Of a stretch of DNA of 64,000 nt, positions 1 to 64,000 are shown in pieces. The position numbers were made by a program, and so were the translations under genes. Under the pieces are notes generated by a model. The model did no database searches and had not been told where the DNA came from. It saw nothing but the letters and a program-made list of their open reading frames with translations. The DNA lies in contig MCGE01000002.1 of the NCBI GenBank assembly GCA_002105175.1, positions 2,418,001-2,482,000 on the forward strand. The letters run 5' to 3'. Source of the DNA: Absidia repens (lineage: Eukaryota; Mucoromycota; Mucoromycetes; Mucorales; Cunninghamellaceae). The first letter of the stretch is position 1; each line of letters starts with the position of its first letter.

Positions 1-100
1 GAGGCCGTTCGATTTTTTTTTGTTTTTCCTCTCTCGTTGTTTTCTTTTATCTTTTTTTCTTCTTCTTACATTTGCTTGTACCTTTTCAACAATTCATTAC

Positions 101-1784
101 ATGCAATATCCTATCTCTGCATTAAGGCGAAATATACTAAGCACAAGCCGTCATCGATCTTATTGCTGCAGCCTACGACACGAACAGCGTTTTACACATC
201 TCGGATGGTCTGGAAGAACTTCCACCCGTCCGTCCGTGGGTCGCCATTACTCACAGTCCTCTGATCAACAACCACGCACTGGATTTTTTGTACCCTTTCT
301 ATCACCCACAGAAGACAAACAAGACATGGAGGAACGACAAAAGTATCCAAAGAAGACCGCTTATGACGTTGCCAACCTGACACAGCCACCCACACGAACA
401 AATATGCTTGTACGTGACTTTATTGACGACTCTCTTTACAACCCCAATTATGGCTACTTCTCCAAGCAGGCTGTCATCTTTTCTCCGGAAACCGACTTTG
501 ACTTTAATGAAATGCGTGACCACTTGGAATTCATGAATATCTTGGCTCGTATGTATCGCGATATTGAAGGGGATGCTGACGAGGTTGATGAAATCGCTCG
601 ACAAGTGTGGCATACTCCCACTGAATTATTCAAGGTAAAAAGTTACATATTCGCTATTTTTCCTTTACTTACAACAATCTCATCTCACTCCGTTTTTTTT
701 TTAAACGATGTTAGCCTTGGTATGGATATGCGGTTGCCAAGTATATGGTGTCTGAATACAAACTGAACCTGTACCCTCACAAGGATCTGATCATCTATGA
801 AATGGGTGCTGGTAACGGTACACTGATGATGAACATTTTGGATTATATTCAGCAATACGAACCCTCGGTTTACAAACGCACGCAATACAACATTATAGAA
901 ATCTCAGGCAAACTGGCAGAACGACAATCCGAGCGACAGGACGTACGGGAACTCAAGGATCAACACCAGTGTGTCAAAATCATCAATAAAAGTATCTTTG
1001 ATTGGGATATTCATGTACCTGATCAATGCTTCTTTTTGGGCATGGAAGTAATTGTAAGTTTACTATGATGGGGATATACAAAGGGAGGGGCGTATGACAA
1101 TCATATATTCATCCCGTTTCAACTGTTACATCTCTATAGGACAACTTTGCCCATGATTTGATTCGGTACGATATTGATACACTCAAACCATATCAAGGGT
1201 CAGTCAGCATAGACAGCAAAGGGGATTATACAGAACTCTATGAACCCGTTGGGAATGATGCACTGATCAACCGATATCTTGCCACAAGGAAACAGACACG
1301 CTATCGAAGCCCAGTGCTGGCCAACTCGTTCTGGTACAAGTTATTGACGTCTCTTCCTTTAGCTCCGAATTTGACAGCACCCGAGTTCATACCCACCAAA
1401 CTCTTTTTATTTATGGAAACCCTCAAGGAATACTTCCCTCAACATCGATTAATCTTGTCCGACTTCTCCTCATTACCTGACTCTGTTCCTGGTGTGGATG
1501 CCCCCGTGGTGCAAACGCGATACAAGGGAACCATGGTGCCTTGCTCAACTTATATGGTCCAACCTGGCTGGTTTGATATCTTCTTCCCCACCAACTGGGA
1601 GTTGCTACGTGATATGTATCTTTTGGTATGTCGCGGATCCAGGGCGGGTAATGATCGAAATGTGAAGGTGCTGACTCATAGGGACTTTTGTGAACGGAAC
1701 GGTGACATTGAAAGAACAACAACTCGCAGCGGTGAAAATCCAATGTTGATGTATTATGAAAACATGAAGATGCTGATTACCTAG
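101..1784 (+). CDS. Mitochondrial SAM-dependent methyltransferase, MidA/NDUFAF7 type
   Basis: Three exons (101-634, 715-1053, 1140-1784) give 505 aa. Members of this family (PF02636, DUF185) include NDUFAF7, which methylates an arginine of a complex I subunit in the mitochondrial matrix. The ATG at 101 is chosen because the first ~50 residues are rich in Arg and Ser with few acidic residues, as in a matrix presequence. Residues ~120-150 carry the family start pattern (LVRDFIDDSLYNPNYGYFSK). Exon 2 holds the SAM-binding motif EMGAGNGTLMMNIL near residue 207. The later NEFFDA-like motif is divergent (LGMEVIDNFAHD, spanning the second intron), so this may be a paralogue rather than the orthologue. 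The 3' UTR has a hexamer-like TTTAGC repeat (1785-1812) and AATAAA at 1831. The family call is firm; the exact substrate is inferred. Confidence 0.85.
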
Positions 1785-2082
1785 ATTTAGATTTAGCTTT
1801 AGCTTTAGCTTTAGACTATATTTGTTGTACAATAAAACTGACTCTTTTTTTTTTTTTTTTTTTTTTTCTCGCCCATATGATTGTGATTGTGATTTTTATT
1901 ATATATGTCTTTGATATGAATGTGTGTGGGGTAATTTTTATTGTGACAAGGAGGAATGGTGATAAAAAAAGTAACGAAGAACGGGCCAACCTATCCCGTG
2001 AAACTCCGCCCCATGTGATTATATTGTATATGGTTGGGTTGATTTTTCTTTTCTGTAGTTTTCTTTCCCCTATTCCTAAGAA

Positions 2083-4401
2083 ATGACAAGGTACATATCG
2101 TTTGTCAACCTTTTATTATTATTAGTATCATTTTGCAACATATTATTTGAACTACTTGCTCATTCTATTTATTTTGATTTTATTAGATTGGAACCGGACT
2201 TACACTCTCGTATATTGCTAGGATTGGCCGAAGTCCTTGCTGATTCACGCTCTAAAGCATCTTCAAGCGAAGTAGACAAACTCATATCAAAATGTCCTGA
2301 TGTACCTTTGGATTCTCCTGAGGATGATACTATCCCTATTCGTGGCTCTGTCCCAAACGTTGGCACTATGGTAAGATAAATCGCACTCACTCTTTCCTTT
2401 GTTTATCTCACCTTTCTTTCGCATATTATTTATTAGACACGTCGAAGTCAACAAACTGTAGCAGCTTTGGTCAAATATGCAACACAAACAACACAAGACA
2501 ATCAATTAAAGCTCTTGCCTCGTCTTTTGTCCTATATTCGTCATTTGTCTGTTTACGATTGGGAACCCGTTACCCTTACCCGTGGCCCACCTCCTCCTGA
2601 TGCCATTACTTACAGTTTGGTTTCTGGTATCCTTGAACTTACTTACAAGTGTCCTTCCGTGTATGAACGCTCAACTCGTATTCTTTGGAAATATGCGGAA
2701 ACTTTGATGCAGCAGCTATCAGACAATGGTAACGTCTAGTTACAGATGATGATGATGATGTGTGTTGGGGTTAGGCTGGGTTAGGTTGAGTTCACAAGCC
2801 TCATTTGTACGGACTATACTCATATCATGCATATCTCTTTATATATATTCTAGTTGAATTCACCATTACGTTTATTCTTCCTTCTCTTGCTGGTTTGTCT
2901 CGTGCATTGCAACTTAGCCCCTACTTGTATCGTACCAACCAATTATTGACACTGTGCAACAATACTCAGTCGTTAATTCAAAACAATGTCCTGGACCAAA
3001 TCTCGACATCCATTCAAGCTTGCCTCAAGGATCACGACGTTTCTGGTTATGGTCGCCGTGTATTGGCTCGCTATTGGGAAGATGGAATGCCGTTGAGCAG
3101 CAACCGTGTGGTGTATGATTTACTGGTTGTGCTTCGAAATGTCACTGCTCGTGTGCTCACTCAAACCGACCCCTCGAACAGCGCACTCTCTTCGCCCTCA
3201 TCTGTTGGCAAGTACCGCAAATATCATTGGACCGATACTATTGATGAGTCTTGGACCGTTCTGATGAAAAAACCTTTTGCTATTGCTGAAAAAAACCAAG
3301 AACTGGCCCAAAGTCTGCGCTCTGTCTATGTGATGAGCTCGGGCTACTATGAGGATATTCACAAGTTCGCCGAAGGTGGAAGTCAAGCAGGAAACAAGTG
3401 GTCCCCTGATGCTTATATGCAAGAAATCAAGGGTATCAGTTTAGTAAGTGGATAAAAAAGAAATGAAATGAAAATATTTGCTGTTACTGACATACACATT
3501 ACATTGTCAATATTAGCACGTCGCCGCTTTGTCCTCAGTTTATATTCATGAAATGGACGATCAACTCGTGGATCATATCTCTGAATGCCTCTTCACTATA
3601 CCTCAAGTTTCTGACGCATGGATTCAAGTCGCCGCTCTGGATGCTGCTGTTCTTCTCTCCATCAAGTAAGTCATATCCCCTCTCCCTCCCTCTACATATA
3701 GATCTCTCGCAATTACTTACAATCATCATGAAACTTTTTTTTTTCTTTTTGTACATATAGCTTCCCATATATGAACAATGGTATGATCAACAATATTTCC
3801 CGATTCTTAGCAACTCCATCACCCGTTTTTGAACTTCATGCTGGTGACATTAGCGTGCAGCAATATGCGGTTATTCGATTGGCTCAATGCGTAGAATCAA
3901 AGCCTCAAGCTCAAATGTCTCAAATCGCTATATCCACTTTGTATGCCCTACTCAATGAAATCAGTCGATACACTGGCGAAGACTCCAGTGAAGCCGGTGC
4001 CCATACTATTACTGGTGCCCCTGCCGCCGAACAACTCAGTGAAAAACAAAAGCAACAAGTCTGTACCAATGCTCTCTCCGCTATTGTTGGTGTAGCTGTT
4101 TATTTGAAGGATGAATCGGTAAGACAAAGAGTACATTTTTTTAATGGAAAGGATATATGAACCACTGACCGTTATTAATACTGACCATTTTTATATAGAT
4201 TATGCTACAAGCATTATCCATGCTGATACCTCGCCGCAAATCCTTGTCTATTGCAGCTATGGGATCTCTCACTTCTCGCCTCGTTGACCTTGCTCTGGTT
4301 GCTTCGGCCAACGTGTTTAAGGAAATCCTCAACCTGTTTTCAGCTCTAAGCCGCGAAGCTTTAACCATTGACAACAAACAGTTATCTTCCTCGGTAAGAA
4401 T

Positions 4402-4456
<55 letters not shown>

Positions 4457-7400
4457 ACACACTTGATATTAAGCTAACTTTATTAATCTTGATTATAGAT
4501 CCAAAACGCAATGTATGACTTGGCTGCTAGATTATCATCAAGACCCGAATTTTATCAAATCTATTTATCGAGCCTGTTGACACTCTTTGTGGAAAACGGC
4601 AATGTGATCCAGCGTATCATGGCAAAGGACAAGAAGTCATCTGATTTACCCCTCATCTCTAAACTTGGTACCCTTCGCCCAGCTCTCCAAGCTTTACTTG
4701 CCCATTCTGATTTTGAACCTCATGTCCAATGTAATGCTGAAACCGTCTCTCTTTTCCGGAATATGTGGTTCCTTTGTGTCGTGTTTGGATTTGTGACCGA
4801 ATCGATGTGGATCCGCGAATGGAATGAATCCTTACAGGTGATTGCTAAAAAGACACCTGTTCTTGTGATTGAAAGTGCCACCAACTACTTAGAAAGCGAT
4901 CTGGAATTCAACTCAGTGCTCCGTGGTGGATCGGTGGATGTGGATATTGGTGCCATGCGACAGAAACTTCTGATGGTGCTACCCTCTCTGTCTTACGATG
5001 TAAAGAGCTTTTCCTATGCCCAGCTGGTGTTTGCTCTTAGTGTCTATCATGTGGAAATGATGCGAAGCAAGATGGGTGATTGCAGCTTTGTACTTCGGTA
5101 CTTTATGAACGATGGTGTCAGCACAAGCTCATTGGCGAACTGTCTGGAAACCATCGCTGAACGTGTTGCGAATGCGTTTACCAAGGATGCAGCAAACAAG
5201 GCAGCCACTCAAACTTTAGAAAGTGATCTGCGCAAACAAGTGGCCGTGCTATTGGAATTATGTTGTCATCGACTCTACAAGGTGCACCAATTGGCAATGA
5301 AAACGACGGACCGCATTGTTACTTCCTTCCCTCAAGCCTTTGCCGATAAACACCTCATTACTTTGCTTTTGGAACTTGTGCAACTTGTCTGGCTTAGTTG
5401 CGAAGCTGAATACCGTGATGAATATTCTCCCATCTACCAATTTACTTCGTCTCGTATACCCATCACTGTGGAACTTGGCGATAGCATTGCTTACAGAAAA
5501 GACGTTTGTACTCAATTCTATGAAAGTGCTCGGAAATGGCTTCATCTTGCCCTTGATCGTGCTCCTTTGGAAATCGCTGGTCTCCTTCAAAGCTATCTTG
5601 CTGGATTCGATCGCTTCAGCTCATACACGCCTCTCGATGTTGGTCATATGGGTCGCTCTCTTGCTTTGGACATTGGAAAAGCTACAACGAAGAATCATCA
5701 TTCCACAGAATTCATTCCAAAAGTGCAATCCATTCATCCCGATATTGCTTCTACCTTTGTCGATGGATTTACTTCTCGCCGATTCTACGCAGGTGAAATT
5801 AGTGGTGTAGAATACTTGTACAATATGCAGGATCAATCAGGTAAAATTATAGATCATGAAATCCATACCAGGAGTGTCACTTTTTTTTTTAACAGAAAAA
5901 CTAACGTTTCTAATTGTTTTAATAGACGATACTTGTGCAGAATCTATGGATAAACAGGTGAATTTTGTACTTGAGGCTTTGGAAACTTTGATCCAAGATA
6001 TCAAGCAAAATCGTGATATCCCTGTCAGGCGACTCAACTCCACGTTGCACCGTGCTGCTGGATTTACCCTTGCTCTCCCTCATGTTCGCCCCGATTTGAT
6101 TCGCTACTTGGTCCGTATTCCTGTTCTGTTGTTCACGCCTGAATCTTTGGAACTCGGTACCTCTGTGTGGAACTGGATCTTAGTGGAACGTCCTGAAGTT
6201 GAAAATAGATTGATGGTGGAAATGCTGGGCATGTGGAGCTGGGCACAACGACACCGTAAAGGTTTATTCTCGCCTGTACTCAAGTGAGTTGATATCTGTA
6301 CTTGCCAAACAAACATCAATATTAACTATATCTTTTTTTTTTGTCTATCTGTGTAGCGCCAAGCATCCATTTGTTAGCAAGATGACCTACGCTCCGTCTG
6401 ATAAAGCCATCCGTGATAGCAACGTACGAGTAGCATCCTTCTTATTCTCTCCCCATGTGACATGGATCAAATTCCTCAGCAGCCGCTTTTACGCCATCCG
6501 TCATCGTAGTAAGCATTTGGTCAATATGTTCATCCGATTGCTTCAGGAGTCCTTCCAAAATTCTCATTTGATGAGTACTCACTCCTTGGCTTGCCATTCT
6601 CGATTCCAACTACTTCGCTTGGGTTTGAAAATGCTGCAATCATGCCGTATGGAAGCCTTGGCCGAACATAAATTCCGATCTTTGGTATATGATGCTGCTT
6701 TCAATTGGTTCAGTTTAACACCCAAGTAAGTATAAAGTAACTGGAAATGGATGCAAGTGAAATGTTTCTCACTGTTTATTTTCGATGATAGGTGGCACTA
6801 TGGATCTCTCAAGAGTCAGGCTTTGATGTTGTACAAATTATTGAACGACTTTTATACCGCTGTTAGCAACGATACACCCAATCTCAGCTATCTCGTCACC
6901 AGCTCACCCTTGAAGGATAACTCTACCCACTCTTCTAAGATTGGTGCCGGCCTGTATATGTTCTTGAACGACAAGACGAAAGATGACGTGATTCGACAAC
7001 ACCATTTGGCGAAGAAGCTTTTGATGCTGTTTGTGGAAAGCGAACTCACTCGCCTGTCAGTGTGGTGCAATCCTTTGAACGCAACTGGTCATGGCTTACC
7101 CTCTGTATTCACTGGCAACACTGAACGATCTTTGGTGATGGAAGACTCATGGAAGGAAATGATTCGTTTTGCGTGGGAAGTATCTCCTCGCTTGGCTGTG
7201 CAAATGGATACCCGCTTTGTCTTACCTGTGGTTCACCGTGAACTCCATCGTTTGATTGCCAACAATTCTTTGGATGTGGTGGATGTTCCTGAAGCGTTGA
7301 TCATTTTACTCGGTGACCGGTTGATTCCCAACGCCAAACTTGACTTGAAGGTAAAACAAACAGAAAAACAGATAAAAAAAAAAAAAAAGAACCGATATTG

Positions 7401-9266
7401 ATCCTCCTGTGCAATATAGTATCTGCAATATTGGGCTCCTGTACCTGCCATTACTGCCGCCAACTACTTCTTACCCGCCTTCAACAACAATCCTCTTATT
7501 CTACAATATGCCATGCGAAGCTTGGAATATTATCCTGTGGATACTGTGTTCTTCTACATTCCCCAAATCGTGCAAGCACTGCGCTATGATGAAATGGGCT
7601 ACGTCGAAAAGTACATTATGGAAGCTGGTCAAGTATCTCAACTCTTTGCCCATCAACTGATTTGGAACATGAAGGCGAACTTTTTCGTGGATGCTGACAA
7701 GGATTGTGCTAAGCCTGATGCATTGAAACCTACTTTGGAACGTGTCATTGAAAACTTGGTGGCGTCCTTCACTGGTGCTGATCGTGCCTTCTATGAACGT
7801 GAATTCAAATTCTTCAACGAAGTCACAGGTATTTCTGGCTATCTCAAGGAATACATCAAATACGGTCAAACTGAAAAGAAGCCAATGCAAAAGGTATATA
7901 GCGAATTTTAGACGGGTATTTATTTTTCAACGATAGGCTCATTTTTACTTTTATTTTATGCAAATTTAGAAACGTTTGGATGAAGAACTGTCTAAAGTGC
8001 AGGTCGATGTTGGTGTCTACCTACCATCCAACCCTGATGGTCATGTGGTCGATATCAATCGTACCTCTGGCAGACCTCTGCAATCTCATGCCAAGGTAAA
8101 TACAACATATATATATATATATATAAATATAAGCTTTAAAACTTAGAAGTCGATTTTACTTACATCCATTTTTTGTATCTTCAGGCCCCCTTTATGGCTA
8201 CTTTCAAGGTAGAAAAAGAAGTGGAAGACGCCGAAAAGATGCGAGAAGCTCTTATGCGCGGGGAACAAGGTGTGTCATACAAGCATACTATTCAAACTTG
8301 GCAAAGTGCTATCTTCAAGGTTGGTGATGACTGTCGTCAAGACGTGCTCGCTCTTCAATTGATTGCAGTATTCAAAAATATCTTTACTACTGTTGGATTG
8401 GATCTCTATGTTTATCCTTATCGTGTTGTTGCTACGGCGCCTGGTAACGGTGTGATTGATGTGTTGCCCAACTCTATTTCTCGTGATCAACTGGGTCGTG
8501 AAAGGGTGAACAGCTTGTTCGATTACTTTGTTGCCAAGTATGGCTCTCCTGACTCTATTGCCTTCCAACGTGCTCGTATGAACTTTGTGCAGTCGGTGGC
8601 TGCTTACTCCTTGATCTCTTATTTGCTTCAATTCAAAGATCGACATAATGGCAATATTATGTTGGATGACGATGGTCATATTATTCATATCGGTAAGATA
8701 TCGCCTCCAAAAAATAAGAAAGGAAAAAGATAATGTCCTCACACTTTTTATATATCGTCTTTATTAACTCTGTGATTACTAGATTTTGGGTTTATCTTTG
8801 ATATTGCTCCAGGTGGTGGTATTCTTGAAGTTTCTCCTTTCAAATTGACAGCAGAAATGATTCAGGTGATGGGTGGTGGATCTCAACAACAAGCTTTCAA
8901 ACATTTCTCTGAATTGATGATCAAATCCTACTTAGCTTGTCGCCCTTACGCTGAACATATCATGCAATTAGTGACACTTATGTTGGAGTCTGGTCTTCCA
9001 TGTTTCAAGGGTGAAACAATCAAACGCATGCGATCTCGATTCCAGATTGACAAGACCGAACGCCAAGCCTCCGACTTTATCATGATGCGTATCAAGGACT
9101 CGTTTGAAAATCAACGTACTGTCATGTATGACTACTTCCAAAAATTGACCAACGGTAAGAAATAAATAAAGCAATAAATAGATAATAGTGAAAATGAAAG
9201 CAACATTTTGTTACGTGTATGTACTGACGATTGATATATTTATCTCTTCTAGGTATTCCTTATTAA
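2083..9266 (+). CDS. STT4: Phosphatidylinositol 4-kinase III alpha (STT4-type)
   Basis: Sixteen exons: 2083-2090, 2187-2370, 2437-2728, 2854-3443, 3517-3665, 3761-4118, 4199-4393, 4499-5840, 5926-6283, 6357-6725, 6792-7350, 7420-7893, 7970-8095, 8185-8692, 8783-9154, 9253-9266. They join in frame to 1965 aa, close to yeast Stt4 (1900 aa). The enzyme makes PI4P at the plasma membrane. The C-terminal kinase domain is intact: ATP-lysine region [13 protein letters not shown] (~1709), catalytic loop DRHNGN (~1818), then DFGF across the last-but-one intron, ending in FQKLTNGIPY. The helical PIK region (LQYWAPV, ~1470) precedes it. The first coding exon is only 8 nt (MTR), and the last is 14 nt. The seventh intron is largely a CA microsatellite. 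The long N-terminal alpha-solenoid shows no other catalytic motif. Confidence 0.96.
4404..4461 (+). repeat. (CA)n microsatellite inside a PI4K intron
   Basis: An almost perfect CA dinucleotide run starts about ten bases after the donor of the intron at 4394-4498 and fills half of it. The acceptor side keeps a normal CTAAC-like branch region and TTATAG. Confidence 0.95.
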
Positions 9267-9520
9267 ATTGGGTAGAATTAAATTAAGCTAGATATTACAT
9301 GTCTTAGTAGACAGTGAAATTGTTTATAATAGTTATTTAGTTTATTAGTTTATTCATTAAGTTATGTTTGAAAATGAAAATAAAGAATCATTTTGTTACC
9401 AAATGAAAAATGAAATAAACAATAGTGTACTAGCGAGGAAGGAAGAATAGTGTATTTATTCCGTTTTTTTGACACCTCAAAGTAAACGCTCAATCCCATT
9501 TTGATGGGAGATTGGGACCT

Positions 9521-10420
9521 TTTCAAGACCCGCCCACGTGAAATATTTATTTTTTCTCTCCCGCCTATTTTTTTTTTTTTTTTCTGCTCTCTTTCTTCTT
9601 ACTTTTTTTTTATTTCATTTTTCTTCACCATTCAACATCTACAGGGTTATTTTGGACTTAGAATAGTGCCAGGACTAGTTTAGAAGGGGTTTTCGGCTCA
9701 GGGATTACAAGGGGCATGGGGAACCCTTTCATTTTGGATTCAAGATTTGGGACCACCATTAGTTGACTTTTTCAAGTCATCATTAGTTTAGTATAGTGTT
9801 AGTTTGTCAAAGTTTGTCATAGTTTGCATCTACATCTGAATAAAATATGCCTTTTTTCTTTTTTCTTTTTTTACCTGCTTCAATGAAAAATGTCCCATCA
9901 GACTTTCTCATGTAATATACAATAGATCTCTTTTTCTGCTAGTATCAAAACCGATTGATTAGTGTTGACCGCTGTTGTGTTTCAATATATATAAGAGGAC
10001 AGCATTCAGCCTTTTTCATGCGTTGTGCATAATATCAAATCTATTTTTACAATTGTCCCTTTAGATTAGTGTTGACCATCCTTCTGAACTTCTACTAATT
10101 TCCCTTAAGCTACCTCCATTGAATCTCTTCTTACAATGAACCCCATGACTGTAGATTAGTATTGACACAAATTGCTTCAATAAATTATGCCTTTTTTTTT
10201 ATTAACTATCCTCTGAGTCATTATTTTGTAAGCCGCACTTTTATTGTCGCTGTTTTGTGAGTGTCTTACTATACACCCGCTTTTAAGCTCATCAACTAGG
10301 ACTGATTCCCTCAGAGACTCAGCGATTGACAATTCTAGGTCACTGATAATATCCAGATAGACCTATTCCTACAGCATCAGTAGTGATATTAATGAACGTA
10401 GTATGTGCTGTCAGTATAAT
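9521..10420 (+). repeat. Dispersed repeat family R1, copy 1
   Basis: Long copy in + orientation. It starts with a TTTCAAGACCCGCCCACGTG head, then a T/C-rich tract, then the conserved core (about 9650-9850) including CTCAGGGATTACAA and GCATGGGGAACCCTTTC, then CTGAATAAAATATG. Further GATTAGTGTTGACC-like modules follow near 9957, 10065 and 10154, with a second CAATAAATTATG at about 10179. A distal block (TTAATGAACGTAGTATGTGC, about 10390) matches the far end of copy 2. No ORF of note. Outer limits are approximate because they come from eye alignment to the copies at 14640, 28181 and 52352. Confidence 0.8.
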
Positions 10421-10483
10421 CTCGTTATTAGTTTCATTGCGTATGGTATAATGAAAAAATAACAATAACATGAAATCCCAAAC

Positions 10484-10660
10484 TTCAGTCAATTAGGCCC
10501 CAAAGGACTGTCTATTAAAGTGTGAAATCATGGAGACGTCAATGCTCATCCGAGTATCTTTTGGCATGCACAAAGAAGTCGATCAACGAATTATTGAACA
10601 TAGCAGGTATAGCAGCTAGTCCTCCGCTAAAACGTAAAATGGCGGGGAGTCAAAGCACAT
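10484..10660 (+). repeat. Short repeat family R2, two diverged units
   Basis: A unit at 10484-10545 (GGCCCCAAAGGACTGTCTAT then GTGTGAAATCATGGAG) matches units at 57790 and 57680. A weaker second unit at about 10600-10660 has the same end pattern (CGTAAAATGGCGGGGAG), giving a period of roughly 110 bases, similar to the 57.7 kb pair. The match is by eye and the second unit is uncertain. Confidence 0.5.
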
Positions 10661-11187
10661 CATATCAAATCTCACACTTCAAGCCTGTAGATGTTTCTTA
10701 TTGGAACTGTAAGAATGTTTTTATCTTTTTTTTCGGATTGGGGCGTGCTAAGTGAAAGTGTCCTGAACCTTGCCCAATTCCACTAAATGATATAATGTCG
10801 ATCCGGTAATATAAAGTGTGTGTCTACACTGAGACCACGTTCATACTACATAGCAAAAACAGGCTCTTGGTTGATGAATTAGCCCCCAAAAAAGGACTTC
10901 GAAAAAAAAAAATTAAAAAAAGCAGGGTCAATTGAAATCAACCCGAACCTGACAACATGTCCGCTGCATTTTCAGGTACCACCCTACCCAAGCCACTTAG
11001 ATACTCCCATCAATATAAATAAAATTCAGCAAAGTTTAAAAATACGGAGGAATAGCACCAACTACACATCACAAAATCATACTCATCATACGCATCATAT
11101 TCATAGTTTTCAGTTCGACAAAATAATGATATTTTTTTTATTTCAGCTTTTGCTATCTATAAAATATGTTCCTAAACTACCGCAAAT

Positions 11188-12464
11188 CTAGTACTTCTTA
11201 CCGAAGACAGCAACTTGGAGGTAATCGTAACCACTAAAAATTGGAAAAAAAATAAATTAATATTTCCATTCAAATCGTCTGTTTTAAACCCGCTCGATTC
11301 TCTTCAATTGATTATTTACCTGAGCACACCAGCACCAGCAATGGCACGGAGAATGTTAGCACCGGCACCCTTGAACAATGACTTGGCACCTTCGTTCTTG
11401 ACGATTTCCTTGAAGGCGGCCATGGAGGAGTCGTACTTGACGGCAGCACCGGAGGTCATCATCATACGTCTACGGACGGTATCAATGGGGTAAGAGGCTA
11501 CGAGTAAAAAAAAAAAAAAAAAAAGTAAGCCACCAAGCATTCAATCCCCGATATCATTCCTCGCTTCAAACTTACCAAGACCAGCACCAGTAGTGACAGC
11601 CCAACCCAAAGCGAAGGAAGCCAAGAAGGAGTCCTTGAGGTTTTCAGGGAGGACGGGCTTGATGGAATCGTACATACCGAAGTACAAACCTATATGAGAA
11701 ATAAAAGGTGAGTACCAAAAATAAATCACGAATAAAATTCCAAATACAACTTACCGCGGTAAACAATGATACCAACACAAGAGATGTTGAAACCACGGTA
11801 AAGACCAGCAATACCATCAGAAGCCAAAGTCTTTCTGTAGACGTCGACCAAACCGTTGAATTGACGTTCACCACCAACCTTGGAGGACTTGGCGTCGTTA
11901 GCAAGACGGGTACGAGCATAATCCAAAGAGTAGACGAAGAAGAGGGAACAAGCACCAGCAGCACCACCGGAAGCCAAGTTACCAGCGAACCAAGCCCAGT
12001 AGCCATCCTTCTTCTTATCCTTGTTGAACATACGCTTGAATTGATCCTTGAAAGCAAAGTTCAAAGCTTGGGTAGGGAAGTAACGGATGACGTTAGCAGT
12101 GTTACCTCTCCACATGGAGACCAAACCTTCATCCTTGACGGTACGGTTGAAACAGTCAACGATACCCTTGTAAGGAGAGTTGAGACGACCTTGCTTGATC
12201 ATTTCATCTTGGTTTTGGACCAAAAGCTTGATACGTTCAATGGGGGCAGCAGCAGTCTTGGAGACAGCGGCGGAGACACCACCCATAAGGAAGTCCTATT
12301 TTTAAAAAAGAAGAATATCATCATCAGTTCCAAAGGTCATAGAAATCAAACGAATAATTTTTCTCGTTATCGCCCCTTTTTTTTTAACAGCATAATATAG
12401 TAATATAATAAAATAATAATATACTTACAATAGCAAACTTGTTTTGTTCAACGAAAGAAGTCAT
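11188..12464 (-). CDS. AAC: Mitochondrial ADP/ATP carrier
   Basis: Five exons on the minus strand (12429-12464, 11755-12295, 11576-11689, 11320-11497, 11188-11233) give 304 aa, the normal length. The protein exchanges matrix ATP for cytosolic ADP across the inner mitochondrial membrane. All three mitochondrial-carrier repeats are visible, with signatures [18 protein letters not shown] and [10 protein letters not shown]. The nucleotide-carrier hallmark RRRMMM is present near residue 240. The first coding exon encodes only [12 protein letters not shown]. The codons are strongly biased towards GCT/GGT/AAG/TTC-type preferred codons, as expected for a very highly expressed gene. The upstream region has a CCAAT-type motif next to a CAAGCGCTTG palindrome. 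Confidence 0.96.
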
Positions 12465-13168
12465 TTTTTATAAATGCACTGAGTGGGGTAAGAGTTAAGG
12501 AAAAAGGGAAAGAAAAAAAAAAGGAGTAAAATTGAGTCTTCCGTTACTTTATAGTACGTGAAAAATTTTTTGATTGGTCAAGCGCTTGTTTTTTTCTTCT
12601 CCAGCCAGGGGGTCTTGAAAAATTATTTGTGATTTTTCTCGTCCCCTGGTTGACGACGAGCGAGAAAAAAAAACAAAGACTTTCATAATCCGCACGCAGA
12701 TTTTGTTACATACCCAATCAATGCTATGGAGGCGTTCATGAGAAAAAAGACAGTATGGAAATCATTTCTGAAGGAAGTACTGCGAGTCGTCACTTTTGTT
12801 CTTTCTATTACAAAAGGCATTGAAAAAAAAGAATTAACAGGGACTTGGCTAATCATGATCTTCACTACGTTAAAGTCCCGCTTTGCCCTGTTGAGCTCTT
12901 AACTGGACGGCCCCTTTGGAATGAAATTCTTTTTAATATTGCTTTGTGCAAACTGCCGGATAGTCTATTAAAGAGCCAATTTCCTGTTGAGACTTCAATA
13001 TAAAAGTTGTCAATATGAATTAATTTTTTTCTATACGAATAAACTGAGCCAATTAAATCCATTGGGTTGTCGCTCAATATTAAGGAACCAAGAATTGGAA
13101 TTCAAACTGCGCCGCTTTCATTCGCACCAGCAATGATTGGATTTTTCCCTTTCTTTCTTGTACTTACA
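12465..13168. other. Divergent promoter region, carrier / ISA2
   Basis: About 700 bases between two divergent start codons. Apart from the CCAAT/palindrome site near the carrier, it is AT-rich without clear motifs. An in-frame ATG at 13067 could extend the ISA2-like protein. Confidence 0.55.
12570..12588 (-). promoter_or_regulatory. ATTGG (CCAAT) plus CAAGCGCTTG palindrome upstream of the carrier
   Basis: The + strand reads TGATTGGTCAAGCGCTTG about 110 bases before the carrier ATG. The 10-base palindrome recurs at 21358-21367 upstream of the F-BAR gene, again near an ATTGG box. Function is inferred from position only. Confidence 0.4.
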
Positions 13169-13910
13169 ATGTTTCGATCCTTATTACCAATTTCATCAAG
13201 GCTGTCTTTATCAAGGAAGCTGATCAAACCAGTATTACTACCAGCAAGGCTCAGTATATTTCCACACAATGTGCAACGACGGCAACTCTACGGGTCGCAG
13301 CCTACCAACAATTTGAACAATCAGCGTTGGAATGGGGCGACAGTCAGACAAGCTTCCAACGAGGCTGGTATCAATATTACAGATAGAGCTTTGAAGGTAA
13401 AACGAAACAAAATACAATGACTTTGTTTTGTCTTGTTTTAGGACCAAGAAATCATGAAGCTAACTTTTTATTTATATTTTTTTTGAATATATCAAATATA
13501 GCAATTAACTTACATTGCGGAACGGGACAACGATGATAAACAGCTGCTGCGTGTCACAGTGGATTCTGGAGGCTGCCATGGTTTTCAAAACAAGATGGAA
13601 CTTACTAGTACTACCGACGAAGATGATTTGTAAGTTAATCAATTTACACAGCTACACGCTTGATGAAATGACAATAACTAACCTGCCATTCTTTTCTATC
13701 CTTGTGATGATTTTTAGTGTGTTTGAAAAGGATGGCGTGCAGGTTGTCATAGATGGTATCTCCTTGCAATACCTTCGGGGCTCCAATGTTGATTTTGTTG
13801 AAGAATTAATTGGATCTACTTTCCAAGTGGTGGACAATCCCAATGCTAAACATTCGTGCGGTTGCAACATCTCTTTTGACATTGACTTGGACATGATTAC
13901 TCAAAATTAG
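13169..13910 (+). CDS. ISA2: Mitochondrial iron-sulfur cluster assembly protein, ISA2/ISCA2 type
   Basis: Exons 13169-13396, 13502-13629 and 13718-13910 give 182 aa. A-type (HesB/IscA) proteins act late in mitochondrial [4Fe-4S] cluster assembly. The three conserved cysteines are visible: Cys101 in VDSGGCHGF and Cys166/Cys168 in HSCGC near the C-terminus. Residues 1-50 are rich in Arg/Ser/Leu without acids, a presequence. The ATG at 13169 is preferred because it opens this presequence; the in-frame ATG at 13067 would add 34 residues with a hydrophobic stretch. HGF after the first Cys and the spacing to SCGC fit ISA2 rather than ISA1, a family-level inference. Confidence 0.88.
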
Positions 13911-14639
13911 AAATTGTAGTTTAGTTATATATATATATATTCCATCATTCCGCTTTATTATATACATTGTTGCTTTTTTAAAAATCTTATTTTGCTCATT
14001 TTTGCCGGACATATTGACGTCTTAGTATATTTTGCAGTTTAGTGTACTTTCATATATTTAATAAGTAAATAAACTCTCTGTCACTGCGTTGGAGCGTTGC
14101 ACAAGAGTAGGTCTACAATGTATCGTTGCTTTTTTTTTTTTTTTTTTGAAGTGTGGACTTTGGTGGGGTGGGGAATATTGGGATGGGTGACGTCTTGAAG
14201 ACCAACCGTCGTACTCAGTGTTCTGCCTCTTGGATATTTTTCAGGTATGGCAAACTACTGGGTGGTAGTGTGGAAGGGAGGGACTTGGAGTGCAGCTTTT
14301 AATGACATTAGATAACTTCTCGTTATTCTGCATCAGCAAAGCGCTTTTTGGAGCTCAACTGGCTTGAAGTTGAACTTCTTTTTATTTTATTTTATTATAC
14401 CACATGCAAGTAATAGTAAAGTCAATAAAGAGCTGGATATATACAGTATGATCAGCCAAACGAAGGTTACGTCTGTGACAAAATCTGGGTTCATTTATAT
14501 GAATGGACTGGGAATATGTCCACGAGTCATATAAGTGGCCTACAATACTCAACCAGAAGGGTGGCCCTAGGAGCCCAACGCACATGGTCATACATAAGCT
14601 AGAAAATAGTACAGAATAATCTACAGTGGCGGCTACACG

Positions 14640-15481
14640 CACAGCACAAGCTAGGTTTATTTATATGAATGGTCAAGCAGGAATTATTTTTGATAATAAA
14701 CAGTCTAACACTACCAATCAGTTTTTAGGGCATAGAGTGGAGAAATAGTCATATAAAGATTTAAAGAGGAAGTGCTTGGTAAGCACTCTCAAAAACGCCG
14801 AAATAGCGATCATTTTACTGTACTATAGGTGAAAGGACGTTTAAGTAAAACATATTTTATTAATTTATATTGACAGATATTAAAACTAAAGGAGTGGGTT
14901 TCATTGTAACAAGGGATTCAATGGAAGGACCTACTGGAGGAAGCAGGAGAAAGACTAATAAGATTTGAAGAATGGTCAGCAATAACTAAAAGGTCAATTG
15001 TAAAATGGGAGCTAATATATTGTATAGTACAACTCATGAGAAATTTTAAAGGGACGTACGTTATTGAAGCGGAAAAACAAGCAACTTTAATCAAAGTGGC
15101 GGTGGTGGTAAGAAAGGGATCTATTACACAAGACATGAGAGAAACTAATGGAACATTTTTCATTGATATAAGAAAAAAGAGACATATTTTATTCAGATGT
15201 AGATACAAGTGATTGACAAGCTAACACTATACTAAGCTTAAAGAAGGTTCCAAAAAGCCAACTAATGGTGGTTCTAATCCTGAATCCAAAATGAAAGGGT
15301 TTTCCCATGCATCTTGTAATTGCTGAGCTGAAATCCCTTCTAAACTAGACCTGACACTAATCTAAGATTGTCATAATTTCAAAAAAGTTGAATGATGAAG
15401 AAAAAAGAGAAGAAAAAGAAAGAAAAAGAGAGGCAAAAAAAAACGGGAGTAAATAAAAATTCACGTGGGCGGGATGTGAAA
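14640..15481 (-). repeat. Dispersed repeat family R1, copy 2
   Basis: Long copy in reverse orientation. The head (TTTCACATCCCGCCCACGTG on the minus strand) lies at 15481-15462 and the core near 15370-15210. A second AATAAAATATG module lies at about 14860, and the distal block (CATTCATATAAATAAACC with TTGTGCTG) at 14680-14640. The distal block is partly duplicated at 14465-14510 (CATTCATATAAATGAACC). Limits approximate. Confidence 0.78.
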
Positions 15482-16511
15482 TAATATTTTTGACTGAGTG
15501 TTGCAAATCCTCACCCCTCAGCCAAGACCGACTCAAACGTCCAAGACCTTTTTTTCTTAAAAAAATACAAAAACCAAGCACGTACAGTAATTTTGTTCCT
15601 TTTCGATCTTTACTATCGCATTACGTGGTACAAAGCTTCACTGGCAAGTAAAATAAATATCCTTTACGTTTTTCATGAGAGCGGGATATTTTAGTTCTTA
15701 TTGAACTGTATCATATACCCCACAATCTTTTCCCCGCGAAACAAGTACCATGTGGCAAATACATAAATAAAAGCACCAATATTTAGGTGCACTGAAAACC
15801 CATAAAAAACTGGATCTTCGGTACCTAGTAGTGTTTAATCCACTAAAAAAATAAACACATTGTACAAAAAATAGAGGGCATCATTCGTTTATTAATATAT
15901 AGATATTCCTAACACATAGGGACTGCAATACCACATCTTATTGAAGTGATGTTTCTAATACTACAAGAATGTACAGAGGGACTATAACTACTGTAAAACT
16001 ACTTATTAGAAGAAGCGACTCCATCAGTTGAAAGTATTTTGACACTGGCAAGAAAAAAAAGGAAGGCTCCTATAAGAAAATGTAAATCGTTAGTAAATAA
16101 ATGATTGACCAAGTATTTATCTATTACGCTTACCATTAACACATACATCAATATCTTATCGATCCCAGTTTTTATCACAATTCAGGACCACAGCAAGAGG
16201 CGGATCGAACTTTTCACTGTAATTGAAGAAAAAATAGATAGGGGGCCATGGTCATAAAGTCAGAAAAGAAAAATGCAAGAGTATACCAGCACTATTGGTA
16301 AAATAAAATTAGTTCAAATAATAGCACCATATAATCAGATCAGATACATAGCCCATCCCCATTCCTCCCCCCCCTCTTTTTTTTTTCTAAGTCAGTTTCC
16401 CCAGATGACCTCCCTGTCGCTTTTGTTGAATGATCAGTTAACAGAAATAGCATGCAAATCAGAGGATATACACATACGTATATAAGCGATCCCGTCTTCC
16501 AATCCATTTTA

Positions 16512-17200
16512 TCACCGTTTGTGAATTTCACTTTGCAGAACACACCAGTCCAAATACCTACCGCAGAAAGAAAATAATTCAGAATACGTACCATGTATTA
16601 ATAAAAACGCTGACATGGCCCCCCATTTTTTTTTTTAATACCTGAGCCTAATGTGACGCATACATTTCGTGTCCCAATTACAATCATATGTTGAGTCACA
16701 GATCAGCCGAGAGCACTCAAAGACCTGCATGTTGTCGTGCAATGAATATGACGGGCAAGTCGTTTGTTGAGGCGATTGATAGTCTGACTGGTCAATGTTT
16801 GTTATCGTCATTTTTTCCGATTGATTTTCGATGTAATACAGCCGCTAAGAATACTTGGTAGGTATGATATTGTGAGAATGGTCCAAAACCTTGATTTGCA
16901 TGTTGATCAATTTGTACTTGATGTAATTCAGTGAGGTACTAGGTTGGTAATGATGAAATCTTGTGAAAAAAGGTCATTGATAAAAAATCCAGTTTTTCCA
17001 GGCATTCAGATGGCTTAACGGGCACGTTGAGAAGAGATATAGAGTTGAAGTCAATACAATTGAGGAAAGATCCGTTCACAAATCGGATTTTCGCCATAGT
17101 CCGTTGTGTTGAGACTCCCAACAGCATTTTATCAAAAGTACTCGTCCTGCGGCAGTCCTGTCAACAAAATAAACAAAAGGGCTTAGTTTGTCATTGATAA
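16512..17200 (-). other. Coding-like cysteine-containing ORF segments, gene status unclear
   Basis: On the minus strand, 16811-16642 reads openly from ATG and contains a Cys-rich segment (FECSRLICDSTYDCNWDTKC). It ends at a plausible donor GTATT and can be joined to 16557-16512 (ending CVLQSEIHKR, stop). Another frame across the same exons reads VCVTLGSG joined to IWTGVFCKVKFTNGDKMDW. Farther upstream, 17165-16945 is open for about 72 codons. The frames do not assemble into one convincing gene. A small secreted Cys-rich protein or a decaying copy is possible; I do not claim a function. Confidence 0.25.
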
Positions 17201-17868
17201 ACTAAACATATTTATCGCCATTACCTTCAGCATTAAAGACATTAGTGAGCATAAATGTATTTTTTATCAAAGGCATCATAGCGTTCATATTTCCGAAGAA
17301 TAATAAGTCACTTCAACAGTCCAAGTAAGGGGTACAATGCCAGGTTTCAGCTGTTGACGGCAAGTATTTGGCGTCCAAGTTTCTCTTGTCAGTTATCCTC
17401 GCGAATGCGTGTTTTATCTTTTTCTAATTCAAAGAAGGAATTAGCCTTTAGTAACTTATGTAAACATGTCGACTGATATAAAAGTATTACCTGATTTTTG
17501 GTACTACAAAGATAAGTCATATCCTTGATAAAGTAGCGCATTGAGAAAAGTCATTCTGTTTGCCAGTTGAGCGATGACACATGCATATAAGGCTTGATAA
17601 AAGCATGAAAGGCTGACTATAGAGATAGCAGGACGTTCCGCTTTCGCATATCCATAGTCCATTGAATTCAAACAATATATTTGCAAAGAAAGACGGTGGA
17701 AGGAAGATATGCCAAGACAAAGAAATTGATAAGAGAATGAATATATATTTTATTGATTAGAAAAATAATAATAATAATGAAATTGTGATATAAGATAGTA
17801 AGAAAAAAAATGCTGAATGATGAGGCGGGGGATGAAAAATGAAAATCATGGCAAAAATGTATTGATGA

Positions 17869-18147
17869 TTAGTTAGGAGATTGAGTCTTGGTATCCAAAA
17901 ATTGATAACCAGTGTTGGCATCCCAAAGAGAGTCGTCAGTAGATTCAGTATCACTTGAAGAATCAGATACTAAAACGCTATCAGCACTTGTTGTTGATGT
18001 TCTTCGCTTTTGGTTTAATAATTTGGAGAGTTCAGACCATGGCAAATCCATGAAACTTGAGTTCTTGGGCGTAGTAACGCTTGGATCTTCATTAATGAGG
18101 TTGGGGATAGTTTTGATATGTTCAAGAAGCTTGTATCCAGGATCCAT
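17869..18147 (-). CDS. Small acidic/serine-rich hypothetical protein
   Basis: Single-exon ORF of 92 aa starting MDPGYKLLEHIKTIPNLI. The N-terminal half has hydrophobic/helical patches (DLPWSELSKLLNQKRR). The C-terminal half is Ser/Asp/Thr-rich (VSDSSSDTESTDDSLWD). No domain is recognised and no signal peptide or membrane segment is seen. A pure A run (18228-18257) lies about 80 bases upstream, and the 5' flank is T-rich on the coding strand, as before other genes here. The composition looks like real coding sequence, but expression is unproven. It is an orphan to me. Confidence 0.55.
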   Translation of the reverse strand: MDPGYKLLEHIKTIPNLINEDPSVTTPKNSSFMDLPWSELSKLLNQKRRTSTTSADSVLVSDSSSDTESTDDSLWDANTGYQFLDTKTQSPN

Positions 18148-18226
18148 GATAAAGTATGTGTGCTTTTGTTTTTGTTTTGTTTTGATTTAAAAACAACAGA
18201 TAGAAACAAATTCCCCTATTTTATAT

Positions 18227-18227
<1 letters not shown>

Positions 18228-18257
<30 letters not shown>
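18228..18257. repeat. Poly(A) run
   Basis: About 30 uninterrupted A bases upstream of the small ORF on the minus strand (poly-T in its reading direction). Confidence 0.95.
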
Positions 18258-18259
<2 letters not shown>

Positions 18260-19554
18260 GGTCTGGGAAAAGTTAGCCCAAAAGGGGAGGGCGTGGGATC
18301 ATTGTGCCTAACTAAGTAAGATCAGTTGATTTTGAACACGTTTTAGTTCACTTGTTTGATTCCATTGGATGATGAGAAATTCCCCTCGTAACTTCTGACT
18401 AAAAATACCTCAGTCCGCTTGGAGGCGGTTTGTGATTAATGAATGAAAAATAGCATTAATCCAGCAAAGCGGCCGTTCTTTAGTCTATTTTTTATTCACA
18501 TTTTACCCCCCTCATGCTGTTTAACATTGTTATCATTTTCCCTATCATGTCATGCATTATATGTATGATATATGTACCATATTGCATTAGCTACAAATAT
18601 CACCTTCCATGACACAGAATGATAAAACAGGAGGAAAATGAGAGGTATGATTCCGCGGAACTTGACCATTAGTCAAGACTGGATATTTTTGGAGCGAGTT
18701 CTCGGGGGTTTAATCATTGTTTACCCACACTTACTTTTTTTGTGCGCGGTGAATTATTTTTATTCTTCTATCTCGAAAGATTCAGGAACACTGAAGGGAA
18801 ACCATACCGCGGACTTTTCTTCTTTATTTGCTTTATTTATCACTGCAGTGTGATAAGTGATAACAATCAAATGTTAACTGGGGAGTTAGATACGAGAGCA
18901 ATCATTATCACTATTAACTATCATATCTTTTTCCAAATTCTGTGTCCTAGTTTTTTATTATTATTGTACTCATTACTGTAAGTAGCAACTCCCTTGTGAC
19001 GAAGTTTGGGCAAAGAAATACTTCGTGAATAATATTACCTGATCACACCCGTTCACAGCGGAGTTTATTCCGTTGTTTATTTTGTCGAAATGCCTTCAAC
19101 TTCAAATTCTATCAATATGTTTCCTGAATTATTGTACTGTACTGCACTTTTGTCTATCGGCTTTCTCTGAAAATTTCCGAAAATTTATCTTTCAAGGCAT
19201 AATCAACTATTTAGTACAGTATAGGAATATCACTGTAGTACAGTGTAGTATAGTTTATTATTGATCATCACTGTCTATTATATACAAGGTTTGTATTTTA
19301 TCCCATTCCACACCCCTTTGCTTCATTGCTGCTTATTATAACATTTTCGCCTGTCTCATCCCAAACACCATCATCCCACCCCTCTGTCTCAACTACCATC
19401 CTTAATTATATATGATAAATAAATAAAAACTTCTATCTCAAAGTGAAGACGTGAAATACGCAGAATACGGCGTTCAGTGCTAGTCGATAGTATAAATATG
19501 CAATTTGAATCTATTTAATTATAAAGTAGGGATCTGGGGCGCAAGATAGATTGA

Positions 19555-20016
19555 GTCACTCTTAAAAAATAAAAGACATATTTTATTGAAGCATAAAAAG
19601 CAAACATAAACTGGGACAATCAACACTAATCTAAAGAGACGCGGGAACGAATGTAAAATAGATCTACTGTAGGAGGCAAACTAAACATATGGGAGAGAGA
19701 GAGACTAAGGGTAGAAAACAGATATGGTGTATTAAATTTATATATAGGTATACACCATTGGCAACTGATACTAAACTAAGCTAATGAAGATTTCATAAAG
19801 CCCAATCAATGATGGTTTTCAATCTTGAATCCAAAATGAAAGGGTTACCCCATGCATGTTGTAATCCCTGAGCTAAAAACCTTTCTAAACTAGTCCTGAC
19901 ACTATCCTAAGTTTAATATAGGTCCATAGAAGTTGAATGATGAAGAAAAAAAGGAAGGGAAAATAGAAAAGAAGAAAAAGTGAACAATAAAATAAATTAC
20001 GAGGGCGGGATTTGAA
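19555..20016 (-). repeat. Dispersed repeat family R1, copy 3 (shorter)
   Basis: Reverse orientation. The head TTTCAAATCCCGCCCTCGTA (minus strand) has lost the CACGTG. The core is intact (GCATGGGGTAACCCTTTC), and a GATTAGTGTTGA module with CAATAAAATATGTC lies only ~200 bases beyond the core, so the spacing is compressed relative to copies 1, 4 and 5. Distal block not seen. Confidence 0.78.
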
Positions 20017-21357
20017 ATCTACTGACTAGGTCCTGTCTATCGCAAGCTTGCCAACTTTTCCTGACTTGAGTTCTTTCTTTGCTCCACGGACCCAGCATCC
20101 ATTCCTCCTACCTTTGCATCTCTCATTTTATTTCTTTTTCGATCCCTATCGATAACTCCTGTGAAATATTATCAGTTTTTCACTACCGCCCTCCTTTCAG
20201 CCTGACATGTTCACTGGAAGTTTACCTTTGATCTGGAATTTTTCTTCGCTTCTGACATTCAACAACGTACCTATTCCCACCTCTCCCCCTCTTTCATCAA
20301 CGATTTAGATAGACTTCCTGTAGCCCATATTTTTGCTTTACCTCTAGTTTAGACAAAGTCTTTTCTATAGCTACCTATTTTTATTTTCTATATCTATGCA
20401 CTGATAAAATAAAAGTTTGGAGCTCTGACTTTCCTACAAAGAGAAAAAAACATTATTCAATGTCTTTACTTTTGCTTGCATAAGAGCCAATGGTTGGGAT
20501 GTAGAAGACGTAGTTCTGACTCTGATAAGCTAACGATTGAAATCGGCTATAGATGCCCTTAAATCTCTGGTGAAAAACGGCTTACTCACAAGGAACGTCA
20601 ACTAACAAGATGATGCTGGTCATTCAGGAGTTCACCATCCAATCCTGGTTCACAAAGAAAAAGAAGAGCTTCTATCATTGGAAATTCTTGTGTTCTATGG
20701 AGACAGGTTATGAAGAATAGCATATGACACGATAAATAAACCCATTCACTTTTTTTTTTTGAATATATAGTATACTTGAAGTTTAGTATCTCAAGTAACT
20801 GGTAGCAAAATCCCATACTCAGTTGTACAAATCGGATATATCGTTCAAATACCGGAAGCTGGAGTCTCATGTATCGCCAGCTTGCTTTTGATGCAGTACC
20901 TGCCCCTTTTCATTGTCTCTTACAAATCAGATCTTTGGCCTAGCTCCCCCACCAGCAACCTACAGTCTTATCAGAATTAGATGCTGCATTATTTGAAAAC
21001 CATTGCCGTCGATGTCGCGCATTTTGAGTATATTTTGCATCATAAAATGCTCATCCCCACTACCATCGCTTTTTCAAAGGTCGACATGTAATTTTGGAAA
21101 GACTATATCCGCCCACAATGGAAATTCTGTTTAGCATATCATACTATAGTATAGTTGACTTGATTTGACCCTTTCAAAAAACTTTCTTTATTTTTTTTTT
21201 TTTATCCTTACTGTATTTTATATTGTCTTTATATTGCGTTGGATATTAGAATACCCAAAATCAAAATGGTGACAGGTTGATCGAAAAAATCCCGAAATCT
21301 GTTTTTTCAGGTACAACACCGATTTCAAAAGTGTGCGATCCAAATGGGATTAGGGGC

Positions 21358-21403
21358 CAAGCGCTTGCACACACCTTTGTTAAAATAACAGACATTTGAT
21401 TGG
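21358..21403 (+). promoter_or_regulatory. CAAGCGCTTG palindrome and ATTGG box upstream of the F-BAR gene
   Basis: The palindrome at 21358-21367 and GATTGGTC at about 21398-21405 lie 210-255 bases before the ATG at 21614. The same pair occurs upstream of the ADP/ATP carrier. Confidence 0.4.
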
Positions 21404-21613
21404 TCGATCAGCCAGTTACTATTTTTATATTGTTTCTATTATTTTTTTAATGACCGACGCCAAGCACCATAATTTTTTTTTCTTTTCCTTCTTTTTTCTT
21501 TTTTCTTAAATTCCACGGAAGCACCCCTTTACCTCTTCTTTATACAGCATTATACCTTTCCGGAATCGATACGTTCGATTACTTGATAGAACAAAGACAT
21601 TTGATTACAACTC

Positions 21614-24600
21614 ATGGCAACTACTGTAGAGCCCATTGGATCACGTTTTGCTGATGCTTTCTGGGTAATACCAATATGTTACTCTTTTTTTTTTTTTTCC
21701 TCTTTTTTTTTGCCATATCATGCCTCATACTCACCCTTTGATTGATTTATACTTTTAGGATGAACAACATAATGGGGTCGACGCTATCTCTCAACGGCTA
21801 GTCAATGCCACACAAACCTGCGAAGAAATAAAAAAACTCTATGAGATTAGGTAAATCAACCTCCCCCAAATACACCAAATGTGCTTTATGTAACAATTTT
21901 ATCTTTGTTGTTTCTGTGACCCGCTTACCTCCATTTACTTTCTATAGATCACAAATGGAAGGCGACTATGGCGATCGTCTGCTGAAATTATCACAGCTCA
22001 TTGTTGGCCAGGACGAAGACGGGACTTTGGCGGAGTCGCTCTCACATATCCCCAGTGCTTTAGAAACAACTGCTCGTGCACATATGGATTTGGCCCAACA
22101 GCTTTTGCACCATTTACAATCTCCTCTTGATATCTTTATTAAGGAACAGAGTGAGCTATATACTGCGGTAAGGAAATGGCATATGAAGTAATGGTGTTAT
22201 TTACTGATGCACTTTCTGATACTTTTTATACATGCTATTACATAGAAACAACGACGTATACAAGAAACAGTCAAGGCGAAAGGCAAGTCTCATGAACGCA
22301 TGATTCAGGTAGGTTTATTTTTATAATTGAAAACTCATCAATGTACTGAATCTTCTTTTGGTGTTACGTTGCTATATAGGCTAAGAGTGCATATGTCAGT
22401 GAATGCGACAAATTGAAAGAAATCTACCGGTATCTGGAGGAATGCATAGCTTCGGCGGATGAACAAGCACAGGTGAGATGCATTTAAACCACTTGGAGCA
22501 ATGTAGATTCAAGGTATACTCACTATTTACTCCGTTTATCCTCATTAGGCCGGAGCCGATCGTGAATCTTGCTTGAAAAACGTCAATGCGATGGAACAGG
22601 ATTATCGACAATCTATCGACGACTACAACGATGTTATTATGAATTGGATTGATGAATGGCGGGCAACATGTGATATCTATCAGCAGTTGGAAGAAAAACG
22701 GATCCGATTTGTGCGAAGCAGTTTGTGGGCGTAAGTATAGACTACATTTCCTATAAGCAAGGGGCACACTTTTGACCAAATGCATTTGTGACGATAGGTT
22801 TGCCAACATGATGTCTAGTGTCTATATCGTGGATGATCAGTGTTGTGAACGAATTCGAACCGCCTTGGAATTGACAGACGTTGATAAGGATATTTATTCA
22901 TTCGTGGAAAATCATGGAACTGGCAAAGCATTACCTGGTAAGTATGAAGGGGAGAAAAAAAAATCAGGAAAAAAGATGCACAACTTTCTAACACAAAAGT
23001 TTTTTTTATTCAGGTTTTATCGAATTCGAAGATGCAATGCCTCATATGCCGCCGCCTCCTGTGCATCCTATTAATGCAGCCCAAAGACCGGACTCCGACA
23101 ATCAGCAACAACAACCAGACAGTATTGAAATCAAAGCTCTACCAACAGTCCCAGCGATAACAAAACACAACACCGATGAAGAATCACCTCAACAAAATAT
23201 TGTCCCCGCCCCATCCGTTACGTCTACCAGTCAACATAGTACCGCTCAATCACCAACGGATCATCAACTTGTGCAACAATTGGATACACGCTCATTAAAT
23301 TCTCAACACCCTCGACAATCTGAAGCTATGGCGTTTGCGGCCCAAGCAATTGAAAATATGATACAAGACGATGTCGACAAGAACCAAGAAATACCGGTCA
23401 CCTTATCTGAACATAAATTGGCTCCTCAAGAATTACCAGCTGCACAATCATCACCACCTTCAGAGCAACTCCATAACGTGGATGAATCGAAACCTCCAGC
23501 GGCGCCTCAACCAGCAACGATGCAATCACTAAAGGACGACACAAACCGGCCGTCATCAGTCACATCAAGGGAATCAAATCAAGCTCGACTCAAGCCTGTG
23601 CCTAATCCAGCATTCTCACGAAACAAAGATATTAATTCGACACCGGAACCTTCGACCGTACCGGCAGCTTTGGACACCAAAAAGCAACCTACTTCTGATG
23701 ACAGTGATAATGATCGACAGCTGGCCGAACTTATATCAACAGCAGTATTGGTAGCTGCAGGGACCCATAGTGAAACCAAAGAGGATGATGGCAATGACAA
23801 AAAGAGGACCGATACCAACAAAAAGGACATCGACCAAAACATCCACGACAATGACAATAAAAAAAAGGGAAGTGACTCAATCCTGATATCCGACGATGAA
23901 TCTGAAGACAGCTACAAGTACCCTGTGCGACCTCCTCCAAAAGATGAAAAATGGGTGATCTCTTCAATTCGACGTCCTCAAATGGTGCCAGTACGATCAA
24001 CAAATGCACGCGTGTATGATGGAACAGCCACACCTCGTGGAAGTATTATTCGAGCTAGCGTGATGGATGTGAACACGGAACAACGACAACAACAACAACA
24101 ACAACAACAGAACACCTCGACACCATCCCTTACTGCCGGTGCTACCACTGCTCCTGATGCTACCACCACTGCAGACGACCAACACTCACCCCAACAACAA
24201 GAGCCATCACCTGAAGCCAACGTTAGCGGAAAAATGAATCGACCTCACCCACCTTTGAAGATCGACATTCCGAACAAAAATAGCATCAAAGCAGCAGCAC
24301 AAGAAGCTATAGCAGCTGGCCGTGCGAATACTCAGCATCACAGTCATACTCCTCAGCAATCGCAGCAACAACCACAACAGCAGCCACAGCAGCATATGCC
24401 AAATGACACCATAGGGATTAGACCTCCTCCATGGCAACAAGAAGGATTATCGACAGGTCAACAACAACAACAGCAGCAACCCACATATAAGCAATATGGA
24501 TCGCCCAATTATAATCAACGTTTCTCTCAACAACCTTCTCAACAAAACCAGCAACCTCAGCAATCTCAGCAACAAACGGGTGGCGGATTACACCGGTATG

Positions 24601-25552
24601 GAAGTGTGTCTGGCCCACGAGTAGCACCGGATGCCATTACTTCTGGTGTGGACAATGGTTACGGTGGGCGACATAATAACAAGAATGGGAAAGACTTTGG
24701 GAAATTCATGAAGGGTGTTCTCAAATCTGGCGAACATCGACCTCTTTCAAGCGACGTTTCTGGCGGCATGGGCAAACCTATACCAACATCAGCAATGGAA
24801 CTGAATACACCACCTCCAAGTACCAAAAAAGAAAAAGGCGGAAGATTTTCGCTAGGTATCTTTGGCAACAAAAAGGACAAGGATAAGCGCCATCAAAAAG
24901 AAAACCGGGATTCTATTCTACAGGGACAGCCACATCAGCAAACTCCTCCTGCAAATGTGCTCATTAGTGGACCCCCTGGCGGTGGCCCCATTACTACCAG
25001 TCGATATCACGGCAACCACAACAAGGGCAATGGCGATATTGTATCATCACCGTCCTTACCATCTGGCGCCAATCCAGCGACCCAACCTGCCTTGGACTCG
25101 AACAGTATACCAAGTGCAACAAGCTATCCACCACAGAAACAGTACCATCATCGCCAACAAGCTAACAGCCTATCTGCTAGTACACTTCAGACACAGTCAC
25201 AACAACAGCAACCTTCATCCCAGCAGCAGCAACAACAACCTCTTGCCCAGTCAAATGCATCACTTGACAAGAATCATTTATCCGATGGAACTCCAGTTAT
25301 GCATTATGCTCGAGCCGTATGGTCCTTTACAGCTTCGGTAAGCGAGAAAAAATTGATGCCCTGATAATTAGAGAAGACAAAAAGACTAATCAAACATTTT
25401 TTTGGCGATAGATTCCTATGGAAATGTCATTCTCAGCGGGTGATAGAGTGGCGGTTGTCAAGAAACAGGCCGACGGATGGTGGGACGCTGAATTACAGGG
25501 ACCAAAAAAGACCCGAGGGTTGGTGCCTGGAAACTACATGGAAATCGAATAA
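21614..25552 (+). CDS. F-BAR and SH3 domain protein (Cdc15/Imp2/Hof1-like)
   Basis: Nine exons: 21614-21664, 21759-21850, 21948-22167, 22246-22308, 22380-22472, 22549-22730, 22798-22937, 23014-25337, 25412-25552; 1101 aa. Residues ~10-275 form an F-BAR domain: it opens GSRFADAFWDE, has long amphipathic helices, and ends near a short Pro stretch. A ~760-residue low-complexity linker follows, rich in Gln, Pro, Ser and Asn (several Q runs), encoded by one large exon. The C-terminal SH3 (~1046-1101) has ALYxF-like ARAVWSF, then SAGDRVAVV, DGWWDAEL and GLVPGNYMEI. Family members bend membranes and scaffold the cytokinetic ring or endocytic actin; which one applies here is inference. Confidence 0.88.
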
Positions 25553-25744
25553 TATTTATATTTTTTTAGTACCCCATTTTTTATTTAGTTTTACTACTCT
25601 TTATTTTTATATATTATATTCTGTCTTACTATTTGTCATATCATCTTACTTTTTATATTTTTGTGCTTTTATAAAATCTCAATAAACTTTTATTTTTTTT
25701 TATTCACCGCCTCTCGTTCATCTTCCTTTTCTTCTTCTTCAAAC

Positions 25745-25945
25745 ATGAAACAATTTTCGTTCTTTCTTATAGTCTTGGCCTTTGTATTCGGTTGCTGTGC
25801 CCAGGTGGTTGAAGTCACTGATACCAACTTTGATCAATTGGTGAAAAAGTCGGATCAGTGGGTTTTGGAATTGTAAGCGATAGCATTATACAAAAGATAT
25901 GGACAAAAACGCCTTGTTACTGGACTATGTTACTCACTCCATTTC

Positions 25946-25979
<34 letters not shown>

Positions 25980-26687
25980 ATGTGTATGCCTCTCTTTCTC
26001 TCTTTTATTTATCGTCATTAGCTATGCTGACTGGTGTGGCTATTGTACTCAGTTTGCTCCCAAATTTGATCAAGCCGAAGAAATGCTGCGATCATCCAGC
26101 TACAACCCTATTTATTTTGGCAAGATCAATATTGATGAAAATCCTGCTTTGGCTGCTCGATTCTTTGTGTCGCGATTGCCCACATTGTTCCATATTGACC
26201 AGCGCCAAGTCCGTACTTTACCCATGCCTCGCGATGTGAATGTGTTAGTCGAATCTTTGAAAAACCAAGAATGGTCTTCTATTAGCCCCATCGGTGGTTG
26301 GAGATCACCTTTTGGCATCTTGTAAGTCACATTAAAAAAAACTATATCTTGTGCATTACGTATGTCTATTGCTCGATTTATTTATATATATATACATACA
26401 TATACATGTATCTTTTATACTTTTAAACAAATATTAGTGGTCGACTGGTCGGATTGACCGGGTACTTTGTGAAGAAATTATCAACCGTTTCACCTTGGTT
26501 GGTGATTGGATTGCTCTCCGGATTATTGGTGTGCTCTCTGGGTCTTACCACGTACTTTGCCGGGCGCCCTTCGTCTTTGGATATCGACCAGGATTCCAGC
26601 GCTCCTACTGTTGACCGATCTTCCTCAACGGCGCTCAACAAAAAGTCACCTACTACGCAAAAACGACGATCCAAGCGTATTGATTAG
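25745..26687 (+). CDS. ER membrane thioredoxin-related protein (TMX1-like)
   Basis: Exons 25745-25872, 26022-26321 and 26438-26687 give 225 aa. A signal peptide (MKQFSFFLIVLAFVFGCCAQ) leads to one thioredoxin domain with active site YADWCGYC (Cys48, Cys51) and the cis-proline region RLPTLFHI. A single membrane segment lies around residues 163-183 (WLVIGLLSGLLVCSLGLTTYF). The protein ends in a basic cytosolic tail (TQKRRSKRID) suited to ER retention. Overall order matches TMX1-type oxidoreductases of the ER membrane; human TMX1 has CPAC, so the CGYC motif differs. The F-BAR stop is only 192 bases upstream, in the same orientation. An AATAAA-like site follows at about 26780. Confidence 0.85.
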
Positions 26688-27689
26688 ATAGACAGTGACA
26701 TAGTAGTTTAGATCCATTTTAGATATAGCTTTGACATATTGTATATAGTCCTCTATATTTTATTTATTTTTTATCATTCTAATAAAAATGTCTTATATAT
26801 GAATATGTTTTATGTCTATATTTATTAATTCTGTATTTTGACTGTGTTAAGATCGAGAAGGGTTTGGGTATGATACGGTCACGGGGCTATTATATATTGT
26901 ATTGTGGTAGCGGGAGGAAATATGTAGCAGTAGTTTATGATTTTTGAAACTACATGGATGATAACCATGGTACGGAAGAAGATACAGTTCATAGAAATAA
27001 GCGGTGATATTTTCTGCACTGATAGCTTACGTTGATAATATGAAGGACGTAAAACATAGCAACATTCATTGTTAAATGATTTTATATATGTGTATGGTGA
27101 AGTTCAGCAAGAAGGTAAAGAAATTTCGGCCTCACGAAAAATGCCAAGATTTTTTTTTTACTTGACAATAAACACAGTTAGCCACACAGTGCGACAATAA
27201 AGGTGAAATGCCACAAGTTATGTGGTTAGATGATTTTTTACTTTATGAAAAGACCTTAGACATTTGAAACTGATCGGTTTTAACTTAAGGACTGAGGACT
27301 TACAACACCAAGAAGTGTACCACCCTCCCAAAAAAAAAGGGAATATCTAGGCGGGTGAACCAAATACTTTCCAGTGTGCTTGAATTTTTTGTTGTAGAGT
27401 AGGTGGTAATCATTGCTTATTCTTTTATGCTGCCTTCGCTATCTTTTCTTATGCATCCACCATGGCTTTTGAAACATGGTGTACATACAGCAGACGAAGT
27501 CCTCAGCACGATGGTTGCTTGATGTTATCTCATACCTGATCCTTTTGTTTTACACACATAAGCTTTTTTTTTTTTTTTTTTTCTTTTTTTTTACAACACG
27601 CATATAACGATACTGTGAATACAGTGTGGGTATATCCATTTTACACAAGATAAATTAAGCGTAGAGATATGATACAAGAGCAAAACGAC

Positions 27690-27790
27690 AAAATATATTT
27701 TATTCAGACGTATGATAATTAAACTACCCTGGTCTAAAGATAATACTATAACACATATTCAAGTGTGAGGCAACTAAGCGTAATGAGTGT
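27690..27790 (-). repeat. Degenerate R1 fragment (copy 7)
   Basis: The minus strand reads GTTATAGTATTATCTTTAG, then a run ending CTGAATAAAATATAT, matching the end of the R1 core (AGTGTTAGTTTGTC through CTGAATAAAATATG). Only this part is recognisable. Confidence 0.4.
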
Positions 27791-28180
27791 GGAATGTATG
27801 GTGGGGTGGTGTATCTTGTTGTAAAATAAACGTAACAGAAGCGAAGCTAGTCCAATCAAAGAGGCGGATGGAAAACGCAAACTATTCTACTATTCTACAG
27901 CAAAGGTGTAAACCAGGTCAAATTCTCCAATATGAACACCAAAGTCATAATTAGAAAAGAATCGCCATATTACATGACAGAACCACAATGCTGCCAACGT
28001 TGACTAATGTGAAAGGATAAGGAAACCACCATACCACAGTTATAGAATGATGGCAATTTCTGTTGGCATAAGAGAAGTACCATGTTGATGATGTTGCATG
28101 ATATTAATTTTGACATGACAAAAAAAAAGGGTGAGCGTTCCTTTTTTGTATCTGCAAGATAATGGTTGACGATATATCTA

Positions 28181-29075
28181 TTTCAAATCCCGTCCACGTG
28201 AAATTTTATTCACTCCGGCACCCGACCTCTCTATCTCTCTCTTTCTTTCTCCTTCATTTTCATTTTTTTTTCTTCATCATTGTAACTTCTTTGAGGTTAT
28301 GATGGACTTAGATTAGTGTCAGGATTAGTTTAGAAGGGGTTTCAGCTCAGGGATTACAACATGCATGGGGAAACCCTTTCATTTTGGTTTCAGGATTTCG
28401 GATCACCATCAGTTGGCTTTTTGTAGCCTTCATTAGCTTAGTTTATTGTTAGCTTGTCCATAATTTGTATCTATATCTAAATAAAATAGGTCTTTTTTTG
28501 CCTGTTTCAATGAAATATGTCTCATTAGTGTCTCTTATATTTAAACAATAGATTCCTATTCGTTTCCCTTTCTTTTTTTTTGTTTGTTTTTACAACAATC
28601 TATCCCGTTTGATCGGTTGTTGTGTTTCATAAAAAGACAACCTTGCGCAATATTCAAGATTCCAATTTACGCCCGTTCCTTGACGTTCCCTTAGAATAGT
28701 ATTAACCTTTATTCAAACCTCTGAATAGTCTCCCTCATAGTACCTCCGATAGAACTTTTCCGGTTAAATTCCTTGTTGGAATGAACCCTTCCTTTTGGAA
28801 TGGACCCATTTCTTAGTTTCAGTATCTACCAATTATATTCCAATAAGATATATTCTTTTTATTATCCATCCTCTGACCTATAGTATAGTGATAAAAGTCG
28901 CCGTTGTAAGCTGTTTTGCACGCGGCCTATCAAAGACCTGCTTTCTAACCCCCCCCCCATTATGACTATTTTCCCTTTATTCGTTGGCAGTCTGAGACCA
29001 CTTAGTGTCGGATGGCCATATTCATACTCAACCAATTACATAAATGAACCTAGATCATAGTATTAGCATTTTATA
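28181..29075 (+). repeat. Dispersed repeat family R1, copy 4
   Basis: Long + copy. The head TTTCAAATCCCGTCCACGTG begins at 28181. The core near 28295-28490 has GCATGGGGAAACCCTTTC, and TAAATAAAATAGGTC follows. A second module at 28690-28860 has TTAGAATAGTATTAACC and a CCAATAAGATATATTC variant. The distal block (AAATGAACCTAGATCATAG) lies near 29045. Best copy for recognising the family, together with copy 5. Confidence 0.82.
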
Positions 29076-29411
29076 CTCCTAGAGCAACCATATATTCCCT
29101 TCCAGCTCCGTATACTCCTCTGGTATAGAATCTATATCACCGCTTATCCCTTCCTTTCCCTATGCCTAAAAAATGAGCCAAACCACTATTTCAGTATACT
29201 TATATGATAACCGCTCATAAATTTTTCATAAGTCAAACAAGACAAACAAGAAGAATAAATAATGATGAATTTTATTTCAATGATAGGTACAATGTAAATA
29301 AACAACAATGAATGATGAAGATAAATGCAGGGAGGGGATTCTAATAAAGTCTATACTATGTAATAACAATAATACTAAAAAGAAAGATCTGTGATAATAT
29401 CTATCTAATAA

Positions 29412-29544
29412 CTACGTTACTTTGATTGGCGATGGTATATTAGAGGTGTGAGGGTGGGCGTTGCATGATATTTGATTTTTTGCTGCTTCCTTTGGTTGGT
29501 CTTCTGTCGATGATGCCATTGAATCGTTCAAATTTTGTTGTTCC

Positions 29545-29604
<60 letters not shown>

Positions 29605-30387
29605 AGTTTTTCGTTTGCTTTTACGCTTTTAGGCGCTTTGGCAGGTTTTGGTGGTTTCCATAGTTCACCTCGGAGACATAACATTTCCAAACCAAGACCT
29701 GCACCAGGAGACAGCAAAGGGTATACCGATTGTTCAAGATTGGCCACTTCCGAGCTGGTGAATTTACTTAGCACAAAATCCGCAACCACGTCTGGAGATC
29801 GATCTTCAGGTCGTCCAATTCCAATACGAACCCGTCTAAAAGCATCCGTACCAAGTTTTTCCATGACTGATTTGACTCCGTTATGTCCATTTGCCGATCC
29901 TCCTGTCTTCAATGACAGTTTCCCCAATGGTCGTTGTAGATCGTCATGAAAGATATAGATATTAGATGGCGGTATAGATAATTCATTCACTGTGGTATAT
30001 ATAATAAGATCAAACTTAGTTTTATGCGTATCTCCTCACATTTTTCATATGCTATCAACTTACCAGCTTTTGCAACACAGGTCCCACTGACATTCATTAG
30101 TAACCGGGGCTTGATTAAAGTCAATTGTACATCCACTACTGTTTTTTTGGAGGCGATGGAGAATGCAGTTTGCGCCATATGAGATTTCCAAGGTCGATGT
30201 TGTGTCCAACTAAGATCAAGTTGTTTGGCAAGAGAATCCAGGACCATCATACCAACATTGTGACGGGTGTTTGGATGTGAGTAATTGCCCAAGCCTACAA
30301 ACTACATTATAAATATAAAATATATGAGTATAATTTGAAATAACAGCGTATAGTACAGTATTTTCTTACCAATAATTTGATCGTCAT
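29412..30387 (-). CDS. Peptidyl-tRNA hydrolase (Pth) with poly-Q tail
   Basis: Exons 30370-30387, 30064-30301 and 29412-29989 give 277 aa. Pth frees tRNA from peptidyl-tRNA that drops off ribosomes. Start MTIKLLFVGLGN is chosen because the 18-nt first exon splices exactly onto FVGLGN, mirroring bacterial Pth N-termini. Catalytic residues are visible: Asn12 in GLGN, His20 in NTRHNVG, Asp101 or Asp102 in FHDDL. The hydrolase part ends near residue 195 (bacterial enzymes are ~190-200 aa). A tail of ~75 residues follows: Lys/Pro-rich, then about 21 Gln encoded by a nearly pure CAA tract, then a polar end. Location in the cell cannot be told; no strong presequence. Confidence 0.92.
29540..29602 (-). 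repeat. (CAA)n trinucleotide tract coding poly-Q in Pth
   Basis: A GTT run on the + strand, i.e. CAA codons on the coding strand. It is nearly pure, so length variation between strains is likely. Confidence 0.95.
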
Positions 30388-30707
30388 AAGTGGTATGTGA
30401 TGGATGAAGTGTATGAGATATAAAGGAATAAAAAAAAATAACAAACAGGCGAAATATATATTTTGATATGATTCAAACCCCGTTGACTCTATCCGCAGCA
30501 AAAATCATGACGAGTGAGCAATGTACGGTATTTCTACCCAAAATGGAGATGTATGAGTAACTAGCTTGGTTTATTGAAAGTGTTCGTTGACAAAAATACT
30601 GACGGTAATACTAATAATAATGATTTTGATGATGATGATAATGATGATGATGATGGTAGTAAAAATAATAAAACTAAGAAAAATAATAAAAACAATAATA
30701 ATAATAC
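30388..30707. other. Spacer between Pth and HP1 with simple repeats
   Basis: AT-rich, with GAT/AAT trinucleotide stretches (30600-30700). Both genes are on the minus strand, so this holds the HP1 3' UTR and the Pth promoter. Nothing else seen. Confidence 0.6.
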
Positions 30708-31881
30708 TCAAAACAATACGTACTGCTGGTAATAATCAATCAACTACGAAGAAAAAAAAAAGGTGTCAGTCAAACCAAATCAAATCAGCTCCACAACCAT
30801 AGATTCTTGATAACTTACATGCTGAGGGCAGTATTTTCTGATTTCATTAATGCTATGTAAAGAGTAATCCCCGTTGCGCCTAAAGTAATTAAACGCATGA
30901 TTAATCATCCCTTTTTGTATTCTTCATCCTATTTTGTACGTACCATTTCAGTATTGCTTTATCCTTGTTCCGTTCACAATCATTTTTGCCCATCATGACC
31001 ACTATACAATCTACCTTGTCGTCCCAATCGATATAATCTGAAGGGTATGTATCGTCGACAATGACCGTAATTTTTTCAGAGGCGCCGTCTTCGTTTTCCA
31101 AATCATAGGTAATACGATCCAGTCCATCGTCATACCCATTTTCCATATCTTCATCCAAAGACTGTTGATTTTCTTGTTGTTCTAGATCAACGGTATCGGT
31201 GTCCATAAGACCCACTTCATCTCCATATTTATCATCGTCGTCATCAGTATCGCCTTCGTCCAATGATGCCACTTTAGCCTTTTTAGCACTGGCTGTTGAA
31301 GCATCGTCTTCATCGCCATTCACTTTCCTCTTGCCATCGAAACCGGAAAGGTTGTCGCTTGTGTGAGATGAAATGGTATCGGACGATACTGCCCGTTTCA
31401 ACTTGGGAGCTTTTTTGGGATTCCGTGTTTTTTTCGCCTTGAAAGATTTGAAATACTGATCAACGATATCTTTGGCAGCACTAACATACCAAAAAATGAA
31501 AAAAATGTCGATGTCCACTAAACATTGGGTGTTCAATCATCATTACAAAAAAGAAAAAATAAAAGATCAAAACTTACGAGAGATTTTCCTCAGGTTCCCA
31601 GGTGTTGGCTTCGTCATCGTAGTCTTTCCATTTTACCAAAAATTCATTTCGACCTCTCTACCAATTAAAAAAACAGTTAGCTATTGTCAGTTACAATCAA
31701 GTGGTAGTTTGGTCGTCTTTATCCTTTTCTTGCTTTTGCATACTTTTTTTCTATGTTTAAGAATAGCCTCAACTTCATATTCATCTTCAGAGATAAGTTG
31801 ATCTTCTAGGTCTTCCAGATGATTTTGTTGGTTTCCAAGTTTTACATGTCCTCCGAAACTGTCGTCGTCGGAATCACTCAT
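30708..31881 (-). CDS. Heterochromatin protein 1 (chromodomain + chromoshadow)
   Basis: Exons 31744-31881, 31578-31657, 30944-31480, 30819-30879 and 30708-30743 give 283 aa. The chromodomain (~33-78) reads EYEVEAIL, then FLVKWKDYDDEANTWEPEENL across the first intron; the aromatic cage (Tyr of EYEV, Trp of VKW, Tyr of KDY) that reads H3K9 methylation is intact. A basic/acidic disordered hinge (KAPKLKR, later DEGDTDDDDD) follows. The chromoshadow domain (~215-283) reads WDDKVDCIVV, AILKW and CPQHLIDYYQQYVLF. The last two small exons were found by matching the CPQ..I..YE-like chromoshadow end. The role, silencing of methylated chromatin through dimerised shadow domains, is known for the family. 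Confidence 0.93.
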
Positions 31882-32344
31882 TTTGATATTTTGTTATATT
31901 TCTAAACAAGATGCACATTTGAGTTGTTTTTTGTTTTTTTTTTTTTGGCTATATATTATATTCAGGCTCCGTTTTGTCTAATTTAAATCAGAAAGCATCC
32001 ATTTCAACTGTCATGCGTAGGCAAATGAATGCTTGCCACTAATTTCGACCCAACAACCTTGATCGATTTGCTGCCCAAAATAGACTCATCTATTGTATCC
32101 TGTATCTCATTCCCGATTTTTCTGTCCATACCCAACATTACCAATACTGAGTTTTAAAAAAAGAACGCGTCGTCAATAATAATAAAAAAGAAAACTATAA
32201 TACATATTTGCTTTACAAAAAGTATTCAAACTTTTTCGATATTCCTTGCTTTATTTAAATTGATAAATAGAAGTGGGGAGAATCATATACTAAAAAAAAG
32301 TTGGGGGAATATACAATAATAGAATAAGGTACAGAGCAATAAAT
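31882..32344. other. Spacer between HP1 promoter and CipC-like 3' end
   Basis: AT-rich with a T run (31928-31946) just upstream of HP1 and an A-rich stretch near 32290. No ORF or RNA gene recognised. Confidence 0.6.
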
Positions 32345-32804
32345 CTATTGGAGTTCACGGTCATAGTAAGAATCGAGTTCAGATTCAGCATGACGCTTGG
32401 CCTTTTGCTTGTCAATGAAGTCCAAACCCTTGGTTTCAATGCTATTAACAAATATAAAATTTAGTGTCGGCTACTTCTCTTCATCCGCGTTTGTTTTTTT
32501 AAGAAAAAAAGCAATACTTACAGCTTGTCAAGAGCACCACCAGCGAAACCAGCGAGGATTTGCTTAGCCTTGGCGTGTTCAACGGGCTTGCCATTCTTTT
32601 CGCAATGTTCGTTGTAGGCCTTGAGGGCTTGGTAAGCGGCGGCACCAGCAATGGCTTCGTGGGTAAGAGAACCCTTGTGTTCATCAGAAGCGTTGTTCAC
32701 TTCTTCGTGGTGCTTGCCAAAGAAATCAGAGAGACCCCTAGAGTAATAAAAAAAAAATGAGTTTCTTGTTTAAATTTACCATGGCTGGTAGGGATCACTT
32801 ACAT
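32345..32804 (-). CDS. CipC-like small stress protein (DUF3759 type)
   Basis: Exons 32803-32804, 32522-32737 and 32345-32441 give 104 aa. The start codon itself is split: exon 1 ends AT and exon 2 begins G, giving MGLSDFFGKHHEEV. This is the only in-frame start that includes the conserved N-terminal SDFFG..HHEE segment. The body has SLTHEAIAGAAAYQALKAYN and ILAGFAGGALDKLIETKGLD, with repeated small-residue helices, typical of fungal CipC proteins (first seen as concanamycin-induced in Aspergillus). Molecular function is unknown in the family; many members respond to stress or hyphal growth. The codon bias looks high, suggesting strong expression. Confidence 0.8.
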
Positions 32805-33945
32805 GTTGTATAAATAAGTTAAATAATAGAGAAATTATAAAGAAAAAAAAACGAAAATGGAGGATTTCGATCCTTTTTATATCTTTTTTCAGCGCCATTT
32901 ATTCCTGAAGTCGCAATAAAAATAATAAGGTGTTGTAGTACAAAGCCGCATAGTGCATGTAACCAGTGATTAGCGTCCTTTCACGTACCTAAAGACGTGT
33001 CACCTATCATTTTTTATTCCCTTTTTTTCTACTTCTCCTTTCCCCTTTTTGACATGGCAATTGTATATCAGAATCATCGTTAGCATATGCCAGCCGAGAA
33101 ATAACGAATTTAAAGGATATATGGATATACGTGATATTCAGGCACCAAAATGATCCTCCCGCCCAGCCGCTTGCGGCGTTTGAATAATGCGAGAAATTAG
33201 CTGTACTTACCTTTTATGAAGCATTTACCGATAATGAGGGTAGCCCATTTAGTTTTGTCTTGCCAAGCAGCTATTAGGATTGACGTAGCTTTTCTACAAA
33301 TGTTTCCAGCCACAGGGACGATTATGGTTAAACAGTAACCTGTTATTTGATGCCGTTCACCCGTATTGCTTCATCATCTTCTCGCCATTCTTCAAGTTCG
33401 AAACCTCATGGGTACACAATCTGCACCGTCGTGTATCAAAGAAGAGCATCGTTATGCCGTTCATCCATTTTTCAGCGGAAAATTTTTAGTTTTGTCATGT
33501 CATATCAAAATTTCGACGTCTAGATGTATATCATGTATAAAAATAGACTTTTTTAATCTTTTCTGTTTTTGACTCGGCGCAAAATGGGGTACATCATTCG
33601 GACTTTTTAACTTGACCTCGGCCGTCTGGCTAGATGTGTAACAGACGCTAAAAACATCTTCCCCCGCTCAGTTTGTTCCTTTTTTAACATTTCAATATCT
33701 GCCTGCTTGTCCTTATGACGAAATCAACATGAGAAAAGCCCACTCACATATGCCATACACACACACACAAACACCTTCACACACATAAAAAAAAGGCGCC
33801 ATACATACATAGAATAGCACATATTTTCACAAAATCGTGTGTATCATCAATTCAACAAATAAATCAGCATGAATATTTTTTTTTATTCACAAGTCAACAC
33901 AAAAGCTTAAGCTAACCTAAAAACTAAACTAAATGTATCATCCTA
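32805..33945. other. Intergenic region, CipC-like promoter to cytidylyltransferase 3' end
   Basis: No gene supported. A CA-rich patch lies at 33752-33785. The ORF at 33366-33572 has no protein-like features. The first ~200 bases upstream of 32804 are A/T-rich and would carry the promoter. Confidence 0.6.
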
Positions 33946-34609
33946 TCATAGCACCAAAGCTTTAATATATACTAAAGTAAAGAGCCCCATCAACAAATGG
34001 CAGTCCATCCTATCAGTCATTCCACCGTGTCCTGGGATCCATTGGTCAAAATCCTTCACGCCTTTAGCACGTTTCAGCGAACTTGCAAAAAACCCACCGA
34101 ACGGAGCCATTAAAGATGCATACATTGCCAATGCTAGACCATGATATTCAAAATGGTTATATTGGTGATGATAATTTCCAGTCGTGTTCTTCAGCCATTG
34201 AGTAATTGGTGGGGCATTCTTCAGCAAAAAAAAAAAAAGGAGTGAATTGATGAAACGAAAAACAAATATAGCGTCATATAGTATTATACCGCAACTGCAT
34301 ACCTTTAAAAAAAGATATTCATATTGAGCAAGCCAATTGGAGAACTAGATGATGAATGAGATTTAATATCAGAATAAGCTAGATCCCTTTTTTGTTCATC
34401 TTACCACATAGCCAATGACCATTGTGATAAGCCAAGCACCAATAAATCCTTCCAACGTTTTATTCGGGCTAACAGAGATAAGCTTCCTTTGACCAAAGCA
34501 TCGTCCACATATATAGGCGCCAATATCATTGCATACTACAAGTGAGCAAGGGAGAAGAAACCTATAAACGAACGCGAGGGGATTGAGTGCAATGTTTTTT
34601 ATTTCAAGT

Positions 34610-34652
<43 letters not shown>

Positions 34653-35329
34653 GGATGCTTTCTTACCAGTAAAGTCCTTGGCTAAGGTTTAAATACAAGA
34701 CATAAACTTGGGTGACTGTAATGGTATTGAGAAAATGAATCCAGAAAAAATGACCCAGCTGTAAAAGTAAATCATCAATACAAAGGAATATGACAGAAAT
34801 CACAAACCCTATTCAAGGAAAACAAGCACTTATGAGAGAGAGAAGAAAAAAAAAAAACGAAGCTTGTTTGGCATGACTTACAACTTGTATAGGCGAGGAA
34901 AGAACCAAGGCGAAGCCAACTCGTATAAACTATATCCAACGAGAGGGTTTCCCCAAGAATCCAAACACTCCATATAGAAAACAGGTACCTATTCAGATAA
35001 TTATGCGTTAGAATACAAAATACAATATGGGATATTGCATTACCTACCAGTCAAGATAATCTTGCTGTTGCTGTTTCTTTTTCATTTCGTTGTTCGTAAA
35101 GAGATATAAGCCTTGTAATTCCTGCATATTAAAAATAAAGAAGGTAGTTGGTTTTGGGTCACTTTTGTTTTGGGGGAGAGGGATATAGAATGGTTAGCTT
35201 TACCTGAAACAATTTGACTTGAATGGCATAAAGAGAGAGCATTATAGCGCGTTCACCTAGTAGGACGATGCCAACTAGCAAGGTCACCATTAAGCAAGAG
35301 TACATAAAACGTGAATACAAATTGGACAT
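33946..35329 (-). CDS. Phosphatidate cytidylyltransferase (CDP-DAG synthase), short form
   Basis: Seven exons: 35204-35329, 35048-35121, 34882-34988, 34667-34808, 34405-34561, 34303-34344, 33946-34218; 306 aa. The enzyme makes CDP-diacylglycerol from CTP and phosphatidic acid in the ER, feeding PI and other phospholipids. Several membrane segments are visible (MVTLLVGIVLL near the N-terminus; FVISVIFLCIDDLLL). Conserved parts are present: CNDIGAYICGRCFG, SVSPNKTLEGFIG, then APFGGFFASSLKRAKGVKDF and PGHGGMTDRMD, the family signature with its catalytic acids. Eukaryotic enzymes are ~450 aa; this one lacks roughly the first 80 and last 40 residues and has a shortened loop before APFGG. A paralogue or a missed upstream exon are alternatives. 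Confidence 0.85.
34614..34649. repeat. (GA)n microsatellite in an intron
   Basis: A run of GA dinucleotides in the intron 34562-34666's counterpart between cytidylyltransferase exons 34667-34808 and 34405-34561 (CT repeats on the coding strand). Confidence 0.9.
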
Positions 35330-35529
35330 TGGTATAGAGTGAAAGATGATATCTATTTTTTTAGTATTTGCCTTGGTTTCATTGCTAGTATTTATAGTAG
35401 AGAGATATTGGGATGCATAGTGATATAAAACACCCCTTTTTATTTCGCAAGAATGATGAATAAAAAAAATCCGAGATACGCAAAAGCCTGCCCATCTCAG
35501 GATTTTTCAAAGTCAGTCGCAGTCCAACC

Positions 35530-35560
<31 letters not shown>

Positions 35561-35613
35561 ACCTCCTATCTTCTTTTTTTCTTTTTGTTCATATCTTTCA
35601 TTCTTCAATTACT
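35330..35613. promoter_or_regulatory. Divergent promoter, cytidylyltransferase / QARS
   Basis: 284 bases separate two divergent start codons. It contains a 28-base A run (35530-35557) followed by a pyrimidine-rich leader to the QARS ATG. No other motif is called. Confidence 0.5.
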
Positions 35614-38323
35614 ATGGACGACCTGATTCCTATTTTTATGAAAATCGGCTTATCCGAACAAAAGGCCAAAGATACAGCAAAAAACAAAAAATTAGCTCCT
35701 ACGTTGGAATCCGTCATCGATGAAGCCAAGGTACGTGAATCAGGCTGCGACAAGGACATTGGGAACCTCTTATACAATATTGCCTCTACTATTACCAAAG
35801 AAGCTCAACCTCATCGTACTTATATTGTAAACAAAATTACAAACGGTGATTTGAAAACAACTGACCAAGTCGCTGGTAAGCATGATAAAACAACAACCTA
35901 TTTTTATATATGGACAAAAAAGCAAGGAGTCAGGAGAGCTCATACATTATTTTTGCTTGTTTTGTTTGATTTAGCTGCGATCAAGTTTGTGGAAGATTTA
36001 GACACTATTGATGAGTCCGCTTTCAACGATGCTTCCGGTGTCGGTAAGTGCTAGACAATTCAGTAGTAGCCTCACCAGTATGACTCACTCTTTATTGTTG
36101 ATGGGGTTTTCTTTTTTGTTTCAGGGGTGGTGACTACCGCGGATGATATCAAGCAAGCCATTAGTGACTACATTGAACTCAACAAGGAAAATATTGTGGC
36201 CAACCGATACAAGACACTGGGACCTTCTTTGGCTGCTGCTCGCAAATTGCCCAGTATCCGATGGGCGGATGGTGGTTTGACCAAGACTGAATTGGAAGCT
36301 CAATATCTGGCATTACTTGGACCCAAGGATGAACGTGATGTGCCTCAAAAGAAGAAGAAGGAACCCAAGGCCAAAAAGACTGCTGCTGCTTCCACTGCTA
36401 CTGCTTCTGTTGCTGCTGAAGAAGAAAAACAAGATCCTACCAAGATGTTCTTTGAAGGTGAATTGGCCAAATTACACAAGCCCGGCGGTAACAAACAAAT
36501 CAAGCCTGAACTTATGGAACAACACTTGAAGACGACTGGTGGCAAGGTGATGACTCGCTTCCCTCCTGAACCCAATGGTTACCTCCATATCGGTCACGCC
36601 AAGGCGATTAATGTCAGTTTTGGTTATGCAAAAGCTTATGATGGATTGTGCTATCTCCGATACGACGACACCAACCCTGAAGCTGAAGAAGAAAAATACT
36701 TTACCTCGATTCTGGAAACCGTCCGTTGGCTTGGATTTGAACCTTGGAAGATCACCTATTCTAGCGACTATTTCCAACAACTATACGATTTGGCTATTCA
36801 ACTGATCAAAAGTGGACATGCCTATACGTGTCAATGTACTGGGGAAGAAATCCATGCTGCTCGTGGTGGGGATGAAGGTGGACCTCGTGTGGCGTGTGCT
36901 CATCGTGAACGGCCCATGGAAGAAACCCTCGACCAATTCATCAAGATGAAAGAAGGTGGTTACAAGGAAGGTGAAATCACATTGCGTATGAAGATGGATC
37001 TTGAAAATGGCAACCCTCAGTTCTGGGATTTGATCGCTTACCGTGTGTTGTATACGCCTCATCACCGTACTGGCTCCCAATGGTGCATTTATCCTACTTA
37101 CGACTATACCCATTGTTTGGTCGATTCTTTTGAAAACATCACTCACTCGCTTTGTACTACCGAATTCAGACAATCCCGTGAAAGCTACTATTGGTTGGTC
37201 GATGCTCTTCAGGTCTATAAACCTGTCCAGTGGGAATATGGACGTCTCAACGTGACCAACACCATCATGTCCAAGCGCAAGATTCTCAATATGGTCAACA
37301 ATGGTCATGTTCATGATTGGTAAGTGTGGTTTGAAATGAATGGGGTAGAGGGTGAAGACGCCAGATATCGTTAGAATTTTTATTTATTTATTCCTCTCTC
37401 TCTCTCTCCCCCATTTTATTTATTTATTTATTAGGGATGATCCTCGACTTTATACTCTTGTTGGTATTCGACGACGTGGTGTACCTCCTCAAGCCATCAA
37501 CAACTTTGTGCTCGAATTGGGTGTGACAACCAACAAGACTGTGATTGATGTATTACGATTTGATGCCAAGACACGCGAAATTCTTGATAACATGACACCA
37601 AGATTGATGGCGATTACAGATCCTCTCAAGGTGGTGTTGACGAATTTGCCCGATGATTACATTGAACAGGTGGTGGTGCCCAACAAACCTCGTGACCCCA
37701 GCATGGGTGAAGTCAAGGTGCCATTTACTAAGGTATTGTACATTGATCGCTCGGATTTCCGTGAACAAGACTCCAAAGACTTTTACCGTTTGGCCCCAGG
37801 CAAGTCGGTTGGTTTGTTGCACTTGAAGCATCCCATCCATATTGTTGATATCAAGAAGGACGATCAAGGCAAGGTGCAAGAATTGGTGTGTGAATACGAA
37901 AACAATGTGACATTCAAGAAACCCAAGACTTACATCCATTGGGTCGCCGAATCACCTGAACACAACTCGCCTGTGAAACTCGACGAAGTACGACTCTACC
38001 AAGCTCTCTTCAAACACGATAATCCCGATCGCGCCGAAGGTGGTTACATTAAGGACATCAATGAAAACTCGCTGGAAATTGTCAAGGGTGCCATTGCCAA
38101 TGTGGGTATTTATGATCATATTGCGGACTGGATCAAGACAACGGGTGGCAAGGACAAGGAAAGTATGCGCTGGCAATTTGTGCGTACCGGTTACTTTTGT
38201 TTGGACTGGGATAGTGAAATTGATATGGAACTGGCGAAACAAGGCAATATCAAGGATGCTCTTCGACGCTTGGTGGTCAATCGCACTGTTACTTTGAAGG
38301 AAGACACTGGCAAGTCTTCCTAA
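35614..38323 (+). CDS. GLN4: Glutaminyl-tRNA synthetase, eukaryotic type
   Basis: Exons 35614-35875, 35975-36043, 36125-37319 and 37435-38323 give 804 aa, near yeast Gln4 (809 aa). A class I synthetase that charges tRNA-Gln in the cytosol. An N-terminal appended domain (~1-190, GatB-like fold in the family) is followed by a Lys/Ala-rich linker (KKKKEPKAKKTAAAS). The catalytic core has the HIGH motif in PPEPNGYLHIGHAKA (~256) and the KMSKS equivalent MSKRK (~490). The QARS/EARS signature YDYTHCLVDSFENITHSLC is clear. A C-terminal beta-barrel anticodon domain ends VTLKEDTGKSS. The codon bias is strong. The 3' UTR is rich in TTTTAG motifs, with AATAAA-like sequence near 38445. Confidence 0.96.
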
Positions 38324-38839
38324 GATGGCTATCGAATGCGTTTTGACTTGTTGATTTTAGCTTTACTTGTTTTTAGTTTTAGTTTTTAGTTTGTTTTAGT
38401 TAGACTTATATAGTGTACTTTTAGTTATTATCATGGTGTTGATCAAAATAAAAAAAAAGTGGATGAGTGGAATGATATGCAACCTTGTTTTTAGTGTTAC
38501 GTTGTACAATTTGGAATAAAAAAGGGGATCAGTATCAGATTTTTATTGGAAAATAAGAGAGAGGGGGCACTAAATTAATCAGGACTATAGGATGATGACG
38601 ATGATGAGAGGGTGTAAGTATGGGGTATATATATATTTATATTATATTTCGTCTAAAAACTTAGGATGATATTGTGAATGAAAATAGGGGAAGGATTAAA
38701 ACTGACGAAACAGTGGTGGTGATGAGTCTATGGTACTCTGAAATATATGTCTATCTATACTACTTGCTATATTAGTGAAGGGGAAAAGAGGGTGAAAAAA
38801 AAGGAAGGAAGAGGGGGTCAAGGACAATGAAATGTACAA
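38324..38839. other. Convergent 3' region, QARS / zinc-ribbon
   Basis: Contains 3' UTR material rich in TTTTAG and AATAAA-like motifs and some TGA/GAT simple sequence. No gene seen. Confidence 0.6.
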
Positions 38840-39275
38840 TCAATAGCGGCATGATGAAACAGAATGGGCATATTTGTGATCATACGACACGCCATCATCA
38901 TCATCATCATCGGAAGAGGGCAGACTGGTATAACTAGTTGTCGTAGTTGTAGTTGTAGTGGTAAGGTAGCGTTGTAGGTTGGCATGGGACGCTTCGGCTG
39001 GCAATTCTGTGTTCTTCCAGCCACATTCACTACATTCATATCGTACAGAATTGGTGTCCTTGATTCGTTTGTTGAGTAAAATCAACTGTCGTTCACTTCT
39101 AGTCAATTGGACGGATGCTATGTGTTTACATTGTGGGCATGGATGGGATGCGTTTTCAAGAGATATCTTTCGCCCTGATTTGCTTGCTACAAAAAATATA
39201 GACATGAGTGTGAGAAGGATGGTGGTGACGAAGAAGAAGAAAATTCTTACCAAATATAAAGGTGCTCGTTGTCAT
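38840..39275 (-). CDS. Small zinc-ribbon protein
   Basis: Exons 39251-39275 and 38840-39186 give 123 aa. The start MTTSTFIFASKSGRK is chosen because splicing joins FIF to ASK, resembling the FIFG..K opening of fungal zinc-ribbon proteins. Two CxxC pairs 40 residues apart (HPCPQCKH and YECSECGWKN) should bind one zinc. The tail is low complexity: a Thr run (YLTTTTTTTTTSYT) and an Asp run (SSDDDDDDGVSYD). Function unknown; the family is described only as zinc-ribbon. The gene ends convergent with QARS, 516 bases away. Confidence 0.68.
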
Positions 39276-40611
39276 TTTGAATTTAATACAGTAGAAAGAG
39301 ATAAAAGAAAGGAAAATGAATTCAAAAACAAGAAAAAGCAAAAACTTTTTGAAAACCCGCCAAGGGAAACTACTAAAAATAGGCAAGCAGATTTGCCACG
39401 TTTTTTTTTTTTTTTTTTTTTTTTTCAAGACACACAGAGGATTTTGACTGGATATGCTTTATATTCATCAAGCATTCTTCTAGTCATATGCGAAGTAGGG
39501 TAGTTTTGGGGAAGTCATACAACACCGTTTTCCCGTTGCAGCTAATTAAAATAAAGGCCCTCGTCCTCGCCAAGTTCAAATAATTTCACGGGTGATGATG
39601 ATAATTTAAGTTTGGATGATCGAACATGCACTGAAATTTCCCTTTAGAACTCCACTAGGAAGAAAAAAAAAAACAAAGAGGTCATTGTGTGGTTGAGCCA
39701 AGAGTATACTAACGTAAAATTACCCAAGAAAACGAGACGATGTTTCTTATCATACTTTTAATTTTGAATAACCGCTGATCCCCTCCCTAAAAATGATGTA
39801 GCGTATTCTGCTGTGCTGTGCTGTACTGTGCTGTGCTGCTATGCTCTGTGCTGTATTTGATACAAGGTCATGGCTACTTCCCTTTCGTCTGTGATAAGAA
39901 AAAACAGGTTTTTTTTTATGTTATCATATCCACGTTCCTTTTGAATGAAATCTTTAAAAAAGACGATACATTTGTTGACCAACGAGAAATGAAAGATTTG
40001 TTGCCTGCATTATTTATATTTTATGCAAAATGAAGTCCTTTAATGATATCAAAAATACCAAAAATAGCATTTTCCCTTATGATGAAAATTCTTTGTTGGT
40101 TGCTGCCAATAACGCCTGAGGTGCATCAGCGGGGTTTGAAGGGAAAACTGTATTTTACCGAGAATAAGCATATAAAGTATGATAACATATCAAGTGAGTC
40201 CCCTTGATCTATTTTTTTTAGATCATTAGCAATAGCTGTATTTATCAATGAGACTATTAACACCTTTCCCCCCTTTTTTTTTATCAAATTATTATCTAAT
40301 TATGTAGGCAAGGAGAATCTCATGCATCTTCTCACATAGCAGACGTCGCTGTGTTTAAAATTGGTTTTTTCTCTTCTTTTCTTTCCCCTTTTTCTAAATA
40401 TAAAATATATTCGTACGTCCCTCTTCCTCTCTTTCCCCTTTCCTTCATATTTCAATATTCTCCGTTTTGTACCCTTTTCTCCTTTTTTCTTTCTTTCTTT
40501 CTTTTATTTTTTTTCTTCTTTACTCTCTATTCTGTTTGTTTGCTTGTTTGCTTGTTTGCTTTTGTATTTGCTCAATCTATTTATGTTTTTGTGTATGCTG
40601 ATTCTTGTTCA
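39276..40611. other. Divergent intergenic region with CTGTG repeats
   Basis: Begins with a T run (39401-39425). An imperfect TGCTG/CTGTG tandem stretch lies at 39811-39860. The last 250 bases are a long pyrimidine-rich leader with CTTT and GTTTGCTT tandem repeats (40490-40560) before the next ATG. No gene supported. Confidence 0.6.
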
Positions 40612-41994
40612 ATGACTCAATCATCAATCAAAGCACAAGAACCGTTTTTGTACAAACTCAAGTCTGGTCTATCCAAGTTTATCAATAGACGCCGCCATTC
40701 ATCTATCGTCCATACATTTCGACCCAGCAAACATCATCATCAGTATTCACCTACACGACAAGACAGTTTTGACACTCAAGATCGCGCTCTCGACAGCAAT
40801 TATTACGATGAAAACGACACTGCCGACGATGAAGATGATTTAGACAGCAGTAGCATCACAAGGGTCAACAGTGAACTTCAACACAGCGCTTATTCCAAGG
40901 ATGATGATTTTGAAAGGAATCGATACAATGGCAACAGGGCGAATAGCCAACATCATCACAGTCGTCGACCCTCTGCTATTTCCATCCAATCACCACCAAG
41001 TATACTTGTAAAAAGATCACCGACACCTTCTTCACATCATCGACATACAAAAAGCCTTCAAAATGCATCCATCATATCACTACCAAATTCTAACAACAAT
41101 GGAAGACCAGCACACTATCATCATTCTCGCAATTATTCTCATATCTCTTGTATATCCGCTACGAACATGACAGTCAATTCCGAAGACTTGACAGCCAAAG
41201 AATTTGCTGATATGGCTGGTATCAAAATTATACCTGATGATGACGACCACTATCAACAACCCGACGATAACAATGGGGCTACTTCAACAATGGCAACATT
41301 TATCACCAGTCGTACTCAGCAACAACAACAACGTCAACATCCGCCAATCTCCTCTGCATCTTCTATAGTGACTACAAATGGTGGTGGACATGGACATCGA
41401 CATTGTTATTTTTCTTATCATGCTGGCGATGAAAATGATTGGTCGGTGGTCAGCTCTGGATCAATGCAAAGTCAACAAAGTGGATCAGCTAAAATATGGG
41501 ATACTGGATTTTGGAAACGACCTAGCATGGATAATAGTATTAATAGTGATGGGCCAACTGCAACAGTAGCAACCTCGACACTTAATACAGGAAAACCACC
41601 TTTGCCACCACTTACTCCTCAACAGCAACAACAGCATCCATTATTACCGCCCTTACCAGCCAATGGAAAGACTCCACCTTTGCGAAAACATCGATCTGCT
41701 TTATTACAACATCGCCAAACATTATCTTTACCGCCTCCTATACCACCCGTGACAAACAACAAAATACAATGCCAGCATGCCAAAAGCAAAAGTACCTGTG
41801 ACTTACCGATTGTAGATGAATTACGGCGCATTCACTCTGTATCCAACAACAACAATCAAAAGCCACTCAGCAATAACACCACTGACCATCGAGTGATCCG
41901 AAAAGGTCGGTTTGAAATCCAATTGGAATCAAGTTCTTTACCACCCCCTCCAGCATCATCCACTATCGATACCAAACCCACATCTTTATTATAG
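40612..41994 (+). CDS. Disordered Ser/His/Asn/Gln-rich hypothetical protein
   Basis: Intronless ORF of 460 aa. The ATG at 40612 is chosen as the first ATG after the pyrimidine-rich leader; the frame stays open upstream but reads only low-complexity Phe/Ser/Leu. The N-terminus (EPFLYKLKSGLSKFINRRRH) is amphipathic and basic. The middle is Asp/Ser, His, Asn and Gln rich with proline motifs (PPLPPLTP, LPPPIPP) that could bind SH3 or WW domains. One short ordered-looking patch reads LTAKEFADMAGIKIIPDDD. A conserved-looking end, DHRVIRKGRFEIQLE, precedes a Pro/Ser tail; KGRF-type peptides recur in fungal regulators, but this is a hunch. No domain recognised. Confidence 0.7.
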   Translation: MTQSSIKAQEPFLYKLKSGLSKFINRRRHSSIVHTFRPSKHHHQYSPTRQDSFDTQDRALDSNYYDENDTADDEDDLDSSSITRVNSELQHSAYSKDDDFERNRYNGNRANSQHHHSRRPSAISIQSPPSILVKRSPTPSSHHRHTKSLQNASIISLPNSNNNGRPAHYHHSRNYSHISCISATNMTVNSEDLTAKEFADMAGIKIIPDDDDHYQQPDDNNGATSTMATFITSRTQQQQQRQHPPISSASSIVTTNGGGHGHRHCYFSYHAGDENDWSVVSSGSMQSQQSGSAKIWDTGFWKRPSMDNSINSDGPTATVATSTLNTGKPPLPPLTPQQQQQHPLLPPLPANGKTPPLRKHRSALLQHRQTLSLPPPIPPVTNNKIQCQHAKSKSTCDLPIVDELRRIHSVSNNNNQKPLSNNTTDHRVIRKGRFEIQLESSSLPPPPASSTIDTKPTSLL

Positions 41995-42083
41995 TATTAG
42001 TTTAGTATATCCATTTTTTTATATTATAATTTATTGTTTATATTCCAACATTTGTATACTCTCCCTTTCCTCTCTCTCTCCTT

Positions 42084-42115
<32 letters not shown>

Positions 42116-42348
42116 TCATATAATTTTTTGAATAAAGAAAAATCTTGCCTTTCACCCCCATATTTTTTTTGTTTGTCCGCCATCTGCATATCGTTTACAT
42201 TTCATTGGATGAGAGCTTTTGACTCGATGTTGACTCACGTTGAAAACACCGACGAAATATATTTTATCTCTTTTTTTTTTTTTTTTTTTGACTTTTCTTT
42301 ATTCCACTCTTTTATCTCTTATTTACATATACATATACATAGAAAACC
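41995..42348. other. Spacer before threonine deaminase
   Basis: 3' UTR with TATTAGTTTAG and a T run joined to an A run (42083-42115), then the pyrimidine-rich leader of the next gene with another T run (42270-42290). Nothing else seen. Confidence 0.6.
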
Positions 42349-44491
42349 ATGTCACCACCAAGAACGGAAGCGCTTGTAGCCACTGACACCAATGAACCCA
42401 ACCCTCATTTACATAGCAATATTCAACCCAATCAAGTAGATTTGCAGCAGGACGATCATACCCCAGATTACTTGCGTATGATCTTGACAGCTCGTGTCTA
42501 TGATATCATCACTGAAACCCCTTTACAACCTGCCGTTAACACCAATGCCAAGCTACTAAAGACTGGACAACATACCGATCATCGCGTTTACTTGAAACGT
42601 GAGGATTTACAACCTGTGTTTTCCTTCAAGATTCGCGGTGCCTACAATAAACTCGCTCATTTGACTGACAAGGAAAAGAAAGCTGGTGTGATTGCTTGTT
42701 CTGCTGGTAAGTGAAGCGGGGGATAGTTATATTTGACGCGGAATGATTGAACTTATATATATCTGAATAACTTTATTAATGGATTCTTGTGATCTCTTTA
42801 GGTAACCATGCTCAAGGTGTGGCCTATGCTGCGAAACATTTGGGAATCAAAGCAAAAATTGTTATGCCTATACCATCACCGGCGATCAAGGTAAAATTCT
42901 CATGCCCCAAACAAGTTTGTATTGTCGATGTATATATTAAACACTTTTTTGGGGCTTTCTGGTTGTCATAGTGGAGAAATGTAGAACGCTTGGGTGCTGA
43001 AGTGGTATTAGTTGGCAACGACTTTGAAGAAGCCAAAAGAGAATGTGCTCGTTTGATGGAAGTAGAAGGATTGACCAACATTCCACCTTATGATGACCCT
43101 TATGTCATTGGTAAGATTTATAGAGACCTTGTTATGTTGTTGTTGGATCAATCATGACTCACAGAGCCTTTTTTTTTTGGGTTTCGGGGTTAGCTGGCCA
43201 AGGCACCATTGGGCTTGAAATTCTCCGCCAACATGATTTAAATGATATTCATGCTATCTATATCTGTGTTGGTGGTGGGGGGATGATTGCTGGTGTGGCA
43301 AGCTATGTGAAACGTATTGCTCCTCATATCAAGATCATCGGGTGCGAAGCAAACGATGCCAATGCCATGACCCAATCCATGGAAAAACACACCCGGGTGG
43401 AATTATCTGAAGTGGGACTCTTTGCAGATGGTGCAGCTGTCCGTGTGGTTGGTGAAGAAAACTTCCGTGTGGCCCATCCTTTGGTGGACGAAATGATCAA
43501 TGTGACGAACGATGAAATTTGTGCTGCTATCAAGGATGTATTTGAAGGTAAAAAAAAAAAGCATCTTCTTCCTCATTTTTTTCCGCTGACACAGTTACCT
43601 TGACTGACACTCCCCCCCATTCTCTCTTCCCCGCATTTGTTTTAGAAACCCGATCGATCTGTGAACCTACTGGTGCAGTCTCCGTAGCCGCCATTAAAAA
43701 GTATTTACAAGCCAACCCCGGTGACAAGACCAAAGGTGCTCATATAGCTGTCATTTCTGGTGCCAATGTCAATTTCGATCGGTTACGTTTCATCAGTGAT
43801 CGCGCGGAACTTGGTGAACAATCGGAAGCCTTCTGCAATGTCTTGATCCCTGAACAACCTGGTAGCTTCCATAAAATGATCGAACAAGTCCTTCCTCGAA
43901 ATATTACTGAATTCTCTTATCGGTACTCATCTCCTGACAAGGCCCGCATTTATATCAGCTTCAAAGTGAACGATTTGGCTTCTGAAGTCGAAGACGTGTT
44001 GGCGAAATGGAAGTTAAATGGTATGGAAGGTTGGGATGTCAGTCACAATGAACTGGCCAAGACACATGCAAGATTCATGATTGGTGGAAAACATAAGGTT
44101 GAAAATGAAAGGGTCTTTAGATTTGGTAAGTGCAAAAACACAAAAATGAAAAGATCATGCTGACCTTTTTTTTTATATTTATTTTCGTAGTGTTCCCTGA
44201 ACGGCCTGGTGCCTTGATGAAGTTTTTATCCGGATTACAAATATCATGGAATGTATCTCTTTTCCATTATCGTAACCATGGTGATGGTAAGGGATCATAG
44301 AAGAGATGAAATGGTTATACAGTGTTTATTAATCCACCTTCTTACTCATAGATATGGGCAAGGTCTTTGTCGGTATTCAAGTGCCACCTGATAACAATGA
44401 CTTATTGGATGAAGCCTTGGATAAATTAGGTTATACATTTGTAGAAGAAACAGACAATGTAGTTTATAGGACATTTTTACGTGGTGAATAG
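42349..44491 (+). CDS. ILV1: Threonine ammonia-lyase (threonine deaminase)
   Basis: Seven exons: 42349-42706, 42802-42890, 42972-43110, 43194-43547, 43646-44125, 44191-44286, 44352-44491; 551 aa. It is PLP-dependent and turns threonine into 2-oxobutanoate, the first step of isoleucine synthesis. The PLP lysine is Lys94 in [20 protein letters not shown] (substrate loop) is joined across the first intron, and the phosphate-binding loop is VGGGGMIAG. Two C-terminal ACT-like regulatory domains follow ([17 protein letters not shown] and [15 protein letters not shown]), so isoleucine feedback control is expected from the family. Yeast Ilv1 is 576 aa and mitochondrial; here residues 1-40 are polar and mildly acidic, lacking a clear presequence. 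Confidence 0.95.
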
Positions 44492-44806
44492 TGATTAGAA
44501 TTAGAATTTGAATTCAATAATAAATATCTTTTATCCCTTTGTCTCTTGCGTCTTCTGTATTTCATGGCCCCCCTTTTTTTGCTTTGGGGCGGATCCCTAA
44601 TTCATTCTCAGACATGTGAAAAAAACCTATTATGTCTGACAATCTTTCTTTTTTTTTTTTTCTTTTCTTTTCTCCTTTTTATATATATACATTATACCCA
44701 TTCATTTTTATTAGGCCATTAGCTTACTTAGCACCATTATACTTTATTAATACACGTAATTGTAGATACAATCTCATTTATTCCTTTTTTTTTATGTATA
44801 TACGAC
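44492..44806. other. Spacer between ILV1 and the J-domain gene
   Basis: Contains AATAATAAAT (poly-A signal-like, ~44516) and a T-rich leader. Nothing else seen. Confidence 0.55.
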
Positions 44807-46148
44807 ATGCCCTTTATCAATCCCTTATCCTTTGTTAGCTCAGCGACAACGACAGCAACAACCGCCGCCACGACCTCACCAGCAACCACGAACCAAAAAT
44901 GCAGTACACCTACTTTCTCCAATGGCCAAGATGCAAAAAGCGGTGCTGGATCTGATATTCAAAAGTATCGGTTTGTGGAAGAGATATTGAACGCCCCTGA
45001 CTACTACTGTGTTTTGAACGTGACCAAAAAAGCAACATATGAAGATATTCGTAGGGCTTATATCAAGGTAAATAAAAGGCACGCTCTATGTCATAAAAAA
45101 AGGGGGTTTAGGGGTGATGGCTTCTATTTGAAGGATGAAACTTGATAAATATTGTTTATAGCGTAGCAGGGTCTGTCATCCTGACAAGTTTGTTCCAGCT
45201 TATCCTCGAGCAACCGAAAGCTTCCAATGTAAGTTTATGGTGTTGATGTGTGTGTACTTTATATGACAAATATCTGTCTGTTTTTTTTTTTGGCTGATCA
45301 GGTGATTCATTGATTCTATCTATTATTATTATTTAGTACTTTCCTTGGCTTACGAAACACTATCAGATCCTTCCTCCAAATTGATGTACGATTTATCCTC
45401 CAACAAAAAACAAACATTCAACTCGGCGCAAGCCAAGAACCCAAATGATACTTTACAGCGGGTGTTGCATCAGGTACTTTTTTTTTTTGAGAATGATGAC
45501 GATGACACAATAGACTAACTTTTTTTTTTTTTTTGTTTGTCTAGTTACTAAATGAAATGATGGACGGGGAATTCCAAACCATGCGTGCATTTATATGTAA
45601 GTGAACATATGATGATGATGAAGGTTAATGTGGACTCAACCTTTTCTTTTTATATTTTTGGTAGTTGCTTTAAACGAAACCAACCCTGGGATGCATATCA
45701 GTGAAGACGCCGTTATCCATATAGAAACTGCCTTCCGTAAAATGCGTGAACTTTTTGTGTGTAAGAGATGAAACTTAACCAACCCCATCCATGTGATTTA
45801 CCTACATAACTAACACTCTTCTTTTGTGTAGCCACTCAACAATATTATCAAGTGGTTCAATTTGAAGTGATGCGGCTTTATGAATTACAACAAGAATTAC
45901 GGACACTCTCTTACTTCAATATCTGGGGTCGAATGCAACTCTCTATCACCATGTGTAAAGTCTTCTTACAGTTACCCATTATGATCAACATCGAATCTAG
46001 ACAAAAACAACGACAACAAATTGAAGATGATAAGGATGAAGACGATGACGATGCCCAAGGGATTTTGGGAACTCGAATTGAAAATGCCCTCAAGATGGCT
46101 GTTGGTGTATTGGAAACGGGTGAGCGTTATGCAAGTCATTCTTGGTGA
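44807..46148 (+). CDS. J-domain co-chaperone
   Basis: Six exons: 44807-45067, 45162-45228, 45337-45473, 45545-45596, 45665-45760, 45832-46148; 309 aa. After a Thr/Ala/Ser-rich N-terminus (~1-50), residues ~63-130 form a J-domain: APDYYCVLNVTKKATYEDIRRAYIKRSRVCHPDK with the HPD triad (93-95), then LAYETLSDPSSKLMYD. J-proteins stimulate ATP hydrolysis by Hsp70. No Gly/Phe region or zinc finger follows, so it is class C (type III). The C-terminal half is helical with an acidic stretch (DDKDEDDDDAQG). The start at 44807 is the first ATG in frame; exon lengths close exactly. Partner Hsp70 and location are unknown. Confidence 0.83.
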
Positions 46149-46652
46149 ACCAAAGGTTTATATTTTTTTATATTATGATTATCTCTCCATTTAGTATATA
46201 CCCCTTCCCTCTTTCTCCCCATCTCTTTTTACCTTTATTGTTATTATTCCCTTTTTTATACTTTTGTTTTCATCCTCTCCTCTGTTCCTCATTTTCTTAA
46301 TATCATATTTACTGTGTATATCTTACTCTTTATATATATATATATATATATTATCCATCCTGATTACCGGAAATAATAAAAACGACCTTCCTTTTTTAAT
46401 TCTATCGTTCTATTGGCTTGTTCATGTTATAGCGGGCGGGATTGCAAATTTTGGGATGTGTGATGGGGTCGAGACAAATTTGTGCCAAAATAGGAACGAC
46501 TACCGTCAGTTTAAAAATAAATTTCTTGGTCAATTAGAGCTCTTTTTTTATCAGCCTCTTTTTTTTCCCCTTTCCTTTTCTCTTTGTTTTTTCTTCCTTC
46601 GTCTCTCTTCTTTTTTCCACTCCATTCTTGTTTTTACTTCTACCTATTTAAT
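46149..46652. other. Spacer before the syntaxin gene
   Basis: AT-rich with a TA repeat (46331-46352), a GC-richer patch (GCGGGCGGGATTGC, ~46432) and a strongly pyrimidine-rich leader. Likely the syntaxin promoter; no gene. Confidence 0.55.
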
Positions 46653-47603
46653 ATGAATGTGGATAGACTCAATGATCTTCGAACCCAAGGAGGACCTGAT
46701 ACGAACAACAACAACAACAATGGCGGACGATATGAAATGCGACCATTATTAGCAGCCCCTTCAGACCCAACATCCATGGATGGCTTTCTGAACAACATCT
46801 CACAACTCCAAGAAGTAATCCGGTCCATTAATGACAATGTACAACGGGTACAGACCCACCAGGCAGCGATGCTCCAGACGGCAGATACAGAAGAAATGGC
46901 ACGCCATCGGTCACAGGTGGAGTCACTGACGGAGGAAACACAGACATTGATGGGACGGGTGAAAAAACAGCTCAAGGACATTGAACCCACCTCACGGCAT
47001 TCTGATCTGGCGGTTCGCAAAAATCAATTTGCAGCGGTGACCAAGCAATTCATGGACTGTATCGAACGACATCGCACGACGGCGTTGGACTTTCAGCGAG
47101 ACGAAGGCAAGCAAATGGAACGACAGATTCGGATAGCCAACCCCAACGCGACGGCGCACGAAATTGAGCAGGCGATTGCACAGGCGGAGGAAGGTCGACC
47201 AGCGGTATTTGCCCAACAACTCCTCCAGAGCGTCAGCCAGGACCAACGACGTTACGATGCCCAAACCACCTTGGATGCTGTTCAGGAACGCCACAATGAT
47301 ATTCGCCGTCTCGCTCAAAGTGTCCAGGAACTCTCGGATCTGTTTCAGGAAATGCAGTTCTTGCTGGAAAATCAGGCCAAGGTCCTCGGTGAAATCGAAG
47401 TCAACTCGTATGATGTCGTCGACAACCTCGAACAAGGCGAAAAACATGTCTCCAATGCCATCTCGTCCGCCAAGGCGACCCGCCGCAAGAAATGGATTTG
47501 CTTTGGGATCTTCCTCACCATCATCATCATCATTGTTATCATCTTGGCGGTTAAATTCGCCCCCAAAGGTGGCAACGAACAAGGCGGCCAACAACCACAA
47601 TAA
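46653..47603 (+). CDS. SSO1: Plasma-membrane syntaxin (Qa-SNARE, Sso1/2-like)
   Basis: Intronless, 316 aa. Syntaxins of this type sit in the plasma membrane and fuse secretory vesicles with Sec9 and Snc partners. Residues ~40-170 look like the Habc three-helix domain (MDGFLNNISQLQEVIRSI). The SNARE motif (~210-275) includes ERHNDIRRLAQSVQELSDLF, with the zero-layer Gln in LFQEMQFLL, ending EQGEKHVSNAISSAKATRRKK. A C-terminal anchor is WICFGIFLTIIIIIVIILAVKF, followed by a short hydrophilic tail of 13 residues. A poly-N stretch lies near the N-terminus. The ATG at 46653 follows a pyrimidine leader. Unlike most neighbours it has no intron, and the coding sequence is noticeably richer in G and C. 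Confidence 0.92.
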   Translation: MNVDRLNDLRTQGGPDTNNNNNNGGRYEMRPLLAAPSDPTSMDGFLNNISQLQEVIRSINDNVQRVQTHQAAMLQTADTEEMARHRSQVESLTEETQTLMGRVKKQLKDIEPTSRHSDLAVRKNQFAAVTKQFMDCIERHRTTALDFQRDEGKQMERQIRIANPNATAHEIEQAIAQAEEGRPAVFAQQLLQSVSQDQRRYDAQTTLDAVQERHNDIRRLAQSVQELSDLFQEMQFLLENQAKVLGEIEVNSYDVVDNLEQGEKHVSNAISSAKATRRKKWICFGIFLTIIIIIVIILAVKFAPKGGNEQGGQQPQ

Positions 47604-48535
47604 ATCTTTTTTTTCGTCGTTCATTAACGGGCCGTCGCTTGGATTTTTTTATTTTATTCTATTTAGATTGACTCCCCCGCTTCCCCAGTTTTGTTTAGTT
47701 TAGCATACCATTATCAACACCCACCCCACCATCTTTTTTCTTTTTATATATGTATTATCATTCCTCTCTTTTTTGTTATTATTCTTTTTTCATATCAATA
47801 AAAAAAACCCAATAAAAAATATTTGTGTATTGTATAATTATTGAAGTGGCTGTGTTGTGTCTACTTTTTTTATTTTTTTTATGTATGGTGTGGATTGAAG
47901 ATGATATCAGAAAAAAAAAATAGATTGTACTCAGCTACAAAAGCCTGAATGTGTTGTACAAAGAAAAGGATGGGTGCACTAAAGCCTGGTACAAAACTAA
48001 TGTATATGCCACGACATTACCCAAAAATCAAAAACATGTCCCCCCACCATTCATTTGAAAAATCAAAGGCCTTATCAGTCCTCATTTGTCAAAAAAATTG
48101 AAAGTCTGACTTCACATCATTATCACCACCATCATCATAAAGATACCCCGCATATCATTGCAGAATGATTTCATTCAAATATGTATTAAAAAAAAAGAAA
48201 ATTCTTTATTTTGTGATTTGGTTGTGCATAAAAAAGAGTATAAAGAAAGGGAATAAATAAAAAAAAAAATAACAGTATTCACCAACGTATATGTAAGTAT
48301 AAAAAAGGGTATACAGAAAAAAAAAAAAAGAGAAAGAGAAAGAAAAAGTCTATATGTAGAAGAGAGGGGATGTAAGGGTCATGGATATTTTTTTTTTCTT
48401 GTGAAAGAAAAAAGGAATCAATAGGTCAATCAATAGATAAATAAAAAAAGAAATGCATAAAGGGTAAAGGTAGAAAATGGGGAGGGGGGACTATCATTCA
48501 TGGGTTTCGGTGAACACAAGAGAGATTTGTGATGC
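47604..48535. other. Convergent 3' region, syntaxin / bHLH factor
   Basis: Contains TTTAGTTTAG (47695) and AATAAA-like motifs (~47797) after syntaxin and an A/T-rich stretch up to the bHLH stop. No gene seen. Confidence 0.6.
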
Positions 48536-49921
48536 TCACAAATTGCTTCCCATAGAATACATGCTTTCCAAGGCTTGCTTTTGAAGAATACTTTGTTGGA
48601 ATCTATATTTGAAGATACATAGAATCAATAAATCGAGTTCATCACTCATCATCATCGGTAGCAGTAGAAATTAGCAAGCACTTACGATCGAAGTTGTTCG
48701 TTTTCATGGACAAGGCGTTCAAGTTCAGCAAGGATCGTGGTCTGGGTACTTTTCAAATGCTGGATATGTTGGACAGCTAATTTAAAAAAAAAAAAAAAAG
48801 GTGAGTGGATGAGGGCAATAGAGAGTGCGTCCGGTATTCATACTTACTTCGATGCAATAAGGCCACTTTGCTCATTTTTTTGTTCAAACATGCAGGGAGT
48901 TCCGAACGTAATTCTTCAAACCCATCTATTACATCATTACAAAATAAAGTCAACATGTCAAAAAACTATCTATCAATCATAAGAGTTTTAACCTTCTTTA
49001 TTTTTTTACCTTTGATTTGGGCCCGGCGCTTTTGTTCGGATTGGATATGGATTTGACGGCGCATCTCCGCTGTGGTTGTCACCCTATGATATGAGAACCG
49101 AAAAAAAAGAGGGTTTTGAGTCCAACGACAGGGTGATACAATGAGTTTGGAATATGTGAATGTGGATGGGATAATGATGAAAGGTATCGGATGAAGGGAT
49201 CCGCTTCTTTTTTTTTGGTTTTTTTTGTCTTACCCATTTTCATCGGTATCATCAGTGGAGCTGGTATTGCTGTTGTTGTCAACCGACAAAGGAGAATCCA
49301 TGACTTGTTGGTGATGTCTCTTTGATTTGGGTTGTTCCAAGAGGAGATCATCCACATCGTTGTTGCTGTTGCTGTTGTTGTTACCAGGCGATGCTTTTCT
49401 TTTTCTATTGACTTGATGACGACAAGCAGATTGTTCATAAGATTCCTTAGAATATTGCAAGAATTCAGGATAAAAGGCTTCAGGTAACGAGGAGACTTTT
49501 GCAATGGTTTCATTCAAAGATGATTGAGTGCTGGTGGAAGAAGATTGGACCAAGACAGGAGGTTCTTGGAGAGCACTTTGGATAGGAGGAGTGGTGGGAA
49601 TCGAGGTGAAGGAGTCGGGGCTATCAGGATGGTGGTGTTGCTTTTGGTGATGGTAATGGTGGTAGTTGACAGGTGATTCAGAGGATTGATGTTGATGGTG
49701 AACTGCAGTTGCTGCCATGGCAGGATCATACATGATTGCCGTAGTGGGTGGTGTTGTCATACAGAAGCCTGGTAAGAAAAAAAAATGTGTGTTAATAGAA
49801 TATTCCTTTTCATGCTTATTTTATTTTACGTACCAGGATACATGGCAGGTTGCTCATTCCATTCAAGCTTGGGGTAAGAGTTGGAGTAGTCATTAACGAA
49901 TTCAGAAGTGAGTTTGTTCAT
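48536..49921 (-). CDS. bHLH-leucine zipper transcription factor
   Basis: Six exons: 49834-49921, 49234-49768, 49010-49083, 48848-48925, 48686-48776, 48536-48602; 310 aa. The bHLH (~212-270) reads RRQIHIQSEQKRRAQIK in the basic region, with the H-E-R contact residues that favour CACGTG-type E-boxes, then DGFEELRSELP, a loop, and KKMSKVALLHRTVQHIQHLK. A leucine-zipper-like helix follows (TILAELERLVHENEQLRSF). The N-terminal half is disordered, rich in His, Ser, Thr and Pro, with a basic nuclear-signal-like patch (RKRKASPG). The MSKVALL helix 2 resembles the Mlx/Mondo group. Target genes are unknown; the DNA preference is inferred from the contact residues. Confidence 0.87.
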
Positions 49922-51546
49922 TGTTGCAAAATAAGGAAATCGGTAAGTGGAGCAAAAGGAAGGTGAGTGTACTGTAAAAAGTCAAGTTCGGGGGAGGGGA
50001 AGGAAGAGGGAAAGGAAGTTGTAAAGGAAAGGAAAGAGATGAAGAGAAAAAATTTATAAAGAAAAGAAGAAGAAAAAAAAGGAAGAGAAGGGTAGTGAAT
50101 TTGAGTGGATTAAGCATCGCGATTTTGAAAAAGGGGGACCGCCACAAAAAATAATCCACCAATTAAATTTAGTTCCTTATCCAATTTTCTCATCATGCAT
50201 ATCTCTTCATCACTTTTCTCGTGTTACCCGCTAAGAACCTGTTCTCTTTCATTAGAAAATTACACACTATAAAATCAATTTATATAGTTCAGCTCTTTGT
50301 AATAATAGTAATCTATGAAATGATAAAAAGTACCTATTATCGTGCATCTTCAAGGAAGATCGAAGTTTTTTTTCTGACATGAATTGAAATTCAGTTCCCG
50401 CCGAGGGTAAATAGTAATCAACCCATCAACCACTAAAAATAAAAATAACCCAATTTCGCTCATCCCGCTCGATGATTTGCATGCGTACTTGAAGCATATT
50501 ATCATTTTACATGCGGCTCTCTCAGTCTGTCCCTCTCTGTCTCTCTCTGTCTCACTTCCTTATGTTTCTGTTAATGAGCGACTATTACAATACATAAATG
50601 ACAGAATGTACGAAGGACCTTAATTCAGTAGCACTATATAAACTTAGTATCAATAAGTTGCTGCAAGTGATGAGATACAAAACATGGGTTGGGTTACGCA
50701 GATGATGGAGATTAAATGAAACAAGGTTCCGTCACTCGTTTAGCGGTACTGAGTTGCATGCTATTTTTCCCTTCATAATTTTGTTTTGCTTTTTTTTTTT
50801 TTTACTGCTTTTGATCACTCACTAAACGAACGATGCCTTGGATGATCATTGATTGAAGAAGAAAAAAAAAACGCCCAGGGCACACACTTTTTTTTTTATT
50901 TCGTTTTACTTCTTCCCAGTGATCAGACATCTAACTAATACTTACCCTCCAGTGCCACTTTAATAATAATATCGGTTTCCTGTTCCGCTCATGTTGCCGC
51001 GGGTGTGAAAAAAAAAGGTGCTACGGCTGTAACGAAATGCCATGGGTCACACCAATAATCTCCTTTTTTCCTCCTCTCTCACTCATATCACAAGACCCAT
51101 TTTGCAAGAGAAAAGAGACAAAAAGGTACTTGGACGCGCTTAGATAGTTTTAATTGGTATCTGTCATTTCTTTTACCACACTTCCCCATTACCCGGGCAT
51201 GACCGTTTACTTTCCTTCCCTTCCCGACGACATCCTTTTGATTTCATACCCCAAACACCATACTTATGGGTGAAGGGAAAAAAAAGTGTCCCGTGTGTCA
51301 TTCTAACCTCACTGAACTGATGCCAGTGTGCTTTGACGATCTCAGTTGTACATACCCCTATTATCCCTTAAAGCGGACGTTTAAATCAGTATCCCTTTGT
51401 TGGGACCAAGGAAAAAAACAACAAAAAGTTCAACAAAAAGGCTGATCTCACCTCTCTTTTTTTTTCCCCTTTGATTGATTTCCCTACTTCTTGTTGTTAC
51501 ATATACACACAAATCTACTTTTTATTGTCTGACACGATTTACCGTC
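49922..51546. other. Divergent intergenic region, bHLH factor / GSKIP-like gene
   Basis: No gene supported over 1.6 kb. Contains a CTCTGT-type patch (50517-50552), T runs and a pyrimidine-rich stretch before 51547. The small ORF at 49902-50162 (-) is low-complexity Phe/Leu and is rejected. Confidence 0.6.
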
Positions 51547-52083
51547 ATGCCGTCGGTTTTTACACTGGACAAAACCTTGGACGATATTTGTACCGAGTAT
51601 GATTATGGTATTGTCTCTGGCTCAGTCACTGTCTTCATCAGAGACAGTGTTGAAAACTATGGCCGCTTTGAACTTACTATATTAGAAGGCATTCTTCTCA
51701 TTATTGATGCCTTTGAAGATGGGTTTATGGTATGTGGACGTTTACTCTCACGGTCATACTTGCGTATTAAATTATCATATTATATATTCTAGATTACCCA
51801 ATGTACACCCCTCTTCGATACGCCTACCATCAGTGACTCATTAAAATTAGTACAAGATCAACTGGAAAAGAAATATGATACCTTGAATAAATTGTTGTTG
51901 ACAATATCCCCACACTTTAGTCAACGCTATTGGGATAAGATTCAAACAATAACTCCGACGTTGACGGATTTGTATGACTCTACCATGCCGGCCATGGGCT
52001 CTCCGTCATTACAACTACAACAACAGTCGACATCATCATCAACAGAAAACACAGAAAATGACATTTTTGAATGGTTAAATTGA
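51547..52083 (+). CDS. Hypothetical protein with possible GSKIP-like domain
   Basis: Exons 51547-51729 and 51793-52083 give 157 aa starting MPSVFTLDKTLDDI. A beta-rich N-terminal part (SVTVFIRDSVENYGRFELTI then EGILLIIDAF) leads to DTLNKLLLTISPHFSQRYWDKI. The pattern LLxxISPxFxxxFxxKL resembles the end of the GSKIP/DUF727 domain (GSK3-interacting protein; also at the N-terminus of CLU). The tail is Gln/Ser-rich and ends NDIFEWLN, an acidic-aromatic peptide. No signal or membrane segment. The domain call comes from pattern memory and would need a profile search; the gene model itself is sound. Confidence 0.7.
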
Positions 52084-52351
52084 TTCAATAGACTCCTCTC
52101 TGTAGCCTTTGGTCATGTATTTTTATATAACTAACATGTGCATAGCTCTGTGATTATCAACTTTGTGAACATAATAAAAAAATGCGGTGGTATAGATCTA
52201 ATAGTAATTTGTTAATATAACTTTTTCCTTAATGATTTATGATAATGTCAATAGCGATGGACAAAGATTCTGCTGAATCTTCTCACAATTTGTATATTCC
52301 GTGCTTTTCGTTTTGTAACCAACGAAAACCACCGGACTGCCGAGAAAAAAA

Positions 52352-53345
52352 TTAAATTAAATTCCGACCACGTGAAATATTCATTTTCTTGCTCCCGCCT
52401 TTTTATTTATTCGGCTGTCTTCCTTTTCATTTCTTTTTTTTTCCTTCATTTTTTTTTTTTTTTTTTTTTTTTTTACCAATCAACTTTTATGGGGTTATTT
52501 TGGGCTTAGAATAGTATCAGGACTAGTTTAGAACGGTTTCCAGCTCAGGGATTACAAGATGCATGGGGAGACCCTTTCATTTTGGATCCAGGATTCAGAC
52601 CCACCATTGGTTAGCTTATTGGTCCTTCCATTAGCTTAGTTTATTGTTAGTTTGTCCATAGATTGTGTCTACATATGAATAAAATATGTCTTTTTTCTTA
52701 CATACGTCAATGAAACTGTCTCATTAATTCTTCTCTCATGTTTTGTACAAGAGATCCCTTTTCACCTTTCCAGCTTCAGATTCGTATCGCCATTGATATG
52801 TTTCAGTAACAGATATTTTTTTAACCTTCATGTCTTGCACAATGCAATATATTAGATCCTGTTTAGCATTATTCCCTTTATATTAATATTGAACATTCTT
52901 TATTCTTATGTTGGTCTCCCTCATCCTACCTCTTATAGATCCTATGTCACATGAACCCCTCACCTTTAGTTTTAGTATCTACCTAGGATACTTCAATAAA
53001 ATATATACCCGTTTTCTTCGTATCCTCTAACCCATTATACAATGCGCGAAACTGTTATTATAACGATTGTGTAAATGCTCTATCAAACACCTACTTTCTA
53101 TCTCACCCGCTGTTACTACTTTTAACTTAGTGCTAGTAATCGATTGTAAGATTTAGCTCAAGCCATAAGGCGTAGTCGCCACTAAAAGAAATTTGTCCCT
53201 CCATTCTGATTTATTCACTATGACACTCTTTTAGGGCTACAGCAGCTACTTTTGCGGTTTTAGGTAGCTTGATATAAAATGCGACGCCTTCCCTGAACTA
53301 CCATTCATATTAATCGACCTGGTAGTATACCGCTAGCACAGCCTC
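52352..53345 (+). repeat. Dispersed repeat family R1, copy 5
   Basis: Long + copy starting about 270 bases after the GSKIP-like stop. The head contains CCACGTGAAATATTCATTTT, followed by a T run (52450-52474). The core (52490-52690) has GCATGGGGAGACCCTTTC and ATGAATAAAATATGTC. Later modules include CTTCAATAAAATATATACCC near 52993 and a distal CATTCATATTAATCGACC block near 53304. No ORF. Confidence 0.82.
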
Positions 53346-54249
53346 CACTAGATATGACAAACTGTATATATGTAGTTTATTATCTTGATTGCGAATAGTA
53401 TAATACCCCCCCACGCATATACGCATACACCTAGTTTCTTTATATTCAGATATGTATCAGAGTATGTAATATCATTAACTAGTTTAGTTTCATTGTCATC
53501 ATTCATATTTACACCTCAATTAAATGTTTTTTTTCTTGTTGCTTTTGCATCAGCTTTCTATATGCTTAGTTTGCATTGTCGAATGGATATTGTGTGTTTA
53601 GAAAAAAGTCAAGTAGATAGAGGTACATATGAGTTCCAAAAAAAAAAGAGGACTGTGTGTGAGGCAGCATCGATCAACCGTTGTGCTCAGTTCTTAAAAA
53701 ATGGGCATGGCGGACGCATGATAAAAAGATAGTAAATAATGCATAAAAAAAATAGCTTATAATGATTTAAAGCGCACAGGAAGATATGTACGCCAGTCGG
53801 TTGAAGTCGCTTATTATCTCAATTTTTTTTTTTTTTTATTTTTTTATGTATGCACACTCACGCACACACCAATATTAACCGCCACCCCTCACTTCTCCGG
53901 GTAACTAATACGTTGATGATATTACATAGTGTCAATGTTATAGCAAAGAAGAGAAGTCCAAAAAAGGGAGGGGGAAGAGGATTTCCTTTTCTGCGTCGAC
54001 TTTGGTTGATGGACGAGAAAAACACTGGCCAGCAACTGAATTCTTTTTTGGGGGAATTTAAATCGCCGCTCTGGAGTTTTTGAGAAAAAAGGGATTTTTT
54101 TGCTCGAGAAGATTTGCTCTTTCTCTTTTGCATTACGTCCTTTTTTCAACGTAAGACTGACAAAAAAAAAGCATACATATTTAAGAGACAGAGTCATGAA
54201 GGATGTTGAAGTGATCAGTGTAGGAATGTATGGATGAATGGGGTAGTTC

Positions 54250-54282
54250 GATGGATGGATGGATGGATGGATGGATGGATGG
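54250..54282. repeat. (GGAT)n tetranucleotide repeat
   Basis: About eight GGAT units, ~110 bases before the uL6 start codon. Confidence 0.92.
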
Positions 54283-54391
54283 AAAGGTGCACAAAGTGAA
54301 TTACTATTTTTGACACAATGAAATGGGCTAGAATACTGATTCGATTTTTGTTTTATTTACAAATAGGGATTTTTAGCTCCATTTATCAACT

Positions 54392-55071
54392 ATGAAGGTA
54401 TGTATACTTAGTAATCAAACTCTATAGGAATGTTTGCACCCTGTTTGACAAAAACAGAAAAAGAACTCTATTGAAAACTGACGATTTTCTATTTCAATTG
54501 AAAATAGGATATCTACCAAGACGACGAACTCATCATCCCCCAAGGTGTCAAGGTCTCCATCAAGGCCCGTGATGTCACCGTTACTGGTCCCCGTGGTACT
54601 TTGAACAAGAACCTCCGTCACTTGAACATTGAAATCAAGTTTGTGGGTAAGGACAAGCTCAAGTTTGTTGTCTACCACGGTGGTCGCAAGCACATTGCCT
54701 GTATCCGTACCGTCCGCTCTCTCGTCAACAACATGATCACTGGTGTCACCAAGGGTTTCCAATACAAGATGCGTTACGTCTATGCGCATTTCCCCATCAA
54801 CTGTATCATCAACAACGACGGTAAGGATGTGGAAATCCGTAACTTCTTGGGTCAAAAGGTTGTCTTCCGTGTCCAAATGCGTGAAGGTGTCACTGTTGCT
54901 GCCTCTACCAACCAAAAGGATGAATTGACTTTGACTGGTAACGATTTGGAAGCTGTCTCTCAATGTGCCGCTGATATCCAACAATCCTGCTTGGTCAAGA
55001 ACAAGGATATCCGTAAATTCTTGGATGGTATCTACGTTTCTGAACGCAATGTCATCGAAACTGATGCTTAA
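54392..55071 (+). CDS. RPL9: 60S ribosomal protein uL6 (L9)
   Basis: Exons 54392-54397 (ATGAAG) and 54508-55071 give 189 aa, the usual size (human RPL9 192 aa). uL6 is a core large-subunit protein near the GTPase-associated centre. The protein reads [20 protein letters not shown], then two L6 domains with [12 protein letters not shown] and ending [13 protein letters not shown]. The six-base coding exon before a 110-base intron is typical of ribosomal protein genes with an intron next to the start. Strong preferred-codon use throughout. A poly(A)-type signal AAATAAAA lies near 55196. Confidence 0.96.
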
Positions 55072-55856
55072 AAAAATTCTCCCTTGTCCCCCCTTCCAAC
55101 TTATTTTTTTATCATCATCATCAACATCAACCATTATTATTAGTTAGAAAATGGAATTCTATTGTAGTAATTTAGGATTAGTCTTTAGATATTCAAATAA
55201 AAAATCATTTTCTTTCGAATCATTCTTCCTTTTTTTTTGGTCTATTTTTTTTATTGTTTGTTGTTTTATTACTTTGAACGGGATCAAACTGGTAATGGTT
55301 TATGTGATGGACAATCTACAGTTTATTAGCTTTGGATTGAGAGACAAATAAAATAACTTGAAATATAAAACATTTACTTCGTCTCAATTTTCAGTTTCTT
55401 CGGTCCAAAAAGATAATGCTATTGTGGATCCGATCAAATATAAAATAGTTGTATAGATTTGAAGTCAATGTGCAAAGTACTGGCATCATATTATTTGAAA
55501 TCAAATGTGTAGAGTCATACAAAGTAATTGATATTTAAATAAATAGGCTTTTTTTTATTGATGAAATATAAAGATGTTATTATATGGGGATACATGTGTA
55601 AAGCGCTATAAAAGAATAATAATCGCTTTGGGGTTGAAGACTAAATATGTAATAAACGATGATACAAGCTGCTAACGTTTTTTTTTTGTTTTATTATTAT
55701 TATTGACAAAATGTAATCGATAAAGCAGGGCTAAAAAATGAGATAGTGAATATAAATAAACTAAGGGGATATAATAAGAGTTCCGTGGTAAAGACAGTGA
55801 ATGATAGAGAGACCATATAGTCCAGCCATAAACATACAAATATATAAATACACATC
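55072..55856. other. Convergent 3' region, uL6 / VPS26
   Basis: AT-rich 3' UTRs and spacer. No gene or RNA recognised. Confidence 0.6.
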
Positions 55857-56335
55857 CTATTCTTCGTCTGGAGGATACCCATCATCAACTATATGGAAAG
55901 AAAGTTGATCAGTCTTCAGTATGACCATATATGTATATAATATTGGACTTACTTTTCCGTCTGAACATAGTAATTTCTTGCTGCTTGAAGTAACGGCGGT
56001 TTTCTTCATCAATCAGGACAAGATTCAAATAGTACCTAGTCGAGTATTTCTTGTTCACATCTAAAAAAAGAGGGTTTTTAAGTAGCCATATACCATGATC
56101 ATCATCTATTTACCTCTAAATGTAGGAGCCAATTCAAATCCACCCAAAAATAATCGAATAGGAATAGTTTCGCCTTCAAGTATTTGTATATATATATATA
56201 TATATATATAAATTAGGAGAAGATGTCAATATTATTCAATTTGTCTGTGTTAATTATATTACCTTTGACGGGAGCACCATCCATGATTTCAAATCTTGTT
56301 ACCGTTTCACTTTCATTATATACATTGGGCACTAG

Positions 56336-56379
<44 letters not shown>

Positions 56380-57559
56380 AGGATGGTCGGTTCCCAGTGT
56401 GCCTAACTATATTGCTGTCTACCCTTCTTCTCAAAGCCTTACTAGCACCAGTAGTTTCTCTACGGATAATGGATAGCTCCATGGTCTTGATCTTGATACG
56501 AACCAGCAAAAAGTAGATTTTTCCTACAATGACATCCTTCAAGTAGTATCTAAAAGTATGCATATATTAGTGTTCAACGTATGTCTTTTTCAAGAATTCA
56601 TCACCAGCTTTACTTACTTCGATTTGTTGTATTCAAATTCAATATGCAGACAGTCTTCAATTCCCACTTCCATTTTGATCGAGTTGCTGACTTCGGTAGG
56701 CATGCGATAAGAGTAAACCCACATATCTTTTTCACGAATCAAGTCGGCCATACGTCTAGCCACTGTCACCCGAATATAATATCTACGTATACGAATATAT
56801 GAAAAGAGAGAAGGACAACAGATTAAATACATATCATCTGAAACCGCTTGGAAGACTATACTTTTAGATGAGGACGTACCTTAGCTTGGCGTTAATTCCA
56901 TTGTAGCATTCATATTGCTTTTCGACATTTTTGAATTCAAAATCAAAGGAGGCACTTTGACGCAAGTCACCAGGGGCAGCCAGCTCTTGAGAGAGGGTAA
57001 GGAATTCGTGCGATTTTCCTCGGTCATAAAACAATTCTATCATGGGAAAAAAAGCATCGAGTCAGTTCTTCCAGTCACCTTTATATAGGGTATATCTATA
57101 CTGTATTTCCTCTTACCTATGCTGCCGACAAATTCAACTTTAATACCATTATGCTCAAAACGCTTTCCATCCTTCAACCTAACAGTTGCCTAGAGAGTGG
57201 ACAAATGTATAAAGAGTGGGTTTCATTTTTCCAACTTTTTGTGGAGGATGAGGGGGAGGGGTGTTATTACCGTGCCACTAACTGTTTCGCCATCCAAGTA
57301 CACAGGTAAACTTTCACGTTGGTCCTTGTCGATTTTCACATCCACATGTTTTCGTTCATTCTCGCCTTTAAAGTTCACCTGAATATCCACAGGTGTGGAA
57401 AGGCCAAAAAGACTCTGCTCATCAATTAAGTGAATAAAGAAAGAAAGAAAAAGGTCAGTAAGCCATTGTCACAAAACTATTATCCCTGTACTTCGCATAT
57501 ATTATAAGTTCATAAATTCTTTTGTAATACGTCGCTCTATCACTTACTGCCATAGACAT
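55857..57559 (-). CDS. VPS26: Retromer subunit VPS26
   Basis: Ten exons: 57548-57559, 57271-57414, 57117-57189, 56880-57036, 56618-56782, 56443-56549, 56263-56331, 56114-56173, 55953-56060, 55857-55888; 308 aa. VPS26 is the arrestin-fold subunit of retromer, which returns receptors from endosomes to the Golgi. Highly conserved parts: GIKVEFVGSIELFYDRG, SSIKMEVG-like NSIKMEVGIEDCLHIEFEYN, LKDVIVGKIYFLLVRIKIK, ETIPIRLFLGGFELAPT and RYYLNLVLIDEENRRYFKQQ. The first exon encodes only MSMA. The second exon's acceptor is ambiguous (GAG or CAG, three bases apart), adding or omitting one Gln. The C-terminal tail after FRR is short (KIDDGYPPDEE). Confidence 0.95.
56338..56377. repeat. 40-base homopolymer (A on +) in a VPS26 intron
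   Basis: On the coding strand it is a T run that ends only six bases before the ATCTAG acceptor, so it serves as an extreme polypyrimidine tract. Confidence 0.95.
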
Positions 57560-57678
57560 GATGTGCTGAGAATCGTAAAAACGGGAAGAGTAAAGGGAAA
57601 AAAAAAATCGTGGCATCAGAGCCAAGAAAGCCAAATGGGAATTCAATCCCCGCTCCAAAACTCAAAACTGTATTGCGG

Positions 57679-57860
57679 ACCGCTGAGCATGACGATTAGG
57701 TTCCAAGGAATGCCTAACAAAATGTGAAATGATGGAGGCCCTTAACCCCCCCCCCCCTTCCACGCCCATAAAAATACCTAATTAGGCAGAGAGCTGAGCA
57801 TGACTATTGAGCCCCAAGGGGCAGTCTACCACAGTGCGAAATAGCGGAGGCAAACCCTGG
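57679..57860 (+). repeat. Short repeat family R2, tandem-like pair
   Basis: Two units about 110 bases apart, both containing GCTGAGCATGAC followed by a TTCC/CCCC-AAGG segment and then GTG(C/T)GAAAT with GGAGGC. The second unit matches 10484. A poly-C run (57749-57759) lies between the units. Confidence 0.6.
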
Positions 57861-57883
57861 TAGTTTCTTTTTTTCCGCACATA

Positions 57884-58000
57884 CACACACACGCACATGG
57901 AAACACACATACACACACGCACATGGAAACACACATACACACACACACATACATACATACATACATACATACACACGCATATACACATACACATTCATGC
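57884..58000. repeat. CA/CATA simple-sequence block
   Basis: ACACACGCACATGGAAACAC repeated twice, then CA runs and CATA units (57949-57972). Overlapping short ORFs here are simple-repeat artefacts. Confidence 0.9.
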
Positions 58001-58154
58001 CTGTTTCCTCATACACAGCTACACAGTTTATATTCTTTGAAACAGAACACTGAGCAGTCACCCAGTATTCAACCCCCCCTCCCATACCTGAATTTTTTGT
58101 ATACACACCTTACATACCCATTCAACAAGATAAATAATTTCATGTAAGAGACTA

Positions 58155-58370
58155 TGGTATTGTAAAAAACAATAATGTTTTATTCAGATATATACAACAA
58201 TGCCAACTAACAATAATCTACTCTAATGACATTATCAAAGTGGTCGCAAACCCTGCATGCAAAATAAAAGGGTTCCTCCATGATGTTTGTTTTACATTTT
58301 TTAAAATGCCCCTAATCCAAGTTCTAACAGTAATCCAAGATGTCCATTACTTCTATCAGGTTACCATTTA
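58155..58370 (-). repeat. Degenerate R1 copy 6
   Basis: The minus strand carries the R1 core in order: GGATTACTGTTAGAACTTGG, later GAGGAACCCTTTTATTTTGC, GACCACTTTG, TTATTGTTAGTTGGC and CTGAATAAAACATTATTG. Diverged, with head and far end missing. Confidence 0.6.
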
Positions 58371-58475
58371 TAAAAAAAAAAGAAAAAAAGAAAAAAGAGA
58401 GAGAGAAAGGAAAAAAAAAATATTCTTACAGAAAAGGGGCACCGCGGAGTGTAAAATCTCCAGGGTCGCTTGTAG

Positions 58476-58545
58476 ACGATGCGATGAGCATGACCGCTGT
58501 TCGCAGGAAGGCTCCCATTAAAATGCAAAATGGGGAAGTGTATCT
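58476..58545 (+). repeat. Short repeat family R2, diverged unit
   Basis: GATGAGCATGACCGCTGTTC, then AATGCAAAATGGGGAAGTG, resembling the units at 57679 and 57790. Confidence 0.4.
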
Positions 58546-58623
58546 ACTAACAATTGAAACTAGCCAAGATTGGCCCCGGGTTTTGTTACACGCCAAACCT
58601 TACCCTGATCAAGTAGGACTTAC

Positions 58624-58624
<1 letters not shown>

Positions 58625-58661
<37 letters not shown>
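58625..58661. repeat. Poly(A) run
   Basis: About 37 uninterrupted A bases shortly after the R2 unit and R1 copy 6. Confidence 0.95.
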
Positions 58662-58663
<2 letters not shown>

Positions 58664-59634
58664 AGAAGGCTGAGGTCATATATGAGTTTTTGAAGTATTT
58701 TGCCGATTTATCACAAATAGTGACCAGTTCTTGATTATTTACCATCGATTCCACCAAGCTATACAAATTTGAAAACTCTGCAGGTTAATTGTACAGTACA
58801 CAACAATGATCTCGGAAGTCACAGTTTTGGAATATTGTATACATAAATAAAAAATAAAAAAATTGTGATACAGGCACAAGCTTTATTGATGATTTATTTA
58901 GAAGAAAAAAAAACAAGTTTATTGAAAGACACGTTATAGTCCCTGATAAATAGAAAACGTGGATGGCGCAAAAAAAGGGGTGGGGTGGAAGGGGGATGAG
59001 ACAATAAAGATGGATATAAGAAGAAGAAGAAGGGGGAGGGGAGGGAAAGGGTGTTTCTAAGATTACAGGTGGAACTTGATGCATATCTTGAGTCTTGATT
59101 TAAGGGTACACTAGCAGGTTGACTAGAAAATAATGCTCGGGTGCATGGATCATATTGTACATGGTAAGTTATCTAGCCCTGATTCGTCATTTTTACTAAG
59201 CCAGTATCTTTGTTGCCCTCCTCCCCCCGCCCCCCCCCTTGATCCTCCAGATTTGTAATTCTGTTTGTGATAACCAGGCCTAGAATCTATAAAGCCATGC
59301 GAGCCGTCCGCACGAAAGGATTGAGTGAGTACCTGTTTGCCGATATTCATCTCGCAAGATTGCGGATATTCAATATTATGATGTAAAGGTCATAATTTTG
59401 CGCGAATGTAATAATAAAATGTGTTTGTGAAATACATAAAAAAAATCATAGTTAGGTGTTTATTATGAAAGAAATATATAGAAGCTTAGAAGAAAGGACA
59501 TAAATAAGTAGGAGGTTTTTTTTTTTTGGATAATGAGTGGTAAGCTGAATGTAGATAAAAAACAGAAAAAAAAAAAAGGAAGGATTATTGGTTTTGCATA
59601 TATAACGAGAGGAGTGTGGGAAGGAAATAAAAAT

Positions 59635-59925
59635 TTAATCTGATACGGATCGTCTTTGTTTCGACTGAACTAAAGGAAAGCAAAAAAACCATTTGACTTT
59701 TTTCAAAGTCGTCGAGCCAGAATCGTCGTCACTAACATGAGTGTAATGGTCAAGATTGGTCTGAGCAGAGGCATTATTGCTGGTAGAGGCAGTTTCAGTT
59801 CCATTGTTATTGTTATATGGGCTAATAGTATCATTGGAGGGTGAAGGTGGAAAATCAGGGGATGGTTGCGGTTTTGGATTTTGTGGTCTAGGTTTTCTAA
59901 ACTTTGATTTTTTGTCAGTATTCAT
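59635..59925 (-). CDS. Small basic/proline-rich hypothetical protein
   Basis: Intronless ORF of 96 aa from the first ATG (MNTDKKSKFRKPRPQNPKPQ). The N-terminus is Lys/Arg/Pro-rich, the middle Ser/Asn/Thr-rich. The C-terminus has an unusual aromatic-cysteine patch flanked by bases (LKKVKWFFCFPLVQSKQRR) that could be a membrane-peripheral or short anchor motif. No family recognised. Its flanks look like other gene ends here, but a coding role is not proven. Confidence 0.45.
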   Translation of the reverse strand: MNTDKKSKFRKPRPQNPKPQPSPDFPPSPSNDTISPYNNNNGTETASTSNNASAQTNLDHYTHVSDDDSGSTTLKKVKWFFCFPLVQSKQRRSVSD

Positions 59926-61262
59926 TGTGATCGACTGGTTCAAATTTTTTTCTGGAAGTCAGGGTTCAAAAGCACAAACAACGGCAATAAAGTTAAACGA
60001 TGTTTTGGAGATTACCCTAAATTAAATCAACATCAAAGGGAAACGATCAGCATAATTGTCCTTGATTTAGATTTTTATGATACCCTTACCCAGTGAAATA
60101 ATAGAAAAAAGTACGTTGCGGATATAAAAAGGAAAGATAGTAGAAAAAAAAAGAGGAGCGCGCGTTTTGGTGGTCAGGATGTCAGCTAAAAAGTACTATT
60201 TCTGTAAATCACTTGGTTTAGTGATGCCCTATTCTTTTTTTTTTTTTTCTAAGTATGATGATAACTACTTTCAATTGAATTTTTCGATATGATTATATAG
60301 AATGATTGGAAAGCACTATAAAGAAAAGCTAAAAAAAATAAAAAAAGCAACAAGGAAAAAAGAGTATCACGATGGTTTTTATGGTTTGCAAGAATTGAGT
60401 AAGGGGCACTCTGAAGAAGTAAAATGTATTTCGGGGTTTCATTTTTGACACATTCAAAATAGGGATGATGAGATTAAAACAAAAGGTATCATTACAGGAT
60501 TTGCATGAATTAAATCTATTTGTTACTATATTAGAGTGGGCACATTTAACTTTTTATTATCATATTTGTAATGATCTTTTTTCTTCCTTGTTTCAGGTAT
60601 AAGGGAGCTATCTTTCTGTTGCTGATTTTTTTTTTCAGAAACTTAACTTCCGCAAATAGGGAGTGCATGGCCAAAAATAAAAAGGGGATCCAATTTTCTT
60701 GTCTTCTTGATCTTGATTGAATTTATACGCTACAAAACCTTTTTCAATAATTGTTTTTGGTGGTCTTTTTTTCTTTTTTCTTTTTTTTTTTTTTTACTAA
60801 TATAATTCTACAGTTTCATATAGAGAAGGTCTATGCCTCCTTTCCATACACATGTTTGCTCCATATAAGGACTGTCATCAGGTAAACTATGTATCATTCA
60901 AGATTTGGAGTTGAAAAAAGATAAATCGCATCCTGCCATGTATTCTGAGAATCTTCTTGATCACAGTTTAATTTATCGAAACTTGATTTCGTTCCATTTT
61001 CACAATAACCGCAATCGCCCTGTCAATCACAATATCCTACATATCAACAACAAAACACCATAAATCAGAAAATATCGCACTCATAACATAGTTTTATTCA
61101 TTTTCACTAACTTCAATCATTTTGTTTTGTATGCAATATCTAAACACAGGGTCCAATTTTTTATTATAAAACAAAATAACAAATAAATATGTGTAAAATA
61201 ACTACAAAAACTAAAAAAAAAAAAAAAAAATTGGGGTATCTAAGCTGAGAACATGATCTAAT
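59926..61262. other. Spacer between the small orphan and the SulP 3' end
   Basis: AT-rich with T and A runs (60235-60250, 60782-60796, 61214-61231). No gene or RNA recognised. Confidence 0.6.
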
Positions 61263-63971
61263 CTACTGTACTATAACATTTTGTTTGGTCATATCCCGCT
61301 CCACTGCTTCAATCGCATCAGACAGCTTGCGTAATTGATGGTCAGTGCCAATCAACTTCAATAATCCAGATCGTTTAAACATTTCCAAAGGTCGTTCTCG
61401 GAGACGGACAAAGTAGACTTCAATTTGGCGTTGATGATAAGATTCCACTATTTCGCACAAAATTTGGACAGCACTATGATATACAAATATTTAGCTAAGC
61501 AACAGTCCCGTCATTCGATTTCTATCGGTATCTCTCTCTTTTCCTTTTTTTTACCTTGCATCAATATAAGGCATGTTATCCACATCAAATATAATATATC
61601 GAGAATCACCCAAACGTGGACTTTCGGATGGATGTGTCGACATATCACCAAACTGTTCCAAACGGCGCAACCGATCCTTCAATTGTCCAGTATTGGCAAA
61701 AAACAACGGTTCTTCCACACGAATAATTAATACATCTTCCATGTGTTCAAGTTCGTCGGGCCCATCTTGAATGGGTCTGAATTTTTGATGGTTTCCTTTG
61801 TCACGACCCTAAGCGGTAAATATAAGAATAATTGTTAATACCAACGTATCTATATTGTCTCTTCCATTCATTCATGCACCAGTATCCCTTTTCAGCACAT
61901 GCCACACAGAGAGTCCATGTGGTTAATGTCGATGCTGTACGGTCCATGCCCCTTTCACCCTTGCCTTTATCCACCCATCAGTATTTTTATTTATTTATTT
62001 TTTTGCTTCTCCCTAACGTAGACTCATACAAATCCCCATTCATCCCTACTTTTCTTGTCCTTTTTCTTTTTTACCATAATAGAAATCCGAGGATAACTTG
62101 TTTCTTTAATTGTAAGGAGCAGTGATAAGGTGACAGCCAATAATGTGCCGAATTCCAAAGAAATCACAACCGTTGCCAAAAAGGTTACTAATAATAGTGC
62201 CAAATCCCTCCAAGCATGGACCTTGAAGATAAAGTGTAAATCCTCGGGCAATTCAGCAAGCAGTGACAGGACAGCCACAAAAATAATTGAGGATAAGACA
62301 GCCTTGGGGAGATAATAAAAGTAGGGCAACAAGAAAAAGATGGCAATCAATGTAATCACACCAGTCATCATGCTTGCCATTTGTGTTCGAGCGCCAGCAC
62401 GGTCATTGATTTTGCTACGAGCGACCTATGACGAAGAATAAAAACGGAGAGTTAGCGTGCGAACTTGTCAATTATAATTCTAGTGACAAACAATCCCAAG
62501 CTGAATCATTCTTCATCCCCTCCCCCCTTCCATCAATCCACAACTCCCTTTTTATTAACACTTATTTTTATATCTTACCGATCCGAAAGCTGGGATACCT
62601 TGCATCAATCCTATGATAGTGAAAAATAGTTTAGATTAGTAATTCAATTAAATTTCTCCTTGATCTTTCCTTCTTCTTCTTCTCCTTCTTCTTCTTTTCT
62701 TACCCGAGACAGTATTTGCAACACCTAGAGCCACAAGTTCGCGGTTGGCACTGACAGAATAATTGTGACGACTTGAGAATGTCTTGGCGATAACAACAGA
62801 TTCTACAAACCCAATGATGGCGATCATAGCAGCGGTGACCAAAAGATCCTTCATATGATGATTTTCAGGGAATGAGGGAATAGACGGGAGAGGAATACTT
62901 CCAGCACCTTCAATAGTTCCGAGGATATCCAAACCTTGATGTTCCCAGTCACAAAAGTATGTCAATAAAATCGATATAATCACCACGGCAAGAACTTCGG
63001 GTAAAAGAAGAATCCATCTGATATTGGTTTTGGATTTGAGGACACGACATACAAGTAATACAAAGACAGACACACCGGAGACGAAAGAAGACAAGGGATG
63101 ACTTTGATGCACATTTTTGACCAAGAATATAAATCTTGAAACGGAAGTGGACGCTTCGGAGATTCCTGCATGTTCGCTGAGTTTCACCAATCCAAGCAAA
63201 ATGATCGTTTGTTGTAATAGCACTACCACAGCAACACCTGTAATAAACCCGCGAAGAAGAGCCCGGCTCATTAAACTGTCTAAAAAGCCAAGACGGAAGA
63301 TACCGAGAAGAAAAGTAAAAATACCAACAAAAAGAGTCATCAGACATGCCCATGCCAAAGGATCTACGTTGCTTTCATCATCTGGACTATGGCCTTGCGA
63401 CGCAATAGAGGAGCCCACTAGTAAAGAAAGGGTAGCCTCAGGTCCAACAGACATTTGTCTAATAATAGAAGATATAAATAAATAAATAAATAAAAGGACG
63501 GTCAGTAAAAGATCAAAAGGCATTTCTTGGAAATTTTCCATTTCTTTTAAGAAATAATAAAATTATATTACCTAGACATCCCGAAGATACCGTAAGTAAT
63601 AGCAGGGAAGGCAATAGCATATAAACCATGGATAGCATCCAGTTTACATAAGGCGGTAGCATAGGATAAACCTTGAGGAATCAGAAGACAAGCCAACGTA
63701 AGACCAGCAAACAAATCGCCCACAAACAAATGGCGATTGTACAACGGGAGCCATTGCAGAATAGGAAGGTAGTACTTCGATCGTACCTTTAAAAGAGTCC
63801 AGTTATCCCTTGGTGTTGGATCAATGTAGAGTTGGGCCGAGGGAACTAAATATCATAAAAGGAAGAATTGATCAGGTAAACTATAGAACGTCAAGAAGGG
63901 GAAGGAGGCGGGGTTATGTGTGTACGTGTGCCTTTTTTTTTTTTTTTTTACTTACTTGGAGAAGCTGTCAT
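61263..63971 (-). CDS. SulP family anion transporter with STAS domain
   Basis: Exons 63956-63971, 63572-63845, 62704-63458, 62579-62610, 62075-62425, 61555-61808 and 61263-61473 give 630 aa. SulP (SLC26-type) proteins carry sulfate or related anions across membranes. The family signature is clear: DLFAGLTLACLLIPQGLSYA, then GLYAIAFPAITYGIFGMSRQ and SVGPEATLSLLVGSS, with ten or more hydrophobic segments. VARSKINDRAGARTQMAS is the conserved loop. A C-terminal STAS domain (~495-625) has YIIFDVDNMPYIDASAVQIL. The start (MTASP, 16-nt exon) is only 29 bases from the window edge; an upstream exon cannot be ruled out, although the model closes exactly. Yeast Sul1/Sul2 are longer (859-893 aa). Substrate not provable. 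Confidence 0.9.
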
Positions 63972-64000
63972 GTACCTATTATGAGGCTGGTCTAGACCCA

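What the first reader, a model, noticed from the sequence alone, without database searches (positions are those of the whole stretch)
9521..58370. A dispersed non-coding repeat family (R1): five long copies and two remnants in one window
Seen: similar sequence at 9521-10420 (+), 14640-15481 (-), 19555-20016 (-), 28181-29075 (+), 52352-53345 (+), and decayed remnants at 58155-58370 (-) and 27690-27790 (-). Shared order in the long copies: head with CCCGCCCACGTG, T/C tract, a well-kept ~200-base core, AATAAAATATG, further AATAAA modules, and in four copies a distal block CATTCATATAAATGAACC-like. All lie between genes. There is no ORF, no obvious terminal inverted repeat and no reverse transcriptase. 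The core is better kept than the flanks, which suggests either recent spread or constraint. Candidates: solo LTRs, a non-autonomous element, or a family of non-coding RNA genes.
Basis: seen in the sequence. Interest (0 to 1): 0.78.

Follow-up and report, generated by a model that had tools for sequence, protein, structure and literature searches.

The report
Dispersed repeat as retrotransposon landing pad
A non-coding repeat scattered in thousands of places between the genes of a fungus contains one exact spot at which a family of jumping genes inserts itself, a precision that is unusual for jumping genes of this type.

Summary
The repeat is real and far more abundant than reported. Five long copies and the 58155-58370 remnant are confirmed; 27690-27790 is not. 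The genome, a Mucorales fungus near Halteromyces/Absidia, holds 3,015 R1 head sites (up to 3 mismatches) against 0 for the reversed control; 19 of 20 heads checked carry the core. R1 looks like a non-coding Pol II-type unit: CCCGCCCACGTG head, T/C tract, core of about 215 bp, AATAAA. No shared ORF, conserved fold or Rfam match was found.

Unexpected: one LTR-retrotransposon family is inserted at a single position in the R1 core in 10 of 11 copies with both LTRs, in both orientations (4 and 6). Two loci read on both sides show the two R1 halves and a 5-bp duplication (GAGAC; GTTTC). Three apparently solo LTRs lie at the same site; a fourth could not be judged. A second family sits 18 and 22 bp upstream of the R1 head in 2 of 4 copies. 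R1 is thus a landing pad. How R1 itself arose, mobile element or RNA genes, is unresolved.

The parts
9520..10380 (+). R1 copy 1 (head 9522-9540, core 9623-9849, tail with AATAAA modules)
   Evidence: profile hit E 4e-190; core 8.8% from consensus
14666..15483 (-). R1 copy 2 (core 15183-15400)
   Evidence: profile hit E 3e-179; core 12.9% from consensus
19490..20019 (-). R1 copy 3, short tail (core 19730-19945)
   Evidence: profile hit E 5e-89; core 16.7% from consensus
28180..29038 (+). R1 copy 4 (core 28272-28489)
   Evidence: profile hit E 2e-188; core 8.8% from consensus
52356..53307 (+). R1 copy 5 (core 52473-52688; 53199-53307 is a weak tail piece)
   Evidence: profile hit E 2e-171, tail piece E 0.14; core 12.0% from consensus
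58170..58420 (-). R1 remnant
   Evidence: profile hit E 9e-15
28370..28374 (+). empty integration site in copy 4 (GAAAC), the position at which family B LTR retrotransposons insert in other R1 copies
   Evidence: position; insertions at this site elsewhere:
52568..52572 (+). empty integration site in copy 5 (GAGAC)
9721..9725 (+). equivalent of the integration site in copy 1 (one base shorter: GAACC)
15299..15303 (-). equivalent of the integration site in copy 2 (AAAAC)
19844..19848 (-). equivalent of the integration site in copy 3 (GTAAC)

Best explanation
R1 is a family of about 3,000 or more dispersed, non-coding, promoter-bearing units that serves as the landing pad of LTR retrotransposons. 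SHOWN: one LTR family (family B: LTR about 283 bp with TG...CA ends, element about 5.4 kb) is inserted in either orientation at one position in the most conserved part of the core (GCATGGG/GAAAC/CCTTTC), with those 5 bp duplicated where both sides were read. SUGGESTED by few copies: a second family (A) inserts about 20 bp upstream of the R1 head. INFERRED: the head (E-box, TATA-like stretch, T/C tract, CATTCAAC start) is a working Pol II promoter, the RNA ends at AATAAA, and the conserved core block is bound by a host protein or read directly by the family B integrase, which is why insertion is exact. Insertion into a non-coding multicopy unit between genes would cost the host little. R1 itself probably spread as an old mobile or duplicating unit whose copies exchanged short patches; by what mechanism is not settled.
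For: Family B: in 10 of 11 copies the 3' LTR ends in R1 at profile position 199 (R1 forward, 4 copies) or 203 (R1 reverse, 6 copies; 201 in L085, which lacks a base): L075, L083-L086, L088-L092. All 11 have a second LTR about 5 kb upstream. The left side was read at three places: C1 5' flank ...GCATGGGGAGAC|TGATGTG with 3' ...CTATATCA|GAGACCCTTTC; C3 5' ...AAAGGGTTTC|TGATGTG with 3' CTATATCA|GTTTCCCC; apparently solo LTR on C56 ...GCATGGGGAAAC|TGATGTG. Two more apparently solo LTRs (C12, C22) show the site on the 3' side. Independent insertions: both orientations, and R1 flanks only 67-69% alike on average, 78% at most. A rough binomial chance figure is 5e-38 (assumes 3,500 copies, 2 bp each). 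Family A: L078 and L082 lie 18 and 22 bp before the head (counted). Anatomy in 77 copies: AATAAA at the core end in 74, tail AATAAA 187 against 19.7 in shuffles, T/C tract 89% pyrimidine. Constraint: 53 of 218 core sites with at most 2 changes in 75 copies against 3.6 expected if uniform.
Against: One of 11 family B copies (L087, flank GGGACCCCTTGG) shows no R1 within the 390 bp fetched. Two of 4 family A copies (L076, L081) are not at a head; L076 only has an R1 piece 142 bp further on. Five other integrase loci (L073, L074, L077, L079, L080) show no clear R1 in the 3.3-3.4 kb read, though the element end was not located in three of them. Only 20 of 117 integrase hits were looked at, on the 3' side. 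The antisense AATAAA motif is also enriched in the tail (85). No RNA or chromatin data exist here, so promoter activity is untested. In the five R1 pairs with the closest tails, core and tail are equally diverged, so selection on individual copies is not proved. No conserved RNA fold was found.
Confidence: 0.62

Rival explanations
1. R1 is itself a dead non-autonomous mobile element with no host role. Family B's integrase simply has a strict DNA sequence preference that this abundant repeat happens to meet; no promoter activity or bound host factor is needed.
For: About 3,000 or more copies; the five pairs with closest tails diverge equally in core and tail (means 0.91 and 0.93); a pair about 13 kb apart is 93% alike from the head to +858, with the differences bunched after about +700 by eye; the duplicated site is tightly defined.
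Against: Family A lies just upstream of the head in 2 of 4 copies, as promoter-seeking elements do; site-by-site constraint in the core is strong; no clear ends or target duplications of R1 and no protein partner among the three families searched (Helitron, integrase, tyrosine recombinase).
Confidence: 0.3
2. R1 copies are solo LTRs (or LTRs of TRIM/LARD-like elements): head = U3, core = R, tail = U5, with an internal segment between two R1 copies as the full element.
For: A repeated non-coding internal segment (62 matched pieces, 40 of 52 candidates scored) is flanked by R1 on both sides in 9 of 9 loci read, in direct order in 8 of 9, heads 2.7-3.1 kb apart; promoter and poly(A) layout as in an LTR; in L065/L066 the shared segment starts sharply at AAATGGCAATTG about 9 bp before the head, which would allow a TG start; bases before the head are purine-rich.
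Against: No target duplication above control (k=5: 0.717 own, 0.717 other copies; k=6: 0.378, 0.353; k=7: 0.172, 0.132; 59 copies); R1 pairs within a locus are 71-86% alike in the core, like random pairs, although the internal segments are about 92% alike; no primer-binding site seen by eye; weak similarity continues upstream of the head in many copies.
Confidence: 0.15
3. R1 is a SINE or other Pol III unit.
For: Short, non-coding, thousands of copies, conserved 5' part; a TRGYNNARNNG-like stretch (TAGTTTAGAAG; box consensus recalled) is in the core.
Against: TTTT runs inside the core in 76 of 77 copies would be expected to stop Pol III; AATAAA at the core end; no Rfam match.
Confidence: 0.03

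Closest known systems
Ty3 of Saccharomyces cerevisiae (0-20 bp upstream of tRNA genes, through TFIIIB; PMC7175516, passages read)
   Same: LTR element with position-exact integration at a multicopy non-coding unit.
   Different: Family B goes into the body of a unit without tRNA features, at the same 5 bp and in both orientations.
Tf1 of Schizosaccharomyces pombe (Pol II promoters, Sap1; PMC7175516, passages read; Hickey et al. 2015 'Single-nucleotide-specific targeting' seen only as a reference title)
   Same: Family A lies just upstream of a promoter-like head in 2 of 4 copies, and its integrase tail has a weak match to the Tf2-1 SH3 model (E 6e-4, 20.4 bits against a cut-off of 30). The Hickey title shows that single-nucleotide precision relative to a host factor is known for Tf1.
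   Different: Family B lies inside the unit at a fixed sequence. [quoted passage not shown]
R1/R2 non-LTR retrotransposons and Dada DNA transposons (strict sites inside multicopy rRNA, snRNA or tRNA genes; PMC3706591, abstract and passages read)
   Same: Exact site inside a multicopy conserved unit.
   Different: Family B is an LTR element with integrase, TG...CA ends and a 5-bp duplication. That 2013 paper says such strict specificity had been seen only among non-LTR retrotransposons before Dada. The target here is an unnamed dispersed repeat, not a known RNA gene.
TRIM/LARD non-autonomous LTR elements (recalled)
   Same: Direct R1 copies around a non-coding internal segment in some loci.
   Different: LTR-defining features tested and not met.

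Membership tests
Solo LTR / LTR retrotransposon (for R1) | TG...CA ends | tested here: inconclusive
   In 60 copies the left edge is A-rich sequence then TTCAAATCCC, no TG consensus; one recent pair (L065/L066) starts at AAATGGCAATTG; right edge not definable
Solo LTR / LTR retrotransposon (for R1) | 4-6 bp target-site duplication | tested here: not met
   Own vs other-copy k-mer sharing 0.717/0.717 (k=5), 0.378/0.353 (k=6), 0.172/0.132 (k=7) in 59 copies; power is limited because the right end is not sharp
Solo LTR / LTR retrotransposon (for R1) | The two terminal repeats of one element are the most alike | tested here: not met
   8 loci with R1 on both sides in direct order
Solo LTR / LTR retrotransposon (for R1) | gag-pol partner with R1 as its LTR | tested here: not met
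   Families A and B have other LTRs; 20 of 117 integrase hits were looked at, 3' side only
Ty3/Gypsy-type LTR retrotransposon (for family B) | LTR pair with TG...CA and 5-bp duplication | tested here: met
   LTR pair in 11 of 11; ends and duplication read on both sides at 2 loci
Ty3/Gypsy-type LTR retrotransposon (for family B) | Integrase domain as the last pol domain | tested here: met
   rve ends about 560 bp before the 3' LTR; the domain-order argument is recalled
Ty3/Gypsy-type LTR retrotransposon (for family B) | Reverse transcriptase related to Ty3/Gypsy | not tested
   the pol body was not fetched
Site-specific transposable element (for family B) | Independent insertions at one nucleotide position | tested here: met
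   10 of 11 copies, both orientations, diverged flanks
Structured non-coding RNA (for R1 core) | Conserved base pairing or an Rfam match | tested here: not met
   0 predicted pairs in 76 sequences; no Rfam hit at threshold in the window, only chance-level hits at relaxed threshold
Pol II non-coding RNA gene family (for R1) | Bounded transcript from the head to the AATAAA | not testable with these tools
   no RNA data held
SINE (for R1) | Pol III transcription without an internal terminator | tested here: not met
   TTTT in the core of 76 of 77 copies
Helitron / tyrosine-recombinase element (for R1) | Association with encoded proteins | tested here: inconclusive
   19 Helitron N-domain pieces and 2 recombinase hits in the genome; exact R1 heads on C1 are not near the C1 Helitron hits, compared by eye

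The most novel reading that the evidence does not exclude
R1 is an unrecognised class of thousands of host non-coding Pol II genes, and family B is an LTR retrotransposon with truly sequence-specific integration into them: one 5-bp site inside the core, used in both orientations, the LTR counterpart of R2 in rDNA.
Probability: 0.3. Interest if true: 0.88.

Novelty: new variant of a known kind. Interest (0 to 1): 0.72.

Why it matters
Strict target sites are known for non-LTR elements such as R2 and for Dada DNA transposons (PMC3706591). An LTR element that hits one nucleotide position in an abundant, dispersed, non-coding repeat would be a natural integrase with built-in safe-harbour targeting. 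It makes a concrete question testable: does the integrase read the R1 sequence itself or a protein bound to it? It also gives a handle on what R1 is, since two LTR families appear to treat different parts of it as a landmark.

Tried and rejected
Structured RNA: RNAalifold on 76 cores gave no pair; an AAGGGTTTC/GAAACCCTT hairpin that I saw by eye is not kept across the alignment by eye and was not counted separately. Coding core: frames from the shared ATG have no common length. Rfam: only chance-level hits (none). Internal segment as a gene: no 3-base periodicity, only weak recurring hexamer signals on its minus strand; it stays unidentified. R1 in other collections: 0 exact hits to core patterns in viral contigs and genome contigs, collections that are not of fungi. 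Circular-permutation reading of L066/L072: the shared segment may be ordinary R1 tail, so I dropped it; a 6-bp AATAAA on both sides of L066, seen by eye, is too A-rich to count. Gene context: in 40 loci (35 chosen by R1 similarity, 5 of the window) the nearest upstream CDS call is on the R1 strand in 16 of 18 and the nearest downstream one is opposite in 18 of 23 (22 and 17 loci had no call), but in 114 kb of contiguous sequence the counts are 8:3 upstream and 6:5 downstream of 11, so only a tendency is claimed; CDS calls come from a home-made hexamer score. Linkage decay in the core suggests patchwise exchange but could partly reflect alignment or multi-base changes. An early comparison by eye of exact R1 heads with integrase hits on C1 suggested no association; it misses R1 copies broken or mutated at the head and was superseded.
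Full report
What was checked. The finding claims a dispersed non-coding repeat, R1. blastn of the seven intervals against the window and a profile search confirm five long copies and the remnant at 58155-58370. The interval 27690-27790 matches 22 profile positions at E 0.57 and is not supported. The window lies in a 47.37-Mb assembly of 79 contigs. The t-SNARE encoded at 46650-47600 is 91% identical to Halteromyces radiatus and 88% to Absidia cylindrospora, so the host is a Mucorales fungus of the Absidia group.

Copy number. DNA searches with two R1 copies gave about 3,500 first-look candidates each (only the best 40 are scored). The exact 12-mer CCCGCCCACGTG occurs 1,077 times against 1 for the reversed control. 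The 19-mer head with up to three mismatches occurs 3,015 times against 0. Of the first 20 exact 12-mer sites along contig C1, 19 are followed by the core; L053 is the exception, with only a weak core on the other strand. Profile hits give five full copies and a remnant in the 64-kb window, and five full copies plus two partial hits in C1:1-50000.

Anatomy. Forty copies align into a head (TTCAAATCCCGCCCACGTGAA.TATTTATTT), a T/C tract, CTTCACCATTCAACTT, a core of about 215 bp, CTGAATAAAATATG and a diverged tail. In 77 copies the tract is 89% pyrimidine with variable length, AATAAA stands at the core end in 74, and the tail has 187 AATAAA against 19.7 in shuffles (the antisense motif is also enriched, 85). 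Copies average 12% from the core consensus. A weakly shared block lies upstream; the 31 best hits of its profile, some of them the same place held in two loci, all lie 66-140 bp before an R1 core, though the profile was built from such places. There is no shared ORF, no consensus fold and no Rfam family at threshold.

How copies evolve. Over all pairs of 77 copies the mean identity is 0.80 in the core and 0.62 in the tail. In the five pairs with the closest tails, core and tail are about equal, 0.91 and 0.93. That speaks against strong selection on individual copies. Against this, 53 of 218 core sites have at most two changes in 75 copies where 3.6 are expected, and gaps are about eight times rarer in the central block, so the core has been constrained along its lineages. 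Linkage between shared variants falls to or near background within about 15-60 bp, which suggests patchwise exchange between copies. A pair about 13 kb apart (L057/L058) is 93% alike starting at the head.

Is R1 an LTR? Nine loci carrying a repeated non-coding internal segment have R1 on both sides, eight of nine in direct order. Seven of the nine were chosen by internal match; the pattern was first seen in the other two, L064 and L065. R1 pairs within a locus are 71-86% alike in the core, like random pairs, while the internal segments are about 92% alike between loci. No target duplication rises clearly above control. In favour of an LTR, one recent pair starts sharply about 9 bp before the head at AAATGGCAATTG. 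On balance R1 is not filed as an LTR.

R1 as a target. To test whether the genome's LTR elements carry R1 as LTR, I fetched stretches downstream of the integrase domain for 8 of the 117 integrase hits. Three of the 8 contained a clear R1, and there R1 lay next to or was cut by the element rather than being its LTR. I then fetched the 3' junctions of the other 10 members of family B and the other two of family A. In family B, 10 of 11 copies end at the same R1 position: LTR ...CTATATCA, then GAAACCC or GAGACCC (R1 forward, 4 copies) or GTTTCCCC / GTTCCCC (R1 reverse, 6 copies). L087 does not. A search with the 3' end found a second LTR about 5 kb upstream for all 11, and four near-complete LTRs without a partner in the list. 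The other side was then read at C1, C3 and the partnerless LTR on C56: the matching half of R1 precedes TGATGTG. At C1 the 5-mer GAGAC, a variant of the consensus GAAAC, stands on both sides; at C3 it is GTTTC on both sides. The partnerless LTRs on C12 and C22 show the same junction on their 3' side (matches with 2 mismatches; the reversed pattern gave 8 matches against 29 at up to 3 mismatches); C29 could not be judged. R1 flanks of the ten copies are only 67-69% alike on average, so these are separate insertions, not duplicates. Family A lies 18 and 22 bp before the R1 head in L078 and L082 (counted). L081 shows no R1, and L076 only an R1 piece 142 bp beyond the LTR.

Mechanism. Shown: an exact integration site in the R1 core, with 5-bp duplication, used in both orientations. 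Inferred: the conserved block is either read directly by the integrase or bound by a host protein that recruits it, and the head is a promoter, as its make-up and the two family A insertions suggest. What R1 does for the host, and how it spread, remain open.

Against the literature. [quoted passage not shown] PMC7175516 (passages read) describes Ty3 at 0-20 bp from tRNA genes through TFIIIB, and Tf1 with Sap1; its reference list names a 2015 paper on single-nucleotide-specific targeting of Tf1 by Sap1, which is not held. PMC7928374 (passages read) reports Tc1/Mariner, Ty3/Gypsy, LINE, DIRS and Helitron elements in Mucoromycotina, and nothing like R1 in the passages seen. Searches returned no paper. 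Those (12 of 22 listed) listed none whose title or abstract start describes such a repeat or such an LTR element; one search lists PMC2104539 (listing only), which mentions WEIRD, a highly expressed non-coding RNA of Magnaporthe, not compared here. The library is open-access only, so this is not proof of novelty.

Noticed in passing
window 57672-57881; also near 10480-10560 by eye; L065:9072-9642: A second short repeat (GAGCATGACTATTGAGCCCCAAGGGGCAGTCTACCACAGTGCGAAATAGCGGAGG-like) lies at 57.7 kb, apparently twice, and as a tandem array in L065.
   Followed up: partly
L065:2700-4500: A non-coding segment of about 1.5-1.8 kb, up to 90% alike between copies (62 matched pieces, 40 of 52 candidates scored), sits between two R1 copies in 9 of 9 loci read. 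It has no coding periodicity, and its shared variants lose linkage over a few hundred bases.
   Followed up: partly
L078, L082: A second LTR family (A) lies 18 and 22 bp upstream of the R1 head in 2 of 4 copies; the integrase tail in L078 has a weak match to the Tf2-1 SH3 domain.
   Followed up: partly
L075, just before its 3' LTR: The element's own sequence before the 3' LTR reads GGGGAGAC, like the R1 target GGGGAAAC before the 5' LTR.
   Followed up: no
L053: An exact R1 head without the core behind it; a run of TTTCAGAGA-like repeats follows, with a weak R1 core on the other strand further on.
   Followed up: no
L013: Two R1 copies in direct tandem about 1.4 kb apart, each with an upstream-block hit.
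   Followed up: partly
C1:406330-420510 (L057, L058): Two R1 copies in opposite orientation about 13 kb apart are 93% alike from the head to +858, mostly before about +700 by eye: possible recent conversion or copying.
   Followed up: partly
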